A stretch of DNA of 64,000 nucleotides from Roseomonas mucosa (lineage in GTDB: Bacteria > Pseudomonadota > Alphaproteobacteria > Acetobacterales > Acetobacteraceae), in the NCBI GenBank assembly GCA_945878375.1, contig CAMDWG010000012.1, positions 1 to 64,000 on the forward strand, written 5' to 3'. A model generated the notes under the pieces. That model made no database searches and had not been told where the DNA came from. It saw only the letters and a program-made list of their open reading frames with translations. Made by a program: the position numbers and the translations under genes. Position 1 is the first letter of the stretch. Each line of letters begins with the position of its first letter. Of the stretch, positions 1 through 64,000 are shown one piece after another.

Positions 1-708
1 ATGCTGGCCAAGGCGCTGGCCGCCGAGGGTGTACTGAACAAGCGCGGCAAGTTGGTCGACAAGGGCTTCCTCTACAAGCTCATCAACAACCGGGTCTATC
101 TCGGCGAAGCCGTTCACAAGGGAACGGCCTATCCCGGAGAGCACGCGGCGATCATTGATCAAGCTCTCTGGGACAACGTGCACGCCATCCTGCAGGAGAG
201 CCCGCGTCTGCGGGCCAAGAACACGCGCGCCCAGACACCAGCGTTGCTCAAGGGAATCATCTTCACGGAGACCGGCACGGCGATGACGCCGACCGCGACC
301 AAGAAGGGGTCGCGCCTCTATCGCTACTACGCGTCGATGGATCTGATCAGGAACCGCCCGATCGGCGAAAGCGCGGGGCCGCTGCGCTTGCCCGCAGGCA
401 TGGTCGAGGACGCCGTCATCGGTGAGATCCGGCGCATGATCCGCGCGCCAGAGATCGCGGCCAGGGTCCTCAAGATGCTGCGGGAGGAGAGCCCGACAGT
501 AGATGAGAAGGCGACCATCAAGGCGCTCGGCGAATTCGACCAGATCTGGACCGCGCTCTACCCGGCAGAGCAGACCCGCATCATCCAGCTTCTGGTCGAT
601 CGGGTTACCGTTGGGACAAGCGGCATCGCCGTCGACTTGCGCCAGGAGGGGCTGGGATCGGTTCTGCGCGACATGATGGCGCTCCGCCAGAAGGAGGAAT
701 GCGCATGA
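1..708 (+). CDS. Large serine recombinase, C-terminal part (5' end outside window)
   Basis: The 235 visible residues match the recombinase plus C-terminal regions of large serine recombinases, not the N-terminal catalytic serine domain, which must lie to the left of the window. Residues 20-60 resemble the Recombinase domain (LINNRVYLGEAVHKG). Residues 80-112 correspond to the zinc-ribbon-like region (LLKGIIF, then LYRYYAS) but lack the CxxC pairs, as in many alphaproteobacterial members. The tail (PAEQTRIIQLLVDRV) is typical of the family. The open frame starts at base 1, so the ATG there is probably internal. The gene is translationally coupled (ATGA) to the next ORF. The family integrates or excises mobile elements by single-strand-pair serine chemistry. 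The adjacent tRNA gene fits an island edge. Confidence 0.85.
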   Translation: MLAKALAAEGVLNKRGKLVDKGFLYKLINNRVYLGEAVHKGTAYPGEHAAIIDQALWDNVHAILQESPRLRAKNTRAQTPALLKGIIFTETGTAMTPTATKKGSRLYRYYASMDLIRNRPIGESAGPLRLPAGMVEDAVIGEIRRMIRAPEIAARVLKMLREESPTVDEKATIKALGEFDQIWTALYPAEQTRIIQLLVDRVTVGTSGIAVDLRQEGLGSVLRDMMALRQKEECA

Positions 709-1088
709 GCGCTTCGTCGGACACCATCCGCGTCGTCATCCCGCTAAGCATACGTAAGCGCAATGGGCGGCCGAAGATCCTGCCGCCCGACGACCACTGC
801 GCGCGGGAGGGCCGGACGCAGGACCCGCACGTGCTACGTGCTGTCGCTCGGGCGTGGAAGTGGCGGCGGCAGATCGAAAGCGGCGCCGTCTCGACCATCC
901 AGGACATCGCTGTGGCGGAGAACGTCTCCGACCGCTTCGTCGGCCGGATGATCCGGCTGGCCTACCTGGCCCCGAGCGTCCTGGAGGCTCTGGTCATTGC
1001 CCGCCGACCGCCGGCGATAGCTATCAATGACCTGATGGCGATCGCGGAATTGCCATGGGATAGGCAGATGGAGCGCGTTTTCGGCTGA
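705..1088 (+). CDS. Small HTH protein that accompanies the serine recombinase
   Basis: This 127-residue protein starts at the ATG that overlaps the recombinase stop (ATGA). AAGGAGG at 691-697 sits 7 bases upstream, so I prefer it to the in-frame ATG at 699. The middle (RAVARAWKWRR, then STIQDIAVAENVSDRFVGRM) reads as a ParB/KorB-like helix-turn-helix. It is followed by a conserved RLAYLAPSVLEA segment. From memory, proteins of this shape commonly sit directly downstream of alphaproteobacterial large serine recombinases. A DNA-binding helper or directionality role is inference. Codon use is less GC-extreme than in the core genes to the right, consistent with acquired DNA. Confidence 0.7.
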   Translation: MSASSDTIRVVIPLSIRKRNGRPKILPPDDHCAREGRTQDPHVLRAVARAWKWRRQIESGAVSTIQDIAVAENVSDRFVGRMIRLAYLAPSVLEALVIARRPPAIAINDLMAIAELPWDRQMERVFG

Positions 1089-1157
1089 GGCGGCGCGAAG
1101 CGGCGGCATGGCGTGCGCAACGCCGTCGAGGCATAAAGAACGGGTCGTATTCGAACC

Positions 1158-1826
1158 GTGAGCCGTCGCTGTATGTCCTCCGCCAAAAAACCGCCCGCCG
1201 CCGTCGACGAGAAAAAGGTCCGCGCTCTGCTCGAGGCCTACGCGTGCCCGGTTCCGTTTCACGAGGTCAGAACACGATTTCTGGGAAATATTGCGACGCC
1301 ATCGATGTCGGCATCGCCCATCGCCGTCGTAAAGAACCTTTGGGGTGGCGAACTCCCCGAGTTCGAAAGCCTCGACGCAGTCAACGAGCTGATCGGCGTG
1401 CTCGTCAACGGCCTCTGGAACTCCCTCACGCGCCACCAGAAGCGCAGCGAGCCCTTCCGGCTCGTTCGACCCACGGTGCAGGAAACTCGGGTCGGCTTGG
1501 CGCAGTTGGCTCTGATCCGCCGCCAGGAACTCGACGGCTTCGTCGAAGGGCTCTTCAACGGCGCCGACGAACTGGACCTGCCGGAGAAAGCGTCCGCGTC
1601 GCTGGACACGCTTGGTGAGGTCCGCGCCATGATCGCGGGCGTCAATCAGATCGCAAGTGATGCCAGTAAGCCTGCGGAGCTGTCCGACATCGCCACTACG
1701 ATGAAGCATGTGCGAGAACTGACCAGGATCGCGGAGAACGAGATCAATCGAATTGTCCTCGACTGCACCCGCGCTCGGCGGCAGCTGATGGGCACGGTAG
1801 GCACTGCTGGACCGACGCGCCACTGA
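1158..1826 (+). CDS. Hypothetical protein of the putative island
   Basis: A 222-residue soluble protein (208 or 217 with later starts) that I do not recognise. The frame opens with GTG at 1158 and has an ATG at 1173; neither has a convincing ribosome-binding site, so the start is uncertain. The sequence is mostly helical in character. It has a Lys/Pro-rich N terminus and a long acidic/hydrophobic middle (LDAVNELIGVLVNGLWNSL), with no signal peptide, membrane segment or catalytic motif that I can name. The layout faintly recalls UPF0149/YecA-type proteins, but too weakly for assignment. It lies between the recombinase pair and the tRNA-Ser and so is probably cargo of the same element. Confidence 0.55.
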   Translation: MSRRCMSSAKKPPAAVDEKKVRALLEAYACPVPFHEVRTRFLGNIATPSMSASPIAVVKNLWGGELPEFESLDAVNELIGVLVNGLWNSLTRHQKRSEPFRLVRPTVQETRVGLAQLALIRRQELDGFVEGLFNGADELDLPEKASASLDTLGEVRAMIAGVNQIASDASKPAELSDIATTMKHVRELTRIAENEINRIVLDCTRARRQLMGTVGTAGPTRH

Positions 1827-2145
1827 CGTTGCGCACCCGTACCCAGACGCACGCCACAACGCATAGCACCATGCCCATCTCGGGCTGTCTCTGTAGGCCC
1901 GCCTGCCGCCGAGGCTACCGATAAAAGGTCGTGTGCCGTCACCAGCCAAGCAATTGAAAAAGATTAGATTTCATGGACCGAACCGAAACTGGGGAGGTTC
2001 GCTCGGTTAGAGACAAAAGCCGTTCAGAGACCGCATTCCGGCCTCGGGCCAGTCTCTGCGGTTCGGATGGCCCGGCCAAACCCCTTTGAAAAAACGCGAA
2101 AATTTGGCGTCGCTTGGGTCAGTGACGGGGTTTGCGACAGGAAAA
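1827..2145. other. Non-coding stretch between island genes and tRNA-Ser
   Basis: No convincing gene is visible. An imperfect hairpin lies at 2025-2058: outer arms CAGAGAC (2025-2031) and GTCTCTG (2052-2058), with an inner GGCC/GGCC pair at 2040-2043 and 2047-2050. No T-tract follows. If the element integrated at the tRNA 3' end, the right attachment site would lie in the last bases of this stretch and the first bases of the tRNA. The left copy would be outside the window. Confidence 0.4.
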
Positions 2146-2237
2146 TGGCGGAGGGGATGGGATTCGAACCCACGATAGGGTTTAACCCCTATAACGGTTT
2201 AGCAAACCGTCGCCTTCAGCCGCTCGGCCACCCCTCC
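2146..2237 (-). tRNA. tRNA-Ser (anticodon GCT)
   Basis: Read on the minus strand, the gene begins GGAGGGG and ends CCCCTCC-G-CCA, a perfect 7-bp acceptor stem with an encoded CCA. The anticodon stem-loop is ACGGTTTGCTAAACCGT, giving anticodon GCT. A long variable arm follows (TATAGGGGTTAAACCCTAT region), as expected for a serine tRNA, and then a standard GGTTCGAATCC T-arm. Length with CCA is 92 bases. Its 3' end points left toward the recombinase genes, the orientation expected of a tRNA used as an integration site. Confidence 0.97.
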
Positions 2238-2340
2238 GCACGGGTGCTTAGCATGCGCATGAAGTTGCACGACGTATGCAGAGATCTCTCTAGCCGTCCC
2301 CGCCCACCCCCGCAACCCTCGGCGCGCGCCGCCGTCCAGG

Positions 2341-2970
2341 TCAGGACAGCGACACTTCCACGCCGCGCTGCACAGCGGGGCGGGACATCATGCGAGCATA
2401 CCAGGCAGCGACGTTCGGAAGCTCATCGAACGGAACCTGGTGCCGCTCATGCCGCCACGCCCAGCCGAGGATGGCGAAATCCGCGATCGAGGGTTCACCC
2501 GCCGTCGCCACGAAGTCACGCCCCGCTAGACGCCGGTCCAGCACGCCGTAGAGCCGCTTCGTCTCCCCATGGTAGCGCGCGAAGCCGTAATCCCGCGCCG
2601 GGCCCTCGGGCTGCATCAGGAAGTGGTGCACCTGGCCGGGCATCGGGCCGAAGCCGCCCATCTGCCACATCAGCCATTCCTGCACCGCCACCTTCCCGCG
2701 CGGATCCTTCGGCAGGAAGCGGCCGGTCTTCTCGGCCAAATAGAGCAGGATCGCGCCGGATTCGAAGACGCTGATCGGCTGCCCTCCTGGCCCATCCGGA
2801 TCGACGATGGCGGGGATGCGGTTGTTGGGCGAGATCGCCAGGAAGGCGGGTTCGAATTGCTGGCCCTTGCTGATGTCCACGGGATGCACCCGGTAGGGCA
2901 GGCCCATCTCCTCCAGCGCCACGCTGATCTTGCGGCCATTCGGGGTGTTCCAGGTGTAGAAATCGATCAT
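2341..2970 (-). CDS. Glutathione S-transferase (YghU/YfcG-like)
   Basis: A 209-residue cytosolic GST. The N-terminal thioredoxin-like domain (residues 1-85) contains FYTWNTPNGRKISVALEEMG, typical of the nu-class/YghU-YfcG group with the Asn-containing TWNTPNG active-site turn in place of a catalytic Tyr or Ser. NNRIPAIVDPDG and VFESGAILLYLAEKTG form the glutathione site. The helical C-terminal domain includes PSIADFAILGWAWRH. I chose the ATG at 2970, because the longer frame adds an unlikely 36-residue leader. Members of this group act on disulfides or organic peroxides and in detoxification; the physiological substrate is unknown. It stands alone, divergent from the small ORF at 3072. Confidence 0.9.
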   Translation of the reverse strand: MIDFYTWNTPNGRKISVALEEMGLPYRVHPVDISKGQQFEPAFLAISPNNRIPAIVDPDGPGGQPISVFESGAILLYLAEKTGRFLPKDPRGKVAVQEWLMWQMGGFGPMPGQVHHFLMQPEGPARDYGFARYHGETKRLYGVLDRRLAGRDFVATAGEPSIADFAILGWAWRHERHQVPFDELPNVAAWYARMMSRPAVQRGVEVSLS

Positions 2971-3071
2971 CCGTCCGCGATCCTCGTGCAGGGCGTGCGG
3001 CGCCTTGATCACATGCCGCGCCCCGCACGCCAAGCTTGACCACCCCCCGGCCGGTCTGCGATCCAATTGGG

Positions 3072-3356
3072 GTGGCAAGCACCGTCACCCTCCGGGCCGG
3101 AGACGACGACACCCTCTGGGCCGTGATCGCGACCGCCGGGCGCAACAGCCGGGTCGCCAATGTCTACCGTGCCCGCTCCGACGCGCTGGAGGACCGGGCC
3201 TGGCGGGCGCAGCAGGTCAGCGCCTATGCCGATTGGCTGCGACGGTCGAGCCAGCCGGTGCCCCATTACTCCGTCGCCCCGATCCGCCGCGCCGACCTGC
3301 CGAAGAAATGGAGCCCCCTGCCCGCGCTGGGCTTCCTGCGCGGGCAGTTCATCTGA
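3072..3356 (+). CDS. Conserved-looking hypothetical protein
   Basis: A short soluble protein of about 94 residues, using the GTG at 3072; a TTG at 3036 would add 12 residues. It has a charged, alternating composition with no membrane segment. The C-terminal half (SAYADWLRRSS, then ADLPKKWSPLPALGFLRG) looks like a real structured protein, but I know no family. Codon third positions are strongly GC-biased, as in neighbouring genes, which supports coding. It is divergent from the GST gene and convergent with the FAH-family gene, so it is transcribed alone. Confidence 0.5.
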   Translation: MASTVTLRAGDDDTLWAVIATAGRNSRVANVYRARSDALEDRAWRAQQVSAYADWLRRSSQPVPHYSVAPIRRADLPKKWSPLPALGFLRGQFI

Positions 3357-3378
3357 TCAGGCGCGTGCCAGAATAGCG

Positions 3379-4260
3379 CTATCGCGCGAAAGCCGGGTCG
3401 TCCGCGATCGTGTTCCGCAGCACGCCGATACCCTCGATCTCGATCTCCACCGTCATGCCGGGGGCGAGGAACAGGGGATCGGGCTTGCGCGCATAGCCCA
3501 CGCCGGACGGCGTGCCGGTGGCGATCACATCGCCGGGCTCGAGCGTCATCACCTCCGACAGGATCGCGATGCAGCGCGCGACGGGGAAGATCATGTCGCC
3601 CGTCGTGCTGTCCTGCACCGTCATGCCATCGACACGCGCGGTGATGCGGAGCGGCGCGGCGCCGGGCGGCACTTCGTCCGGCGTGACGAGCACCGGGCCG
3701 AAGGCGCCGGTCGCGTCGAAATTTTTGCCCATCGTCCATTGCGTGGATTTGCGCTGATAGTCGCGGACGGAGCCGTCGTTGAAGAGGCTGTAGGCGCCGA
3801 CATGGTCGAGCGCGTCTTCCTCCCGCACGCAGCGCGCGGTCTTGCCGATCACCACGGCCAGCTCGGCCTCGTAGTCGAGCTTGGTCGAGCAACCTGGCCG
3901 CAGCATCGGCGCATCCGGCCCGACGAGCGAGGATTGGACGCGCAGGAACACCGCCGGATAGTCGGGGATGGGGTTGTTCCCTTCCTTGGCGTGCAGCGCG
4001 TAGTTCAGCCCGATGCAGATCACCTTGCCCGGGCGTTCCAACGGCATCAGCAGGTTGAGGCTGGCCAGCGGCAGGCGCGTGGCGCAGGCTGCGGCGGCCG
4101 CCATCAGGCCTTCGCGCATCATCGCGCCGCCGGCCAGGATGGCCGCAGTGTCTTGGGGAACATCGCCGAGCGCCGCGAGGGGCACAACCTCCTCGCCAAT
4201 CAGCACGCCGGTTGCGGCTTGCGGGCCGCCTTCATGTTGCTGGTAACGCAGAAGGCGCAT
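3379..4260 (-). CDS. Fumarylacetoacetate hydrolase (FAH) family protein
   Basis: A 293-residue enzyme of the FAH superfamily, which cleaves or isomerises beta-diketo acids, often in aromatic-ring degradation. The core begins near residue 85 (CIGLNYALHAKEG). It carries metal-ligand acidic residues in LDYEAELAVVIGK and SLFNDGSVRDYQ. KSTQWTMGKNFDATGAFGP and TGTPSGVGYARKPDP are conserved substrate-loop segments. The N-terminal 70 residues form the usual small beta domain. The start ATG at 4260 follows the family pattern MRLLRYQ. The exact reaction (fumarylpyruvate, acylpyruvate, oxaloacetate or 2-hydroxyhepta-2,4-dienedioate type) cannot be read from sequence. It lies opposite the Bug/decarboxylase-like pair downstream. 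Confidence 0.9.
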   Translation of the reverse strand: MRLLRYQQHEGGPQAATGVLIGEEVVPLAALGDVPQDTAAILAGGAMMREGLMAAAAACATRLPLASLNLLMPLERPGKVICIGLNYALHAKEGNNPIPDYPAVFLRVQSSLVGPDAPMLRPGCSTKLDYEAELAVVIGKTARCVREEDALDHVGAYSLFNDGSVRDYQRKSTQWTMGKNFDATGAFGPVLVTPDEVPPGAAPLRITARVDGMTVQDSTTGDMIFPVARCIAILSEVMTLEPGDVIATGTPSGVGYARKPDPLFLAPGMTVEIEIEGIGVLRNTIADDPAFAR

Positions 4261-4407
4261 AGACTCGTTCCCCCATCGAAGGCTTCAAGGGGGCGGAGCC
4301 TAGACCACGTGCCGTTCGCCTGGGAACAGCCCACCGTCCCGTCACCCCCTTTCGCAAAATCCCGGCGCGAGGCAGTTTTGTGCCAACGCCACCGGAGAAC
4401 CGATCCC

Positions 4408-5391
4408 ATGACCACCCGCCGCATCCTTCTCGGCGCGCCGCTCGGGGCTGCCGCGATGGCAGCCCTGGCGCGTCCCGCCCTGGCCCAAAGCTGGCCCTCA
4501 CGGCCGATCTCGATCGTCGTGCCCTTCCCCCCCGGTGGGTCGAACGACCTGCTCGCGCGCCCCATGGCGGCGAAGCTGCAGCAGGCGCTGGGGAACAACC
4601 CGGTGGTGGTCGAGAATCGCGGCGGTGCCGGCGGCACGGTGGGCGCGGCGCATGTGATGCGCAGCGCGCCGGACGGCTACACGCTGATGTGGGGTCATGT
4701 CGGCACGCTGGCGGTGAACCCCTGGATCTACCCGAACAACCCCTATGACGTGCTGCGGGACTTCACGCCGGTGGCGCAGGTCGCGACCCTGCCGGGCGTG
4801 CTGGTGGTTCACCCCTCGGTCGGCGTGCGGACGGCGGATGAATTCGTGGCGCTCGCCAAGCGCCAGCCCGGCGTCCTCGAATACGGCAGCGCCGGCAATG
4901 GCTCGGCGTCCCACATCACCATGGCGGCCTTCTGTGACGCGGCGGGCATCGACCTGGTGCATGTGCCCTATCGCGGCAACGGCCAGATGCTCGCTGACCT
5001 CCTGTCGGGGCGCGTCAAGTGCAGCTTCGCTGGCGCCCCGGTCGTGCTGCCCGCATCGCGCGACAACCGCCTGCTCGCCCTTGGTGTCAGTTCACGGGAG
5101 CCGACGCCGCTGGTGCCCGGCGTGGCCCCCGTCGGCGCCACCGCCGTGCCGGGCTATGACATGGTGCAATGGCACGGCCTGGTCGCACCGGCCGGCACGC
5201 CGCCGGAGCTGGTCGCGCGCCTGAACGGCATCATCAACGGCCTGCTGGCGGATGATGAGATCAAGCAGCGCCTGGCGATGGAAGGCGCGGAGGCCGCGCC
5301 GCGTTCGCCGGAAGCCTTCCGCGCCCTGATCGCGGCGGAGCTGGAGCGGTTCCGCGCGCTGATCCGCCGGGCCAACATCAAGGCCGGCTGA
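4408..5391 (+). CDS. Bug/TctC family tripartite tricarboxylate solute-binding protein
   Basis: A 327-residue periplasmic binding protein with a clear signal sequence: RR near the N terminus, hydrophobic core, AxA-like ARPALA-QS cleavage region near residue 27. After it comes the family opening WPSRPISIVVPFPPGGSNDLLARP, shown here in parts: PFPPGG and DLLAR. Further hallmarks are VVVENRGGAGGTVGA and YAPxG-like segments, with LVAPAGTPPELVARLN near the C terminus. A CCGGAGA sequence precedes the ATG. No TctA/TctB membrane components are in the window, as usual for the greatly expanded Bug family in this group. The ligand is probably a carboxylate, but unidentified. The stop is 3 bases before the next ATG, so the two are co-transcribed. 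Confidence 0.93.
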   Translation: MTTRRILLGAPLGAAAMAALARPALAQSWPSRPISIVVPFPPGGSNDLLARPMAAKLQQALGNNPVVVENRGGAGGTVGAAHVMRSAPDGYTLMWGHVGTLAVNPWIYPNNPYDVLRDFTPVAQVATLPGVLVVHPSVGVRTADEFVALAKRQPGVLEYGSAGNGSASHITMAAFCDAAGIDLVHVPYRGNGQMLADLLSGRVKCSFAGAPVVLPASRDNRLLALGVSSREPTPLVPGVAPVGATAVPGYDMVQWHGLVAPAGTPPELVARLNGIINGLLADDEIKQRLAMEGAEAAPRSPEAFRALIAAELERFRALIRRANIKAG

Positions 5392-5394
5392 GGC

Positions 5395-6381
5395 ATGCTG
5401 ACCCTCACCCTCGCTTGCGGCGACTACGACCGCGCGCGCCCGATCCTGGATGGGCGCGTGGGCGTCGCGGGCGCGCGCATCGCGGGGGTGAAGCTGCCCT
5501 CCGAGCAGAGCTTCCCGCGCGCGGTGACGCGGGCGGAATTCGACGTGACGGAACTCTCCCTCGCCTCGCATCTGGTGCAGCTCTCGCGCGGGGAAGCGGC
5601 GTATGTCGCTCTGCCGGTGCCGATCGCACGCGCCTTCCGGCATGGCTGCATCTATCTGCGCGCGGAGTCCGGCATCGACGGGCCGAGGGGGCTGGAGGGC
5701 AAGCGCGTCGGCATCCCCGAATACGGGATGACGATGGGGCTATGGCTGCGCGGCATCCTGGCCGACGCGCATGGGGTCGATGTGAACGGCATCGCCTGGC
5801 GCACCGCCGGGACCAATGTGGCGGGGCGGAAGGAACGGCTTGCCCTTGAACTCCCGCCCGGGATGGATGTGCGCCCCCTGCCCGAGGGCGCGACGCTGAA
5901 CGCCGCGCTGCTGGCCGGCGATCTGGATGCGGTCTTCTCCCCTACCCCGCCCGCCGCCTTCACCACCGTCGATCCGCGCGTGACGCGACTGTTCCCCGAC
6001 CCCCGCGCGGCGGCGGAGGCCTGGCACCGCCAGACCGGCTTCTTCCCCACCATGCACCTGATCGGGGTGCGCCGCGACGTGCTGGACCGCGCGCCGCATC
6101 TGGCCCGTGCGCTGTTCGACGCCTTCGCGGAGGCCAAGCGGGTGGCGGAGGCGGATTGGGAAGCGGCGCTCGCCTCCTCCTCCCCCGCCACGCTGTTTCC
6201 CTTCCTGGCGGAGGAATGGGCGGCGATGCGAGCGCTGCTCGGGCCCGATCCCTGGCGCTATGGCTACGCGGCGAACCGGGCGGAATTTGCAGCACTGGCG
6301 CGCTGGGCGGAGGCGCAACACCTGACGCGCGGGCGCCTCTCGCCCGAGGCGATCTTCGACGCCTCGACGCTCGACACCTGA
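5395..6381 (+). CDS. 4,5-dihydroxyphthalate decarboxylase-like protein
   Basis: A 328-residue protein with the fold of type-2 periplasmic binding proteins but no signal peptide, as in the family annotated 4,5-dihydroxyphthalate decarboxylase (Pht5). Family features are the opening LTLACGDYDRARPILDGRV, the segment FDVTELSLASHLVQLSRGE, the PVPIARAFRHGCIYLR stretch and LEGKRVGIPEYGMTMGLWLRGIL. Most members in the database are probably not true phthalate enzymes. Some act on related hydroxylated aromatic acids and others may be sensors. It sits 3 bases after the Bug gene and upstream of a chromene-carboxylate-isomerase-like gene, which suggests aromatic-acid catabolism. The specific reaction is unproven. 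Confidence 0.8.
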   Translation: MLTLTLACGDYDRARPILDGRVGVAGARIAGVKLPSEQSFPRAVTRAEFDVTELSLASHLVQLSRGEAAYVALPVPIARAFRHGCIYLRAESGIDGPRGLEGKRVGIPEYGMTMGLWLRGILADAHGVDVNGIAWRTAGTNVAGRKERLALELPPGMDVRPLPEGATLNAALLAGDLDAVFSPTPPAAFTTVDPRVTRLFPDPRAAAEAWHRQTGFFPTMHLIGVRRDVLDRAPHLARALFDAFAEAKRVAEADWEAALASSSPATLFPFLAEEWAAMRALLGPDPWRYGYAANRAEFAALARWAEAQHLTRGRLSPEAIFDASTLDT

Positions 6382-6446
6382 GCCATCTTGTGCCCCGCGC
6401 GGCGCTGCGCGAGGCTCCGCGCCGTGCAGGGAACGGAGCCGGACGC

Positions 6447-7055
6447 ATGGCGGCGCGCATCGACTACTACGTCTCGCTGAACAGCCCGTGGACGCATCTC
6501 GGCGCCGCGCGGGTCGAGACGTTGGCGGCGCGCCACGGTGCCCAGTTGCGGATCCATCCGGTGGATTTCGGGAAGGTGGTGTTCCCGGCCTCGGGCGGCG
6601 TGCCGCTGCCGCAGCGCAGCCCGCAGCGGCAGGCCTACCGGATGCAGGAATTGCGGCGCTGGCGCGCGCATCTCGGCATCCCGATCCAGCTCTCCCCGGC
6701 CTTCTACCCGCATGATGAGACGCTATCGGCGCAGGCGGTGATCGCGACACGGGAATTGGTCGGCGATGCGCCGGCGGTCGCGCTCGCCCATCGCGTGCTG
6801 AAGGCGGTGTGGGAGGAGAATCGGAACTGCGCCGACCGGGACGTGCTGGCGGCGCTGGTGGCCGAGGTCGGGCTGGCACCCAGCCTGATCGACGAAGCAG
6901 CCCGCGAGGACTGGGCGAAGCTCCGCAAGGCCGATGCCGAAGCAGCGCTGGCCCGCGGCGTCTTCGGCGCGCCGAGCTATGTCATCGGCGACGAGATCTA
7001 CTGGGGCCAGGACCGGCTGGACTTTGTCGCGCGATACCTCGCGCGCGGAGATTAG
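6447..7055 (+). CDS. 2-hydroxychromene-2-carboxylate isomerase family (DsbA-fold)
   Basis: A 202-residue cytosolic member of the DsbA-like/GST-kappa fold. IDYYVSLNSPWTHLGA near the N terminus holds the Ser that replaces the redox Cys and contacts glutathione. GVFGAPSYVIGDEIYWGQDRL near the C terminus is the family signature (quoted here as GVFGAPSYVI and YWGQDRL). The archetype NahD isomerises 2-hydroxychromene-2-carboxylate in naphthalene degradation with GSH; here the substrate is unknown. The ATG at 6447 is chosen because the longer frame only translates the end of the previous gene in another frame. The last seven codons and stop lie in the first copy of a 28-bp tandem repeat. Confidence 0.87.
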   Translation: MAARIDYYVSLNSPWTHLGAARVETLAARHGAQLRIHPVDFGKVVFPASGGVPLPQRSPQRQAYRMQELRRWRAHLGIPIQLSPAFYPHDETLSAQAVIATRELVGDAPAVALAHRVLKAVWEENRNCADRDVLAALVAEVGLAPSLIDEAAREDWAKLRKADAEAALARGVFGAPSYVIGDEIYWGQDRLDFVARYLARGD

Positions 7056-7113
7056 TTCGCGATACCTCGCGCGCGGAGATTAGCTCGCGGCACCTGGCGC
7101 GCGGCGATTAGCC
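7030..7113. repeat. 28-bp tandem repeat, three copies
   Basis: Copies lie at 7030-7057, 7058-7085 and 7086-7113. The first two differ at one position and the third at several more. Each copy contains CGCGCGGAGATTAG or a close variant. The first copy encodes the last residues and stop of the isomerase-like gene, so the array is a tandem duplication of that gene's 3' end, stop codon included. It ends 10 bases before the stop of the convergent antiporter gene. Confidence 0.9.
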
Positions 7114-7123
7114 TGCGCCGGCT

Positions 7124-8842
7124 TCAGGCGGGCTGAGCGCCCGCCTTCTCCAGCATCCTGAGCGCGATCTCCCGCTCCCCCAGCACGGTGCTGGTCGCGC
7201 CGTGGCCCATAAGATGCGCCACCGCTTCATCCGAATGGGCACGGGCCATGATCTCCAGCCGCGCATTGGCGGCGCGGGCCTGTTCCACCACCTGCCCCGC
7301 CTCGAAGGCCTCGGGCAGCGTGCAGAACAGGCGGCGCGCGGCGGGAAGGTTCGCGGCCGCCAGCACCTCAGGATCGGCGGCATGGCCGACCACCACCTCG
7401 GCGCCTGCCGCGCGGGCGGCCTCGGCGCCGGCATCGTCATCGGTGATGACCAGCAGCGGCCGGCCGGCGGCGAGCAGGCCAGGGCCGATCAGGGACCCGA
7501 CGCGGCCATAACCCACCAGCACATCGTGGTCCGCCAGCACGGTGACGGAAGGCGCCTCGGCCTCGGCTGGCTCTACGGGGGGCGGCGCGGCAGGCGCTGG
7601 CGCGGGCGCTGCCTGGGCGGCCGCGCGGTCGGCGGTGAACTGGATGCGCGTCAGCCGCTTCGCCCGCCCGCGCTCGACGGCGGCGAAGAGGAAGGGATTG
7701 ACCAGGATCGAGAGGATGGCGCCCGCCAGCACCAGGTCCCGCCCTTCCTCCGGCAGCAGCGACAGCGCCACGCCCAGCCCGACCAGGATGAAGGAGAATT
7801 CGCCGATCTGCGCCAGCGCCACCGAGACGGTCAGCGCCGTGCCCACCGGATGGCCGAAGGCGCGCACGATGACGAAGGCCGCGACCGATTTGCCGATGAC
7901 GATGATCAGCACCGTCGCCAGCACCGCCAGCGGTGCCTCCACCAGCACCGCCGGGTTGAACAGCATGCCGACCGAGACGAAGAACAGCACGGCGAAGGCG
8001 TCGCGCAGCGGCAGCGCCTCATCCGCCGCGCGCTGGGACAGGCGGCTTTCGCCCATCATCATGCCCGCGAAGAAGGCGCCCAGCGCGAAGCTGACATCGA
8101 ACAGCTTGGCCGCGCCGAAGGCGACGCCGAGCGCCACCGCATAGACCGCCAGCCGGAACAGCTCCCGCGATCCCGTATGGGCCGCGTGGTGCATGATCCA
8201 GGGAATGACGCGGCGCCCCGCCACCACCATCACGCCGATGAAGGCCGCGACCTTGAGCAGGGTGAGCCCGATCGTCGCCGCGATCTCGCTGGCCGGCAGC
8301 CGCGTATCGGCGACCAGCGCGGGGGCGAGCGAGGGCAGCAGCACCAGGGCGAGGACCATCACCAGGTCCTCCACGATCAGCCAGCCGACCGCGATCTTTC
8401 CGCGCTCCGACTCGAGGATCTTCCTCTCCTGCAGCGCGCGGACCAGCACGACGGTGGAGGCGACGGACAGCGCGAGGCCGAAAACCAGCCCCGCCCCCAG
8501 CCCCCAGCCCAGCGCCGCCGCCAGCCCCATGCCCAGCAGCGTGGCCACCCCGATCTGCGCCACCGCGCCTGGCACGGCGATGCGCCGCACCGCCATCAGG
8601 TCGGCCAGCGAGAAATGCAGGCCGACGCCGAACATCAGCAGCATGACGCCGATCTCGGCCAGTTCGTGGGCCAGCTTGGCGTCCGCGACGAAGCCCGGCG
8701 TGAAGGGCCCGACCACGATCCCGGCCGCGAGGTAGCCGACCAGCGGCGACAGGCGCAGCCGATGCGCGATCATGCCGAACAGGAAGGCCAGCATGAAGCC
8801 TGCGGCAATTGTCGCGATCAGCGGCGTATCATGGCCTGGCAT
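7124..8842 (-). CDS. Kef/YbaL-type monovalent cation:proton antiporter (CPA2)
   Basis: A 572-residue inner-membrane antiporter. The first 390 residues are a 12-13 helix Na+/H+-exchanger domain with family segments such as GYLAAGIVVGPFTPGFV, LAEIGVMLLMFGVGLHFS and SVALAQIGEFSFILVGLG. A Pro/Ala-rich linker (about 400-430) leads to a C-terminal TrkA-N/RCK nucleotide-binding domain starting VLVGYGRVGSLIG. This layout matches YbaL/RosB-like proteins, which exchange K+ or Na+ for H+ and respond to nucleotide or thiol signals. It ends 10 bases from the 28-bp repeat array and is not in an obvious operon. Confidence 0.92.
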   Translation of the reverse strand: MPGHDTPLIATIAAGFMLAFLFGMIAHRLRLSPLVGYLAAGIVVGPFTPGFVADAKLAHELAEIGVMLLMFGVGLHFSLADLMAVRRIAVPGAVAQIGVATLLGMGLAAALGWGLGAGLVFGLALSVASTVVLVRALQERKILESERGKIAVGWLIVEDLVMVLALVLLPSLAPALVADTRLPASEIAATIGLTLLKVAAFIGVMVVAGRRVIPWIMHHAAHTGSRELFRLAVYAVALGVAFGAAKLFDVSFALGAFFAGMMMGESRLSQRAADEALPLRDAFAVLFFVSVGMLFNPAVLVEAPLAVLATVLIIVIGKSVAAFVIVRAFGHPVGTALTVSVALAQIGEFSFILVGLGVALSLLPEEGRDLVLAGAILSILVNPFLFAAVERGRAKRLTRIQFTADRAAAQAAPAPAPAAPPPVEPAEAEAPSVTVLADHDVLVGYGRVGSLIGPGLLAAGRPLLVITDDDAGAEAARAAGAEVVVGHAADPEVLAAANLPAARRLFCTLPEAFEAGQVVEQARAANARLEIMARAHSDEAVAHLMGHGATSTVLGEREIALRMLEKAGAQPA

Positions 8843-8942
8843 GCCTGTTCCCCTTCACCGTCTTCACCCATGTATTGCGACGGTGGGGGCATTCAACCGG
8901 AATTCTTGCGGAAACCAGAAACTTCTTGGGAATTTTCGGGCA

Positions 8943-10202
8943 TCAAGCCGCCGCGTAGCGCGACAGGGCCAGGTCGTCATGCGCGATCGCCGGCTGCCGG
9001 CTGCTCATCAGATCCGCCAGCAGCCGCCCGGACCCGCAGGCCATGGTCCAGCCCAGCGTGCCGTGGCCGGTGTTCAGGTAGAGATTGTCGTAGCGGGTCC
9101 GTCCCACCACCGGCGTGCCATCCGGCGTCATCGGCCGCAGCCCGGTCCAGAAGCTGGCCTGCGCCAGGTCGCCGCCGCGCGGGAACAGGTCCATCACCGA
9201 ATGGGCCAGCGTCTCCCGCCGCGGCTTGCGCAGCCGCAGGGAGAAGCCGGCGAGTTCCGCCGTGCCGCCCACCCGGATGCGGTCGCCGAGGCGCGTGATC
9301 GCGACCTTGTAAGTCTCATCCATCACGGTGGAGACCGGGGCGGCGTCGGCATCGGTGATCGGCAGGGTCAGCGAATAGCCCTTCACCGGATAGACCGGCA
9401 CATGCACCGCCAGCGGCTTGAGCAGCGCGGGCGTATAGCTGCCCATCGCCACCACATAGCGATCCGCCGTGAAGCGGCCCTGGTCGGTCTCGACGCCCGT
9501 GACCGCACCGGCTTCCGTCAGAAGGCCGCGCACCGTCACCCCGTGGCGGAACACCACGCCAGCCGCCATCGCCAGCGCCGCAAGGCGCTGGGTGAACAGG
9601 AAGGCGTCGCCTGTCTCGTCGCCCGGCAATTGCAACCCGCCAACGAACTTGCCCGGCACCAGGGAGAGCGCGGGTTCCGCGCCGATGCAGCCGGCGGGGT
9701 CGAGCAGCGCATGGCGCACGCCGAAGGCCTTCAGCACCTCCATATCGGCAGCCGTCGCATCCAGCTGCTTCTGCGTGCGGAACAGCTGCAGCGTGCCCTG
9801 GCTGCGCTCGTCATAGGCAATGCCGGTCTCGGCCCGCAATTCGCGCAAAGTATCGCGGGAATACTCCGCCAGCCGTACCATCCGCGCCTTGTTGGTGGCG
9901 TAGGCGGCCTCGGTGCAATTGGCGAGCATCTGGCCGAGCCAGCGATACAGACCACCATCCAGCAGCGGCCACAGCACCAGCGGGCGATGGCGCATCATCA
10001 GCCACTTCATCGCCTTGATGGGAATGCCGGGCCCGGCCCAGGGCGCCGAATAGCCGGGCGAGACCTGCCCCGCATTGGCGAAGCTGGTCTCCATCCCCGG
10101 CGCGGGCTGGCGGTCCAGCACCGTCACCTCATGCCCCGCGCGCGCCAGGTACCAGGCGCTCGCCACCCCCACCACACCGGACCCGAGAACGAGGACGCGC
10201 AT
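8943..10202 (-). CDS. dadA: D-amino acid dehydrogenase, small subunit
   Basis: A 419-residue FAD-dependent oxidoreductase of the DAO family. The Rossmann motif is at the N terminus ([21 protein letters not shown]). Characteristic DadA segments follow: [18 protein letters not shown] and IPIKAMKWL, and near the C terminus [17 protein letters not shown] with [20 protein letters not shown]. It oxidises D-amino acids, classically D-alanine, to 2-oxo acids and feeds electrons to the quinone pool at the membrane. It is divergently arranged with a Lrp/AsnC regulator (131-bp gap), the typical control arrangement for dad genes. No alanine racemase is adjacent. Confidence 0.93.
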
Positions 10203-10297
10203 GACAGCCTCCGCCTATCGACAGGGTCAGGATAGGCGGAGGGATCGGCGGATTTCCGGCCCGAATGGCGCATGGACTGGCGTAATTGGCCCATTCT

Positions 10298-10312
10298 TCG
10301 CATATTCTGCGA
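10298..10312. promoter_or_regulatory. Candidate Lrp/AsnC-type operator between dadA and the regulator
   Basis: A 15-bp inverted repeat (TCGCA, five-base AT-rich spacer TATTC, TGCGA) lies in the 131-bp divergent gap, 21 bases before the regulator start. The arm and spacer lengths fit known Lrp-family sites. Use as an operator is inference from position and symmetry. Confidence 0.4.
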
Positions 10313-10333
10313 CGTCTTGGCAGGATCTGCACC

Positions 10334-10771
10334 ATGGACGAGATCGACCGCGCGATCATCCGCACCCTCCGCAGCGACGGGCGGATGCCCAATGCGGCGC
10401 TGGCCGAGGCGGTGGGGCTTTCGCCCTCCGCCTGCCTCCGGCGGCTGCGCCTGCTGGAACGCCAGGGGACGATTCGCGGCTACACCGTGATCGTGGAAGA
10501 CCCGCCGCAGCGCGAGGCGGTGACGGTGATCGTCCAGATCACGCTGGAACGGCAGACCGACGAGCATCTGCGCCGCTTCGAGGACGCGGTGCGGAAATGC
10601 CCCGAGGTGCGGTCCTGCCACCTGATGACCGGCATGTCCGACTACCTGCTGCGGCTGGAGGCGCGCGACGCGGCGGATTACGAACGCATCCACAAGGAAG
10701 CGCTCTCGCGCATGCCCGGTGTGGCGCGTATCCAGTCGAGCTTCGCCATCCGCACCGTGATCCGCGGCTGA
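10334..10771 (+). CDS. Lrp/AsnC family transcriptional regulator
   Basis: A 145-residue regulator. The N-terminal winged HTH (MDEIDRAIIRTLRSDGRMPN, then LAEAVGLSPSACLRRLRLLE) is followed by an AsnC/RAM ligand-binding domain (VTVIVQITLERQT, EVRSCHLMTGMSDYLLRLEA). The second ATG of the open frame is used because it gives the canonical family start. Proteins of this type usually sense amino acids and bind as dimers or octamers. The divergent dadA gene and the palindrome between them suggest it controls D-amino acid catabolism and itself. Confidence 0.92.
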   Translation: MDEIDRAIIRTLRSDGRMPNAALAEAVGLSPSACLRRLRLLERQGTIRGYTVIVEDPPQREAVTVIVQITLERQTDEHLRRFEDAVRKCPEVRSCHLMTGMSDYLLRLEARDAADYERIHKEALSRMPGVARIQSSFAIRTVIRG

Positions 10772-10796
10772 CACCATCCCCTACCGGAGGGCACCC

Positions 10797-12188
10797 ATGC
10801 GCCATCTGCGCTTCGCGGCCGGGACATGCCGCTTCCTGCCGCCCGCCAACGTCACCGATTCCTCCTCCATCCTCACCCTGCAGACGCTGGTCTTCGAACC
10901 GCTGCTGCGCTGGACCGATGGCGGGCGCGTGGTGCCGGCGCTGTTCTCCCACTGGCAGGCGGAAGCTGGCGGGCGCGTCTGGACCTTCCACATCCGCGAA
11001 GGGGCGCGCTTCCATGACGGCGTGGCGGTCGAGGCCGCGCATGTGCTGGCGATGATCGAGGGCATATTGGGCTCGGTCGACCTGTTCGGGATGAAGTGGT
11101 CCTACAGCCGTTATCTGGCGCAGGCGCGCATCACCGCGCCGACGCGCGACACGATCCGCGTCGAGAACCCCGAGCCCTTCGCCGACATCCTCGACATCTT
11201 CGCGGAATTCGTGCTGGTGCGGGCGGATGCAGCCGGCGCGCCGATCCTCGGCTCCGGGCCCTATCGCGTCGCCGGCTTCGTGCCGGATGTCTCGGCGGAG
11301 CTGGTCCGCGTGGCGGACACGCCCGGGCCGGATCGCATCACCTTCCTGGCCATCCCCAGCCCCGAGGCGCGGATCGAGGCGCTGATGGCGGGCGTCGCCG
11401 ATGTCGGGATGCAGCTGGAACGCCCGGCGAAGGATGCGCGGGAGAAAGCGGCGCTGGATTGGGGGCGCGGGCTGAACGGGCTGTCCGTGATGCACTACCT
11501 GAACTGCACCACCGGCGCCTTCACCCACCCCGCCGCGCGGCTTGCGATCAACCTGGCGGTGGATCGCGCGGCGATCCTGCGGGATCTGTTCCACGGGCTT
11601 GGCGTGCTCTCGGCCTCCGTGGTCAGCCCCGTGCATATGGGCATGCGCGCCGCCGGCCTCGCGCCGATCCCGCATGATCCAGACCGCGCGATGCGGCTGT
11701 TCGAGGAAGCGCGGACCCAAGGCCCCCTGCTGCTCCGCACGCCGCGCGTGCTGCCCGAACGGGCGCTGGAGGTCACGCAGGCCGTCGCCGCCGATCTCGA
11801 CCGCTGCGGCATCGCGACCCGGATCGAGATCGAGGAAGACCGCCCCGCCTATGCGCGGCAGGTCGGGCAGAAGCGGATCGGCGATGTCGCGATCTTCGAC
11901 AGCTCCCCCCGTTCGACCTTCCGCGTGCTGGACGACAAGATCTCATCGGCCAACAAGGCCGTCTGGTGGCAGGGCTACGACGATGCCGAGACGCAGCGCC
12001 TGATCGCAGCCGCCAACCGCAGCCTGGGCGATGAGGCGCGCGAGGAGGCCTATGGCGCCGTGCTGCGCCGCCTGCACGCGGCGCCGCCCTGGCTCTATCT
12101 GTTCCATCCCGTAGAGGTCTTCGCCGCGCGCCCCGGCGCGGGGCGCTTCAGCCTGGAAGGCACGGGGATTCTCCGCATCGAGGGCTGA
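10797..12188 (+). CDS. ABC transporter solute-binding protein family 5 without signal peptide
   Basis: A 463-residue SBP_bac_5 (oligopeptide/dipeptide/nickel type) protein. Family segments include LVFEPLLRWTDGGRVVPAL, WTFHIREGARFHDGVAVEA and LAINLAVDRAAILRDLFHGLG. Unlike almost all relatives it lacks an N-terminal signal sequence: a ribosome-binding site (GGAGGG) stands directly before MRHLRFAAGTCRF and the mature-like domain begins within a few residues. No permease or ATPase genes adjoin. It may be cytoplasmic, or the true leader may have been lost. It follows the Lrp-type gene by 25 bases and precedes RidA by 51. Confidence 0.85.
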   Translation: MRHLRFAAGTCRFLPPANVTDSSSILTLQTLVFEPLLRWTDGGRVVPALFSHWQAEAGGRVWTFHIREGARFHDGVAVEAAHVLAMIEGILGSVDLFGMKWSYSRYLAQARITAPTRDTIRVENPEPFADILDIFAEFVLVRADAAGAPILGSGPYRVAGFVPDVSAELVRVADTPGPDRITFLAIPSPEARIEALMAGVADVGMQLERPAKDAREKAALDWGRGLNGLSVMHYLNCTTGAFTHPAARLAINLAVDRAAILRDLFHGLGVLSASVVSPVHMGMRAAGLAPIPHDPDRAMRLFEEARTQGPLLLRTPRVLPERALEVTQAVAADLDRCGIATRIEIEEDRPAYARQVGQKRIGDVAIFDSSPRSTFRVLDDKISSANKAVWWQGYDDAETQRLIAAANRSLGDEAREEAYGAVLRRLHAAPPWLYLFHPVEVFAARPGAGRFSLEGTGILRIEG

Positions 12189-12239
12189 CAGCGCCCCGGC
12201 GCTTCGGCAGGCTGACGCCCCGACCCAGGAGAACGCGCC

Positions 12240-12701
12240 ATGTCCGCCGAAGCCCGCCTCGCCCAGCTTGGCATCGCCCTGCCGAACCCGCCCGCACCAA
12301 TGGCGAATTACGTGCCTTGGCGCATCGGTGGGGGCCTGCTGTTCCTGTCGGGTGTCGGACCGCGGCACGAGGATGGGTCCTCCATCATCGGCACGCTCGG
12401 CGACGACCTGACGGTCGATCAGGGCTATGAGGCCGCGAAGCTCTGCGGGCTCAACCTGCTGGCCAATATGCGCCGTGCGCTGGGTTCGCTCGACCGGGTG
12501 GATACGGTGCTGAAGGTGCTCGGCATGGTGCGCGGCACGCCGGATTTCGGTCACCACCCGGAGGTTATCAACGGCTGCACCGACCTGTTCGTCCAGGTAC
12601 TTGGCGACAATGGTCGCCCGGCGCGATCCGCGGTGGGCATGGGCAGCCTGCCCCGCGGCATTGCGGTGGAGATTGAGGCGATCGTCCTCATCAAGGACTG
12701 A
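12240..12701 (+). CDS. RidA family (YjgF/YER057c/UK114) protein
   Basis: A 153-residue small cytosolic protein of the RidA superfamily, whose archetype hydrolyses reactive enamine/imine intermediates from PLP enzymes. FLSGVGPRHEDG, the LLANMRRALGSLDRV helix, VNG-like VINGCTDLF and RPARSAVGMGSLPRGIAVEIEA fit the group. The terminal AVxMxxLPxGxxVEIE motif contains the usual region, but the strictly conserved catalytic Arg of RidA (in RxxV) appears as RSAVG, so true deaminase activity is plausible though unproven. AGGAGA precedes the ATG. Its 3' end overlaps the convergent downstream gene by 11 bases. Confidence 0.88.
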   Translation: MSAEARLAQLGIALPNPPAPMANYVPWRIGGGLLFLSGVGPRHEDGSSIIGTLGDDLTVDQGYEAAKLCGLNLLANMRRALGSLDRVDTVLKVLGMVRGTPDFGHHPEVINGCTDLFVQVLGDNGRPARSAVGMGSLPRGIAVEIEAIVLIKD

Positions 12702-13398
12702 GCTTCATCGCCCCCTGGTCGGGTGCGGCGGCCCAGGCCCGGAAGGCCTCGCTCGCCGGCACCTGCCCGGCGCGGATCAGCGCCAGCCAGCATTCCGCCG
12801 CGCGGACGAAGCGGTTCACGCCGCGCGGCCAGATGATCAGCGACAGCGCCTCCGCCAGCTCCGCCTCCGGCACGCCGAGCAGGAGCGCGGCTTCGAGTTC
12901 CACGGCGAGACCCCATGGCTGGTCGCTCGCGGCATGGATCGCGGCGAGGCAGATTCGCGCCAGCGCCTCATCCAGCGCGCCACCCAGCAGCAGGGCGCGC
13001 GCGCCATCCAGATAGGCGTCGCGCAACGACGCGCCCGGGAAATGCCCGCCCCAGGCCGCATCCAGCGTCGCGTAGCGCGCGGCGCCGCCCGCCCAGGCGG
13101 AAAGCCGGAAAATCGCCAGCGCCTGCGCGTCCGTCCCGCCGGCGGCACGGAATTTCTGCAGGTGATGCGTGCCCACCGGCTCCTCGCAGGCCGAGAGGAT
13201 CGCGAGCCACACGCTCTCCCGCGCCAGCGCGGACAGGTGGCGCGGATCGAGCGTGAGGGCGCGGTACATCGTCTCATAGGCCGCGTGCAGTTCTGGCAGG
13301 GACGCGGCCATCAGGCCGTGATGCGGCAGCACGAAGCCGCGCGCGGCGCGGATCTCATCCAGGCGGGCGCGAAGCTGATCGGGGGACGGTGCGGTCAT
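12691..13398 (-). CDS. Carboxymuconolactone decarboxylase/AhpD-like protein
   Basis: A 235-residue all-helical protein of the AhpD/CMD superfamily. The key segment is ESVWLAILSACEEPVGTHH, with Cys and the His pair placed as in the family. The second Cys of the AhpD CxxC redox pair is absent, so peroxidase chemistry is unlikely. The second half (DEALARICLAAIHAASDQPWG, GVPEAELAEALSLIIWPRGVNRF) looks like a second, degenerate CMD repeat. The ATG at 13398 is preferred to an upstream start that adds a Pro-rich leader. It is convergent with RidA and divergent from the Bug gene at 13503. The substrate is unknown. Confidence 0.72.
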   Translation of the reverse strand: MTAPSPDQLRARLDEIRAARGFVLPHHGLMAASLPELHAAYETMYRALTLDPRHLSALARESVWLAILSACEEPVGTHHLQKFRAAGGTDAQALAIFRLSAWAGGAARYATLDAAWGGHFPGASLRDAYLDGARALLLGGALDEALARICLAAIHAASDQPWGLAVELEAALLLGVPEAELAEALSLIIWPRGVNRFVRAAECWLALIRAGQVPASEAFRAWAAAPDQGAMKLSP

Positions 13399-13502
13399 GG
13401 CACAAGCCTGCGGGTCGGGCGGGCGGGGCGTCAACATGGGCTTCCCGTCGGCGCCGCTTGTGCGACAATGGCGCCAACACGCGTTTCAGGGAGAGAACAC
13501 GC

Positions 13503-14486
13503 ATGCGTCGCCGCCAGGCTCTGACATTCTTCGCCGCACCGCTGATGCTGCCGGCCATCGCCCGGGCTCAGGGTGCCGCCGCGCCCTGGTCGCCGACGCG
13601 GCCGATCACACTCGTCGTGCCATTCCCGCCCGGCGGCCCCACCGACCTTGCCGGTCGCGTGATGCAGGCGGGGATGCAGGCGGCGCTCGGCCAGCCGGTG
13701 GTGGTGGACAACCGCCCCGGCGCGACGGGCGCCATCGGGTCGCGCCATGTCGCGCAAGCGGCGCCGGATGGCCACACGCTGCTGGTCGCGGCCAGCGGGA
13801 CGCTGACCATCAACCCGGTCGTCATGCGCAGCCCCGGCTACGATGTGGAACGCGACTTCGCGCCGGTGACGCTGGTGATGACCGCGCCCAACATGCTGGT
13901 CGTGCATCCTTCTGTCCCCGCCCGCACGGTGGCGGAGGTCGTGGCCTGGATGAAGGCGCAGCGCGGGGGCGTGAACTACGCCTCCTCCGGCGTCGGGTCC
14001 TCCGAGCAGTTGGGGATGGAGCTGTTCCGCCTCAGCACGGGCACCGAGGCGACGGCGGTGCCCTTCGCCGGCGGGCCAGCGGCGGCGCAGGCGGTGGTGC
14101 AGAACACGGTGCCCATGGCCGTGCTGAACGCCGCGACCATCGCGCCGCTGGTGCAGGGCGGGCAGCTGCGCGGGATCGCGGTGGCAGGTCCCCGCCGCCA
14201 CGCCCCGACGCCCGATGTCCCGACCATGACCGAGCAGGGCCTGCCGCAGATCGTCAGCGGCAGCTGGACGGCGGTGGTCGCCCCCGCCGCGACGCCCGCG
14301 CCGATCCTCGACCGGCTGAACCAGGTGATGGTCGCCTCGCTCCGCGCGCCGGAGGTGACGGAACGCCTGGCCCGTGTCGGCTTCGTGGTGGATGCCAGCA
14401 GCCGCGCGGACCTCGCCAGGCTGATCTCGGCCGACCTCGCCCGCTGGCGCGAGGTTGTGCGGCAGGCGCGGATCGAGCAGACCTGA
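13503..14486 (+). CDS. Bug/TctC family solute-binding protein (first gene of the heterocycle unit)
   Basis: A 327-residue periplasmic Bug protein. It has a signal peptide (MRRRQALTFFAAPLMLPAIA, cleavage around residue 23), then ITLVVPFPPGGPTDLAGRV, VVVDNRPGATGAIGSRHVA and VSGSWTAVVAPAATPAPILDRLN. It opens the long plus-strand unit that continues with a Liv-type importer and catabolic genes, so it probably binds the same or a related carboxylated compound. No TctAB partner is present. The gap to the next gene (104 bases) carries a hairpin, so coupling to the downstream genes may be partial. Confidence 0.92.
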   Translation: MRRRQALTFFAAPLMLPAIARAQGAAAPWSPTRPITLVVPFPPGGPTDLAGRVMQAGMQAALGQPVVVDNRPGATGAIGSRHVAQAAPDGHTLLVAASGTLTINPVVMRSPGYDVERDFAPVTLVMTAPNMLVVHPSVPARTVAEVVAWMKAQRGGVNYASSGVGSSEQLGMELFRLSTGTEATAVPFAGGPAAAQAVVQNTVPMAVLNAATIAPLVQGGQLRGIAVAGPRRHAPTPDVPTMTEQGLPQIVSGSWTAVVAPAATPAPILDRLNQVMVASLRAPEVTERLARVGFVVDASSRADLARLISADLARWREVVRQARIEQT

Positions 14487-14504
14487 CGCTTCGCTGAAAA
14501 ACGG

Positions 14505-14529
14505 CCAGGGGGGGCGCAACTCCCCCTGG
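14505..14529 (+). other. Intercistronic hairpin between Bug and livK-like genes
   Basis: Perfect 8-bp arms CCAGGGGG (14505-14512) and CCCCCTGG (14522-14529) enclose a 9-base loop. No T-run follows, so it is not a standard intrinsic terminator. It could protect the upstream mRNA end or lower read-through. Confidence 0.45.
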
Positions 14530-14590
14530 ACCATCGCCGCGCAGACGGCGAGGATGTTGCCAAGAGCATAATGAACAAGAGGAGGCGATC

Positions 14591-15820
14591 ATGGGTACCA
14601 ACAGCATCTCGCGCCGCACGGCGCTGGCGACCAGCGGCGGGCTGGCCGCTTCGGCCCTCATCGGCCTCCGCGCCCCGCGCGCGCAGGGCGCGCCGATCCG
14701 CATCGGGGAACTGAATTCCTACAGCCGCATGGCGGCCTTCTCCGTGCCCTATCGCAACGCGATGCAGCTGGCGGCGGATGCCATCAACCGCGCCGGCGGC
14801 GTGATGGGCGGGCGGCCGCTGGAATTCATCTTCCGCGACGACGGATCGACCCCGGGCGATGCCGTGCGGGTGGCGGAAGACCTGCTGACGCGGGAGAACT
14901 GCGCCTTCATCGCCGGCACCTTCCTGTCCAATGTGGGCCTTGCCGTCGCCGACCTCGCGAACCAGCGCAAGCGCCTGTTCTTCGCGACGGAGCCGCTTTC
15001 GGACGCGCTGACGATGGCGCAGGGCAACCGCTACACATGGCGGCTGCGCCCGAACACCTACATGCAGACGCGGATGCTGACCGAAGCCGCGCGCGGCCGC
15101 ACGGCGCGGCGCTGGGCGATCGTCGCGCCGAATTACGAATACGGCCAGTCGGCGGCGGCGAATTTCAAGCGGCTGATCACCAGCGCCATCCCCGGCGCGG
15201 AGATCGTGGCGGAACAATACCCGGCTCTGGGCCGCGTCGATGCCGGTGCGACCGTGGGCGCGCTGGCGCAGGCGCGGCCGGATGCGATCTTCAACGTCCT
15301 GTTCGGCCCCGACCTGACCGCCTTCGTGCGGGAAGGCAACACGCGCGGCCTGTTCGAACGCCGCTTCGTGCTGTCGCTGCTGACCGGAGAGCCGGAATAC
15401 ATGATCCCGCTGGGCGATGAATGCCCCGAGGGCTGGATCGTCACCGGCTACCCCTGGGAACAGGTGGATTGGCCGACCCACCGCGACTATGTCGCGGCCT
15501 ATCGCGCCCGCTTCAACGACACGCCGCGCAAGGGCAGCCTGCTGGGCTATGTGACGGTGCAGGTGATCGCGAATCTGCTGAACCGCGCGAACAGCCTGGA
15601 CAATGAAGCGCTGGTGGATGCGCTGCGCGACATGCGGACCGATACCGTCACCGGCCCGGTCACCATGCGGGGTATCGACCAGCAGGGCACGATGGGCACC
15701 TGGGTGGGAGAGACCGTGCTGCGCGGCCGCCAGGGCGGCATGCGGAATGCGCGCTATGTCGATGGCGCCGATGTGATGTTCCCCGAAGCGGAAGTGCGCG
15801 CGGCGCGCCGCCAGTCGTGA
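14591..15820 (+). CDS. Liv-type (branched-chain amino acid family) ABC substrate-binding protein
   Basis: A 409-residue periplasmic protein of the Peripla_BP_6 family. The N terminus (SISRRTALATSGGLAASALIGL) resembles a Tat signal with twin Arg. The mature part begins PIRIGELNSYSRMAAF, followed by NAMQLAADAINRAGGVMGG and RPLEFIFRDDGSTP, standard for amide/urea/branched-chain amino acid type binding proteins. Although the family name is branched-chain amino acids, such systems carry many organic acids and amides. It begins the transporter cassette (binding protein, fused permease, two ATPases) directly upstream of hyuA, and so is predicted to bind the substrate of the downstream enzymes. Confidence 0.92.
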   Translation: MGTNSISRRTALATSGGLAASALIGLRAPRAQGAPIRIGELNSYSRMAAFSVPYRNAMQLAADAINRAGGVMGGRPLEFIFRDDGSTPGDAVRVAEDLLTRENCAFIAGTFLSNVGLAVADLANQRKRLFFATEPLSDALTMAQGNRYTWRLRPNTYMQTRMLTEAARGRTARRWAIVAPNYEYGQSAAANFKRLITSAIPGAEIVAEQYPALGRVDAGATVGALAQARPDAIFNVLFGPDLTAFVREGNTRGLFERRFVLSLLTGEPEYMIPLGDECPEGWIVTGYPWEQVDWPTHRDYVAAYRARFNDTPRKGSLLGYVTVQVIANLLNRANSLDNEALVDALRDMRTDTVTGPVTMRGIDQQGTMGTWVGETVLRGRQGGMRNARYVDGADVMFPEAEVRAARRQS

Positions 15821-15875
15821 AGCGCAAGCCCAGCGCGGCCATGCCGGAGTAACGCCCCTGGAACCCGGTTTCCTG

Positions 15876-17738
15876 GTGGTCCAGGCCCTGTCGGGCCTGG
15901 CCAGCGCGTCATCGCTGTTCGTTATCGCATCCGGGCTGACGCTGGTGTTCGGCGTCACCCGGATCGTGAATTTTGCGCATGGCTCCTTCTACATGCTCGG
16001 CGCCTATATGGCGGTGACGATCGTGCCCTGGCTGCTGGAGATCGAGCGGTCGCCCTGGCTGTTCTTCGTGGGCGTGCTGGCCAGCGCGGTGGTGGTCGGG
16101 CTGCTCGGCGTGGCGATGGAAGTGCTGCTGCTGCGCCGCATCTACAAGGTGCCGGAACTGTTCCAGCTTCTGGCGACCTTCGGCGTGGTGCTGATGGTGC
16201 AGGATGCGGTGCTGTGGATCTGGGGGCCGGTGGACATCACCGGGCCGCGCGCGCCGGGGCTGCGCCATGGCGTCGAGATTCTCGGCCAGCGTTTCCCGGC
16301 CTATGAGCTGTTCCTGATCGCCGTCGGGCCATCCGTGCTCGGGCTGCTCTGGCTTCTGATGCACCGCACGCGCTTCGGAATCCTGATCCGCGCCGCGACG
16401 CGGGACCGGGAGATGGTCGGCGCGCTCGGCGTCAACCAGGCGATGCTGTTCACCGGCACGCTGTTCCTCGGCGCCTTCCTGGCGGGGCTGGGCGGCGCGC
16501 TGCAGATTCCGCGTGTTTCGGCTTCGGGGCAGATGGACCTCTCGATCATCACCGAGGTCTTCGTGGTGACGGTGATCGGCGGCATGGGCAGCGTGACGGG
16601 CGCCTTCCTGGCGGCGGTGCTGATCGGCCAGCTGCAGGCCTTCGGCGTGCTGGTCTTCCCGAAGATCACGCTCGTGCTGGTCTTCCTGCTGATGGCGGTG
16701 GTGCTGGTCATCAAGCCCTGGGGCCTGCTGGGCCGTCCGGAGCCCGCCGCCGGCCGCGCCGCCTTGCCGGAAGGCATCCTCCACCCGCGCGGCTTCGGCC
16801 GGCTGGAACGCGCGCTGCTGTGGGTGACCATCGCCGCCGCCTGCGCCCTGCCTCTGTTCGGCGACGCCTATGCGGTGAAGGTCGCGACCGAGGTGCTGGT
16901 CTTCGCGCTGGCCGCCTTCTCGCTGAACTTCCTGGTCGGCAACGGCGGCATCGTCAGCTTTGGCCACGCCGCCTATTTCGGGCTCGGCGCCTATGCGGCG
17001 GGGTTGCTGGTGACGAAGGGCGGCGTGCCGATGGAACCGGCGCTGATCGCCGCCCCCATCGTGGGCGGGGCCTTCGCCGCGCTGTTCGGTTTCTTCGTCG
17101 TGCGGCTGTCGGGCATCTATCTTGCCATGCTGACGCTCGCCTTCGCGCAGATCGCCTATGCGGTCTGCTTCCAATGGGTGGAGTTCACCGGCGGCGACAA
17201 TGGCGTGGTCGGGGTGTGGCCCAGCGCCTGGGCGGGCTCGCGGCATGTCTATTTCTACCTGGTCGCGGCCTGCGCCATCGGCGCGATCCTGGCGCTGCGC
17301 CACGTGATCTACGCGCCCTTCGGCGCGACGCTGCGGGCGGCTCGGGATTCGGAACAGCGCGCGGACGCCATCGGCGTGGATGTGCGGACGCATCGCTGGC
17401 TCGGCTTCATCCTGGCGGGTGCGGCGGCGGGGCTGGCGGGCGGGCTCTATGCCTTCTCGAAGGGCTCGATCGACCCGACCATGCTCGGCATCCCGATGTC
17501 GGTGGATTTCCTGGCCATGATCCTGCTGGGCGGCATGCAGACGGTGATGGGCGCGGTGGTGGGGGCGGCGGCGTTCCATGCGATCAAGGACGTCTTCATG
17601 CCGCTGACCGATTTCTGGCGCTTCTTCCTCGGCGCGGCGATCATCGCGCTGGTGCTGATCTTCCCGCGCGGCCTGGGCGGCGCCTATGGCGCCTTCCGCG
17701 CCCAGGTGACGGCGAAGACGAAGGCGGTGCGCGCATGA
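15876..17738 (+). CDS. Fused LivH-LivM permease of ABC importer
   Basis: A 620-residue inner-membrane protein that joins the two permeases usually encoded separately. Residues 1-285 are LivH-like (ASGLTLVFGVTRIVNFAHGS, VTVIGGMGSVTGAFLAAVLIG). After a 30-residue linker, residues 315-610 are LivM-like (NFLVGNGGIVSFGHAAYFGLG, then ILLGGMQTVMGAVVGAAAF). Each half has its own EAA-type loop. The coordinates use GTG at 15876. A CTG at 15858, 9 bases after GGAG, would add LEPGFL and match the typical family N terminus, so it is a credible alternative. The stop overlaps the next ATG (ATGA). Confidence 0.92.
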   Translation: MVQALSGLASASSLFVIASGLTLVFGVTRIVNFAHGSFYMLGAYMAVTIVPWLLEIERSPWLFFVGVLASAVVVGLLGVAMEVLLLRRIYKVPELFQLLATFGVVLMVQDAVLWIWGPVDITGPRAPGLRHGVEILGQRFPAYELFLIAVGPSVLGLLWLLMHRTRFGILIRAATRDREMVGALGVNQAMLFTGTLFLGAFLAGLGGALQIPRVSASGQMDLSIITEVFVVTVIGGMGSVTGAFLAAVLIGQLQAFGVLVFPKITLVLVFLLMAVVLVIKPWGLLGRPEPAAGRAALPEGILHPRGFGRLERALLWVTIAAACALPLFGDAYAVKVATEVLVFALAAFSLNFLVGNGGIVSFGHAAYFGLGAYAAGLLVTKGGVPMEPALIAAPIVGGAFAALFGFFVVRLSGIYLAMLTLAFAQIAYAVCFQWVEFTGGDNGVVGVWPSAWAGSRHVYFYLVAACAIGAILALRHVIYAPFGATLRAARDSEQRADAIGVDVRTHRWLGFILAGAAAGLAGGLYAFSKGSIDPTMLGIPMSVDFLAMILLGGMQTVMGAVVGAAAFHAIKDVFMPLTDFWRFFLGAAIIALVLIFPRGLGGAYGAFRAQVTAKTKAVRA

Positions 17739-18520
17739 CGCTGCTGGCGGCAGAGGGGCTGAACAAGGCCTTCGGCGGCGTGGTCGCGGCGAAGGACGTC
17801 ACCTTCGCGTTGGCGGCCGGGGAGATGCTGGCGATCATCGGCCCGAATGGCGCGGGCAAATCCACCACCTTCAACATGGTGGGCGGCCAGTTGCGCCCCG
17901 ATAGCGGGCGCGTGACGCTGGCCGGCCAGGACATCACCGGCCAGCCGCCGCGCCGCGTATGCCGGATGGGGGTCGGGCGCACCTTCCAGGTCGCGCAGAC
18001 CTTCCTGTCCATGTCGGTGGTCGAGAATGTGCAGATGGCGCTGATCGCCCATGCCGGCCGCACGCGGGACATGATCGCCCGCACCGCCGCGCTGTACCGG
18101 CCAGAGGCCGTCGCGCTGCTGGACAAGGTCGGCATGGCGGCGGATGCGGACCGGCCCATCGGCGAACTCGCCTATGGCGACGTCAAGCGGGTGGAGCTGG
18201 CCATCGCGCTGGCCGCCGCGCCGCGCCTGCTGCTGATGGACGAACCCACCGCCGGCATGGCCCCGCGCGAACGCGCCAACCTGATGACGCTGACGGCCGG
18301 CATCGCGCGGGAGGAAGGGATCGGCGTGCTCTTCACCGAACACGACATGGACGCGGTCTTCGCCCATGCCGACCGCATCCTGGTGCTGGTGCGCGGCGAG
18401 ATCATCGCCCAGGGCACGCCGGAACAGGTGCGCGCCGATGAACAGGTGAAGCGCGTCTATCTCGGCACCACCGGCCACAAGGCCGCACTCCGCGCCCGCA
18501 AGGCAGCCGCCCATGGCTGA
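17735..18520 (+). CDS. ABC importer ATP-binding protein, LivG-type
   Basis: A 261-residue cytoplasmic ATPase of the LivG (BCA_ABC_TP) group. Walker A is GPNGAGKST near residue 38. The LivG-specific region MGVGRTFQVAQTFLSMSVVENV follows, and Walker B is LLLMDEPTAGMAP. The signature loop is replaced by ELAYGDVKRVELAIALA, the usual LivG form. It pairs with the LivF-type protein as the heterodimeric motor under the fused permease. It starts inside the permease stop codon (ATGA) and ends 8 bases into livF, so the three are coupled. Confidence 0.93.
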   Translation: MTLLAAEGLNKAFGGVVAAKDVTFALAAGEMLAIIGPNGAGKSTTFNMVGGQLRPDSGRVTLAGQDITGQPPRRVCRMGVGRTFQVAQTFLSMSVVENVQMALIAHAGRTRDMIARTAALYRPEAVALLDKVGMAADADRPIGELAYGDVKRVELAIALAAAPRLLLMDEPTAGMAPRERANLMTLTAGIAREEGIGVLFTEHDMDAVFAHADRILVLVRGEIIAQGTPEQVRADEQVKRVYLGTTGHKAALRARKAAAHG

Positions 18521-19223
18521 GACGGTGCTGGAAGTGGAAGCGCTGCACGCCGGCTACGGCCCGGCGGAGGTGCTGTTCGGCGTCTCCCTGCTGCTGCGGC
18601 GGGGGGAGGTTGCGGCGCTGATGGGCCGCAACGGCGCCGGGAAATCCACCACGCTCAAGGCCATCATGGGCCTGCTGCCGGCCCGCGGCGGGTGCGTGCG
18701 CTTCCAGGGGACGGACATCACGGGGCTGCCCCCCTACCGCATCGCGCGGCTCGGCCTTGGCTATGTGCCGGAGGATCGTCGGATCTTCACGGACCTCACG
18801 GTGTTCGAGAATCTGGAGGTTGGCCGCCGCGCCGCGCGCGATCGCGCGGCGTGGACGCCGGATCGCCTGTTCGCCGTCTTCCCCAACCTCGCGGAGATGC
18901 GGAACCGCAGGGCGAGCGCGATGTCGGGCGGCGAACAGCAGATGCTGACCATCGCGCGCACGCTGATGGGCAACCCGGATGCCGTGCTGCTCGACGAACC
19001 CTCGGAAGGCCTCGCGCCGGTGATCGTGGAACAGATGGCGGAAGCCGTGCCGCGGATGAAGGCGGAAGGGATCGCCGTGTTGCTCTCCGAACAGAATCTC
19101 GACTTCGCCGCGGCGGTGTCGGACCGCGCCTATGTGATCGAGAAGGGCGGCATCCGCTACCAGGGCACGATGGAGGCGTTGGAAGCCGATGACGGCGCCC
19201 GCGCCGCCTATCTGACAGTATGA
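18513..19223 (+). CDS. ABC importer ATP-binding protein, LivF-type
   Basis: A 236-residue ATPase of the LivF group: Walker A GRNGAGKST near residue 38, the LivF segment LGLGYVPEDRRIFTDLTVFENL, signature AMSGGEQQMLTIARTLM, and Walker B AVLLDEPSEGLAP with a following H-loop replaced by SEQN (LLSEQNLDFA), normal for LivF. It completes the Liv cassette. It overlaps livG by 8 bases at its start and the hyuA start by ATGA at its end. This is strong evidence that uptake and the downstream hydrolase genes are expressed together. Confidence 0.93.
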   Translation: MAETVLEVEALHAGYGPAEVLFGVSLLLRRGEVAALMGRNGAGKSTTLKAIMGLLPARGGCVRFQGTDITGLPPYRIARLGLGYVPEDRRIFTDLTVFENLEVGRRAARDRAAWTPDRLFAVFPNLAEMRNRRASAMSGGEQQMLTIARTLMGNPDAVLLDEPSEGLAPVIVEQMAEAVPRMKAEGIAVLLSEQNLDFAAAVSDRAYVIEKGGIRYQGTMEALEADDGARAAYLTV

Positions 19224-21247
19224 CGATGCGGCGCGTCGCGGGGGTCGATGTCGGCGGCACCTTCACCGACCTGCTGTTGCAGGATGCGGATGGCGGGATG
19301 CGGCTGTCCAAGGTGCCGACCACTTCACCCAACCAGGCCGATGGCGTGCTGGCCGCGATCGAGGCCGCGGGCGCCGATCCGGCCTCGCTCGACCTGATCA
19401 TCCACGGCACCACGGCCACCACGAATGCGGTACTGGAACGCAAGCTGGCGCGTGTCGGCCTCATCACCACGCTCGGCTTCCGGGACGTGCTGGAGCTGGG
19501 CCGCCGCACGCGCCCGAATTCCTATGGCATGACCGGCAGCTTCGAGCCGCTCGTGCCGCGCGAGCTGCGGCGCGAAGTGGCGGAACGGGTGGATGCGCGC
19601 GGCCAGGTCGTGACCTCGCTGGATGAGGATGCGGTGGCGCGGGACGTGATCGCGCTGCGCGATGCGGGCTGCGAGGCGCTGGTCATCCACTTCCTGCACG
19701 CCTACGCCAACCCCGCGCATGAGAAGCGGGCGGGGGAGATCGCACGGGCGATCTGGCCGAACCACTATGTCACGCTGGGGCATGAGCTGCTGTCGGAGTT
19801 CCGCGAATACGAACGCGGCACCACCGCATCGGTCAACGCCGCCGTGCAGCCGGTGCTGGACCGCTACCTGCATCGCCTGCAGGACCAGCTGGCGGCGCGC
19901 GGGCACAGGCGCGACCTGCTGGTGATGAACGGCAATGGCGGCACGGTGCCGGCGCGGCTGGTGGCGAAGGAAGCCGCCAAGACCGTGATGTCCGGCCCGG
20001 CCTCCGGCGTCATGGCGGCGGCGGCGACGCTGGCGCAAAGCGAGCTGTCCAACGCCATCACCTACGACATGGGCGGCACATCGACCGATGTGGCGCTGAT
20101 CGCGGGCGGGGTGCCGGAGGTCTCGGCGGAGCTCTCCATCGCCTATGGCCTGCCCATCCACCTGCCGATGGTCGATGTCCGCACCGTCGGCGCCGGCGGC
20201 GGGTCCATCGCGGGGCTGGATCGCGCGGGGATGCTGCGCGTCGGTCCGGAAAGCGCGGGCAGCGCGCCGGGGCCGATCTGCTATGGCCGCGGCGGCACAA
20301 GACCCACGATCACCGATGCGAACCTCGTGCTCGGCCGGCTCGACCCCGCCAGGCTGCTCGCGGTGCGGGATGCGGTGCCGATGGAGCGCATCCGGGATGC
20401 CTTTCTGCGGGAGGTGGGGGAGCCGCTCGGCCTTTCGGTGGAACAGGCGGCGGAAGCGACGATCCGGCTGGCGAATGTGCACATGACGGGCGCGATCCGC
20501 ATGGTCTCGCTGTCCAAGGGCCATGATCCGCGCGACTTCGTGCTGTTCGCCTTCGGCGGTGCCGGCCCGTTGCATGCGGTGGCGCTGGCGCGGGAAATCG
20601 GCATCCCCGAAGTGCTGGTGCCGGCCCGGCCGGGGCTGACCAATGCGCTGGGCTGCCTTGTCGCCGATCTGCGGCAGGATCTGGTGAACACGCTCAACCG
20701 CGGCCTGGACGACATCCCGGAGGAAGAGATCGCGGCAACGCTCGCCGCCCAGCGCGAACGCGGCCTGGCGACCGTGCTGGCGGAGAAGGGAGAGGTCGAG
20801 GACGCGCTGGTGCTGCATTCGGCGGAGATGCAGTTCCGCGGCCAGACCCACCTGATCCGTGTCCCGCTGCCGCATGCGGCAATGACCCGCGCCGAGATCC
20901 AGGCCGCCTTCGAAGCCGCCTATTTCGCCCGCTTCCAGATCCGCATGCCTGAGATTCGCGCGGTGCTGGTGAACCTCAACACCAGCGTGATCGGCAAGCG
21001 CCCGGGCTTTTCCCTCGCCGGGTTGCTGCCGGAAGGCGATGGCGATGCGCTGGTGGGCGAACGCCCGATCTACGCGGATGGCGCCTGGCACGCAGCCAAG
21101 ATCTGGCAGCGCGAGAGGCTGCGGCGCGGCACGCGGATCGCGGGCCCCGCCATCATCCAGCAGGCCGATGCGACGACGGTGCTGGAACCGGGCAGCGAGG
21201 CCGTGGTGGATGTGCTGGGCAATCTGCGGATCAAGGTGCGGGCATGA
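19220..21247 (+). CDS. Hydantoinase/oxoprolinase family, subunit A (HyuA-like)
   Basis: A 675-residue ASKHA-fold ATPase subunit. Phosphate-1 motif VDVGGTFTD is at 9-17. Later segments are IHGTTATTNAVLERK, TYDMGGTSTDVALI, VDVRTVGAGGGSIAG and FAFGGAGPLHAVALA. With HyuB it forms ATP-dependent hydrolases that phosphorylate and open lactam or imide rings (5-oxoproline, N-methylhydantoin) or carboxylate ketones (acetone, acetophenone). Which of these applies cannot be read from the motifs. Neighbouring ring-hydroxylating and ring-reducing genes favour opening of a lactam made in this pathway. ATGA overlaps join it to livF and to hyuB. Confidence 0.92.
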   Translation: MTMRRVAGVDVGGTFTDLLLQDADGGMRLSKVPTTSPNQADGVLAAIEAAGADPASLDLIIHGTTATTNAVLERKLARVGLITTLGFRDVLELGRRTRPNSYGMTGSFEPLVPRELRREVAERVDARGQVVTSLDEDAVARDVIALRDAGCEALVIHFLHAYANPAHEKRAGEIARAIWPNHYVTLGHELLSEFREYERGTTASVNAAVQPVLDRYLHRLQDQLAARGHRRDLLVMNGNGGTVPARLVAKEAAKTVMSGPASGVMAAAATLAQSELSNAITYDMGGTSTDVALIAGGVPEVSAELSIAYGLPIHLPMVDVRTVGAGGGSIAGLDRAGMLRVGPESAGSAPGPICYGRGGTRPTITDANLVLGRLDPARLLAVRDAVPMERIRDAFLREVGEPLGLSVEQAAEATIRLANVHMTGAIRMVSLSKGHDPRDFVLFAFGGAGPLHAVALAREIGIPEVLVPARPGLTNALGCLVADLRQDLVNTLNRGLDDIPEEEIAATLAAQRERGLATVLAEKGEVEDALVLHSAEMQFRGQTHLIRVPLPHAAMTRAEIQAAFEAAYFARFQIRMPEIRAVLVNLNTSVIGKRPGFSLAGLLPEGDGDALVGERPIYADGAWHAAKIWQRERLRRGTRIAGPAIIQQADATTVLEPGSEAVVDVLGNLRIKVRA

Positions 21248-22932
21248 GCGAACCGGATGCGCTGACGCTCGCGGTCATCCAGGCGGGGTTGCAGCAGGTC
21301 TGCAACGAGATGGATATCGCCTTCTCCCGCGCCGCCTTCTCTCCGGTGATCGCGGAAGCCAATGACCGATCCGACGGCATCTACGGCGCCGAGGATGGCG
21401 CGCTGATCGCGCAGGGCGAATTGGGCCTGCCCGTCTTCGTCGGCACCATGGCGCATTCGGCGGCGCATATCGCCCGGCTGATCCGGGAAGGCGAGGTCGC
21501 GGCGCCGGAACCGGGCGATATCTACATCGTCAACGACCCCTATCTCGGCGGCACGCATCTGATGGATGTGCGCTTCGCCAAGCCGGTCTTCGTCGATGGA
21601 ACCCTTTTCTGCTGGCTGCAGAACACCGGCCATTGGCCGGATATCGGCGGCATGGTGCCCGGTGGCTTCAGCGCCCATGCGACGGAAGTGGAACAGGAAG
21701 GGCTGCGCCTTCCGCCGGTCAAACTGTTCAAGCGCGGGGAGATCGACCGCGAGATCCTCTCCATCATCCAATCCAATATCCGCGTCGCCGGCCAGCGCAT
21801 CGGCGACATCAAGGCGCAGGCCGCAGCCTTGCTGGTAGGGGAAGCGCGGCTGAACGAGATGCTCGCGCGCCACGGCCGCGCGACGCTGGAAGCCGCCATC
21901 GCCGGCATCCGCGCGCGATCGGCGGACCGCATGCGCGCGGAGATCCGCCGCATCCCGGATGGGGTCTATCGGTCGGAAGCCTTCGTCGATTCCGACGGGG
22001 TGGTGAACCAGCCGCTCCGCATCGCGCTCACCCTGACGAAGCGCGACGACCGGCTGATCTTCGACCTGTCCGAAAGCGCCCCGCCCTGCCAGGGGCCGAT
22101 GAACTCGGTCTGGGCGACAACCTGCAGCGCCGTCTATCTCGGCGTGAAGCATGTCTTCCCCGATGTCCCGATCAATGCCGGCACCTTCGAACCGCTGGAG
22201 GTGATCCGGCCGGAGGGCACCTTCCTCGATGCCCACTACCCGCGCCCCGTCTCGGGCTGCGCGGCGGAGGTCAGCCAGCGCATCGCGGAAGCGGTGTTCC
22301 TCGCACTCGCCCAGGCGATCCCGGATGCGCTCTGGGGCGCGCCGGCGGGCACATCGGGGAATTTCGCACTCGGCGGCTCCGATCCGGCGCGGGGGGCCAG
22401 CTATGTGATGTACCAGATCACCGGTGGCGGCCATGGCGGCAATGCGCGGGAAGACGGTCTGACCAATGCCTGTTCCACCATCGGCATCAGCAAGACCCCG
22501 CCGGTCGAGGTGATGGAGCAATACTTCCCCATCCTGTTCCGCCGCTTCGCCATCCACGAAGGATCGGGCGGCGCGGGGCAGCATCGCGGCGGCTTCGGCG
22601 TGCATTACGAGATCGAGCTGCTGCGGGGGGAAGCGCGCGCCAGCTTCGTGATGGATCATGGTCGCTTCGGGCCGCCCGGCGTGCTGGGCGGCGGGGATGG
22701 CGCCCCGAATGTCGTCAAGCTGCATCGCGGCGGCGTCACCACCACGCCGGAGCATCTGTCGAAGGACCAAGGCCTTCGCCTTGTCGCGGGCGACCGGGTG
22801 GAGGTGATGACGCCGGGCGGCGGCGGTTATGGCGACCCGCTCACCCGCGACCGCGCGCTGGTCGCACGCGACGTGGCGCGCGGCACCTATACGGCCGAGC
22901 AGGCGGAACGCCTGTTCGGTCCCTTCGCATGA
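21244..22932 (+). CDS. Hydantoinase/oxoprolinase family, subunit B (HyuB-like)
   Basis: A 562-residue hydantoinase B subunit of normal length. Landmarks are the opening DALTLAVIQAGLQQVCNEMD, FSRAAFSPVIAEANDRSDG, NDPYLGGTHLMDV, the Gly/His segment ITGGGHGGNA and EGSGGAGQHRGGFG near the C terminus, ending with GGGGYGDPLTRD. It is the metal-containing catalytic partner of HyuA in this family. It is ATGA-coupled to hyuA. Its own stop overlaps the ATG of a 49-codon frame that bridges to the next enzyme gene. Confidence 0.92.
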   Translation: MSEPDALTLAVIQAGLQQVCNEMDIAFSRAAFSPVIAEANDRSDGIYGAEDGALIAQGELGLPVFVGTMAHSAAHIARLIREGEVAAPEPGDIYIVNDPYLGGTHLMDVRFAKPVFVDGTLFCWLQNTGHWPDIGGMVPGGFSAHATEVEQEGLRLPPVKLFKRGEIDREILSIIQSNIRVAGQRIGDIKAQAAALLVGEARLNEMLARHGRATLEAAIAGIRARSADRMRAEIRRIPDGVYRSEAFVDSDGVVNQPLRIALTLTKRDDRLIFDLSESAPPCQGPMNSVWATTCSAVYLGVKHVFPDVPINAGTFEPLEVIRPEGTFLDAHYPRPVSGCAAEVSQRIAEAVFLALAQAIPDALWGAPAGTSGNFALGGSDPARGASYVMYQITGGGHGGNAREDGLTNACSTIGISKTPPVEVMEQYFPILFRRFAIHEGSGGAGQHRGGFGVHYEIELLRGEARASFVMDHGRFGPPGVLGGGDGAPNVVKLHRGGVTTTPEHLSKDQGLRLVAGDRVEVMTPGGGGYGDPLTRDRALVARDVARGTYTAEQAERLFGPFA

Positions 22933-23078
22933 TGCAGAGCCCACGATCTTCCGCCCTGCGGCCCGAAGAGCCGAGCGGCCGAATGGCCGCCGCCGCTTAT
23001 GCGGCGAAGCCAAGCGGCCGGAGGCCGCGCCCGGCGACTGAGGGGCACGAAGGTGAAACCTTCGTGCTGGGATTATGA
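22929..23078 (+). CDS. Possible 49-residue small ORF bridging hyuB and the FAD-subunit gene
   Basis: The ATG overlaps the hyuB stop (ATGA) and the TGA overlaps the following ATG (ATGA), so this frame fills the gap exactly. The product is basic, Ala/Pro/Arg-rich and hydrophilic (starts MMQSPRSSALRPEEP), with no recognised domain. It coincides with an array of hairpins (22975-23067), which argues that the DNA is primarily a palindromic repeat that happens to stay open in this frame. Translation could still matter, for keeping ribosomes running through the structured region into the next gene. Confidence 0.25.
   Translation: MMQSPRSSALRPEEPSGRMAAAAYAAKPSGRRPRPATEGHEGETFVLGL
22975..23067 (+). 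repeat. Array of four consecutive hairpins inside the operon
   Basis: Four perfect inverted repeats follow one another: GCGGCC/GGCCGC (22975-22990, loop GAAT), CGCCGC/GCGGCG (22991-23006, loop TTAT), GCGGCC/GGCCGC (23014-23028, loop GGA), and a 10-bp arm GCACGAAGGT with its complement (23045-23067, loop GAA). The last ends 7 bases before the ATG of the FAD-subunit gene, where a ribosome-binding site would be expected. There is no T-tract. It may be a REP-type element or an mRNA structure that tunes translation. Confidence 0.75.
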
Positions 23079-23917
23079 CCGCCATTTTTCGCCCGCGCAG
23101 CCTGGAGGAGGCACTGGCCATCCGCGCCGCGCGTGATGTCGCGGTGATCGCGGGTGGCACCGACATCTACCCGGCACATGCCGCCCGCCGCGCCTGGGGC
23201 GAGCCGACGCACAAGGACGTGCTCGACATCTCCGCGATCCCCGGCCTCGCCGCCGTCGAGGACAGTGGGGATCACTGGCGCATCGGCTGCCTCGTCACCT
23301 GGTCCGCGCTGCGCGGCACCCCCCTGCCCCCGCTCTTCGACGGGCTGAAGCGCGCGGCGCGGGAGGTGGGCGGGATGCAGGTGCAGAATCGCGGCACGCT
23401 GGTCGGCAACCTCGTCACCGCCTCTCCCGCCGGGGACGGTATCCCGAACCTGCTGGCGCTGGATGCGCAAGTGGAGATCGCGGGCGGCGACGGGCGGCGC
23501 GTGGTGCCACTCCCGGCCTTCCTCACCGGCTACCGCGCGACGGCGCTGCGACCGGATGAGATCGTGACGGCGCTGCTGATCCCGCGCCTCGCCGATGCGC
23601 GCGGGGCGTTCGAGAAGCTGGGCGCGCGGCGCTACCTTGTCATCTCGGTCGCGATGGCGGCCGGCGTGGTCGCCACCGATGCGGAAGGGCGCATCACGAC
23701 CGCCCGGCTTGCGCTCGGCGCCTGTTCGGCGGTCGCGCAGCGCCTGCCGGCGCTGGAAGCGGCGTTGCACGGCGTCGCGCTGCGGGACGCGGCGCAGGTT
23801 CCGGATGCCGGGCATCTCGCCCATCTCGACCCGATCGACGATATCCGCGGCTCGGCGGCCTATCGGCGGCATGCGGCGCTCGCGCTGCTGCGCGACCTGC
23901 TGGGGGGGCTCGCATGA
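23075..23917 (+). CDS. Xanthine dehydrogenase family FAD-binding subunit (CoxM/XdhB-type)
   Basis: A 280-residue FAD subunit of molybdenum hydroxylases. FAD-binding segments are VIAGGTDIYPAHAAR near residue 25 and GTLVGNLVTASPAGDGIPNL near 110. The C-terminal CO_deh_flav_C part includes FEKLGARRYLVISVAMAAGV. It passes electrons from the [2Fe-2S] clusters of the partner to an acceptor. Its partner is the fused iron-sulfur/molybdopterin gene that begins inside its stop codon (ATGA). Position just after the hairpin array suggests that its translation is structure-controlled or coupled to the small bridging ORF. Confidence 0.92.
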   Translation: MTAIFRPRSLEEALAIRAARDVAVIAGGTDIYPAHAARRAWGEPTHKDVLDISAIPGLAAVEDSGDHWRIGCLVTWSALRGTPLPPLFDGLKRAAREVGGMQVQNRGTLVGNLVTASPAGDGIPNLLALDAQVEIAGGDGRRVVPLPAFLTGYRATALRPDEIVTALLIPRLADARGAFEKLGARRYLVISVAMAAGVVATDAEGRITTARLALGACSAVAQRLPALEAALHGVALRDAAQVPDAGHLAHLDPIDDIRGSAAYRRHAALALLRDLLGGLA

Positions 23918-26607
23918 TCGCCTTCACGCTGAATGGCGCGCCGGTGGAAACCGACGCCCCCGGCTTCGCGCCCCTGTCGGACACGCTGCGGGAAGGGCTC
24001 GGCCTGACCGGCACGAAGGTGGGCTGCGAGGCCGGCGATTGCGGCGCCTGCACCATCCTGCTCGACGGCCAGCAGGCCTGCGCCTGCCTGGTGCCGACGG
24101 CGCAGGCCGAAGGCGCGCAGGTCACCACCATCGAGGCAAATGACCCGCTGCTGGCGCGGCTGCGCCTCGCCTTCCTTGCCCATGGCGCGGCGCAATGCGG
24201 CATCTGCTCGCCGGGCATGATCATGGCGGCGGCGGCGCTGCTGCGTCAAAACTCATCGCCGTCGCGCGACGCGGTCGCGGATGCGATCGGCGGGGTGCTG
24301 TGCCGCTGCACGGGCTATCTCAAGATCATCGATGCGGTGATGGATGCCGCGCCGTCCCTGCCCGTCGCGCCGGCGGCCGGTGAAGCGGTGGGCGCTTCGG
24401 TCACGCGGCTGGATGGCTGGGCGAAGGTCGCCGGCACGGATCGCTTCGGCGCGGACCAGGCGCCGGCCGATGCGCTCTGGCTCCGCGTGGTGCGCTCGCC
24501 ACATGCGCGGGCGCGCTTCACCCTGGGCGATCTGGGCGCGGCGGCGCGGCGGCTCGGGCTGGATCGCATTCTCTCCGCAGCGGATATCCCCGGCCGCAAC
24601 GCCTTCGGCATCATGCCGAACCTGAAAGACCAGCCGGCGCTGGCGGAAGCCGAGGTGCGCTTCCGCGGCGAAGCCGTGCTGATGCTGCTCGGGCCCCGTG
24701 CGGTGGTGGAGGCGGTGCGCGACGCCGAGCTGCCCATCGCCTGGGATCCCCTGCCCGCCCTGCACGGCGTCGCCGCCGCGACGGCGGAAGGCGCGCCGCT
24801 GCTGCACACGCATGCGCCCGGCAATGTGCTGGTGCGCGGCTACCTCGAGACCGGCGATGTCGCGGCGGGCCATGCGGCCGGCGCCGCCAGCGCGGAGGGC
24901 AACTTCCGCACCGCCTTCGTCGAACACGCCTATATCGAGCCCGAGGCCGGCCACGCCCTGCCCCTGCCCGACGGGGTCGAACTCTTCGCCTGCACCCAGG
25001 CCCCCTACATGGACCGTGAGGAGACGGCGCGCGTCGTCGGCCTGCCCGAGGACTCCGTGCTGATCCGCCCGAGCGCCTGCGGCGGCGGCTTCGGCGGCAA
25101 GCTCGATGTCTCCATCCAGCCGCTTCTGGCCGTCGCGGCGCGGGTCACGGGGCGGGCGGTGCGGATCGTCTATTCCCGCACGGAGAGCATGGCCTCCACC
25201 ACCAAGCGCCATCCGGCGGAATTGCGCGCGCGCATGTCCGCCGATGCGGAAGGCCGCTTCACGGCCTTCGAGCTGGATGGCGATTTCAACACCGGCGCCT
25301 ATGCCAGCTGGGGCCCGACGGTCGCGAACCGCGTGCCCGTTCATGCCTCCGGCCCCTATCGCGTGCCGCATGTCCGCAACCGCACGCGCGCCATCTACAC
25401 GAACGACACGCCGGCCGGCGCCTTTCGCGGCTTCGGCGTGCCGCAGGCCGCCATCGCGACGGAAAGCCTGGTGGATGAGCTGGCCGACAAGCTCGGGATG
25501 GATCGGTGGGAGATCCGCCGGCGCAACGCAATCGGCATCGGGGATGCCACGCCGTCCGGCCAGGTGCTGCATGCCTCGGCGGGGCTGCCGCAATGCCTGG
25601 ATGCGCTGAAGCCGGGCTGGGATGCGATGGTCGCCCGCGTCGCCGCGCATAATGCGACGGCCACGCGGCATCGGCTCGGCGCCGGCATTGCCTGCATGTG
25701 GTATGGCTGCGGCAATACCAGCATGTCGAACCCGTCGCGGATGCGCGTGGTACTGGCGCGCGACGGTGCGCTGACGCTGTTCAACGGCGCGGTGGATATC
25801 GGCCAGGGCAGCACGACGGTGATCGGGCAGATCTGCGCCGATGCGCTCGGCCTGCCGCTCGGCGCCTTCCGCTTCGTGCTGGGCGACACCGACCGCACGC
25901 ATGATGCCGGCAAGACCTCCGCATCCCGCCAGACCTTCGTCAGCGGCCGCGCGGCCTATGAAGCCGGGCGTGACCTGCGGCGGCGCATCCTCGCTTTGGC
26001 CAATGCGGGGGAGGATGCCGCGCTGGCGTTGGATGGCACGCGCCTGACCGTGAGCGACCGGGCGGGCGGCGATCGCGTGATCGACCTCGCCGCGCTGCCA
26101 GAGGATCTGGAAGGCGATGGGCGCTACGACCCGCCCACCACCGGGCTCGATGCGAAGGGCCAGGGCGTTCCCTATGCGACCTACGGCTTCGCCGCGCAGA
26201 TCGCGCTGGTCCGCGTCGATACCGTGCTCGGCACGGTGAAGGTGGAAGCGATCGAGGCCGCGCAGGATGTCGGCCGCGCGATCAACCCGCAGATGGTGCT
26301 GGGCCAGATCCATGGCGGCATCGCGCAGGGGCTTGGTCTCGCGCTGATGGAGGAATTCATCCCCGGCCGCACGGAGAACCTCCACGACTACCTGATCCCG
26401 ACCGCCGGCGACGTGCCGCCCATCCGCATCCATCTGGTCGAGGACCCGGAACCCGAAGGCCCCTATGGCGCCAAGGGGGTGGGGGAACCCGCGCTGGTGC
26501 CGACCGCGCCCGCCATCCTTGGCGCGATCCGCCACGCGGCGGGCGTCACCCTCCGCCAGGTGCCGGTCCTGCCGCATCGGCTGTGGGAGGCGATGCGTGA
26601 CAGATAA
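23914..26607 (+). CDS. Fused [2Fe-2S] + molybdopterin subunit of a xanthine-dehydrogenase-family hydroxylase
   Basis: An 897-residue fusion of the small (CoxS) and large (CoxL) subunits. Residues 1-145 hold two [2Fe-2S] sites: C38, C43, C46, C58 (plant-type) and C95, C98, C130, C132. After a linker (about 146-160) the molybdopterin part begins SVTRLDGWAKVAGTDRFGA. It contains the glycine-rich SACGGGFGGKLDV, AGAFRGFGVPQA and TSASRQTFVSG, and near residue 858 GVGEP with the conserved active-site Glu. Such enzymes add a water-derived OH next to a ring nitrogen. The frame is uninterrupted, so the fusion is genuine. It overlaps the next gene by 11 bases. Confidence 0.92.
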   Translation: MIAFTLNGAPVETDAPGFAPLSDTLREGLGLTGTKVGCEAGDCGACTILLDGQQACACLVPTAQAEGAQVTTIEANDPLLARLRLAFLAHGAAQCGICSPGMIMAAAALLRQNSSPSRDAVADAIGGVLCRCTGYLKIIDAVMDAAPSLPVAPAAGEAVGASVTRLDGWAKVAGTDRFGADQAPADALWLRVVRSPHARARFTLGDLGAAARRLGLDRILSAADIPGRNAFGIMPNLKDQPALAEAEVRFRGEAVLMLLGPRAVVEAVRDAELPIAWDPLPALHGVAAATAEGAPLLHTHAPGNVLVRGYLETGDVAAGHAAGAASAEGNFRTAFVEHAYIEPEAGHALPLPDGVELFACTQAPYMDREETARVVGLPEDSVLIRPSACGGGFGGKLDVSIQPLLAVAARVTGRAVRIVYSRTESMASTTKRHPAELRARMSADAEGRFTAFELDGDFNTGAYASWGPTVANRVPVHASGPYRVPHVRNRTRAIYTNDTPAGAFRGFGVPQAAIATESLVDELADKLGMDRWEIRRRNAIGIGDATPSGQVLHASAGLPQCLDALKPGWDAMVARVAAHNATATRHRLGAGIACMWYGCGNTSMSNPSRMRVVLARDGALTLFNGAVDIGQGSTTVIGQICADALGLPLGAFRFVLGDTDRTHDAGKTSASRQTFVSGRAAYEAGRDLRRRILALANAGEDAALALDGTRLTVSDRAGGDRVIDLAALPEDLEGDGRYDPPTTGLDAKGQGVPYATYGFAAQIALVRVDTVLGTVKVEAIEAAQDVGRAINPQMVLGQIHGGIAQGLGLALMEEFIPGRTENLHDYLIPTAGDVPPIRIHLVEDPEPEGPYGAKGVGEPALVPTAPAILGAIRHAAGVTLRQVPVLPHRLWEAMRDR

Positions 26608-28096
26608 CCCCGTCAGCGCCGAAGCCCGCAGCCTGAAATTCGGCCAGGCGGAAGGCGAGGGCATCATCCGCTGCGATGCCTGCCCGGTGCTGTGCCGCAT
26701 CCGCCCCGGCCGCGCCGGCGCCTGCAGCCGCTACGCCAATGAAGGCGGGCAACTGGTCCGCACCGATCCTGCGGTGGCGCTGGCGCACAGCGTGGAGGGC
26801 GGCGGGAAGGTGGTCGCCTTCGCGGAAGGCGGCTGGGACGGCAAGCTGCTCGATCCCGCGCGCAGCTTCATCACCGGCATCGGCGCCGGCACCACCTATC
26901 CGGACTACAAGCCCGCGCCCTTCATCGTCGGCGCCACCCATGCGGGCGTCGATACCGTCACCGTCGTGACAGAGGGAATCTTCAGCTATTGCGGCGTGAA
27001 GGTGAAGATCGACACCGACCGCCACCTCGGCCCCGAAGCCGCGCCCGTGCGCGCGCGGGGCGAACAGGTGGGGCATGTCACCACCGCCGAATATGGCAGC
27101 CAGATGCTGAGCCTCGGCGGTGTGCGGCACCTGACGGGCGGCAGCAAGAAGGAAGGCACCGTCACCTGCGAGACGCTGCTGGCCCTCTGCGCGGGGGACG
27201 CGGTCACGCTGACCATCGATGGCGGGCATGAGGTGGTGGTGCAGGCCGGCCAGGCGCCCATCGTGGATGGCACGCCGGAGCGACGCATGCGGGTTGGCTG
27301 CGGCAGCGCGACCATCGGCATCTTCGCGCAGCAATGGCTCGGCCATGCTGATGAGGTGATCGTGGTGGATGACCACATCACCGGCGTGCTGACCGAACAC
27401 CAGGCGGGCAAGGTGCTGGGCATGCGCGCGGCGGGGATCCGCGTGCGCGGGCGGCGGTCCACGCCGGGGCGCTATTTCCAGGTGGCCAATCCGGGCCTCG
27501 GCTGGGGCGGGACGGACATCACCGACCCGCTTTCCATCATCGACGCCATCGACCCCAAGACCGCCTGGCCCGGCCTACGCCTGCTGCTGACCTCCACCAC
27601 CGGCGAAGACGCGCTGTGGTGCGTGCTGGACGACCAGCTGCGCTCCGTCCCGGCGGAGATGCCCGCGCCCGTCCGCCGCGTGGTCGATCGCATCGGCGAG
27701 AATTGCGAGCCCTCGCTCTGCACCGTGCTGTTCATGGCAGGCGCCGGCGGTTCGCTGCGCGCGGGCGTCACCGACAACCCGGTGCGGCTGACGCGGGCCG
27801 TCGCATCCGGCGAGGTGCGGGTGACGATGGGCGGGGCGCCCGCCTATCTCTGGCCAGGCGGCGGCATCACGGTGATGGCCGATGTGCTGCGCCTGCCGAA
27901 GAAGGCCTTCGGCTACGTCCCCACCCCCGCCCTCGTCGCGCCGATCGAATTCACCCTGCCGCGTGCGCTCTACGCCGAACTCGGCGGGCATATGGCGGAG
28001 ATCGTGCCCGTCGAGACCCTGCTGCGCGGCCTCGGCGACCAGCTGCGGGTCGAGGGGTGGATGCCCGGCAATCCCTGGCCCTTCGACGCGCCATGA
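26597..28096 (+). CDS. 6-hydroxynicotinate reductase family iron-sulfur flavoprotein
   Basis: A 499-residue homologue of 6-hydroxynicotinate reductase (Hnr), which in Eubacterium barkeri reduces the hydroxylated pyridine ring to a cyclic enamide and carries covalent flavin plus Fe-S clusters. Here an N-terminal cysteine cluster (C26, C29, C33, C43 in CDACPVLCRIRPGRAGACSR) likely binds Fe-S. Seven more Cys are scattered (132, 191, 198, 235, 342, 370, 375). GCGSATIG at 234-241 is a weak candidate for flavin attachment. Start is GTG with GGGAGG 6 bases upstream, inside the previous gene. It follows a ring hydroxylase and precedes an ApbE-superfamily gene, so a ring-reduction step is likely. The substrate is not known. 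Confidence 0.82.
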   Translation: MTDNPVSAEARSLKFGQAEGEGIIRCDACPVLCRIRPGRAGACSRYANEGGQLVRTDPAVALAHSVEGGGKVVAFAEGGWDGKLLDPARSFITGIGAGTTYPDYKPAPFIVGATHAGVDTVTVVTEGIFSYCGVKVKIDTDRHLGPEAAPVRARGEQVGHVTTAEYGSQMLSLGGVRHLTGGSKKEGTVTCETLLALCAGDAVTLTIDGGHEVVVQAGQAPIVDGTPERRMRVGCGSATIGIFAQQWLGHADEVIVVDDHITGVLTEHQAGKVLGMRAAGIRVRGRRSTPGRYFQVANPGLGWGGTDITDPLSIIDAIDPKTAWPGLRLLLTSTTGEDALWCVLDDQLRSVPAEMPAPVRRVVDRIGENCEPSLCTVLFMAGAGGSLRAGVTDNPVRLTRAVASGEVRVTMGGAPAYLWPGGGITVMADVLRLPKKAFGYVPTPALVAPIEFTLPRALYAELGGHMAEIVPVETLLRGLGDQLRVEGWMPGNPWPFDAP

Positions 28097-28962
28097 CCGG
28101 GGCGACGGTCCAGCGCCTCGACGGCGGGCGGCTGCATTGCAGCCACGGGCCGATCGATGTGGTGCTGGCCGGCTTCGGCCCGCCAGAGGCCGTGCGCGCC
28201 GCAGAGGCCGCGGCCGCGCGGCGGTTCCACACGATCCTGGATGAACTGGTGGCGGAACTGCCAGCGCTACGCCGCCCGGTCGGCTCGGCCCCGCATCTGG
28301 AAGGCGCCGTCGCGCGCCGGATGCGCGATGCCTGCGCCCCCTTCGCGGCGCAGGGTATCTTCGTCACCGCGATGGCCGCCGTGGCCGGCGCGGTTGCGGA
28401 TACGCTGCTGGCGGCGATGCGAGAGGCCGCGCCCGATCTGACCCGCGCCTATGTGAATGATGGCGGCGACATCGCGGTCTTCGCGGCGCCGGGCGAGTCG
28501 CTCGCCATCGGCCTCGCAGCCGCCCCCTTCCCCGGCACGGCTTTCGACGGCGCGCTGCGGATCGGCGCTGGCGACGGGATCGGGGGGGTTGCGACATCCG
28601 GCCGGCATGGCCGGTCCTTCTCGCTGGGCATCGCCGATGCGGTGACGGTGCTGGCGCGGGATGCCGCGACGGCGGATGCCGCCGCGACGCTGATCGCGAA
28701 CGCCGTGGACCTCGTGAGCCCCGCCATCGCCCGCCGCCCGGCGCGGGACCTCGACCCGGATAGCGACCTGGGCGAGCGGCCGGTGGTCGTCGCCTGCAGC
28801 GCCCTGGCGCCGGATGAGGTCGCGGCGGCGCTCGCGGCCGGCCTGGCGCGGGCCGAGGCCTGGTGCCGGGCCGGGCTCATCCGCGGCGCGGCGCTGCGGC
28901 TGGCCGGCGAGGCGCGGCTGGCCGGCACCCCCTTCCCCGCCCTGACGGAGCAGTTCGCATGA
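28093..28962 (+). CDS. UPF0280 family protein (ApbE superfamily)
   Basis: A 289-residue UPF0280 protein. The family signature GGVATSGRHGRSFSLGIADA lies at 164-183, and NDGGDIAV at 122-129 matches the NxGGD element of ApbE flavin transferases. No signal peptide is present, unlike periplasmic ApbE. ApbE proteins attach FMN to Thr/Ser of target proteins; the function of UPF0280 is not established to my knowledge. Its place directly after an Hnr-like gene (ATGA overlap), whose studied relative has covalent flavin, makes a dedicated cytoplasmic flavinylation role attractive. That role is inference. Confidence 0.87.
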   Translation: MTGATVQRLDGGRLHCSHGPIDVVLAGFGPPEAVRAAEAAAARRFHTILDELVAELPALRRPVGSAPHLEGAVARRMRDACAPFAAQGIFVTAMAAVAGAVADTLLAAMREAAPDLTRAYVNDGGDIAVFAAPGESLAIGLAAAPFPGTAFDGALRIGAGDGIGGVATSGRHGRSFSLGIADAVTVLARDAATADAAATLIANAVDLVSPAIARRPARDLDPDSDLGERPVVVACSALAPDEVAAALAAGLARAEAWCRAGLIRGAALRLAGEARLAGTPFPALTEQFA

Positions 28963-29546
28963 CCCAGGACCTCGCCATCCGGAAGACCATCCTGCATGTC
29001 GAGGAAGTGCACCACGATGGCGGACCGCCTCGGGACAAGCCGGTGCTGAAGGGCTGGTGCGCCGTGATCCTCGCGAACCCCTTCGCCGGCCGCTACGAGC
29101 CCGAGCTGATGTGGATGATGGAGGCGATGAAGCCCATCGGGCTGATGGTGGCGGAGCGGCTGCTGGCCGGGCTCGGCGGCGATCCGGATGCGGTGGAGGC
29201 CTATGGCAAGGGCGGGCTGGTCGGCAGCGCGGGGGAATTGGAGCACGGCGCGCTGTGGCATGTCGCAGGCGGCTATGCGATGCGCGGGCTGCTCGGCAAG
29301 GCGCTGGCCATCGTGCCATCGATGACCAAGGTCGGCCCGATGGGGGCGGTGCTGGACCTGCCGATCCATCATCGCAACGCCGCCTATGTGCGGAGCCACT
29401 TCGACGGCATCACCTGCGTCGTCCCCGACGCCCCCCGGCCCGACGAGATCCTGTTCGCCCTGGCCATGACCACCGGGCCGCGCCCGCATGCCCGCGTGGG
29501 CGGGCTGACGCAGGACGCCATCGCCCAATGGGACGGCCAGCGGTAA
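28959..29546 (+). CDS. DUF1185 / amino acid synthesis family (AA_synth) protein
   Basis: A 195-residue cytosolic alpha/beta protein of PF06684, whose name (amino acid synthesis) reflects old annotation, not a proven activity. Recognisable segments are IRKTILHVEEVHHDGG at the N terminus, KGWCAVILANPFAGRYEPEL, YGKGGLVGSAGELEHGALWH and LDLPIHHRNAAYVRSHFDG. It is ATGA-coupled to UPF0280 and is the last gene of the unit. From memory, homologues recur beside Hnr-like and UPF0280 genes in proteobacteria, which suggests an enzymatic step on the ring-reduced or ring-opened intermediate. Conserved Glu/His residues (GELEHG, IHHRN) are candidates for catalysis. Confidence 0.85.
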   Translation: MTQDLAIRKTILHVEEVHHDGGPPRDKPVLKGWCAVILANPFAGRYEPELMWMMEAMKPIGLMVAERLLAGLGGDPDAVEAYGKGGLVGSAGELEHGALWHVAGGYAMRGLLGKALAIVPSMTKVGPMGAVLDLPIHHRNAAYVRSHFDGITCVVPDAPRPDEILFALAMTTGPRPHARVGGLTQDAIAQWDGQR

Positions 29547-29631
29547 TGCACCCCGACACGTCTGATCGGCTTTGATCCGAGGCCCCGGGGAACGACTTCC
29601 CGTCAGGCCCCCGAACCCCCATACATCAGGC

Positions 29632-30600
29632 ATGCCTATCCGTTCCGCCGCGATCATCGGGGCCGGCCTTGCCGGTCTGGCCTGCGCCAAGACGCTGGCC
29701 GCGCATGGCGTCGCCGCGCGCCTGTTCGACAAGGGCCGCGCGCCAGGCGGCCGGCTGGCCACGCGGCGCGCGGAGGCCGAGGGGCGCAGCTTCACCTTCG
29801 ACCATGGCGCCCAATACCTGACCGCGCGCGGCCCCTTGTTCCGCGCCACGCTGGACGCGCTGGATGCGCAGCCCTGGCTTGGTGGGGAGATGCGGGTCGG
29901 CATGCCGCGCATGTCCGCCCTGCCCCGCGCGCTCGCCGAAGGCCTCGACGTCACATTGGGGCGGGAGGTGGTGGAGATCGCGGGCGAACCGGGCGCCTGG
30001 ATGCTGCGCCACGCCGCCCCCCGCCGTCCCGGCGGGCCGCCAGCCGAGGGATTGGGGGAATCCGGCCCCTTCGAGGCGGTGCTGGTCACCGCCCCATCGC
30101 CCCAGGCCGCCGCCCTGCTGGCCCGCCCTGCGCCCACCCTGGCGCAGGTGGTCGAACTGGTGGAGATGGCCCCCTGCTGGACCCTGATGGCCGCCTTCCC
30201 CCGGCGGCTGGACCTACCCGACCAGATCCGGCCGGAGGCGGGGGAGATCGCCTCCGCCGTCCGCGACAGCTCGAAGCCCGGCCGCGACGCGGGCAGCGAA
30301 TGCTGGGTGGTGCAGGCCGGCCCCGCCTGGACGCGCGAGCATCTGGAACAGGCCGAGCCGGTGGTGCGCGAAGCGCTGCTCGCCGCTTTCGCGCAACTGG
30401 CCGGGCAGACGCTGCCGGCGCCCAACTTCGCTGCCGCGCATCGCTGGCGGTTTGCCCTGGTGGAAAAGCCCCTCGGCGCGCCCTGCCTGTGGGACCCCGC
30501 CCTCGGCATCGGCGCGGCGGGCGATTGGTGCATCGCCCCCCGGGCGGAAGCCGCGATGACGAGCGGCATGGCCCTGGCCGCCGCCCTGGCGGGCGGCTGA
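29632..30600 (+). CDS. Renalase-like NAD(P)/FAD-dependent oxidoreductase
   Basis: A 322-residue flavoprotein. The N-terminal Rossmann motif is AAIIGAGLAGLACAKTLAAHG with GRAPGGRLATRRA following (quoted in part: IGAGLAGLACA, APGGRLATRR). FDHGAQYLTARGP is the bacterial renalase-like signature. VLVTAPSPQAAALL and a C-terminal GDWCIAPRAEAAMTSG complete the FAD domain. Bacterial renalases oxidise isomeric dihydro-NAD(P); other members act on amines. The ATG at 29632 gives the canonical start. Its stop overlaps the next start (TGATG), placing it in a five- or six-gene operon of small housekeeping-like genes separate from the heterocycle unit. Confidence 0.85.
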   Translation: MPIRSAAIIGAGLAGLACAKTLAAHGVAARLFDKGRAPGGRLATRRAEAEGRSFTFDHGAQYLTARGPLFRATLDALDAQPWLGGEMRVGMPRMSALPRALAEGLDVTLGREVVEIAGEPGAWMLRHAAPRRPGGPPAEGLGESGPFEAVLVTAPSPQAAALLARPAPTLAQVVELVEMAPCWTLMAAFPRRLDLPDQIRPEAGEIASAVRDSSKPGRDAGSECWVVQAGPAWTREHLEQAEPVVREALLAAFAQLAGQTLPAPNFAAAHRWRFALVEKPLGAPCLWDPALGIGAAGDWCIAPRAEAAMTSGMALAAALAGG

Positions 30601-31190
30601 TGCCGCCCCAGCCCGACCCCGAGTCCGACCCGGCGCTGGAGGAGTGCCTTGCGGAGGCCTTCCGCCGCCTGTCCCGCGGCGTCGCGGATCGACGCTCCGC
30701 CTTCCACACCCCGACGCTCGCCACCATCGGCGCCGATGGCGCGCCGCAGGCCCGGACCGTGGTGCTGCGCGGCTTCGACGTGGCGTCGCGCCGGCTGCGG
30801 ATGCACACCGATGGGCGGTCCGCCAAGGCGGCGGAGTTGGCGCGGGACGCGCGCTGCGCGCTGCACCTGTATGACCCGGGCGCGAAGCTGCAGCTGCGCC
30901 TGTCCGGACGCGCCACGCTGCATGCCGAGGATGCGGTGGCGGAGCAGGGCTGGGCGGATAGCCGCGACTTCTCCCGCATGTGCTACGCGATCGAGCCGGC
31001 GCCGGGCACGCCTATCGCCGCGCCGCCGCCCGCCCCGCGCGATGCCCTGGCCGGGCGTGCGGCCTTCCGCGTGATCCTGCTGCGCTTCGAGCGGCTGGAA
31101 TGGTTGGAACTCGCCGCCGGCGGCCATCGGCGTGCCTGCTTCACCTGGGCGGACGATACAGCGCCCGCCATGACCTGGCTGGTGCCGTGA
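30600..31190 (+). CDS. Pyridoxamine 5'-phosphate oxidase family flavin-binding protein
   Basis: A 196-residue split-barrel flavoprotein. FHTPTLATIGADGAPQARTVVLRGFD matches the FMN-site strand pair of PNPOx-like proteins (shown in parts: FHTPTLATIG, ARTVVLRGFD). LRMHTDGRSAKAAEL and ALHLYDPGAKLQLRLSG follow. The C-terminal segment FRVILLRFERLEWLEL is typical of a PNPOx-like group that is not authentic PdxH, because the PdxH C-terminal dimerisation RxW motif is missing. Probably an FMN-dependent oxidoreductase of unknown substrate. The start overlaps the previous stop by one base. Confidence 0.82.
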   Translation: MPPQPDPESDPALEECLAEAFRRLSRGVADRRSAFHTPTLATIGADGAPQARTVVLRGFDVASRRLRMHTDGRSAKAAELARDARCALHLYDPGAKLQLRLSGRATLHAEDAVAEQGWADSRDFSRMCYAIEPAPGTPIAAPPPAPRDALAGRAAFRVILLRFERLEWLELAAGGHRRACFTWADDTAPAMTWLVP

Positions 31191-31200
31191 GGAGGGCGTC

Positions 31201-31476
31201 GTGACCGACCATGAGGCGATCGCCGCCGAGATCCTGCGCCAGACCACCGAACGCGGCCCCGACAAGTCGATCTGCCCGAGCGAGGTCGCCCGCGCCCTGG
31301 CGGCGGAGGAAGACGCCTGGCGACGCCTGCTCGGCCCAGTCCGCGCCACCGCCATCCGCCTGGCGCGCGACGGCCGGGTGGAGGTGCTGCGGAAGGGCAA
31401 GCCCGTCGATCCCGAAGCCGGCATCCGCGGCGTGATCCGCCTGCGGATCGCCGCCACGCCCGCCGAGGAAGGATGA
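31201..31476 (+). CDS. DUF3253 family protein
   Basis: A 91-residue small protein starting with GTG after a GGAGG-like site (GTGAGGAGGGCGTC). The layout HEAIAAEILRQTTERGPDKSICPSEVARALA, a winged-helix-like fold, followed by WRRLLGPVRATAIRLARDGRVEVLRKGKPVDP is the DUF3253 pattern (given here in parts). Proteins of this family are found near S-2-hydroxy-acid or photolyase-type oxidoreductase genes and may bind nucleic acid; no function is proven. It is ATGA-coupled to the DUF1499 gene. Confidence 0.85.
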   Translation: MTDHEAIAAEILRQTTERGPDKSICPSEVARALAAEEDAWRRLLGPVRATAIRLARDGRVEVLRKGKPVDPEAGIRGVIRLRIAATPAEEG

Positions 31477-31916
31477 CCATGCTGCAGATGATGCTCGGCC
31501 GCGGCACCGCCGGCCTGCCCCCGGCGGAGCGGATCGACTTCCCGACGCTCCGCCTGCCGACCTCCCCCAACGCGCATCTCGCCGCGCCGCCGGGCGCGAC
31601 GAATGAACGGCATGAGACGGTGCCGCTGCTGCCCGTCCCGGCCGACCGCGCCTGGAGCGTGCTGCGCGCGCTGGGCGACGGGATGGAGCGGGTGTGGAAG
31701 ATGGCGGAGTGGCCGGAGGCCCGGCAAGCGCAATGGGTCGCGCGCACCCGGCTGATGAACTACCCCGACCTGATCAACGCGCAGATCGTGGAGATGCCGG
31801 GCGGCGTGGGGGTGTTCCTCTATTCGCGCAGCCTTGTTGGCTATTCCGACCTCGGCGTGAATGCGAAGCGGGTCGCCGCCTGGCGCAGCGCCTTCGACGC
31901 GGCGCTGGCACGGTAA
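31473..31916 (+). CDS. DUF1499 family protein
   Basis: A 147-residue protein with the DUF1499 core: LPTSPNAHLAAPPG, VPADRAWSVLRALGDGMERV and the C-terminal SRSLVGYSDLGVNAKRVAAW. No signal peptide or membrane helix is obvious, whereas many relatives are exported lipoproteins. Function unknown. It overlaps DUF3253 by four bases and precedes an ABC transporter gene by 38 bases, in the same orientation. Confidence 0.83.
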   Translation: MTMLQMMLGRGTAGLPPAERIDFPTLRLPTSPNAHLAAPPGATNERHETVPLLPVPADRAWSVLRALGDGMERVWKMAEWPEARQAQWVARTRLMNYPDLINAQIVEMPGGVGVFLYSRSLVGYSDLGVNAKRVAAWRSAFDAALAR

Positions 31917-31954
31917 CGGCGGGCAGGCCAGCACCGAAGCGGCAGGAGAGCGTG

Positions 31955-33685
31955 ATGCGTCGGTTTGGCTTTTTCCTCGGCGATGCCTGGGCACTGGCGC
32001 GGCCCTATTGGTCCAGCGAGGAACGCGGGCGGGCGCTGCTGCTGCTCGGCGCCGTCGTCGCGCTGAACCTGTCGCTGGTGGCGATGACGGTGGTGCTGAC
32101 CTATTGGCAGCGGGCCTTCTACAACGCCCTGGAACAGAAGGACGCCGCGACCTTCTGGGGCCTGCTGCTGCTGGGCGGGGAGGCGGACGGCACCTGGTTC
32201 CCCGGCTTCTGCGCGATCGCGGCGGCCTATATCCTGATCGCGGTCTACCAGCTCTATCTGCGCCAGGCGTTGCAGATCCGCTGGCGGCGCTGGCTCACCG
32301 CCCGCTACCTGGATGATTGGCTCGCCGGCCGCGCCTATTACCGCATCGCGCTGACCGATCCGAAGACCGACAACCCGGACCAGCGCATCGCCGACGACAT
32401 CCGGCTTTTCGTGGACGACACGCTGAGCCTTTCGCTCGGGCTGATGAGCAGCGTCGTCACGCTGCTGTCCTTCGTGCTGGTGCTGTGGTCGCTGTCCGGG
32501 CCGCTCGAGGTGCTCGGCATCTCCATCCCCGGCTACATGGTGTGGGTCGCGATCCTCTATGCCGTGCTCGGCACCTGGCTCGCGCATCTGATCGGGCGGC
32601 CGCTGATCCGGCTGAACTTCCTCCAGCAGCGGGTCGAGGCCGATTTCCGCTACGCGCTGGTCCGCCTCCGCGACAATGTGGAAGGCGTCGCGCTGCATGG
32701 CGGCGAAGCGGATGAGAAGCGCGGCCTGACCGCGCGCTTCGCCGCGCTGATGGGGAATTGGTGGGGGATCATGGTCGCCACCAAGCGGCTGACCTTCTTC
32801 ACCGCCGGCTTCACCCAGGTGGCGAGCATCTTCCCGATCGTCGTCGCCGCACCCGCCTATTTCGCAGGCCGTATCCCGCTCGGCGGGCTGATCCAGACCG
32901 CCTCCGCCTTCGGGCAGGTGCAGGGCGCGCTGTCCTGGTTCGTGGCCAACTATGCCCAACTGACGGAATGGCGCGCGACGGTGGAGCGCCTGACAGGCTT
33001 CCAGCGCGCCATCGCGGCGGCGCGGGCGGCGGGGGATGGCGTGCGCGCCTCGACCGGTCCCGGGGATGCGGTGACGATGGAGGGCGCAACGCTTGCCCTG
33101 CCCGATGGCCGCGTACTGGTGACCGATGCGGCGCTGCGGCTGGAGAAGGGAGAGGCGGTGCTGCTGACCGGCGCCTCCGGCAGCGGCAAATCCACCCTGT
33201 TCCGCGCCCTGGCCGGCATCTGGCCCTTCGGCCGCGGCGCGGCGAGCATCCCCGAGGGCGCGCGCGCGCTTTTCCTGCCGCAGCGGCCCTATCTGCCGCT
33301 CGGCACGCTGCGGCGCGCCGTCTGCTACCCGCTCGACGCCACGGAGGTGCCGGAGGAGGCGATCCGCGCGGTGCTGGAGGGCGTCGGGCTGCCGCACCTT
33401 GCCGACCGGCTGGACGAGGAAGATGCCTGGGACCGTCGCCTGTCGGGCGGAGAACAGCAGAGGCTCGGCTTCGCGCGGGCGCTGCTGGTGAAACCGGATG
33501 TCCTGTTCCTCGACGAAGCGACGGCAAGCCTCGACCCGCCGGCCGAGGCCGCGCTCTACGCCCTGCTGCGCGAAAGGCTGCCGGGGGCGGCGGTGCTGTC
33601 CATCGCGCACCGGGAGGGCGTGGCGCGCTTCCATGACCGCGCGCTGCGCCTGCAAGATGGGCGCCTTTCGCCCGTGGCGGGGTGA
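31955..33685 (+). CDS. ABC transporter ATP-binding/permease protein (SbmA/BacA-like, ABC_membrane_2)
   Basis: A 576-residue half-transporter of the YddA/ABCD type. The N-terminal ABC_membrane_2 domain has about six helices, with signature segments YWQRAFYNALEQKDAATFW, LQIRWRRWLTARYLDDWLAG and NPDQRIADDIRLF. The nucleotide-binding domain holds Walker A TGASGSGKST (near residue 410), signature [16 protein letters not shown] and Walker B VLFLDEATASLDP. Relatives include peroxisomal acyl-CoA carriers and the BacA/SbmA peptide uptake proteins fused to an ATPase. The substrate here is unknown. AGGAG lies 6 bases before the ATG. The gene overlaps the hydrolase gene by GTGA. Confidence 0.9.
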   Translation: MRRFGFFLGDAWALARPYWSSEERGRALLLLGAVVALNLSLVAMTVVLTYWQRAFYNALEQKDAATFWGLLLLGGEADGTWFPGFCAIAAAYILIAVYQLYLRQALQIRWRRWLTARYLDDWLAGRAYYRIALTDPKTDNPDQRIADDIRLFVDDTLSLSLGLMSSVVTLLSFVLVLWSLSGPLEVLGISIPGYMVWVAILYAVLGTWLAHLIGRPLIRLNFLQQRVEADFRYALVRLRDNVEGVALHGGEADEKRGLTARFAALMGNWWGIMVATKRLTFFTAGFTQVASIFPIVVAAPAYFAGRIPLGGLIQTASAFGQVQGALSWFVANYAQLTEWRATVERLTGFQRAIAAARAAGDGVRASTGPGDAVTMEGATLALPDGRVLVTDAALRLEKGEAVLLTGASGSGKSTLFRALAGIWPFGRGAASIPEGARALFLPQRPYLPLGTLRRAVCYPLDATEVPEEAIRAVLEGVGLPHLADRLDEEDAWDRRLSGGEQQRLGFARALLVKPDVLFLDEATASLDPPAEAALYALLRERLPGAAVLSIAHREGVARFHDRALRLQDGRLSPVAG

Positions 33686-34608
33686 GGCGGATGCTGTCGA
33701 TCATGGGCCTTGCGCTGCTGGCATCCCTCGGCGGCGCGGGGTGGTGGCTATGGACCCCGGATGCGGAACGCGCGCCGCTCGAGGCACGCTACGCCGCGCC
33801 GCCCAGCAGCTTCGTGACGCTGGAGGGCGTGCGGCTGCATGTGCGCGACACCGGGCCGCGCGAGGGGCCGCCGGTGCTGCTGCTGCACGGCTTCGGATCC
33901 AGCCTGCACACCTGGGACGCATGGGCCGCCTTGCTGGAGGCCGACCGGCGGGTGATCCGGCTCGACCTGCCGGGCTTCGGCCTGACGGGCGCCGACCCGA
34001 CCGGCGATTATTCAGACCTGCGCGCGGTGGCGCTGCTGGACGGGCTGCTGGACCGGCTCGGCGTGGCGCAGGCGGATGTGGTCGGCAGTTCCATGGGCGG
34101 GCGCATCGCCTGGCGCTTCGCGGCGGAACGGCCCGCGCGGGTGCGGCGGCTGGTGCTGATGGCGCCGGATGGCTTCGCCAGCGCCGGCTTCACCTATGGC
34201 AAGCCGGCCGGCGTGCCTCTGCTGATGCGCGTCCTGCCCTATACCCTGCCCCTGCCGCTGCTGCGCGGTGGCGTGGCGCCAGCCTATGCCGATGCGGCCT
34301 CGCTGACCGAAGCGGCGCTGGAACGCTACCGCGACATGATGATCGCGCCGGGGGTGCGGGCGGCGATCCTGGACCGCATGGCAACCCATGTGCTGGTCCC
34401 GCCCGAACCCTTCCTGCGGGGCATCGCGGCGCCGGTCCTGCTGCTGTGGGGCGAATCGGACCGGATGGTGCCGGCCGCCCATGCGGCGGATTACGCGCGG
34501 GAATTGCGGGACAGCCGAACCGTGGTGCTGCCAGGCCTCGGCCATGTCCCGATGGAAGAAGACCCCCCGCGGGCGCTGGCCCCGGTCCAAGCCTTCCTGA
34601 CGGACTGA
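33682..34608 (+). CDS. Membrane-anchored alpha/beta hydrolase
   Basis: A 308-residue alpha/beta-fold hydrolase. An N-terminal hydrophobic stretch (SIMGLALLASLGGAGWWLW) is a likely uncleaved anchor or signal. The catalytic domain contains LLLHGFGSSLHTWDAW (oxyanion HGFG), the nucleophile elbow VVGSSMGGRIA with Ser, LLLWGESDRMVP with the acidic residue and LGHVPMEEDP with the catalytic His. The substrate is not predictable (ester, lactone or C-C hydrolase). GTG at 33682 overlaps the transporter stop; ATG at 33691 is an alternative start. It ends convergent with the DUF3126 gene. Confidence 0.88.
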   Translation: MRRMLSIMGLALLASLGGAGWWLWTPDAERAPLEARYAAPPSSFVTLEGVRLHVRDTGPREGPPVLLLHGFGSSLHTWDAWAALLEADRRVIRLDLPGFGLTGADPTGDYSDLRAVALLDGLLDRLGVAQADVVGSSMGGRIAWRFAAERPARVRRLVLMAPDGFASAGFTYGKPAGVPLLMRVLPYTLPLPLLRGGVAPAYADAASLTEAALERYRDMMIAPGVRAAILDRMATHVLVPPEPFLRGIAAPVLLLWGESDRMVPAAHAADYARELRDSRTVVLPGLGHVPMEEDPPRALAPVQAFLTD

Positions 34609-34635
34609 CCGCAGGCGCAGCGCGGCGCCGCGGGG

Positions 34636-34881
34636 CTAATTGCGACGCGGTGCGGCAGCGGCCGGGGCGGGCGGCAGGTCTTCTTCCAGCACGATGATGT
34701 TGACGGCGTAGGATACCTCGCCCTCCTCATCGTCGCGATGGATGGTGCCGATCACCTCATCCTGCACCGCGATCTCGACCGACATGCCCTTCCGCGCGGG
34801 CGGCACCAGGGTCACCCGGTCCGAGCCGAGTAGGCGGCGGAGATAGGTTTGCACGCGGGCGATATCGGTCGGTGTCATCAT
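34636..34881 (-). CDS. DUF3126 family protein
   Basis: An 81-residue small cytosolic protein (80 if the second ATG at 34878 is used) with the DUF3126 pattern: IARVQTYLRRLLGSDRVTLVPP, VEIAVQDEVIGTIHRDDEEGEVSYAV, then an Ala/Pro-rich tail (given in parts: YLRRLLGSD, GTIHRDDEEGEVSYAV). GGGAG upstream supports the start. The family is restricted largely to alphaproteobacteria and has no assigned role. It is transcribed alone, convergent with the alpha/beta hydrolase and divergent from the glycan locus. Confidence 0.87.
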   Translation of the reverse strand: MMTPTDIARVQTYLRRLLGSDRVTLVPPARKGMSVEIAVQDEVIGTIHRDDEEGEVSYAVNIIVLEEDLPPAPAAAAPRRN

Positions 34882-35230
34882 CTCGGCTCCCGGAAAGGCG
34901 CCCCCTATGCACCCGCGCCCGGCACGGGTCGAGAGGCTCGGCGGGCTGGCGCCATGCGGAACGCGCGGGGCACGGCGTGGCTTCGTCGGGGGGACGATGG
35001 CGCGGCCCGGGGGGCCAGCCCGCTGGCCGTGGGCGCCACGCCACCGGCACGGCAGGTCGACACCGATGCCCCGGCCCGGCTTGTGCTCACCCGGCAAAGG
35101 ACTCTCTTTCCGTATTCGCACAGATATGCCAGCAACGAATCCGATACGTTCACGGCCCTAAATGGCGCGATGGGCTCGCAGGCCCGGCCTCGGCCGGTCC
35201 GCCGCACCCGCGGGAGGCTTGGAGGTCCGG
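34882..35230. other. Divergent intergenic region before the glycan-type locus
   Basis: I see no gene here. The left half is GC-rich and reads open in several frames without coding character. The segment 35100-35160 is noticeably more AT-rich (CTTTCCGTATTCGCACAGATATG) and is the likeliest promoter region for the plus-strand gene at 35231, though no clear -35/-10 pair stands out. An ATG at 35162 could extend that gene but has no ribosome-binding site. Confidence 0.4.
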
Positions 35231-36775
35231 GTGCTCATCCAACACGACGACACGCTGCAACTGGCGCTCGACTGCGTCGCGATGCTCGGGGGGGGACGCG
35301 GCGTCGTCTATGGCTGGGCGATGACGCCACGCGGGGTGGCCACCCGCCTTGCCGTCACGGCCGGTCGTGGCGGGGATTGCGCGATCGAGCATTGCAGCTT
35401 CCACCCGCGCCCGGATGTGGTGCCGCCGGATCCCAGCCATACGGCGTTGAACGGCTTCACCCTGGTCTTCGAGGCGCCGGAGGATCTGCGAGAGCTCGAT
35501 CTCCTGCTCACCGCCGGGGAGGACGGGATCCGCGCCGAACTGGATGACGCGCGCATACGCACCGATCTCGGCATGGCCACGGCCGACCGCAGCTGGCACG
35601 TCACCTTGCGCCTGATGCTGGACGCGGCCGGCACCCCCGCCATGGGCGGCCTCCTGCGTCATGCGGGCCGTCCCTTCGGCGCCTTCGCCGATTGGGTGGC
35701 GCGCCTGCCCCTTGTGCAGGGCAGGATCCAGGACTTCGGCGTGCTGCTGGAGGTCGAGGCCGGCAGCACCGCTGCGGGCGAGGCCCTGGTCATGCTCCGC
35801 GCCGCCGCCGCGCTGCCGCCGGAGGCCACAATCGAGGCCGCCCTGGTCTGCTGGCTGCGCGCGGAGCCCGATGCGCCGCCGGAGCCCATCCTGGTCCGCC
35901 CGGTGGATTGCCACGCGGCTCGCCTGCCCGCAGCGCTTGGCTTCTATGCCCGCCTCGATCCCGGCCTGCTCGACCGGCTGCACGGCATCGAGCTGCTCCT
36001 GCGCGCCGAAACCCGGCCAGGCGAAGAGGTCTGGGCCAGGGTCCAGCCGACCCCCGGTACCGTGCCGGACCTGCTCGACATGGCCAGCCGCACCACCGCC
36101 GCGAGACTTGCCCTGCCGCTGGAAGCGCCAACGGCCGCAGGGCTGGAGCTGTTGCGGCAGCTGGTGGCGCGGCGCGAGGCCGCCTTCGGCGCGACCCTCG
36201 CCGCGCTGGCGGCACCGGCGCCATCCGCGCAGCCCGGCAGCCTGCCGCGCCTCGCGCTGATCCTCGGCGCGGACGACCCGGCCGCGGCGCGGATGTTCCA
36301 TGTCACCGCCGCGGCCTTCGAGGCACGCTGCGACACGCTGCTGGTGATGGGCTCGGCCGCGGATGACGTGGCGGAGGCCTTCCGCCGGCGCGGCAAGCTG
36401 CGCGTGCTGGTCGGCGTGGAGGCCGCGCAGACCCTGCGCGAGGCCGCGGGATGCGCGGGCGTCGTCGCGGTGGACGCCGTCGCCTTCGCCAAAGCGGTGA
36501 TCGCGGACGATCCGGATGCCGCCTTCGCCGCGCCGCTCGATCCGGGCGATGTCGCGCGGCTGCTCGCGCTGCATGCGGCCGCGGGCTGCGCGCCGGCGCT
36601 GGCCGACAGCCTGCAGCGCCTGCTGCGCGCAAGGCGCAGGGCGGATGCGCGCTTCACTCCCGTGCAGCGCGCCTGGTCCAACCGCCACGCGGCGGATATC
36701 GCGAACGCGCATCTGCAGCGCCTGTGGACCTCCGGCGCCGCCGGCACGGTGCGGGAGCCCGCCCTTCATGGCTGA
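35231..36775 (+). CDS. Unrecognised large protein upstream of a glycosyltransferase
   Basis: About 514 residues from a GTG that has GGAGG 5 bases upstream; an ATG at 35162 would give 537 residues with an Arg-rich leader. The N-terminal 100 residues (GRGVVYGWAMTPRGVATRL, then PRPDVVPPDPSHTALNGF) resemble a beta-rich domain that I associate with Acetobacteraceae glycosyltransferases (GWAxxP, PDV). The middle contains a possible second copy near residue 120 and a poorly conserved Ala/Leu-rich part. The C terminus (LALILGADDPAAARMFHVTA) may be a remnant Rossmann domain. No catalytic motif is visible. It overlaps the GT4 gene by 8 bases, so a role in the same glycan is likely. Confidence 0.6.
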   Translation: MLIQHDDTLQLALDCVAMLGGGRGVVYGWAMTPRGVATRLAVTAGRGGDCAIEHCSFHPRPDVVPPDPSHTALNGFTLVFEAPEDLRELDLLLTAGEDGIRAELDDARIRTDLGMATADRSWHVTLRLMLDAAGTPAMGGLLRHAGRPFGAFADWVARLPLVQGRIQDFGVLLEVEAGSTAAGEALVMLRAAAALPPEATIEAALVCWLRAEPDAPPEPILVRPVDCHAARLPAALGFYARLDPGLLDRLHGIELLLRAETRPGEEVWARVQPTPGTVPDLLDMASRTTAARLALPLEAPTAAGLELLRQLVARREAAFGATLAALAAPAPSAQPGSLPRLALILGADDPAAARMFHVTAAAFEARCDTLLVMGSAADDVAEAFRRRGKLRVLVGVEAAQTLREAAGCAGVVAVDAVAFAKAVIADDPDAAFAAPLDPGDVARLLALHAAAGCAPALADSLQRLLRARRRADARFTPVQRAWSNRHAADIANAHLQRLWTSGAAGTVREPALHG

Positions 36776-38051
36776 CGCACCCGGCATGACGACCACGACC
36801 GGCCAGCGCGTCTGCATCCTGGCGCATTCCCATCCCGACTTCTCCAAGGGCGGGGGGGAGATGGCGGCGCACCGCCAATTCACCGCGATGCGCGCGGCGG
36901 GGCGCGAGGCGATCTTCGTCGGCGCCTGCGATGTCGGCACCCATTACGCCAGCAGCCGCGCGATGGAGATGGTGATGCCGCATGGGGAGGATGAATACGT
37001 CTATTTCTTCCCCGGCATGGCGGAAGACCGCCTGGCCTGGGACGATAGCTATCAGCGGCGGATGCTGGTGGACTTCCTGGCCGGGCTGGAATGCGACGTC
37101 TACCACTTCCACCACTACTGGCGGGTCGGGGTCGACCTGATCGAGGAGCTGATGGCCGCCCGGCCCGAGGCGACCTTCGTGATGACGCTGCACGAGATGC
37201 TGGCGATCTGCCTGCACCACGGCCAGATGATCAAGACGCGCTCGCGCGAGCTGTGCCGGCGGGAAGCGCCTCTGAACTGCCTCGCCTGCTTCCCCGACCA
37301 GACGCTGGAACGCTTCGCCTTCCGCAAGGCGACGCTGCTGAGCGTGCTCCGCCGCTTCGACCACGTCATCTACCCGTCCGATTTCATCCGCGACCGCTAC
37401 CAGGCCTGGGGGCTCGGTGCGCGCTGCTCGGTGCTGGAGAACTACCTGGGTGACCAGCTGATGGCGCTGCCGCGCGAGCAGGGGGATGCGGAACGGCTCG
37501 CGCCGCGCTTCGGCTTCTTCGGCCAGCCCACGGCCTTCAAGGGGCTCGACATCCTGCTGCGCGCGCTGCCGCTGGCGCTGCGCGACGCGCCCGGCATCAC
37601 ACTCACCGTCTTCGGCGCGGAGCGAGAGGATGTGCTGCGCCTGTTTCCCGCGCTGGACCCGGTGATCGAGGCGGCGGGGCAAAGCCTGACCTTCGCCGGC
37701 CGCTACGACCCGCTCGACACCATCGACCTCATGCGCTCCGTCGGCTGGGTCGTGGTGCCGTCGATCTGGTGGGAGAACTCGCCGGTGGTGATCCAGGAAG
37801 CGCGGCGCGCGGGCACGCCGCTGATCGTCTCCGACATCGGCGGCATGGCGGAGAAGACCGCGCCCGGCATCGACGGGATGCACTTCAAGCGCGGCTCCCC
37901 GGTCGACCTGGCCGCTACCATGCTGCGCGCCGCCAGCCCTGCGCTGCGCGCGACCTTCGGCGCGACGGTGCGCGACACGATCGGGCGCGAGGACTTCCTC
38001 GCCGGCCTCGACCACGCCTTCGGCGCGGGCATCCTGGCGCCGCGCGGTTGA
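36768..38051 (+). CDS. GT4-family glycosyltransferase
   Basis: A 427-residue cytosolic GT-B fold transferase. The N-terminal half has CILAHSHPDFSKGGGEMAAHR, the acceptor-side loop common to GT4 proteins, and CDVYHFHHYWRVGVDLIEEL. The donor half begins RFGFFGQPTAFKGLDILLRAL and contains the E-x7-E motif in WWENSPVVIQEA, followed by GTPLIVSDIGGMAEK. A short Cys-rich segment (LCRREAPLNCLACF) near residue 160 is unusual and might bind metal. It likely adds a hexose to a surface polysaccharide or protein. It starts 8 bases inside the preceding gene and ends 6 bases from a convergent gene. Confidence 0.88.
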   Translation: MADAPGMTTTTGQRVCILAHSHPDFSKGGGEMAAHRQFTAMRAAGREAIFVGACDVGTHYASSRAMEMVMPHGEDEYVYFFPGMAEDRLAWDDSYQRRMLVDFLAGLECDVYHFHHYWRVGVDLIEELMAARPEATFVMTLHEMLAICLHHGQMIKTRSRELCRREAPLNCLACFPDQTLERFAFRKATLLSVLRRFDHVIYPSDFIRDRYQAWGLGARCSVLENYLGDQLMALPREQGDAERLAPRFGFFGQPTAFKGLDILLRALPLALRDAPGITLTVFGAEREDVLRLFPALDPVIEAAGQSLTFAGRYDPLDTIDLMRSVGWVVVPSIWWENSPVVIQEARRAGTPLIVSDIGGMAEKTAPGIDGMHFKRGSPVDLAATMLRAASPALRATFGATVRDTIGREDFLAGLDHAFGAGILAPRG

Positions 38052-38057
38052 TCGGCT

Positions 38058-39200
38058 TCAGCCGCCCCTTCGGTTCGCGCGCTGGCGGGTGAGGTCGAAG
38101 GGAAGCTGGAAGGCGATCTCGTCCCAGCCCCAGAACTGCCGCAGCGAGGTCCGCAGCGCATTGGGCCCAAGCGTCGGTCGGCGACCGTCGCGCGCGCCGA
38201 CATCGGTCAGCGGTGCCAGCAGGTCGCGCCAAAAATCGGCCCAGAGCCACGCCTCCGTCACGGAGGCATGCAGCAGCGGCGCGACGGCATCGCGCCGCGG
38301 CGCGATGCGGAACGGCGAGGCGCCCAGGAACACGCCGTCCTTGCCGAAGAACCGCGCTTCCGCCACCAGGCTGGAGGAGACGCCGACCACGCGCCGGACC
38401 GCATCCTGCGCCATCAGCAGATAGGCGTTGTCATCCAGCTGCAGGATGCGCCGCAGCGGCAGGCCGATGCCATGCAGGCCGAAGCCGTCATTGTTGTAGG
38501 GATGCGGCTTGAACAGAATGCGGCCTTCGGGCCCGACCGCACGGTGGAAGCCCTCGGCGAAATCCGAGAGATCGAGCAAACGCCCATCCGCGACCAGCGC
38601 GCGGTCGATTCGCGTCTGGCCGACGACCAGCACGCCCTCCTCCACCGGATGCGACAGCGGCGCCTTGACCGCAGTCGCGGCGAGAAGGTCGGCCCAGGGC
38701 TCGAAGACATGGTCCTCAGCGTGGTGCGGAACCAGCGCGGCCGCAACCTCGGGGTGGTTGGTCTGCACGGCGAAGAACACATCCGGCCCGAAGCGGATGG
38801 GATGGATGTTGAGGTCGATCCAGGGAATGCCGAATTGCGAGAGCAGGCGCTTCTGCACCTCCGCCAGTTCGAAGCCGATCACCGCCACGGCCCCATCGAC
38901 GGCGCGGGCGAAGCGCGCGACGGCGGCGGCGGGCAGCGCATCGGCGTCGAACAGCGTGACCCAGCCCCCGATATCGGGCGCAACACCGGTGTCCGCATAG
39001 AAGCCCGGCGTGTCGAAGTCTGTCGCGCCGGCCCCCGGCGGCGGCGCCCAGGCCAGCGCCTCCACCTCCAGCCCCGACGCGGCAGCGATCGGGCGGCGCA
39101 GCAGGCGATGCAGCCAGAGGATGTTGCCCGTCTGCGCCGGGCGGAACAGTTCATCCGCCGGCCGCAGCAGGTCACCGGTCAGGACGATGCGGCGCGTCAT
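38058..39200 (-). CDS. Unassigned protein resembling capsule-biosynthesis glycosyltransferases
   Basis: A 380-residue cytosolic protein. I cannot place it firmly in a family. Segments such as ILWLHRLLRRPI, GVLVVGQTRIDRALV, GRILFKPHPYNNDGFGLHG and VVGVSSSLVAEARFFGK (a KPHPxxN loop followed by a VSSS-type loop) resemble the nucleotide-sugar side of Capsule_synth/CgtA-like GT-B enzymes that use the HPxP and SSS signatures. A glycosyltransferase-like role is therefore plausible. It overlaps the following minus-strand gene by ATGA and lies opposite the GT4 gene, completing a compact glycan locus. Confidence 0.6.
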   Translation of the reverse strand: MTRRIVLTGDLLRPADELFRPAQTGNILWLHRLLRRPIAAASGLEVEALAWAPPPGAGATDFDTPGFYADTGVAPDIGGWVTLFDADALPAAAVARFARAVDGAVAVIGFELAEVQKRLLSQFGIPWIDLNIHPIRFGPDVFFAVQTNHPEVAAALVPHHAEDHVFEPWADLLAATAVKAPLSHPVEEGVLVVGQTRIDRALVADGRLLDLSDFAEGFHRAVGPEGRILFKPHPYNNDGFGLHGIGLPLRRILQLDDNAYLLMAQDAVRRVVGVSSSLVAEARFFGKDGVFLGASPFRIAPRRDAVAPLLHASVTEAWLWADFWRDLLAPLTDVGARDGRRPTLGPNALRTSLRQFWGWDEIAFQLPFDLTRQRANRRGG

Positions 39201-39937
39201 GCCCGCTCGATGCGCGCCCCGACCAGCCCCAACCCCATGCGGCGCGTGTCGCGACGAGGGCCTTGGGCCGTGTCATCATGCTGCGGCCCGTGCAGCAGCA
39301 GGCACAGCCGCGCGCCGGCGGGCATCGGCGGCAGGACCGCGCGCGCCGCGAAGACACCGACGACGCCATCGGAGGAGATGGCGGTGAAGCCGAGCGGCAT
39401 GCCGTCCAGGAACCAGTCATGCGCCGCGATGTCGAAGGGCAGGCCGAAGGGCATGCGGAGGCAGAGGGTCACCACCACCTCTCCCCCACCCAGCGCGGGC
39501 AGCAGCAACGTGGCGCAGCGCGACGCGCCGGACCAGCGCAGCGACCCCGCGGCCGAGCGCTCCGCATCCCACCACCCGAAGCCGGTGAAGTCGGGATCGC
39601 CGGGATCGAGCGTCACCGGCCCGGCTTCCGGCAGCGGGGTGGGCAGGCCGGCGGCGGCAATGCGATCGGCCGGGATCGCGCGCAACGGGTCGATACGAAG
39701 CCTGTCCGCCCGCGCGAGAGAGGCAGCGGCGGCGGCCTGTTCCAACTGATCGACCCGGGCCGCGAGCCGCGCCAGTTCCCCCAGCAGCAGGCGGCCAAGC
39801 CCGCTGCCCTCTGCCGGAAGCTTCGCGAGGAAGTGGTCGGCCGCGCCGAACAGGCGGTCGGCGTGCTGGCGCTCGATCGCGGCATCGAGCAGCGTCGCGG
39901 CGCGTTCGGGCGAAAGGTCGAGCAGGGCGCGGTCCAT
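39197..39937 (-). CDS. Hypothetical protein of the glycan locus
   Basis: A 246-residue soluble protein without a known family. The N-terminal 85 residues form a helical, partly coiled-coil-like region (LGRLLLGELARLAARVDQLEQAAAAA). From about residue 110 a beta-rich module begins (FTGFGWWDAERSAAGSLRWSG, then VVVTLCLRMPFGLPF and VGVFAARAVLPPMPAGARL), suggestive of a carbohydrate-recognition or immunoglobulin-like fold. It is the upstream partner of the KPHP-containing protein (ATGA overlap), so the two are probably co-translated and act together. Confidence 0.55.
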   Translation of the reverse strand: MDRALLDLSPERAATLLDAAIERQHADRLFGAADHFLAKLPAEGSGLGRLLLGELARLAARVDQLEQAAAAASLARADRLRIDPLRAIPADRIAAAGLPTPLPEAGPVTLDPGDPDFTGFGWWDAERSAAGSLRWSGASRCATLLLPALGGGEVVVTLCLRMPFGLPFDIAAHDWFLDGMPLGFTAISSDGVVGVFAARAVLPPMPAGARLCLLLHGPQHDDTAQGPRRDTRRMGLGLVGARIERA

Positions 39938-39972
39938 CGGAACGATGGTTTAGCGCATCGGTGGCGCGGGCT

Positions 39973-42900
39973 CTACAGTTCCTGCACCTCCGCGACCCCG
40001 GGCAGGACCTTCATGGCCTGCATCAGGCGGGGGGAGACGTTGAACAGGCCGGGCAAGGCGATCTCCACCTCCTGCCCCGGGCCGGTGACGGGCACCAGCA
40101 CCACGCGGCCGCGCCCCTTCCCTTCCCGCTCCAGCAGCGTGCGGATGTTCGGCACCGCCGCCGATTGCTCCAGCCACAGCTTGATCCCGGCCGCGACGCC
40201 GGAGGCCGCCTTCTCCAGCGGTTCGACATCCTGCGCCGTCAGCCGCAGCGTCTCCCCATCCAGCCGCGCCTCCGCGGTCAGCAGCAGCGCCGTGCCTTCC
40301 GCCAGATGGTCGCCGGCCTTGGCCAGAAGCTCGCTGAAGAAGGTGACCTCATAGGCGCCCTGCTGGTCGGACATCCGCACCCAGGCCATGCGGCTGCCGG
40401 TCTTGGTCTTGAAGGCCTTGGTCGAAACCACCGTGCCCGCCAGCTTCAGCCGCGCCGCGCCCCCGCGCGCGCGTTCAGCGATCTGCGCGGACGGCGTGAC
40501 ACCCAGCTTCTGCAAGGCGCGCTTGTAGGCATCCAGCGGATGCGCCGAGAGGTGGAAGCCGACCGCCTCTGCCTCGAAGGCCAGGCGTTCCAGCCCGGGC
40601 CAGTCATTGGCCTCCGGCAGGCGCAACGGGGGCGGCGCGGATTCGGCGCCGAACATGTCGCGCGTCGGGTTCGCGCGGCGCTCGGCGGCTTCCTGCGCGG
40701 CGCGCAGGATCGTCTCCGCCCCCTGCACGACGCGGGCGCGGTTCTTCTCCAGCGCGTCGAAGGCGCCGGCCTTGGCGAGGTTCTCCAGCTGCATCTTGTT
40801 GAGCAGCTTCGCCTCCACCCGCCCCGCGAAATCCGACAGCGACGCGAAGGGGCCACCCGGATCGCGCGCCGCGACCATGTCCTTCATCGCCGCCACGCCG
40901 ACGCGCTTGACCGCGCCCAGCGCGAAGCGGATGGCGGGCTTGCCGTCGGGCAGCGTCTCCAGCGTGAATTCGGCGCCCGAGCGGTTCACATCCGGCGGCA
41001 GCACCGCGATGCCGAGCCGCGCGCATTCCTGCATGTGGCCCGCGAGCTTCTCGGTCTTGTCGAGGTCGAGCGACATCGACGCCGCGAGGAAGGCAACCGG
41101 ATGGTTCGCCTTCAGATAGGCCGTGTGATAGGCGACCAGCGCGTAAGCCGCGGCGTGCGACTTGTTGAAGCCGTATTCGGCGAACTTCTCCATCAGGTCG
41201 AAGATCTCGCCGGCCTTGGCATCGGGCACGCCGTTCTTGACCGCGCCATCGACGAAGATCTTCCGCTGGGCCTCCATCTCGGAGCGGATCTTCTTGCCCA
41301 TCGCGCGCCGCAGCAGGTCGGCGCCGCCGAGGCTGTAGCCCGCCAGATCCTGCGCGATCTGCATGACCTGTTCCTGGTAGACCAGGATGCCGTAGGTCTC
41401 CTCCACGATGTGCATGATCGCGGGGTGCGGCGGTTCCCACGCTTCGCCATGCTTGCGCTGGCAATAGGCGGGGATGTTGGCCATCGGGCCGGGACGATAG
41501 AGCGACACCGCCGCGATCAGATCCTCGAAGCGGTCGGGGCGCATCATGCGAAGGCAGTCGCGCATGCCTTGGCCTTCGAACTGGAACACGCCCGCCGCAT
41601 CGCCCTTCGCGAGCATCGCGTAGGATTTCGCGTCGTCCAGCGGCAGCGCCGCGAGGTCGAGCACGATGCCCTGCGCCTTCAGCAGATCCACCGCGCGTTC
41701 CAGCACCGTCAGCGTCTTCAGGCCGAGGAAGTCGAACTTCACCAGGCTCGCCTGCTCGACATGCTTCATCGAGTACTGCGTGATCAGCATGTCGGAGCGC
41801 GGATCGCGATAGAGCGGCACGATCTCCGCCAGCGGCCTGCGGCCGATGACGACGCCGGCGGCGTGGGTGGAGGCGTTGCGGTACAGGCCTTCCAGCTGCT
41901 GCGCCGTCTCCAGCAGCTTGGCGACCTGTTCGTCGCTGCGCTGCATCTCCTGCAGCTTCGGCTCGCCCTCGATGGCTTGCGCGAGCGTCACGGGCTTGGC
42001 GGGGTTGAAGGGGATGAGGGAGGCGATGCGATCCACCTGGCCATAGGGCAGGCCCATCACGCGCCCCACATCGCGCACCGCCGCCTTCGCCTGCAGCTTG
42101 CCGAAGGTGATGATCTGCGCCACGCGATCCGCGCCGTATTCGCGGACCACGTAGCGGATCACCTCGTCACGGCGGTCCTGGCAGAAATCGATATCGAAGT
42201 CGGGCATAGATACGCGTTCGGGGTTCAGGAAGCGTTCGAACAGCAGGCCGAAGCGCAGCGGGTCCAGATCGGTGATCAGCAGGGCCCAGGCGGCGACGGA
42301 ACCGGCGCCCGATCCACGCCCCGGCCCCACGGGGATGCCCTGCGACTTCGCCCATTGGATGAAGTCCGCGACGATCAGGAAGTAGCCGGAGAAGCCCATC
42401 TTCTCGATCACGCCAAGCTCGTAGGACAGCCGGTCGCGATAGGTGGGCCGCGCGGCCTCTGGCGTCTGCTGCGCGTCGAGCCGGCGTTCGAGGCCTTCGC
42501 GCGCCATCTCCGCCACCGTCTCGGATTCCGTCATGCCGGGGCGGACTTTCGGGCAGATCGGCAATTCCGGCTTGCGGCCCTCCGCCATCACCGCGCAGCG
42601 CCGCGCGATGGCCAGCGTGTTGTCGCAGGCCTCCGGCAGGTCGGCGAACAGCGCACGCATCGCAGGCGCCGGCTTGAACCAATGTTCCGCCGTCACGCGG
42701 CGGCGTTCCTGTTCCGCCAGCACGCGGCTTTCGGCGATGCAGAGCAACGCGTCATGCGCCGCATGCATCGAGGCCTCGGCGAAGTAGACATCATTGGCAG
42801 CGACGATGGGCAGGCCATGATCATCGGCCAGCCGCAGCAGCGCGGGCTCGATCACGCGTTCTACCGCCAGCCCGTGCCGGTGCAGTTCCACGACCAAGTC

Positions 42901-43419
42901 GTCGGGGCCGAAGATCTCCTTCAACTGCGCCAGCAGCCGCGCGGCCGCGTCCCGCCGCCCATCCGCCAGCAGCCGCCCGAGCGGGCCGGTGGTGCCGCCG
43001 GTCAGCAGGATCAGCCCCTGCGCGTGGCGCCCGAGCACATCGAGCGTCACGCAGGGCTCGCCGGAGGGATCGTTGCCGAGATAGCCGGCCGATGACAGCC
43101 GCTGGAGATTCTCCAGCCCCGCCGCGTCGCGGGCCAGGGCCACGATGGGATCGGGCCGGCTGCGGTGCAGATCGGCGCGGCCCGGTTCCTCGGTCGCGGC
43201 GCGGCTCAGGAACAGCTGGCAGCCCATGATGGGCTGGATGCCCTTGCCCGTGCAGCCTTGCGCGAATTCCAGCGCGCCGAACAAATTCGCCGAATCGGTC
43301 AGCGCCACGGCCGGCATGCCGGCGGCCTTGGCCAGGGCCGGCAGCTTCTCGGCCTTGATCGCCCCTTCGGACATCGAATAGGCGGAATGGGCGTGGAGGT
43401 GGATGAAGGTGTCGCTCAC
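39973..43419 (-). CDS. dnaE: DNA polymerase III subunit alpha
   Basis: An 1148-residue replicative polymerase of the DnaE1 type. The PHP domain comes first (FIHLHAHSAYSMSEGAIK), then the polymerase core with the catalytic aspartates in VSMPDFDIDFCQDRRDEVI around residue 400 and PVGPGRGSGAGSVAAWAL just before. Further core segments are STHAAGVVIGRRPL, VKFDFLGLKTLTVLE and VSLYRPGPMANIPAY. The HhH region and an OB-fold near residues 990-1070 (LKLAGTVVSTKAFKTKTGSRM, in part) close the protein. It synthesises both strands at the fork with beta clamp and epsilon. Length is normal. The next gene upstream is ndh, so the usual lolD-dnaE adjacency is interrupted here. Confidence 0.96.
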   Translation of the reverse strand: MSDTFIHLHAHSAYSMSEGAIKAEKLPALAKAAGMPAVALTDSANLFGALEFAQGCTGKGIQPIMGCQLFLSRAATEEPGRADLHRSRPDPIVALARDAAGLENLQRLSSAGYLGNDPSGEPCVTLDVLGRHAQGLILLTGGTTGPLGRLLADGRRDAAARLLAQLKEIFGPDDLVVELHRHGLAVERVIEPALLRLADDHGLPIVAANDVYFAEASMHAAHDALLCIAESRVLAEQERRRVTAEHWFKPAPAMRALFADLPEACDNTLAIARRCAVMAEGRKPELPICPKVRPGMTESETVAEMAREGLERRLDAQQTPEAARPTYRDRLSYELGVIEKMGFSGYFLIVADFIQWAKSQGIPVGPGRGSGAGSVAAWALLITDLDPLRFGLLFERFLNPERVSMPDFDIDFCQDRRDEVIRYVVREYGADRVAQIITFGKLQAKAAVRDVGRVMGLPYGQVDRIASLIPFNPAKPVTLAQAIEGEPKLQEMQRSDEQVAKLLETAQQLEGLYRNASTHAAGVVIGRRPLAEIVPLYRDPRSDMLITQYSMKHVEQASLVKFDFLGLKTLTVLERAVDLLKAQGIVLDLAALPLDDAKSYAMLAKGDAAGVFQFEGQGMRDCLRMMRPDRFEDLIAAVSLYRPGPMANIPAYCQRKHGEAWEPPHPAIMHIVEETYGILVYQEQVMQIAQDLAGYSLGGADLLRRAMGKKIRSEMEAQRKIFVDGAVKNGVPDAKAGEIFDLMEKFAEYGFNKSHAAAYALVAYHTAYLKANHPVAFLAASMSLDLDKTEKLAGHMQECARLGIAVLPPDVNRSGAEFTLETLPDGKPAIRFALGAVKRVGVAAMKDMVAARDPGGPFASLSDFAGRVEAKLLNKMQLENLAKAGAFDALEKNRARVVQGAETILRAAQEAAERRANPTRDMFGAESAPPPLRLPEANDWPGLERLAFEAEAVGFHLSAHPLDAYKRALQKLGVTPSAQIAERARGGAARLKLAGTVVSTKAFKTKTGSRMAWVRMSDQQGAYEVTFFSELLAKAGDHLAEGTALLLTAEARLDGETLRLTAQDVEPLEKAASGVAAGIKLWLEQSAAVPNIRTLLEREGKGRGRVVLVPVTGPGQEVEIALPGLFNVSPRLMQAMKVLPGVAEVQEL

Positions 43420-43445
43420 GCCCCTTTCCTACCACACCCAGCGGA

Positions 43446-44795
43446 TCAGTGCAGTTTGACACGCGGCTCCGTCCGCCGCGACAGCATCCGGCCCAGCGAG
43501 GCCAGGGCGGTCTTCGGCACGCCATGCAGGGCGCGCTGGTGCATCTTGTAGAGCGAGCGATACATCAGCCGGGCGAAATACCCCTCCACCATCAGGCTCT
43601 TGCCGACCAGCACGCCCATCAAGCTGCCGACGGTCGAGTAATGGCCGAGCGAGACCAGGCTGCCGAAATCGCGATACTTGAAGGGCTCGACCGGCGCGCC
43701 CTTCAGGCGGCGGCGGATCTGGCGCAGCACATGGCTGGCCTGCTGGTGCGCCGCCTGGGCGCGCGGCGGCAGGTAGCCACCCGGCCCCGGACCCGGGCAG
43801 GCGGCGCAATCGCCCAGCGCGAAGATGTCCGCATCCCGCGTGGTCTGCAGCGTCGGCAGCACCGCCAGCTGGTGCATCCGCGCAAGCTCCAGCCCATCCA
43901 GCGCGCCGAGCACCGCCGGCCCCTTCACCCCGGCCGACCACACGACGAGCTCGGAGGACAGGACGCGGCCATCGGCCAGATGCACGCCTTCCGCCGTCAC
44001 GGCGCTGACGCGGGTGCCGGCCATCACCGACACGCCGAGACCTTCCAGCAGCTTCGTCGCGGCCTCCGAAAGCCGTTCCGGCAAGGCGGGCAGGATGCGG
44101 GGCGCGGCCTCGATCAGGGTCAGGCGCAGGTCGCGCTCAGGATCGATCCGGTCCATGCCATAGGCGACCAGCTGGCGGGTCGCGCGGTGCAGTTCCGCCG
44201 CCAGCTCCGTCCCCGTGGCGCCGGCGCCAATGATGGCGACATGCAGCTGGCCGGGCGCGATGGGTTCGGCCTGGGTCTGAGCGCGGATGCAGGCGTTCAG
44301 CAGGCGCCGGTTGAAGCGCCGCGCCTGGCTCGTGGTCTCCAACGGGATGGCGTGATCGCGCACGCCGGGCGTGCCGAAATCATTGGTGGTGCTGCCGATG
44401 GCGATGACGAGGGTGTCGTAGGGCTCGGCCCGTTCCGGCGTGACCTGACGGCCATCCTCGTCGAAGGTCGGGCCGAGCAGGGCGATCTTCCGCGCCCGAT
44501 CCAGCCCCACCAATTCGCCGTAGCGGTAGGTGAAGTGGTGCCAATGCGCCTGGGCCAGGTAGTCCAGCTCGTGATCGTCCACATCGAGGCTGCCGGCCGC
44601 GACCTCATGCAGCAGCGGCTTCCACAGATGGCTTCTTGCGCGATCCACCAGGGTGATCTGCGCCTGGCCGCGCCGGCCGAGCGTGTCGCCCAGCCGCGTC
44701 GCGAGTTCGAGGCCGCCCGCCCCGCCGCCGACCACGACGATGCGGTGCGGGCCCTCGCGCGGGGGCGAGCCCTGGGGCTGGGACGCGTCGGGCAT
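43446..44795 (-). CDS. ndh: Type II NADH:quinone oxidoreductase (Ndh)
   Basis: A 449-residue single-subunit, non-proton-pumping NADH dehydrogenase. It has a first FAD motif (VVVGGGAGGLELATRLGDTLG), TLVDRARSHLWKPLLHEVAAG near residue 50, a second nucleotide motif VAIIGAGATGTELAAELH, and DIFALGDCAACPGPG with the FAD-contacting Asp. The C-terminal helix region (FARLMYRSLYKMHQRALHG) is the membrane-docking part. It oxidises NADH at the inner face of the membrane without energy conservation, parallel to the complex I encoded at 53-64 kb. It is transcribed toward dnaE. Confidence 0.92.
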   Translation of the reverse strand: MPDASQPQGSPPREGPHRIVVVGGGAGGLELATRLGDTLGRRGQAQITLVDRARSHLWKPLLHEVAAGSLDVDDHELDYLAQAHWHHFTYRYGELVGLDRARKIALLGPTFDEDGRQVTPERAEPYDTLVIAIGSTTNDFGTPGVRDHAIPLETTSQARRFNRRLLNACIRAQTQAEPIAPGQLHVAIIGAGATGTELAAELHRATRQLVAYGMDRIDPERDLRLTLIEAAPRILPALPERLSEAATKLLEGLGVSVMAGTRVSAVTAEGVHLADGRVLSSELVVWSAGVKGPAVLGALDGLELARMHQLAVLPTLQTTRDADIFALGDCAACPGPGPGGYLPPRAQAAHQQASHVLRQIRRRLKGAPVEPFKYRDFGSLVSLGHYSTVGSLMGVLVGKSLMVEGYFARLMYRSLYKMHQRALHGVPKTALASLGRMLSRRTEPRVKLH

Positions 44796-44895
44796 GAAGG
44801 TATCCGCCTGTGGGGAGCCGGCGTGTTAGACCGGAGATAGCCCCTTACTTGCAATGTGCGTGCCGCCGCTAATGGATTCGACGAAAGGAAATGAG

Positions 44896-45363
44896 ATGCC
44901 GGAGGATCTCGGCCTGCTGCGGCAGGCCATCGCGCTGGCCGCCGAAAGCCGCGCGGCGGGCCAGCATCCCTTCGGCGCGGTGCTGGCCGATGCGGAAGGG
45001 CGCGTGTTGATGCAGGCGATGAACGGCTTTCATCCGCATGGCGACGGCACCGCCCATGCCGAACGCCTGCTGGCCACCCGCGCCTGCATCGACTTGGCGC
45101 CCGAGGCGCGGGCGGCCGCGACGCTCTATTCCAGCGCCGAGCCCTGCGCGATGTGCAGCGGCGCGATCTACTGGGCCGGGATCGGGCGCGTGGTCTATGG
45201 GCTGTCGGAGGCGCGGCTGAAGGCGATGATCGGCCCGCATCCCGAAAACCTGACCATGGCGCTGGACTGCCGCGCGGTCTTCGCCGCCGGCCAGCGCGAC
45301 ATCTCGGTGGAAGGCCCGCTGCTGGAGGACGAGGCGGCGGAGGCGCACAAGGGCTTCTGGTAG
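44896..45363 (+). CDS. Zinc-dependent nucleoside/base deaminase (CMP/dCMP deaminase family)
   Basis: A 155-residue cytidine-deaminase-fold enzyme. Zinc and proton-transfer residues appear in TAHAERLL (HAE) and SAEPCAMCSGAIYW (PCxxC), with the common RVVYGLS strand afterwards. The overall length and the opening EDLGLLRQAIALAAESRAAGQHPFGAVLAD fit guanine-deaminase-like or tRNA-adenosine-deaminase-like proteins (quoted in part: HPFGAVLAD). The lack of TadA-specific flanks makes free-base or nucleoside deamination more likely. AAAGGAA precedes the start. It is the only plus-strand gene in the right third of the window. Confidence 0.88.
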   Translation: MPEDLGLLRQAIALAAESRAAGQHPFGAVLADAEGRVLMQAMNGFHPHGDGTAHAERLLATRACIDLAPEARAAATLYSSAEPCAMCSGAIYWAGIGRVVYGLSEARLKAMIGPHPENLTMALDCRAVFAAGQRDISVEGPLLEDEAAEAHKGFW

Positions 45364-45466
45364 GGCCGTGCCGCGCGAGATCGTCTTCGTCGTCGGCCGC
45401 CCCGACACGGCGATCCACCTGGCGGAGGTGGTGGCGGGGTAGCGGCGTCAGACCGGGAAGGTCGGC

Positions 45467-45608
45467 CGTGCCCCCTCCCCAGCCCTCCCCCGCAAAGCGG
45501 GAGAGGGAGCATGAGTGCGCGCCCCCTCCCCCGCAAAGCGGGAGAGGGACCACGAGTGCGCGCAACCCCCTCTCCCGCTTTGCGGGGGAGGGTTGGGGAG
45601 GGGGCACG
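45467..45608. repeat. Palindromic repeat cluster: 41-bp inverted repeat plus a third central copy
   Basis: The left arm (45467-45507) and right arm (45568-45608) are 41-base inverted repeats with a single mismatch. Between them, 45524-45548 repeats the core of the left arm directly, at a 41-base period. Each core is itself a hairpin (CCCTCCCCCGC, loop AAA, GCGGGAGAGGG). The cluster sits between the ends of a plus-strand and a minus-strand gene, a typical place for REP/BIME-like elements, and could act as a bidirectional terminator or mRNA end. Confidence 0.85.
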
Positions 45609-45625
45609 ACCAACAGCCCCACGCG

Positions 45626-45736
45626 CTATCCCGCTGCCGCCTTCGTTCCGCCCCAGGGATCAGGGCGGAACAGGCGGAAGCGGTAGCTCGGATCGGCGAT
45701 CGGCAGCGGGGGGTCAGGCCGCCACCACCCGCCCAT
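45626..45736 (-). CDS. Possible 36-residue small ORF overlapping the lolD 3' end
   Basis: An ATG inside the last codons of lolD (+1 frame) opens a 36-codon frame ending TAG at 45626. The product begins [20 protein letters not shown] and ends GGTKAAAG. It is Trp/Pro/Arg-rich with no membrane segment. Third positions are mostly G or C, and the composition looks less random than most shadow frames. I know no family and see no ribosome-binding site of its own; expression by coupling to lolD is possible. Confidence 0.3.
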
Positions 45737-46412
45737 CGCGCAGCGTCACCACGCGGTCCATCCGCGCAGCGAGGTCGGGGTTGTGGGTGGCGATCAGCGC
45801 GGCGACGCCCTGGCCGCGCACGGCGTTCAGCAATTCCTGGAAGACGCGGTCGGCGGTTGCGACATCGAGGTTGCCGGTCGGCTCATCCGCCAGCAGCACG
45901 CGCGGCGCATTGGCCAGCGCGCGGGCGATGGCCACACGCTGCTGCTCGCCGCCCGAAAGCTTGCCGGGCCGATGCGCTTCCCGCCCCGCCAGGCCGAAGG
46001 CGTGCAGGAGTTCATCCGCCCGGCTGTCCGCCTTGGCGCGCGCGACGCCGGCGGCCATCTGCGGCAGGGCGATGTTCTCGCGTGCCGTGAATTCCGGCAG
46101 CAGATGGTGGAACTGGTAGACGAAGCCGATGGTGCCGCGCCGGATCGCCGTGCGCGCATCATCCGACAGCGTCCCCGCCGCCTGCCCGGCCACGAAGACC
46201 TCCCCCGCATCCGGCTTCTCCAGCAGCCCGGCCAGATGCAGCAGGGTGGATTTGCCGGTGCCGGAGGGTGCGACCAGCGCCACGATCTCCCCAGCCCGTA
46301 GCACCAGATCGGCGCCGCGCAGCACGGTCAGCTCGCCGGCTTCCGTGCGGAAGCTGCGGGCGACGGCGCGAAGCTCAAGCGGAGGCGCGGAATCGTTGGC
46401 GCTGCGACTCAC
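45714..46412 (-). CDS. lolD: Lipoprotein-releasing system ATP-binding protein
   Basis: A 232-residue ABC ATPase of the LolD/MacB group. Walker A is APSGTGKST near residue 49 (with A in place of the usual G). The Q-loop region [22 protein letters not shown] is LolD-specific. The signature is [15 protein letters not shown], Walker B is [12 protein letters not shown] and the H-loop is ATHN. It powers extraction of outer-membrane lipoproteins from the inner membrane with the neighbouring permease, 48 bases upstream. Only one permease gene accompanies it. Confidence 0.94.
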
Positions 46413-46460
46413 GCTCTGCTCCTCGGGCCTTCGGCCCTGCGGTGCGCCGCGACCGCCGCA

Positions 46461-47711
46461 CTACTCATTCCGCAGCGCCTCCACCGGGTCGGTCTTCGCC
46501 GCGCGCCAGCTGGGGTAGATCGTCGCCAGCAGCGACAGGCCAAGCCCCATGCCGACCACCTGCGCCACTTCCTTCGGGTCCACCACGGCAGGCAGGCGCG
46601 AGAGGAAATAGACTTCCGGGCTGAACAGCTCCGTTCCCGACAGCGACTGGATGAACTGGCGGATGCCTTCGATGTTGGCGCAGAAGACCATGCCGATGGC
46701 GAAGCCGATCAGCGTGCCCGCCACGCCGACGCTGGCACCGCAGAGCAGGAAGATGCGCAGGATCGCGCCCCGCGTCGCGCCCATGGTCCGCAGGATGGCG
46801 ATGTCGCGGCCCTTGTCCTTCACGAGCATAATCAGGGAGGAGACGATGTTGAACGCCGCCACCAGGATGATCAGCGTCAGGATCAGGAACATCACGTTCC
46901 GCTCCACCTGCACCGCCGCGAAGAAGCTGGAATTGGCGTCCTGCCAATCCAGGATCCGCACCGGCTGGCCCTGCAACGCCCCGCGAATGCCACGAGAGAC
47001 AGCGCGAACCCCGGTCGGGTCCTGCACGAAGACCTCGATCTGGGTGGCGTTGTCGCCGGTCTGGAAGAACAGCTGCGCCGCCTTCAAGGGCAGGAAGACG
47101 AAGCCGTTGTCGTATTCATGCATGCCCACCTGGAACAGCGCGACGACCGTATAGGCGCGCACGCGCGGCACCGTGCCGAAGACGGTGGTGCGCCCCTGCG
47201 GCGAGACCAGCGTGATCCTGTCCCCCACCGAAAGGCCGAGCCGTTGCGCCAGCCGCGTGCCGATGACGATCGCGTCCTCGCCCTCGAAGCGGTCGAGTGA
47301 TCCGGCGACGATGTTGCGCGCCACGAGCCCACGTGCGCGCAGGTCCTCGGGCTTCACCCCGCGCGCCAGGCCGCCGGAGGCGCCGCCGTTCTCGCTGGTC
47401 AGCAGCGCCTGGCCTTCCACGATCGGCGTCGCGCTGACCACGCCGGGCACGGCGCGGATGCGCCCCGCCACCGCGTCGTAGTCGCTCAGCACCCTCTCAG
47501 CGCCATGCACGCCGAGATGGCCGTTGAGGCCGAGGATCCGCCCGAGCAGTTCCTGGCGGAAGCCGTTCATCACGCTCATCACGATGATCAGCGTCGCGAC
47601 GCCAAGCGCGATGCCGACCAGCGAGAAGGTGGCAATGACGGAAACGAAGCGTTCCCCCTTCCGCGCGCGCAGGTAGCGGAAGGCGATGGCGCGCTCGAAG
47701 GGGTCGAACAT
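46461..47711 (-). CDS. lolC: Lipoprotein-releasing ABC transporter permease (LolC/E family)
   Basis: A 416-residue inner-membrane permease. The start FERAIAFRYLRARKGERFVSVIATFSLVGIALGVATLIIVMSVMNGFR is canonical; shown in part, AFRYLRARK and SVMNGFRQEL. One N-terminal helix, a large periplasmic MacB-like domain (about 45-265) and three C-terminal helices (ILTLIILVAAFNIVSSLIMLV, ILRTMGATRGAILRIFLL) follow. It ends with YPSWRAAKTDPVEALRNE, the usual FtsX-family tail. As only one LolC/E-type gene is present here, it may form a homodimer (LolF-like). It belongs to the proS-lolC-lolD transcription unit. Confidence 0.93.
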   Translation of the reverse strand: MFDPFERAIAFRYLRARKGERFVSVIATFSLVGIALGVATLIIVMSVMNGFRQELLGRILGLNGHLGVHGAERVLSDYDAVAGRIRAVPGVVSATPIVEGQALLTSENGGASGGLARGVKPEDLRARGLVARNIVAGSLDRFEGEDAIVIGTRLAQRLGLSVGDRITLVSPQGRTTVFGTVPRVRAYTVVALFQVGMHEYDNGFVFLPLKAAQLFFQTGDNATQIEVFVQDPTGVRAVSRGIRGALQGQPVRILDWQDANSSFFAAVQVERNVMFLILTLIILVAAFNIVSSLIMLVKDKGRDIAILRTMGATRGAILRIFLLCGASVGVAGTLIGFAIGMVFCANIEGIRQFIQSLSGTELFSPEVYFLSRLPAVVDPKEVAQVVGMGLGLSLLATIYPSWRAAKTDPVEALRNE

Positions 47712-47719
47712 CGGCGGCC

Positions 47720-47890
47720 CTAGCCTCGCGCCTGCTTCAGCAGGTTGCCGGCCAACCCGCCGAGCAGGCCGCCCGCCCCGCCCACCAGCGCCACCAGCCA
47801 CAACGAGCGTTCCAGCCCCGACAGGTCGAGCGCCGTCGCACCCGCCAAGGCGCACACCAGCAGCAGCATCGCCAGAACCATGTATCGCAT
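47720..47890 (-). CDS. 56-residue small membrane protein between proS and lolC
   Basis: A short frame starting one base after the proS stop (TGA, T, ATG) and ending 8 bases before the lolC start. The product has a hydrophobic N terminus (MRYMVLAMLLLVCALAGATA) that could be a signal peptide or helix, a polar turn (LDLSGLERS) and a second helix rich in Gly (LWLVALVGGAGGLLGGLAG). The tight packing, membrane-protein composition and GC-biased third positions support a real gene. Function unknown; it may be a lipoprotein-trafficking accessory because it sits in the lol unit. Confidence 0.6.
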   Translation of the reverse strand: MRYMVLAMLLLVCALAGATALDLSGLERSLWLVALVGGAGGLLGGLAGNLLKQARG

Positions 47891-47891
47891 A

Positions 47892-49199
47892 TCAGCCCCT
47901 GATCTTCCCGAGTGCGTCCTCGGGCGAGACCTCGTGCCGTTCTCCGGTCATGCGGCGCTTCAATTCGACCTTGCCGGCCGCGGCGCCCTTGGGTCCGACG
48001 ATGACCTGCCAGGGATGCCCCATCAGGTCCGCATCGGCGAATTTCGCACCGGCGCGGTCGGCGCGGTCGTCATACACGGCGTCGTCACCCAGCGCACGAT
48101 AAAGCTGCTCGCCCATCGCGTCGCAGGCGGCATCGCCGGGCTTCAGGTTCAGCACCGCCGCCTTGAAGGGCGCGACCGCGTCGGGCCACTTGATGCCGGC
48201 CTCGTCGTGATTCGCCTCGATGATCGCGCCGACCAGGCGAGACACGCCGATGCCGTAGCTGCCCATCTCCGGGATCACGGTGGAACCATCCGGCCCCTGC
48301 ACGGAAAGCCCCATCGGCTGCGAATACTTGGTGCCGAAGTAGAAGATGTGCCCGACTTCGATCCCGCGCGCGGAGACGCGCTCGGCCTCCGGCAGCGCGT
48401 CCCAGGCAACGGGGTCGTGCATCTCGTCGGTGGCGGCGTAGTGGCCGGTCCAGCGTTCCACCAGCGGCGAGAGATCCGCATCGTAGTCCGGGATCTCTGC
48501 CAGCGGGTTCATGTCCAGCAGGTTGCGGCTGACGAAGACCTGGCTTTCGCCGGTCTCGGCCAGGATGATGAATTCATGGCTGAGATTGCCGCCGATCGGG
48601 CCGGTATCGGCGCGCATCGGGATCGCCTTCAGCCCCATCCGCGCGAAGGTGCGGAGATAGGCGACGAACATCTGGTTGTAGGAATGCCGCGCGGCGTCCT
48701 TCGTCAGGTCGAAGGAATAGGCATCCTTCATCAGGAATTCGCGGCCGCGCATCACGCCGAAGCGCGGGCGCACCTCGTCACGGAACTTCCACTGGATGTG
48801 GTACAGGTTGCGCGGCAGGTCGCGATAGGATTTCGCGAATTGGCGGAAGATGTCGGTGACCATTTCCTCATTCGTCGGGCCGAACAGCATCTCACGCTCA
48901 TGCCGGTCCTTGATCCGCAGCATCTCCGGCCCGTAGGCGTCGTAGCGGCCGGATTGGCGCCAGAGATCGGCGGATTGGATCGTCGGCATCAGGATTTCCT
49001 GCGCGCCGGCGCGGTCCTGTTCCTCGCGCACGATCTGGCCGACCTTCTGCAGGGCGCGCCAGCCCATCGGCAGCCAGGCATAGATGCCCGCCGAGGTCTG
49101 CCGCACCAGGCCGGCGCGGAGCATCAGCCGGTGCGAGACGATCTGCGCCTCGGCCGGGGTTTCCTTGAGCGTGGGCAGGAAGGCGCGGGAGAGGCGCAA
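47892..49199 (-). CDS. proS: Prolyl-tRNA synthetase, short alphaproteobacterial form
   Basis: A 435-residue class II synthetase. The family start ([20 protein letters not shown]) is reached from a TTG at 49199, with CGGAG about 7 bases upstream; no ATG or GTG is near. Motif 2 region [25 protein letters not shown] and the Pro-binding TNEEMVT segment are present, as are [19 protein letters not shown] (motif 3) and a C-terminal anticodon-binding domain. The length shows that the large editing insertion of E. coli ProS is missing, as usual in this group. It lies between RNase J/DUF1467 and lolC. Confidence 0.95.
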
Positions 49200-49443
49200 G
49201 GCGAGGCTCCGGACAGTGTGAATGGGCCGGAAGCTAGCCCAGCCGGGACGGCGGCGAAACCGGCGGGCGCCGACGGCCCAGCCAAGTGCGACTTCGCGGG
49301 GCGAAGGCGGCCTGGCCACCACGCGACCCGCATGCTGCGGTGCAACAAAACATCTCGAACGGCGCCGCGAAAGAATAATTCGCGCTAAGGATCGGCCCGC
49401 CGGGCTCAAAAAGGCCTTTGCAATTCCTTCTTCTAAGGCTACT
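49200..49443. other. proS upstream region
   Basis: No gene visible. Minus-strand promoter elements for proS should lie here. An imperfect palindrome TGCTGCGGTGCAACA (49333-49347) looks like sites bound by PhaR-type regulators but is only a resemblance. A 10-bp perfect palindrome AAAGGCCTTT lies near 49412-49421, just beyond the terminator of the candidate small RNA. The part from 49360 to 49443 is distinctly more AT-rich than the genes on either side. Confidence 0.35.
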
Positions 49444-49478
49444 AAAAAAACGGGCCGCATCCGAGAGGATGCAGCCCG
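49444..49478 (-). terminator. Intrinsic terminator on the minus strand
   Basis: Minus-strand reading gives a 12-bp stem (arms 49467-49478 and 49451-49462, loop TCTC) followed at once by seven T residues (49450-49444). The only non-Watson-Crick pair is C/A on the plus strand, which becomes a G-U wobble in the minus-strand RNA. This fits a strong rho-independent terminator ending transcripts that come from the right. Confidence 0.85.
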
Positions 49479-49625
49479 AGTTTAGGGAGGAAACGCCAGT
49501 CACACGGCAGAGAGAGGATCAACCTCTCCCTGAAAGCAATAATGGCGTGGGGAGCTCGAGCGGCACAACAAGAAAGGCCGCCGATGGAAGCCAGAAAATA
49601 GGCTTTCGGAACTGATTTGCTTCAT
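49444..49625 (-). ncRNA. Candidate structured small RNA or long 3' UTR
   Basis: Between the end of DUF1467 and the terminator lie about 160-180 bases with no convincing gene, lower GC than the surroundings, and several hairpins when read on the minus strand. The clearest is 49508-49532 (10-bp arms, loop 5). Its single mismatch is A/C on the plus strand but U-G on the minus strand, the same strand asymmetry as in the terminator. A single-stranded TTTCCTCCCTAAA segment (anti-Shine-Dalgarno-like) lies between hairpin and terminator. I found no clear promoter, so it could be processed from the DUF1467 mRNA. Confidence 0.45.
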
Positions 49626-49664
49626 AAACAGGCGGCACCCGCTGGGGAGGCGGGTTGGCCGCCT
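49626..49664 (-). terminator. Hairpin at the end of DUF1467, possible weak terminator
   Basis: Arms 49630-49642 and 49650-49664 pair as 7 + 6 bp with a two-base bulge and a 7-base loop, starting at the DUF1467 stop codon. The following minus-strand bases TGTTTATG contain only a short T-run, so termination would be partial; mRNA 3' protection is another possibility. Confidence 0.45.
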
Positions 49665-49963
49665 TAATTTTGTGCACGCCCCGGCATCGGCCCCGAAATC
49701 CCGGGGCCCTGATAGGCGAACCAGCCATCCCGGAAGCTCACCAGCTCGGACTCGATCATCCCATAGACACCGAGCCACAGCACGGCAGAGAGCACCGTCG
49801 TCCCGATCAGCTTCCGCCCCAGTAGCGGCTTCGCCGGCGTGCCGCGCCAGCCGCCCGTCTCCGGATCGGCTTCGGCCGTTGGGCGCGTGCCGATCGGCAG
49901 CACGCAGAACAGCGCCGTCCACCAGATCAGCAGGTAGACGACCACACCGGTGAACACATCCAT
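49664..49963 (-). CDS. DUF1467 family membrane protein
   Basis: A 99-residue protein with two membrane helices: VVVYLLIWWTALFCVLPIG at the N terminus and LIGTTVLSAVLWLGVYGMI after a Pro/Gly-rich polar loop. It ends in an Ala/Pro tail. The layout matches DUF1467, a small alphaproteobacterial family whose gene lies between RNase J and proS in many genomes, as here. Function unknown. The stop codon forms the base of a hairpin. Confidence 0.88.
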   Translation of the reverse strand: MDVFTGVVVYLLIWWTALFCVLPIGTRPTAEADPETGGWRGTPAKPLLGRKLIGTTVLSAVLWLGVYGMIESELVSFRDGWFAYQGPGISGPMPGRAQN

Positions 49964-50040
49964 CGGGAAGCCTCGCTATCAGACACGCGGCGGAAAGATT
50001 GGCCCGCCGCCCCCATCTCGCCAGGGGCGGCCAGCATCCA

Positions 50041-51678
50041 TCACACCCGCAACAGATGCACCTCGACATTCGGCCGCTTCCGCAGCCGCCGGCCGAGCGA
50101 ACGCCGCACGGCGGTCCGCGCGGCTTCGCGCAGCACCCCGTCCTCACGCTTCATCGGCGCCGGCAGTTCGCCCACCGCACGGGCCAGATCGGCCGCGATC
50201 TGCGCCGGCTCGTCGCCCGTGCCGTCGAACAGGCCGGGCGCCGAGACAAGCGGCGTGCCCACCACGCGCCCTGCCCCATCCACGGCAAGGGACGCGATGA
50301 CGACGCCGTTGAACAGCATCTTCTTCCGCGCCGCCAGCACGTCGCCATCCAGCGGCAGCAGCCGGTCCCCATCGACAGCCAGCTTCCCGACGGGCACGGC
50401 CTCCACCACATCCGGCCGGCCGGGGCCAAGCCGCAACACGTCCCCATCCTCGATCACATAAGCCTCCGCGCCCAGCGACTCGGCCAGGTTCGCGTGCTCG
50501 TTCATGTGGCGCCATTCGCCATGCACCGGCACGGCGATCTTCGGCTTCACCAGTTGATACAGCCGCTTCAGCTCGTCCCGCGCCGGATGGCCGGAGACAT
50601 GGACCATGTGGTCGTCGGCGGTCATCACATCGACCCCGGCGCGGCTCAGCTCGTCCTGGATCCGCAGGATCGCGCGTTCATTGCCGGGGATCATCCGAGA
50701 GGAGAAAATCACCGTATCCCCTTCCCCCAGCGAGATGTGGGGATGGGTGTCGGCGGCGATCTTCGCCATCGCGCTGCGCGGCTCGCCCTGGCTGCCGGTA
50801 CAGACCACCACCAGCCGCGAATCGGGCACATCGGACGCCTCGTCCTCGGACAGGAAGGACGGAACTTCCTTCAGATAGCCGCATTCGCGCGCCGCGGCTT
50901 CGGCATTGCGCAGGCTGCGGCCGAACAGCGCCACGTCCCGCCCCGCCGCGCGGGCCGCGAGTGCCACGGATTCGATGCGCGCGATGTTGGTGGAGAAGCA
51001 GGTGACGGCGACCCGGCCCTTCAGCTTTCGGATCAGCGCAGCCAGGTTCCGCCGCACCTCCGCCTCGCTGCCCGAATGGCCTTCCACCAGAGCGTTGGTG
51101 CTGTCGCAGACCATCGCCAGCACGCCTTCCTCGCCCAGCCGGGCGAAGGCGGCCTCATCGGTCGGCGGGCCGGTCAGCGGGTTGGGGTCCAGCTTCCAGT
51201 CGCCGGTGTGCATCACCGTGCCGTGGCGCGTGCGGATCGCCAGCGCCTGCGCTTCCGGCACCGAATGGGCGACGCGCAGGAATTCCAGGTCAAAATTGCC
51301 CACCGTCCAGCGCGCGCCGAGGGGGTGGGTGATGATCTCCACCTGGCTCAGCAGCCCGGCCTCCCCCAGCTTCCGCCGCAGCACGGCGGAGACGAAGGGC
51401 CCGGCATGGATCGGGCAGCGCAGCCCGGGCCAGAGATGCGCGACCGCGCCCACATGGTCTTCATGCGCATGGGTGATCACCAGTGCGGCGAGCTTGTCCC
51501 GCCGCGCGGCCAGCCAGGTCGCGTCGGGCACCATCACATCCACCTCGGGATGTTCCGGCCCGCCAAAGCCAAGCCCGCAATCCACCGCCAGAAGCTGCCC
51601 GTCGCAGCGATAGACGTTGAGGTTGAGGCCGATCTCCCCCGTCCCACCGAGCGGGATGAAGGCCAGGTCGCCGGTCAT
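50041..51678 (-). CDS. Ribonuclease J
   Basis: A 545-residue metallo-beta-lactamase/beta-CASP nuclease. Family segments are LAFIPLGGTGEIGLNLNVYR at the N terminus, the zinc site HAHEDHVG (H70, H72, D74, H75), MHTGDWKLDPNPLTG, the beta-CASP part ALFGRSLRNAE and VVCTGSQGEPRSAMAKIA, and VHVSGHPARDELKRLY. The C-terminal domain mediates oligomerisation. RNase J provides 5'-3' exonuclease and endonuclease activity in mRNA decay and rRNA maturation. The gene lies between coaX and DUF1467, all on the minus strand. Confidence 0.95.
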   Translation of the reverse strand: MTGDLAFIPLGGTGEIGLNLNVYRCDGQLLAVDCGLGFGGPEHPEVDVMVPDATWLAARRDKLAALVITHAHEDHVGAVAHLWPGLRCPIHAGPFVSAVLRRKLGEAGLLSQVEIITHPLGARWTVGNFDLEFLRVAHSVPEAQALAIRTRHGTVMHTGDWKLDPNPLTGPPTDEAAFARLGEEGVLAMVCDSTNALVEGHSGSEAEVRRNLAALIRKLKGRVAVTCFSTNIARIESVALAARAAGRDVALFGRSLRNAEAAARECGYLKEVPSFLSEDEASDVPDSRLVVVCTGSQGEPRSAMAKIAADTHPHISLGEGDTVIFSSRMIPGNERAILRIQDELSRAGVDVMTADDHMVHVSGHPARDELKRLYQLVKPKIAVPVHGEWRHMNEHANLAESLGAEAYVIEDGDVLRLGPGRPDVVEAVPVGKLAVDGDRLLPLDGDVLAARKKMLFNGVVIASLAVDGAGRVVGTPLVSAPGLFDGTGDEPAQIAADLARAVGELPAPMKREDGVLREAARTAVRRSLGRRLRKRPNVEVHLLRV

Positions 51679-51744
51679 GGATGTTCCAATGTCTTGATCG
51701 TCACGGACGGACGGAGGGAGAACTGAGAGGCTACGGCCGACGAC

Positions 51745-52566
51745 CTAGCCCAGCGTGTCGTCGCGGCGCGCATGCCGCCCCAATGTGGGGGCGGGGTTGC
51801 GCTCCGCCAACAGCCGAAGGCCATCGAGCGTCGTATCGGGGGCAGTCGTTTCGATAATTGTGGTGCCTTCGGCGAACAAGGGGGCAAGGCCGCCGGTCGC
51901 GATCACTTTCAGCCGACCGTCCCGCGCCTCGTCATGCTCGGCACGGATGCGGGTGACGATGCCCTCGATCAGGCCGACATAGCCCCAATAGATGCCGGAT
52001 TGCATGGCCGCCACTGTGTTGCGCCCGACCACCGCCTGCGGCCGGCCGATCCCGATGCGCGGCAGCCGCGCGGCGGCGCGGTGCAGCGCCTCGATCGACA
52101 GGTTGATGCCCGGGGCGATCACCCCGCCCATATAGGCGCCGTCCTTCGCCACCACGTCAAAGGTGGTGGCGGTGCCGAAATCGATCACCACCAGCGGGCC
52201 GCCATATTGCCGATGCGCGGCCAGCGCGTTCAGCAGGCGGTCGGCGCCGACCTCATGCGGGGCGTCCACCCGGATGTCGAAGCCCCAATCCAGCGAGGCG
52301 CGGGCGATCAACGGCTCGCAGCCGAACCAGTCGCGGCAGAGCCGGCGGAGGTTATAGAGCGCCGCGGGCACCACCGTGCCGATGGCGCAGCGCGTGATGT
52401 CGCTGGGCTTCAGCCCGGCATGCTGCAGCAGCGCCAGCAGCCAGACCGCGTATTCGTCGGAGGTCCGTTCGGCATCGGTGCGGACCCGCCAGCGCCCGCG
52501 CCATTCCGTCCCGTCATGCACGGCGAACACGATGTTCGTGTTCCCCGCATCCACCACCAGCAGCAT
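51745..52566 (-). CDS. coaX: Type III pantothenate kinase
   Basis: A 273-residue ASKHA-fold kinase for the first step of coenzyme A synthesis. Motifs are [17 protein letters not shown] (phosphate 1), [17 protein letters not shown] (pantothenate site) and [17 protein letters not shown] (phosphate 2), with [13 protein letters not shown] and [15 protein letters not shown] following. The ATG at 52566 starts at the canonical MLLVVDAGN. It lies 16 bases after birA. The order birA-coaX-RNase J is widespread in alphaproteobacteria. Confidence 0.95.
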
Positions 52567-52582
52567 GGCGCGCCGATCTCCC

Positions 52583-53311
52583 TCAGGCCGCGACTTCGCC
52601 GGAGGTGACGCGCCGCACGCGGCCATCCACCTCCAGCAGCAGGGCGCCGTCTTCGTCGAGGCCCCGGTAGAGGCCGGTGGTTACACCCGCGCCGCCGCGC
52701 AGCGTCAACCTTGCCCCCTGCCCCGGCCCCCGCGCCATCCAGGCCTCGCGCAGCGGTGCCATGCCGTCCCTTGCCAGCAGCCGCCGCCAGCCATGGATGG
52801 CCTGGAGCAGGCGGATGGCGACCTCCCCCGGCGCGGCCGGGGTCGGCAGCCGGGCGGTCGGGCGGTCCGGCAGCGCCGGCGCCACCGCCAGATTGGCGCC
52901 GAGCCCGATCACCAGGAAATCGAGGCCCCCATCCTCGGTCGTCGCCGTCTCGCACAACATGCCGGCCAGCTTCGCGCCATCCAGCAGCAGGTCATTCGGC
53001 CATTTCAGCCGCAGCGCGGCGGGATCGGGCAGGCAGGGCTCCAGCGCCTCCGCCAGCGCGACCGCGCCGAGCAGCGCATAGCGCCCGGCCTCGCGCGCCG
53101 GCCCGCCGGGGCGCAGCAGGACGGAGATATAGAGATTGCCCTCCGGGCTCGCCCAGCCCCGCCCATTGGTCCCCCGCCCCGCGCTTTGCGACTGGGCGAG
53201 GATGGCAAGCCCCTCCGCCTCCCCCCCCGCCGCCAGGCGCAGCAGGAGATCGGATGTCGATGGCAGGCTGCGCTCCACGCGCAGCCGCCATCCGGGTGGG
53301 AGCTCAGCCAA
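52583..53311 (-). CDS. birA: Biotin--[acetyl-CoA-carboxylase] ligase, catalytic-only form
   Basis: A 242-residue class I biotin protein ligase without the N-terminal HTH domain, so it is not expected to be a repressor. The biotinyl-AMP loop appears as [19 protein letters not shown], and [18 protein letters not shown] carries the catalytic Lys. The C-terminal SH3-like domain has [19 protein letters not shown]. It biotinylates acetyl-CoA carboxylase. The start overlaps the nuoN 3' end by 8 bases, so it is probably expressed with the complex I operon. Confidence 0.94.
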
Positions 53312-54725
53312 TGAGGGCGGAGACAGCGACCTGCGCCGCGCCGATCAGCGCCGCGGGGAACAGGAAGAACAGCAGCGTCAGCAGCCCGGTGCCGGTCATC
53401 ACCACCGTCAGGTTCGCGGGGCGCGCATCCAGCGCGCCGGCCGGCGCGTCGAAATACATCACCTTCACGATGCGGAGGTAATAGTAGCTCGCCACCACGC
53501 TGGTCAGGATGCCGATCACCGCGAGCGTCCAGTAGCCCGCCTGCACCGCCGCCAGGAAGACGTAGAGCTTGCCGAAGAAGCCCGCGAGCGGCGGGATGCC
53601 GGCCATGGAGAACATGAAGACCGCCATCCACATCGCCATCGCCGGATCGGTGCGGCCCAGGCCGGCGAGGTCGTCCACCTCCTCCAGCGCGCGGCCATTG
53701 CGGCGCATGGCGACCAACACCGCGAAGGTGCCGAGGTTCATCACCACATAGATTGCCATATAGACTAGCACGCCGCGGTAGCCGGTGTCGTTCAGCACCG
53801 CGAGGCCCATCAGCGCGTAGCCGACATGGCCGATGGAGGAATAGGCCATCAGGCGCTTGATGTTGCGTTGCCCGATTGCGGCGAAGCCGCCGAGGATCAT
53901 CGAACCCGCCGCCACCACCCAGATCACCTGGCCCCATTGTGCCGAAAGATCGCCGAAGGGGCCGGCGAGGACGCGCATCATCAGCGCGACCGCCGCCACC
54001 TTGGGCGCCGTGGCGAAGAAGGCCGTCACCGGCGTGGGCGCGCCTTCATACACATCGGGCGTCCACATGTGGAACGGCACGGCCGAGACCTTGAAGGCGA
54101 GCCCCGCCAGCACGAAGACCAGCCCGACCACCACGCCCATCCCCGCATCGCCACCCGACAGCGCATCCGCAAGGCGGTCGAAATTCGTCGTGCCCGCGAA
54201 GCCATAGACCAGCGACGCGCCATAGAGCAGCAGGCCCGAGGCCAGCGCGCCCAGCACGAAATACTTCAGCCCCGCTTCCGCGCTGCGCGGGTTGTCGCGG
54301 TCGAAGGCGGCGATGACGTAGAGCGAGAGCGACAGCAGCTCGAGCCCGATATAGAGCGACATCAGGTCGTTGGCCGAGACCATCACCAGCATGCCGAGCG
54401 TCGCGAACAGCATCAGGATGCTGTACTCGAACCGCGCGAGGCCGGCCTTCTCGTTGAAGTCGAGCGCCAGCACCAGCCCGACCGCAGCCCCCAGCAGGAT
54501 CAGCACCTTCGCGAAGCGGGAGAAGGCGTCGGACACATACTGGCCGAGGAAGGCCGTGCCCTCGCTTTGGCCGAGCACCAGCGCCGCGGTCAGCACCAGC
54601 GCGCCGATCACGCCCATGGAGACGGGGAAGAACTGCTCCTTACGGGGGATCACGCCCATCAGCAGCAGCCCGAGGCCCGAAGAGGCCAGGACGATTTCCG
54701 GCAGGGCCAGGGTCCAGTTGATCAT
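53304..54725 (-). CDS. nuoN: NADH-quinone oxidoreductase subunit N
   Basis: A 473-residue antiporter-like membrane subunit with about 14 helices. Typical segments are [35 protein letters not shown] (part: [16 protein letters not shown]), [37 protein letters not shown] and [24 protein letters not shown], which contain the channel Lys/Glu/His residues. I use ATG at 54725; a GTG at 54731 overlaps the nuoM stop (GTGA) and is the alternative. It forms the last of the three proton-translocation modules. Confidence 0.95.
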   Translation of the reverse strand: [473 protein letters not shown]

Positions 54726-54727
54726 GG

Positions 54728-56239
54728 TCACATCCCCGCCAGACGCGCCGCGCCGAGAGCCGCCTCATGCCGCTGCACGAGCGCGGCCACCGTCACCTCG
54801 AAGAAGTCGAGGAAGGAGGACGGATAGACCCCCATCCAGAGCGTCAGCAGGATGAGCGGCGCGAAGACCGCATATTCGCGCGGGCCGAGATCGAGCAGCG
54901 AACGAAGGTCATCGCGCGTGATCTTCCCGAAGGCAACGCGACGATAGAGATACAGCATATAGGCCGCACCAAGGATCATGCCGAGCGCCGCGCCGAAGGC
55001 GACCCAGGGGTTCACCCGAAAAGCGCCGACGATCACCAGCAGCTCGCCCGGGAAGCCCGCCGTGCCCGGCAGCGCGACGGAGGCCATGGTGAACAGCATG
55101 AAGACCAGCGCATAGGCCGGCATGATCTTCGCGACCCCGCCATAGCGCATGATCTCGCGGCTATGGACGCGGTCGTAGAGCACGCCGACGCAGAGGAACA
55201 ACGCGCCCGAGACGATGCCGTGGCTCAGCATGGTGAACAGCGCGCCCGACAGCCCCTGCTGCGTGAAGGTGAAGATGCCGAGCGTGACGATGCCCATATG
55301 CGCCACCGACGAATAGGCGATCAGCTTCTTCATATCCTCCTGCGCCAGCGCGACGAGGGAGGTGTAGACGATCGCCACCACCGACAGCGCGAAGATCAGC
55401 GGCGCGAAATCGGCGGAGGCCTGCGGCAGAAGGGGCAGGCTGAAGCGCAGGAAGCCATAGGCGCCCATCTTCAGCAGCACGCCCGCCAGGATAACGGAGC
55501 CCGCCGTCGGCGCTTCCACATGCGCGTCCGGCAGCCAGGTATGCACCGGCCACATCGGCACCTTCACCGCGAAGGACACGAAGAAGGCCAGGAACAGCCA
55601 GAACTGCATCGCCGCCGGGATCGGCGTGTCCATCAGCGTCGGGATGTCGGTGGTGCCAGCATGGTACCAGAGCGCGAGCAGCGCCAGCAGCATCAGCAGC
55701 GAACCGGCCAGGGTGTAGAGGAAGAACTTGAACGCCGCATAGACGCGCCGCGCGCCGCCCCACACGCCGATGATCAGGAACATCGGGATCAGCACGGCTT
55801 CGAAGAAGATGTAGAACACCACGAAGTCCAGCGCGCAGAACATGCCGACCATCATGCTTTCCAGCACGAGGAAGGCGACCATGTATTCCCGCACGCCGGT
55901 CTTCACGCTGTCCCACGACGCCAGGATGCAGATCGGCGTCAGCAGCGTGGACAGCAGCACGAACAGCACCGAGATGCCGTCCACGCCCATATGGTAGGAC
56001 ACGCCGAAATCCGGCAGCCAGTCCACGCGTTCCACGAACTGGAACTCCGCGCTCGACTTGTCGAAGCGCACCCAGAGCACGAGCGAAAGGGCGAAGGTGA
56101 TCAGGCTGGTCCAGAGCGCGGTCCAGCGCGCATTGCGCGCCACCACCTCCTCCTCGCCGCGCACCATCATGATGATGAAGGCGCCCGCCAGCGGCAGGAA
56201 GGTGACCAGGCTGAGGATGGGAAAGCCGGCGGCGTTCAT
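54728..56239 (-). CDS. nuoM: NADH-quinone oxidoreductase subunit M
   Basis: A 503-residue antiporter-like subunit with about 14 helices. Landmarks are [22 protein letters not shown] (part: [14 protein letters not shown]), [20 protein letters not shown] with the conserved Glu, [20 protein letters not shown] and [17 protein letters not shown] with the channel Lys. The ATG at 56239 overlaps the nuoL end by 4 bases. It is a proton-pumping module of the membrane arm of complex I. Confidence 0.96.
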
Positions 56240-58149
56240 CGGGCACCGTAGAGCAGGAGCGTGACGAAAAGGACGAGGCCGATGATCATCGCGAAGGCGT
56301 AATTCGCGACCCGTCCGGTCTGGATGCGAACCGCGCCCCGCGCCGCCTGCACGGCCAGCGCCGCCGCGCCATTCGGCACGCCGTCGATCAGCCGCGCATC
56401 GCCGGTCTTCCAAAGCGCGCGCGCCAGATGCTGCGTGGGCCTGACGAAGATCGCGTCATACAACTCGTCGAAGTACCACTTGTTCAGCAGGAAGCGGTAC
56501 AGCCCGGCGAAGCGCGCCGCGAGCTGGCCCGGAATGCCGGGCGCGAACATGTACAGCGCATAGGCCAGCGCGATGCCGCCGAAGGCCGCAACCTTGGCGA
56601 TCACCGGCACCCAGCCTGGCGTGTGATGCGTGTTCGCCAGCACCTCATTGGTCGCGGCGGTATAGATCGCGCCATCCCAGAACACCGCCTGCAGGTCGCC
56701 CACGAAGAGCGGCGCGAAGACCGCACCCGCGAGCACCGCGCCCACCGAGAGCACCAGCAGCGGGATCAGCATCACCGCCGGGCTTTCGTGGACATGCTCC
56801 ATCGTGTGGTGATCGGCGCGCGGCTGGCCGTGGAAGGTCAGGATCAGCAGGCGCCAGGAATAGAAGGCTGTCAGGAAGGCCGCGATCAGCCCCATGGCGA
56901 AGGCGTAGCTGCCCGGCCCGCTATGGGCGGCGAAGGCGGCTTCCAGAACCACATCCTTCGAATAGTAGCCGGCGAAGAAGGGAATGCCTGCCAGCGCCAG
57001 GCTGCCGATCCACATCACCGCATAGGTGACGGGGATCTTCTTCCAGATCCCGCCCATCTTCCGGATGTCCTGTTCGTCCGACATCGCGTGGATCACGCTG
57101 CCGGCGCCGAGAAACAGCAGCGCCTTGAAGAAGGCGTGCGTGAACAGGTGGAAGACAGCCGCCTGATAGGCGCCGACCCCGATGGCGAAGAACATGTAGC
57201 CAAGCTGCGAGCAGGTCGAATACGCGATGATGCGCTTGATGTCGTTCTGCACGCAGCCGATCGTCGCCGCGAAGAAGGCGGTGGAGGCGCCGACGATCGC
57301 GACCACGGCCAGCGTCACCGGCGCGTATTCCAGCACCGGCGACATCCGCGCCATCAGGAACACGCCCGCCGTCACCATCGTCGCCGCATGGATCAGCGCG
57401 GAGACCGGGGTCGGCCCTTCCATCGCATCCGGCAGCCAGGTGTGCAGCCCAAGCTGCGCCGACTTGCCGCAGGCGCCGAGGAACATCAGGACGCCGATCA
57501 CCTCGAGCGCCGGCATGCCGAGGAAGCGAACCTCCCGCGCCGCATCCACGCCGTCGAAGATCGCGTCGAATTCCACCGACTGGAAGGTCCAGAAGGTCAG
57601 CGCGAGGCCCAGCATGAAGAACACGTCGCCGACGCGGTTGACGATGAAGGCCTTCATCGCGGCGCGGTTCGCGCTGTCCTTCTCGTACCAGTAGCCGATC
57701 AGCAGATAGCTCGCGAGGCCGACGCCTTCCCAGCCGAAGAACAGCTGCACCAGGTTATCGGCCGTCACCAGCATCAGCATCATGAAGGTGAACAGCGACA
57801 GATAGGCGAAGAAGCGCGGCCGTGTTTCGTCATGCGACATGTAGCCGACGGAGTAGATGTGGATCAGCGTCGAGATGAAGGTGACCATCGCCACCATCAC
57901 GACGCTCAGCGTGTCGTAGCGCAGCGCCCATTCCACCTCGAAGCCGCCGACATCCAGGAAGACCAGAATGGGCACCACGCCGGGCGCCTGGCCCAGCGCG
58001 ACCTCCAGGAATGCGCCGATGCCGCAGGCCGCGGCGAGCGCCATGAACGCCACCGTGACCCATTGCGACGCCCGGTCGCCGAGCCAGCGGCCGAACAGGC
58101 CCGCCAGGCACGCGCCGAGCAGCGGGAAGAAGACGGCACCGACATACAT
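56236..58149 (-). CDS. nuoL: NADH-quinone oxidoreductase subunit L
   Basis: A 637-residue subunit with about 16 helices, the most distal pump module. Segments include [75 protein letters not shown] and [18 protein letters not shown] (each given in part). The C-terminal lateral helix region ([20 protein letters not shown]) follows, and the length is normal. Four-base gap to nuoK upstream and ATGA overlap with nuoM downstream. Confidence 0.96.
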
Positions 58150-58153
58150 GCGC

Positions 58154-58465
58154 CTAGCCCTTCAGGGTGGAGATTTCCTCCACCTCGATCGTGCCGCGGT
58201 TGCGGAAGTAGATGACGACGATCGCAAGCCCGATCGCGGCTTCGGCCGCCGCGACGGTCAGGATCAGCATCGCGAAGACCTGCCCCGTCAGATCGCCGAG
58301 CACCGAGGAGAAGGCGACGAGGTTCAGCGTGACCGACAGCAGGATCAGTTCCACCGACATCAGGATGACGATGACGTTCTTGCGGTTCAGGAAGATGCCG
58401 AGCACGCCGAGCGTGAACAGGATCGCGCCCACCGTCAGGTAGTGCGCCAGGCCGATGGCCATCAT
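58154..58465 (-). CDS. nuoK: NADH-quinone oxidoreductase subunit K
   Basis: A 103-residue three-helix subunit (102 if the second ATG at 58462 is used). [23 protein letters not shown] and [17 protein letters not shown] carry the conserved membrane Glu, as does [15 protein letters not shown] (segments quoted separately). It overlaps the nuoJ stop by one base (TGATG), so the two are translationally coupled. Confidence 0.95.
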
Positions 58466-59142
58466 CAGTGGTGTCCCCCCCCATGGGCGACCTGCCGCGG
58501 CGCGTCCGCCGGGGCATCGACCGGCGGGCGTTCGATCCCGATCTCGCCAAGGCCGGCGCCGAGCGGCGGTTGGCGAAGGTTCACGCTGCCGCTGCGCGCG
58601 ATCTGCTTGCCAACATCCTGGCGCTTGCTGGTCGGCGTGCCGCGCAGCGTCAGCACGATGGCGCCGATCATCGCGACCAGCAGGATCAGGCCCGAAAGCT
58701 GGAACAGCCAGACATGGTCGGTGTAGAGGATCCGCCCCAGCGCGCGGGTGTTGTCCACGCCTTCCGGCGTCGGGTTCAGCCGCAGGCCCGATGCATCCGG
58801 CGCGAAGGTCCAGGTCGCGTAGACCAGCACCAGTTCCAGGAACAGGATCGCGCCGATCACCGCGCCGATGGGCGCGTAGCGCTGCACGCCTTCCCGCAGC
58901 TTCGCGAAGTCGATGTCGAGCATCATCACGACGAACAGGAACAGCACCGCGACGGCGCCGACATAGACGATGACAAGGATCATCGCCAGGAACTCGGCCC
59001 CAGCGATCAGGAACAGGGCGGCCGCGTTGAAGAAGGCCAGGATCAGGAACAGCACGCTGTGCACCGGGTTGCGGCTGGTCACGACCATCACCGCGGATGC
59101 GATCAGCACGGCGGCGAAGAGATAGAAGGCGGCGGCGATCAT
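58465..59142 (-). CDS. nuoJ: NADH-quinone oxidoreductase subunit J
   Basis: A 225-residue five-helix subunit. Core segments are [34 protein letters not shown] (part: [16 protein letters not shown]), the region around the TM3 pi-bulge. The C-terminal extension after residue 165 ([20 protein letters not shown]) is polar and ends with a His/Gly stretch (VAHGGGHH), longer than in E. coli but common in alphaproteobacteria. It overlaps nuoI and nuoK. Confidence 0.95.
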
Positions 59143-59630
59143 CGGTAGGGCGCGTCCAGCTCAAGCCGCTTCGCCAGCGCCGCTTCCCAGCGGTCGCCAT
59201 TGTCCAGCAGGCGTTCCTTGTTGAACAGAAGCTCCTCGCGCGTTTCCGTCGCGAATTCCATGTTCGGCCCTTCGACGATGGCGTCCACCGGGCAGGCTTC
59301 CTCGCACATGCCGCAATAGATGCACTTCGTCATGTCGATGTCGTAGCGCGTGGTGCGGCGGGATCCGTCGTCGCGCGGCTCGGCTTCGATCGTGATGGCC
59401 TGGGCGGGGCAGATCGCCTCGCATAGCTTGCAGGCGATGCAGCGTTCTTCCCCGTTCGGGTAGCGGCGCAGCGCGTGTTCCCCCTTGAAGCGGGGGCTCA
59501 GCGGCGACTTCTCATACGGGTAGTTGATCGTCACCTTGGGGCGGAAGAACTGCCGCAGCGTCAGCGCCATGCCGGAGACGAGCTCCGCCAGCAGGAAGCT
59601 TCGCGCGACGCGGTCGAGGGTGATGGCCAT
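59139..59630 (-). CDS. nuoI: NADH-quinone oxidoreductase subunit I
   Basis: A 163-residue iron-sulfur subunit with two [4Fe-4S] sites: [19 protein letters not shown] (64-81) and [20 protein letters not shown] (100-119), clusters N6a and N6b. It bridges the peripheral arm to the quinone site. The amphipathic N terminus ([18 protein letters not shown]) is normal. The ATG at 59630 is the family start. It is 17 bases from nuoH and overlaps nuoJ by ATGA. Confidence 0.96.
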
Positions 59631-59647
59631 GTGTCTCTCCCTCCTGC

Positions 59648-60661
59648 TCAGGCGACCGGCAGCCAGCCGAACAGCTTCAGCGCGCCGGCGGTCAGCACCA
59701 GCCACACCAGGCTGAACGGCAGGAACACCTTCCAGCCCAGTCGCATCAGCTGGTCGTAGCGGTAGCGCGGGAAGGTCGCGCGCACCCAAATGAAGACGAA
59801 CAGGCAGGCGCAGATCTTGAACACGAACCACATCGGGCCCGGGATCCAATTGAACGGCGCGATGTCGAACGGCGCGTACCACCCGCCCAGGAACAGGATG
59901 GTGATCAGCGCGCTCATCAGGATCATGTTCGCGTATTCGCCGAGGAAGAACAGCGCGAAGGACATGCTGCTGTATTCGACGAAGAAGCCCGCCACCAGCT
60001 CGCTCTCGCCTTCCGGAAGGTCGAAGGGCGCGCGGTTCGTCTCGGCCAGCGCCGAGATGAACATGATCACGAACATCGGGAAGAGCGGGATGATGAACCA
60101 CATATCCGCCTGGGCGCGGACGATTTCCGTCAGGTTCAGCGAACCGACGCAGAGCAGCACGGTGACGATCACGAAGCCCATGCTGACCTCGTAGCTCACC
60201 ATCTGCGCCGCCGACCGCAGCGCGCCGAGGAAAGCGTATTTCGAATTCGACGCCCAGCCCGCGATGATGACGCCATAGACGCCGAGCGAGCTGATCGCGA
60301 ACAGGTAGAGGATGCCGACATTGATGTCGGCGATGGCCCAGCCATCATTCACCGGGATCACGGCCCAGGCGAGCATCGCCAGCATGAAGGTGATCATCGG
60401 CGCCAGGATGAACAGCACGCGGCTGGCCCCGGCGGGGATGATCGTTTCCTTCAGCAGCATCTTCAGCGCGTCGGCGAAGGGCTGCAGCAGGCCGAAGGGC
60501 CCGACGACATTCGGCCCCTTCCGCATCTGCATCGCCGCCAGCACCTTGCGCTCGGCATAGGTGAGATAGGCAACGCCGATCAGCAGCGGCACCAGCAGCG
60601 CCATGGCCTGCGCGACCGTCAGCGCCAGATGCCCGACCGGGGTGGCGAGGAAAGCGTCCAT
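59648..60661 (-). CDS. nuoH: NADH-quinone oxidoreductase subunit H
   Basis: A 337-residue, about eight-helix subunit that forms the quinone chamber. Hallmarks are [34 protein letters not shown] (part: [19 protein letters not shown]), [41 protein letters not shown] and [17 protein letters not shown], as [17 protein letters not shown] here. It is 7 bases downstream of nuoG. Confidence 0.96.
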
Positions 60662-60668
60662 CGTCAGG

Positions 60669-62714
60669 TCACTCCGCGGCCTGCAGCGTCGCGCCGCCGT
60701 AGATGCTCGCGCACTCGGCCATCACGTCGGAAGCGCGCGCGATCGCATCAGCCAGATGATAGGGCGTGGACGACGCCGCGAAGGGCGCGTCCGACATCGC
60801 CCCGGCATCGCCCGCGGGCCCCGCCGCATCGGCGCAGCCGCCGCGCGCGAAGGGCGCCGCCAGCGCCGGCACCGCGGCCGCCATCGCGGCGCGCAGCTGC
60901 GCGAGATCGTCGAAGGGAAGACGGATGCCCAAGCCCTCCCCCGCCGCGCGGATGATCCGCCAATCCTCGCGCGCCTCACCGGGCGCATGCACCGCGAGCC
61001 AGGCGCGCTGCGCGCGGCCCTCGGTGTTCACATAGGTCGCATCCTTCTCGGTATAGGCTGCGCCCGGCAGGATCACATCGGCCCGCGCGGCCGCGCGGTC
61101 GCCGTGATGGCCCTGGTAGATCACGAAGGTCCCGGGCGCGATCAGCCCCGGATCGAAGCCATCCGCGCCCAGCAGCCACACCGCATCGACGCCGCCATTC
61201 AGCATCGCGCCGAGCGACTTGCCCGCGACGAAGCCGAGATCCAGCGCCCCCACCTGCCCGCCGAAGCGGTGCAGCACGTTGAAGCCATGCCAGTCCGGCC
61301 GCAGCGCATTGACGCTCGCTGCCACCTGCCACGCCGCCGCCAGCACCGCCGCGCCATCTTCGCGCGCCAGCGCATCGCGGCCCAGGATCACCATCGGGTT
61401 CTTGGCAGCCTTCAGCGTGGCGGCGAAGGGATGCGAGCCATCCAGCAGCGCGCGGATCGTCGCCGGCCCATCGCCCAGATGCTGGTGCGGATAGGTCAGG
61501 TCCACGCCAGCCGGCCCGATGCGCCCGATCGGGAAACGGCCCTGCACATGGCGCTTGCGGATGCGCGCATTGATCACCGGCGCTTCCAGACGCGGATTGC
61601 TGCCGATGATCAGCAGCGCATCCGCCTGGTCGATGCCGGCGATGGTGGTGTTGAACAGGTAGAAATCGCGCCGCGAGGCATCCAGCGCCGCGCCATCCGT
61701 GCGGCAATCGAGGTTCGCAGACCCCAGCGCGCCCATCAGCGCCTTCAGCGCGAAGACGCTCTCGGCATCCACCAACTCGCCCGCGACGGCGCCGATCCGG
61801 TCGGGCGTCGTCGCGCGGAAGCGCGTGGCGATGGCGCGGAACGCATCGGCCCAGGAGGCCGGCTTCAGCTTGCCGTCCACGCGCAGCCAGGGGCGGTCCA
61901 GCCGCTTCTTCTTCAGCCCGTCGAAGGAAAAGCGGCCGCGATCGGCCATCCATTCCTCGTTCACGTCGTCATGGATGCGCGGCAGGACCCGCAGCACTTC
62001 CGGCCCGCGCGTATCGATGCGGATATTGGTGCCCGTCGCGTCCTGCACGTCGATGCTGTCAGTTTTCCGCAATTCCCAGGGCCGCGAGACGAAGGCGTAG
62101 GGCCGGGAGGTCAGCGCGCCGACCGGGCAGATGTCGATCAGGTTGCCGCTGAGCTCCGTCGTCAGCGCCTTTTCCACATAGGTGCCGACTTCCATGTTCT
62201 CGCCGCGATTCGTCGCACCCAGTTCCGGCACGCCGGCAACCTCGGAGGCAAAGCGGATGCAGCGGGTGCATTGGATGCAGCGGGTCATGATCGTCTTGAC
62301 CAGCGGCCCCATATACTTGTCCTTCACCGCGCGCTTCGCTTCCCGGTAGCGCGAGTGATCCATGCCATAGCCGACCGCCTGGTCCTGCAGGTCGCATTCG
62401 CCGCCCTGGTCGCAGATGGGGCAGTCGAGCGGGTGGTTGATCAGCAGGAATTCCATCACGCCACGGCGCGCATTCCGCACCATCACGCTGTCGGTCTTCA
62501 CCACCATCCCGTCCGCGACAGGATAGGCGCAGGACGCGACGGGCTTCGGCGCCTTTTCCACTTCCACCAGGCACATCCGGCAATTGCCGGCGACCGACAG
62601 GCGTTCATGGTAGCAGAAGCGCGGGATCTCCTTGCCCGCGGCTTCGCAGGCCTGCAGCACGGTCGCCCCGTTCGGGACCTCGACCTCGATGCCGTCGACG
62701 ATGACCTTTGCCAT
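60669..62714 (-). CDS. nuoG: NADH-quinone oxidoreductase subunit G
   Basis: A 681-residue subunit of the electron-input arm. An N-terminal [2Fe-2S] site ([20 protein letters not shown]) is followed by [18 protein letters not shown], giving clusters N1b and N5, and by [12 protein letters not shown] plus [15 protein letters not shown], giving N4. The molybdopterin-oxidoreductase-like C-terminal part is catalytically inactive. The extra N7 cysteine set is not evident. The start ATG at 62714 gives [19 protein letters not shown]. Upstream are two small non-nuo genes that separate it from nuoF. Confidence 0.95.
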
Positions 62715-62718
62715 GGCG

Positions 62719-62931
62719 CTAACTCCGTCGCCGCTCGGTGGTGGCAGGCCAGCGCACAAGCGCGAGGTACCAGAGCACGATGATGTTCAACAACGGAACG
62801 CCCACTAGGGCGCCAATCCATCCAGAAAGCCCGGCACGCCGAGCGATCAGGTAACCATATCGCCCGATGAGAACCCAAAAGCCGACAACCAGAAATAGAA
62901 TAAGCCAGTGCCAGATCGAGAAAGTGCCCAT
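62719..62931 (-). CDS. Small membrane protein B inside the nuo operon
   Basis: A 70-residue protein with two predicted helices (WLILFLVVGFWVLIGRYGYL and WIGALVGVPLLNIIVLWYLAL) joined by the conserved basic turn ARRAGLSG, and a charged C terminus. It is paralogous to the protein encoded just upstream. It starts one base after that gene's stop, with GAGGG 8 bases before the ATG, and ends 4 bases before nuoG. GC is about 55-58 %, lower than the flanking nuo genes. Function unknown; it may be an assembly or accessory factor or an acquired gene pair. Confidence 0.7.
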   Translation of the reverse strand: MGTFSIWHWLILFLVVGFWVLIGRYGYLIARRAGLSGWIGALVGVPLLNIIVLWYLALVRWPATTERRRS

Positions 62932-62932
62932 C

Positions 62933-63127
62933 TCAGCCACCCCTCTCATTTGGCCAAGCGCCGACGGCCAACTCGCGCAGTAGAACGATGATCCCGATGA
63001 CTGGGATAATCGCCAGCAGCGCGAGCCATGGCGACCGACCAGCTTTCCGAGCAATAAGCGCGAGCGGAAGCACGTAGAAGACGAGGGCGAGTAACAGCTC
63101 GAAAACGCCGCCAAACAAATCGCCCAT
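62933..63127 (-). CDS. Small membrane protein A inside the nuo operon
   Basis: A 64-residue protein with two predicted helices (FELLLALVFYVLPLALI and WLALLAIIPVIGIIVLL) around ARKAGRSP. Over 25 residues from IARKAG it matches the next gene's product at 13 positions, so the two arose by duplication. The RSPW...IP..GIIVL pattern recalls small GRSGWW-type membrane domains of unknown function. I use the ATG at 63127, 4 bases after the nuoF stop, over an Arg-rich upstream start. Low GC as in its partner. Confidence 0.68.
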   Translation of the reverse strand: MGDLFGGVFELLLALVFYVLPLALIARKAGRSPWLALLAIIPVIGIIVLLRELAVGAWPNERGG

Positions 63128-63131
63128 CGGT

Positions 63132-64000
63132 CTACTCCGCCGCCATCGGAAGAGGCTTCGCATGCCGCCGCTTGTAATCGGCGATGCGCTCTTCCATCAC
63201 CGGCCGAAAGTGCCGGATCAGGCCCTGCACCGGCCACACGCCGCCATCGGCCAGCGCGCAGATGGTGTGGCCTTCGATCCGCCGCGTGACCTCCTCGAGC
63301 AGGTCGATCTCCTCGATCTCGGCGCGGCCTTCGACCATGCGTTCCATCATGCGGCTGACCCAGCCCATGCCTTCGCGGCAGGGCGTGCACTGGCCGCAGC
63401 TCTCATGCTTGTAGAATTTCGACAGGCGCGCGATGGCGCGGACGATGTCGGTGGACTTGTCCATCACGATCACGCCTGCGGTGCCGAGGCCCGATTTGTG
63501 CTCGCGCAGCGCATCGAAATCCATCAGCACGTCGTCGCAGATATGCTTCGGCAGCAGCGGCGTGGAGGACCCGCCCGGGATCACGCAGAGCAGGTTGTCC
63601 CAGCCCCCGCGCACCCCGCCCGCGTGGCGTTCGATGAGTTCCCGCATCGGGATGCTCATCTCCTCCTCCACGTTGCAGGGCTTGTTCACATGGCCCTGGA
63701 TGCAGAAGATCTTGGTGCCGGAGTTCTTGGGCCGCCCGAAGCCCGCGAACCAGGCCGCGCCGCGACGCAGGATGGTCGGCACCACCGCGATCGTCTCGAC
63801 ATTGTTCACAGTGGTCGGCGCGCCATACAGCCCGACGGCGGCGGGGAATGGCGGCTTCAGCCGCGGCATGCCCTTCTTGCCTTCCAGGCTTTCGATCAGC
63901 GCGGTTTCCTCGCCGCAGATATAGGCGCCGGCGCCGCGATGGACATAGAGATCGAAGGCCCAGCCCGACCCGCAGGCATCCTTGCCCAGCAGGCCGGCCG
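63132..64000 (-). CDS. nuoF: NADH-quinone oxidoreductase subunit F (5' end beyond window)
   Basis: The C-terminal 289 codons of NuoF. The visible part includes [18 protein letters not shown] (flavin-site loop, near the right edge), [19 protein letters not shown], and [15 protein letters not shown], which supplies three of the four Cys ligands of cluster N3; a further Cys in HTICALADG completes it. NuoF binds NADH and FMN and is the electron entry of complex I. The frame remains open to base 64000 and the start is outside the window. Confidence 0.96.

Follow-up and report, generated by a model that had tools for sequence, protein, structure and literature searches.

The plus-strand gene run at positions 13503-29546 of the window (the whole stretch of 64,000 nucleotides of DNA that was analyzed) is likely an operon for nicotinate uptake and reductive catabolism in which the two-subunit enzyme HyuAB is a non-orthologous replacement of the amidohydrolase enamidase, the two having been repeatedly exchanged. 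The observations behind this reading are the gene content, conserved catalytic motifs, a complementary distribution of HyuAB and enamidase, repeated switching on the tree of a 6-hydroxynicotinate reductase homolog (Hnr) and one in-place swap. What the substrate is, which reactions take place and what becomes of the product are all inferred, there being no activity, metabolite or expression data. All genes named in the original prediction were found on the plus strand:

13503..14486, +, Bug/TctC-type binding protein (PF03401)
14591..15820, +, LivK-type substrate-binding protein of the uptake system (PF13458, E 1.2e-63)
15876..17738, +, fused LivH-LivM permease (PF02653 in two stretches; UrtB-like half, then UrtC-like half)
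17735..18520, +, LivG ATPase (NF008449 the best family, score under its cut-off)
18513..19223, +, LivF ATPase (PF00005)
19220..21247, +, HyuA, ATP-binding subunit of a putative ATP-dependent lactamase, Hnr-linked subtype (PF05378, PF01968, PF19278)
21244..22932, +, HyuB, metal-dependent hydrolytic subunit (PF02538, E 4e-158)
23075..23917, +, FAD subunit of a molybdenum hydroxylase, putatively a nicotinate hydroxylase (PF00941, PF03450)
23914..26607, +, fused 2Fe-2S and molybdopterin subunit of the hydroxylase (PF00111, PF01799, PF01315, PF02738, PF20256)
26597..28096, +, 6-hydroxynicotinate reductase homolog, Hnr (annotation of plasmid relatives; eight conserved Cys)
28093..28962, +, UPF0280 (COG2122), ApbE superfamily, putative Hnr maturation factor (NF003322 above cut-off)
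28959..29546, +, DUF1185/AA_synth protein, role unknown (PF06684, E 2.1e-65; 3byq, E 1.3e-54)

With the given starts, eight of the nine junctions from the fused permease onward are overlaps of 4 to 11 bases, as had been claimed for almost all of them; the sole exception is a 142-bp gap between HyuB and the FAD subunit. Promoter and terminator scans gave no signal above shuffles. The gene run is a real unit and more than a chance arrangement, since UPF0280 was found in the flanks of 77 of the 80 fetched Hnr loci and the hydroxylase Mo subunit (at least 50% identity) in 73. The predicted co-occurrence is tight for UPF0280 and looser for DUF1185, for which 54 of the 80 loci have a copy in the fetched flanks (23 of 44 HyuA-type, 30 of 33 enamidase-type and 1 of 3 other loci), many of these flanks ending early at contig ends. 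The Bug gene (13503..14486) had also been counted as part of the unit. It is adjacent, yet lies outside the conserved unit, and its membership was rejected because 11 of 11 relatives have no Bug gene in the roughly 1.5 kb that precede livK. As a separate matter, the idea that DUF1185 could be an enamine deaminase rests solely on a Bacillus chorismate mutase-like fold (PMC2954203).

The reductive nicotinate pathway of Eubacterium barkeri, reportedly set out by Alhapel in 2006, includes a molybdenum hydroxylase of the xanthine dehydrogenase family, a 6-hydroxynicotinate reductase and an enamidase that works without ATP. The first of these has a counterpart in the window, its substrate being inferred: nicotinate dehydrogenase (3hrd_A) is among the PDB matches of the Mo subunit (E 1.6e-72 over 407 residues), the top match being aldehyde oxidoreductase 1sij. 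No Pfam or NCBIfam model matches Hnr at E 0.001, and its assignment as the second comes from 26 plasmid relatives (60.5-78.5% identity), of which 17 are annotated as 6-hydroxynicotinate reductase, 3 as hypothetical and 6 not at all; it was made without comparison to the E. barkeri sequence. Seven Hnr cysteines (C26, C29, C33, C43, C191, C235 and C370) are present in 56 of 56 rows of the alignment and C132 in 55. No Foldseek match was obtained for Hnr at E<=0.001, the best VIA match being T-protein (Z 4.5 over 65 residues), and GCV_T_C is matched weakly by all 56 members. We do not claim a new fold, as the domains were not folded alone. DUF39/HcyBio was absent from the weak Pfam matches of the 56 members, and a search of the window's own genome did not find the family; kinship of Hnr with it is not excluded, no DUF39 sequences having been compared. 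Thr239 (in GSAT) was rejected as a universal flavinylation site of Hnr, the position being Ala in 12 of 56 rows and a canonical motif being absent from all 81 sequences examined.

The third enzyme, enamidase, was not found in the window's own genome (G000; 3.86 Mb, listed as 100% complete) with a query that recovered orthologs in other genomes, and HyuAB appears in its place. HyuA carries the ATP-site motifs DxGGTxxD, DMGGT and GxxPGP (as D10-VGGTFTD, D283-MGGT and GSAPGP at 347), and residues D41, H105, D108 and H130 of HyuB match the Asp-His-Asp-His metal-ligand pattern of CapB in motif and spacing, without structural superposition. The ATP motifs and metal ligands of CapAB are those given in PMC8453981, and OplAB, of the same family, hydrolyzes the six-membered delta-valerolactam with ATP (PMC11033972), which is a precedent for the proposed reaction. 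HyuAB has in common with CapAB and OplAB membership of a two-subunit ATP-dependent lactamase family, the ATP motifs and the metal-ligand pattern. However, while caprolactamase alpha is the best NCBIfam model for HyuA, both subunits fall far under the caprolactamase equivalog cut-off (487.5 bits for HyuA and 297.3 for HyuB, against 1000), and the proposed HyuAB substrate is a six-membered cyclic enamide. The HyuA subtype, which we define by at least 55% identity to the window's HyuA, stands apart by an identity gap, the remaining HyuA proteins reaching at most 49.7%; no HyuA tree was made.

The original prediction held that HyuAB may stand in for enamidase and offered co-occurrence across genomes as the test. 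That test was passed, with a near-complete partition of Hnr genomes between the two enzymes. Hnr was found in 32 of 398 Pseudomonadota genomes: 15 have the HyuA subtype alone, 15 have enamidase alone, 2 have both and none lacks both; in the other 366 genomes neither the HyuA subtype (E<=1e-200) nor enamidase (at least 51% identity) was found. All 26 Hnr plasmids carry exactly one of the two, 10 HyuA (at least 59%) and 16 enamidase (at least 52%), 12 of the 26 being from Sulfitobacter. The HyuAB variant is borne by the plasmid of Sagittula stellata E-37. In the first sample, of 80 Hnr genomes, 43 have HyuA only, 33 enamidase only, 1 both and 3 neither, the last three (L060, L069 and L078) all being MAGs. 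The amidohydrolase of the enamidase-type clusters is an enamidase ortholog (2VUN, E 3e-99). Both enzymes occur at ortholog level in three genomes (L052, G203 and G274), and five HyuA genomes additionally encode distant enamidase-like proteins (38-41%). The HyuA gene is not always beside Hnr: in the first sample 13 of the 44 HyuA genomes have it outside the fetched flanks, some of them cut, and in the phylum sample 8 of 17 have it on another contig or >70 kb from Hnr. Seven plasmid records have the HyuA subtype without Hnr on that replicon, other replicons being outside the search. Species do not count as independent observations; 29 of the 32 Hnr genomes come from a single class, and relatives of the window are over-represented in the first sample.

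On the Hnr tree there are 9 changes between HyuA and enamidase, 7 of them forced by well-supported branches, and a single enamidase clade is rejected (p 1.4e-5). The types are likewise intermixed on the hydroxylase tree, with 6 changes, 3 of them forced. In one close pair of loci the exchange can be seen in place: between the same DUF1185 and isochorismatase-family genes, L056 has HyuA-HyuB and L071 has enamidase, gene order being kept and Hnr, hydroxylase and UPF0280 spanning 66-87% identity (Hnr 87%, hydroxylase 80%). Judged from these sequences, HyuAB and enamidase seem to have been swapped several times in evolution.

The original prediction left the substrate open. The genes common to the enamidase-type clusters narrow it to nicotinate as the best reading, which is still inferred. 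The substrate is probably nicotinate, via 6-hydroxynicotinate. This rests on the occurrence of the Hnr, hydroxylase and UPF0280 genes in enamidase-type clusters too, on the naming of most plasmid relatives as 6-hydroxynicotinate reductases, and on a published Hnr cluster from a strain with proven nicotinate degradation, the third-step enzyme of which is not named in section 13 of PMC3511419. The closest known systems are the Azorhizobium caulinodans and Bradyrhizobiaceae SG-6C clusters (PMC3511419) and the E. barkeri pathway. We found no report of HyuAB in nicotinate breakdown in the open-licence PMC literature.

The predicted order of hydroxylation, ring reduction and ATP-dependent opening is consistent with the enzyme families. 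In the proposed scheme, the Liv-type importer would take up the substrate, the molybdenum hydroxylase would convert it to 6-hydroxynicotinate, and Hnr would reduce this to 1,4,5,6-tetrahydro-6-oxonicotinate. HyuA would then activate the lactam at the cost of ATP, directly or through carboxyphosphate, HyuB would hydrolyze the activated lactam at its metal site, and the resulting aminomethylene-glutarate would release ammonia, spontaneously or aided by another protein, which would leave 2-formylglutarate. Besides the lack of activity, metabolite or expression data, the low caprolactamase scores and the exceptions and sampling limits in the distribution, two points weigh against this explanation: the ATP cost has no explained benefit, and a common substrate of both cluster types is itself inferred from shared genes.

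In a rival reading, the HyuAB clusters act on another N-heterocycle than the enamidase clusters, with hydroxylase and Hnr variants for that ring, whose lactam HyuAB would open. We consider this improbable, while not dismissing it. There is no substrate measurement, and Mo-subunit identity between types is 62, 64 and 65% in three of five pairs; it is 32% in a fourth (L043/L075), in which the L075 flanks lack a hydroxylase ortholog. However, the mixing of types on both trees, and the 66-87% identity and conserved order of L056 and L071, speak against separate rings. A merely accidental presence of HyuAB in the operon, as a 5-oxoprolinase or hydantoinase with no link to the pathway, is very unlikely. 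The family is large, with several paralogs in many genomes, but the subtype is set apart by its identity gap and was found exclusively alongside Hnr in the 398 genomes. Hardly credible, in our estimation, is an ATP-dependent carboxylase of the acetone/acetophenone carboxylase type acting on a pathway intermediate. The superfamily is the same and acetophenone carboxylase models do match, but at lower scores than caprolactamase (296 against 487 bits for HyuA, 136 against 297 for HyuB); no extra carboxylase subunit was recognized among the operon genes, and alternation with a hydrolase implies hydrolysis.

Besides the proposed replacement of enamidase by HyuAB, the unit raises the role of UPF0280, which is present in exactly the same 32 of 398 Pseudomonadota genomes as Hnr. 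Its fold is that of ApbE (1vrm, Z 17.1, rmsd 3.0, 217 residues; the first non-ApbE fold has Z 7.9), it has a DxxxT motif, and S168 and D194, present in 50 of 50 rows, align to the Ser and Asp of the Ser-His-Asp triad of ApbE flavin transferases (PMC12052999), although the match to E. coli ApbE in the profile alignment is weak, at a probability of 9.8%. Unlike these transferases, UPF0280 has no column between S168 and D194 with His in more than half of the 50 rows, and the flavinylation motif of ApbE targets, D-x-x-[S/T]-G-A-[S/T], occurs in none of 81 Hnr sequences. UPF0280 may mature Hnr, with the canonical features of flavin transfer absent and no activity data. That it serves specifically to mature Hnr, linking flavin covalently through a modified ApbE chemistry that dispenses with the customary His base and target motif, is a tentative proposal which we rate as possible rather than probable.

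COG2122 is required together with DUF39 proteins for anaerobic homocysteine synthesis, and, if the flavin proposal is true, the same kind of chemistry might explain that need. The exact co-distribution with Hnr supplies the unexplained UPF0280 family with a biochemically accessible partner. Should HyuAB indeed be an enamidase replacement, an entire branch of vitamin B3 degradation in bacteria would use an ATP-driven lactamase instead of the described ATP-free enamidase, and there would be a function for a HyuAB subtype that database records now name hydantoinase/oxoprolinase or acetophenone carboxylase. Two unrelated enzymes that take turns next to a shared gene core, and on one tree do so at least seven times, constitute a natural experiment that bears on why ATP would be spent on a hydrolysis obtainable free.

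Gene and family annotation of the window bore out the list of genes in the original prediction, which we read as a probable nicotinate catabolism operon in which HyuAB is proposed to replace enamidase, the amidohydrolase-type ring opener. The gene order is an importer (LivK, fused LivHM, LivG and LivF), HyuA, HyuB, a molybdenum hydroxylase (two genes), Hnr, UPF0280 and DUF1185, and the near-universal overlap claimed for junctions from livHM onward also held, with eight of nine overlapping by 4-11 bases (15876-29546, LivH-LivM to DUF1185); only HyuB and the FAD subunit of the hydroxylase are set apart, by 142 bp. Three of these genes lie at:

19220-21247 (+), HyuA
21244-22932 (+), HyuB
26597-28096 (+), Hnr, a 6-hydroxynicotinate reductase homologue

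The assignment of a Bug binding protein to the unit could not be kept, because no Bug gene lies in the ~1.5 kb 5' of livK in any of 11 relatives (0/11); the Bug/TctC gene is outside the conserved unit. A YjgF/RidA-like gene (12240-12701, +) is found shortly upstream of the unit, and DUF1185 is present in two adjacent copies in the clusters of five related loci (L029, L034, L043, L072, and L129).

No Pfam or NCBIfam model matched Hnr at an E-value of 0.001, and its identification rests on its relatives. Among 26 plasmid-borne relatives (60.5-78.5% identity), 17 are annotated as 6-hydroxynicotinate reductase, three as hypothetical and six not at all. Named relatives whose Hnr comes closest belong to Falsiroseomonas and Roseomonas. 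According to the accessible part of one report, a homologue 42% identical to Eubacterium barkeri Hnr occurs in a cluster conserved in Azorhizobium caulinodans, and the strain of that study, SG-6C, degraded nicotinate (PMC3511419). Residues 133-168 (26993-27100) have weak similarity to the C-terminal barrel of the glycine cleavage T-protein (56/56 rows, best E 1.5e-5); structure comparison with the whole Hnr model found no clear fold match.

To describe the ring openers, we considered the Hnr-linked HyuA subtype (at least 55% identity to the HyuA of the window, as in all copies at the fetched loci) and an amidohydrolase family found in Hnr neighbourhoods, whose best PDB match is the enamidase 2VUN (E 3e-99). 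A first scan kept the 80 top-ranking Hnr loci out of 445 relatives, a set biased to those closest to the window; their flanks contained HyuA in 30, enamidase in 20, both in none and neither in 30. With whole-genome searches added for loci not settled by flanks, 43 genomes had HyuA only, 33 enamidase only (at least 52% identity), one both (L052) and three neither (L060, L069, and L078, all MAGs). In the added searches HyuA matches fell at 59% identity or more in 13 genomes, the next being at 47%; L006 was entered as HyuA type on the basis of its HyuB. Distant enamidase-like proteins (38-41%) also occur in five HyuA genomes, and no enamidase was found across the window's own genome, as the original prediction had held for the unit.

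Hnr was present in 32 of 398 Pseudomonadota genomes (a tool-drawn sample, with only the best candidates scored per genome). Of these, 15 carried just the HyuA subtype and 15 just enamidase; two (G203 and G274) carried both, and none lacked both. The predicted co-occurrence of HyuAB with Hnr was observed, in that all 17 genomes with the HyuA subtype (E<=1e-200) hold Hnr. All 17 with enamidase (at least 51% identity) hold it too, and enamidase relatives at 41-42% occur in two more genomes, both without Hnr. HyuA is within ~10 kb of Hnr in 9/17 genomes; in the other eight the two genes are far apart or on separate contigs. Nine genera have HyuA (in one of them, two of eight genomes also have enamidase), seven have enamidase only, and both kinds occur within two families (f2 and f12). 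The species sampled are not independent, 29/32 Hnr genomes belong to the window's own class, and genes may be absent from MAGs.

The 26 Hnr plasmids divided into ten with the HyuA subtype (at least 59%) and 16 with enamidase (at least 52%), none having both or neither; they are not independent, since 12 are from Sulfitobacter. Among the best 40 of 58 HyuA plasmid records (the last at 44% identity, the remaining 18 ranking lower), the subtype was found on seven more plasmids without Hnr on the same replicon, the only replicon covered. The HyuAB variant of Sagittula stellata E-37 is on a plasmid typed as conjugative. Enamidase-like proteins of 35-43% identity were seen in two genomes lacking Hnr (G318:C15:5607-6809 and G369:C84:4705-5841) and in nine plasmid records, including Rhodococcus and Haloarcula, without Hnr on the same plasmid.

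The ring opener appears to have been exchanged repeatedly. In the Hnr phylogeny, built from 81 proteins (45 HyuA, 33 enamidase, three unlabelled; bootstrap not fully settled), the trait changes nine times, seven of these forced by well-supported branches, and a single enamidase clade is rejected (p 1.4e-5). A quick hydroxylase tree (64 rows) likewise has the types intermixed, with six changes, three forced. The clearest case is that of L056 and L071, both MAG contigs, which share the order hydroxylase, Hnr, UPF0280, DUF1185, molybdopterin subunit, DUF1185, with additional reading frames on both sides of the first DUF1185 in L071. The next slot holds HyuA-HyuB in L056 (16532-20346) and enamidase in L071 (13504-14691, opposite strand), and beyond it is a homologous gene (93% over 165 residues), of the isochorismatase family in L056 and reaching the contig end in L071. 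Identities between the two are 87% for Hnr, 80% for the hydroxylase Mo subunit and 66% for UPF0280; the L056 genome also has one distant enamidase-like protein (38%).

UPF0280 accompanies Hnr closely, occurring in the identical set of 32/398 genomes, as the original prediction led one to expect, on 26/26 Hnr plasmids and in the flanks of 77/80 loci. At L069 the contig ends 84 bases past Hnr; UPF0280 was absent from 5.3 kb (L066) and 10 kb (L060) downstream of Hnr, the rest of those genomes being outside the search. One more plasmid, that of Hydrogenophaga sp. BPS33, has UPF0280 (L127:8938-9870) but no Hnr. There the gene lies in repeats that also contain IS1071 and genes for Rieske oxygenases, and the record matches at four places. 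The UPF0280 model (pLDDT 93.6) matches ApbE (Z 17.1 vs. 7.9 for the next fold), and 25/50 members match Pfam ApbE (best E 3e-5), the window's own member not among them. E. barkeri Hnr is reported to carry a covalent flavin, which suggests that UPF0280 may be a flavin transferase; however, the triad histidine is not conserved in the UPF0280 alignment and the known flavinylation motif is absent from Hnr, both of which count against that role. In other organisms, homocysteine synthesis requires COG2122 (UPF0280) together with DUF39, by the available portion of PMC5764234.

With respect to mechanism, the window's HyuA keeps the ATP motifs of caprolactamase and its HyuB the Asp-His-Asp-His pattern, as far as these are described in the accessible text of PMC8453981. 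A two-subunit enzyme of the HyuAB family hydrolyzes the six-membered delta-valerolactam in an ATP-dependent manner (PMC11033972, seen in part), and in E. barkeri 1,4,5,6-tetrahydro-6-oxonicotinate is opened by a bifunctional enamidase (PMC9304392, likewise in part). No report of HyuAB in nicotinate breakdown was found among open-licence PMC papers. A 2-oxoacid:ferredoxin oxidoreductase gene pair adjoins Hnr clusters in four loci, by annotation in L056 (3265-6195, -) and by cluster in L067, L074, and L075, and is a possible supplier of reduced ferredoxin to Hnr; on the S. stellata plasmid a ferredoxin-NADP reductase gene (L129:11006-11833) directly upstream of Hnr is a plausible electron route to it. 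For the organism of the window, in which the substrate, the reactions and the fate of the product are all inferred, HyuAB would hydrolyze 1,4,5,6-tetrahydro-6-oxonicotinate at the expense of ATP.
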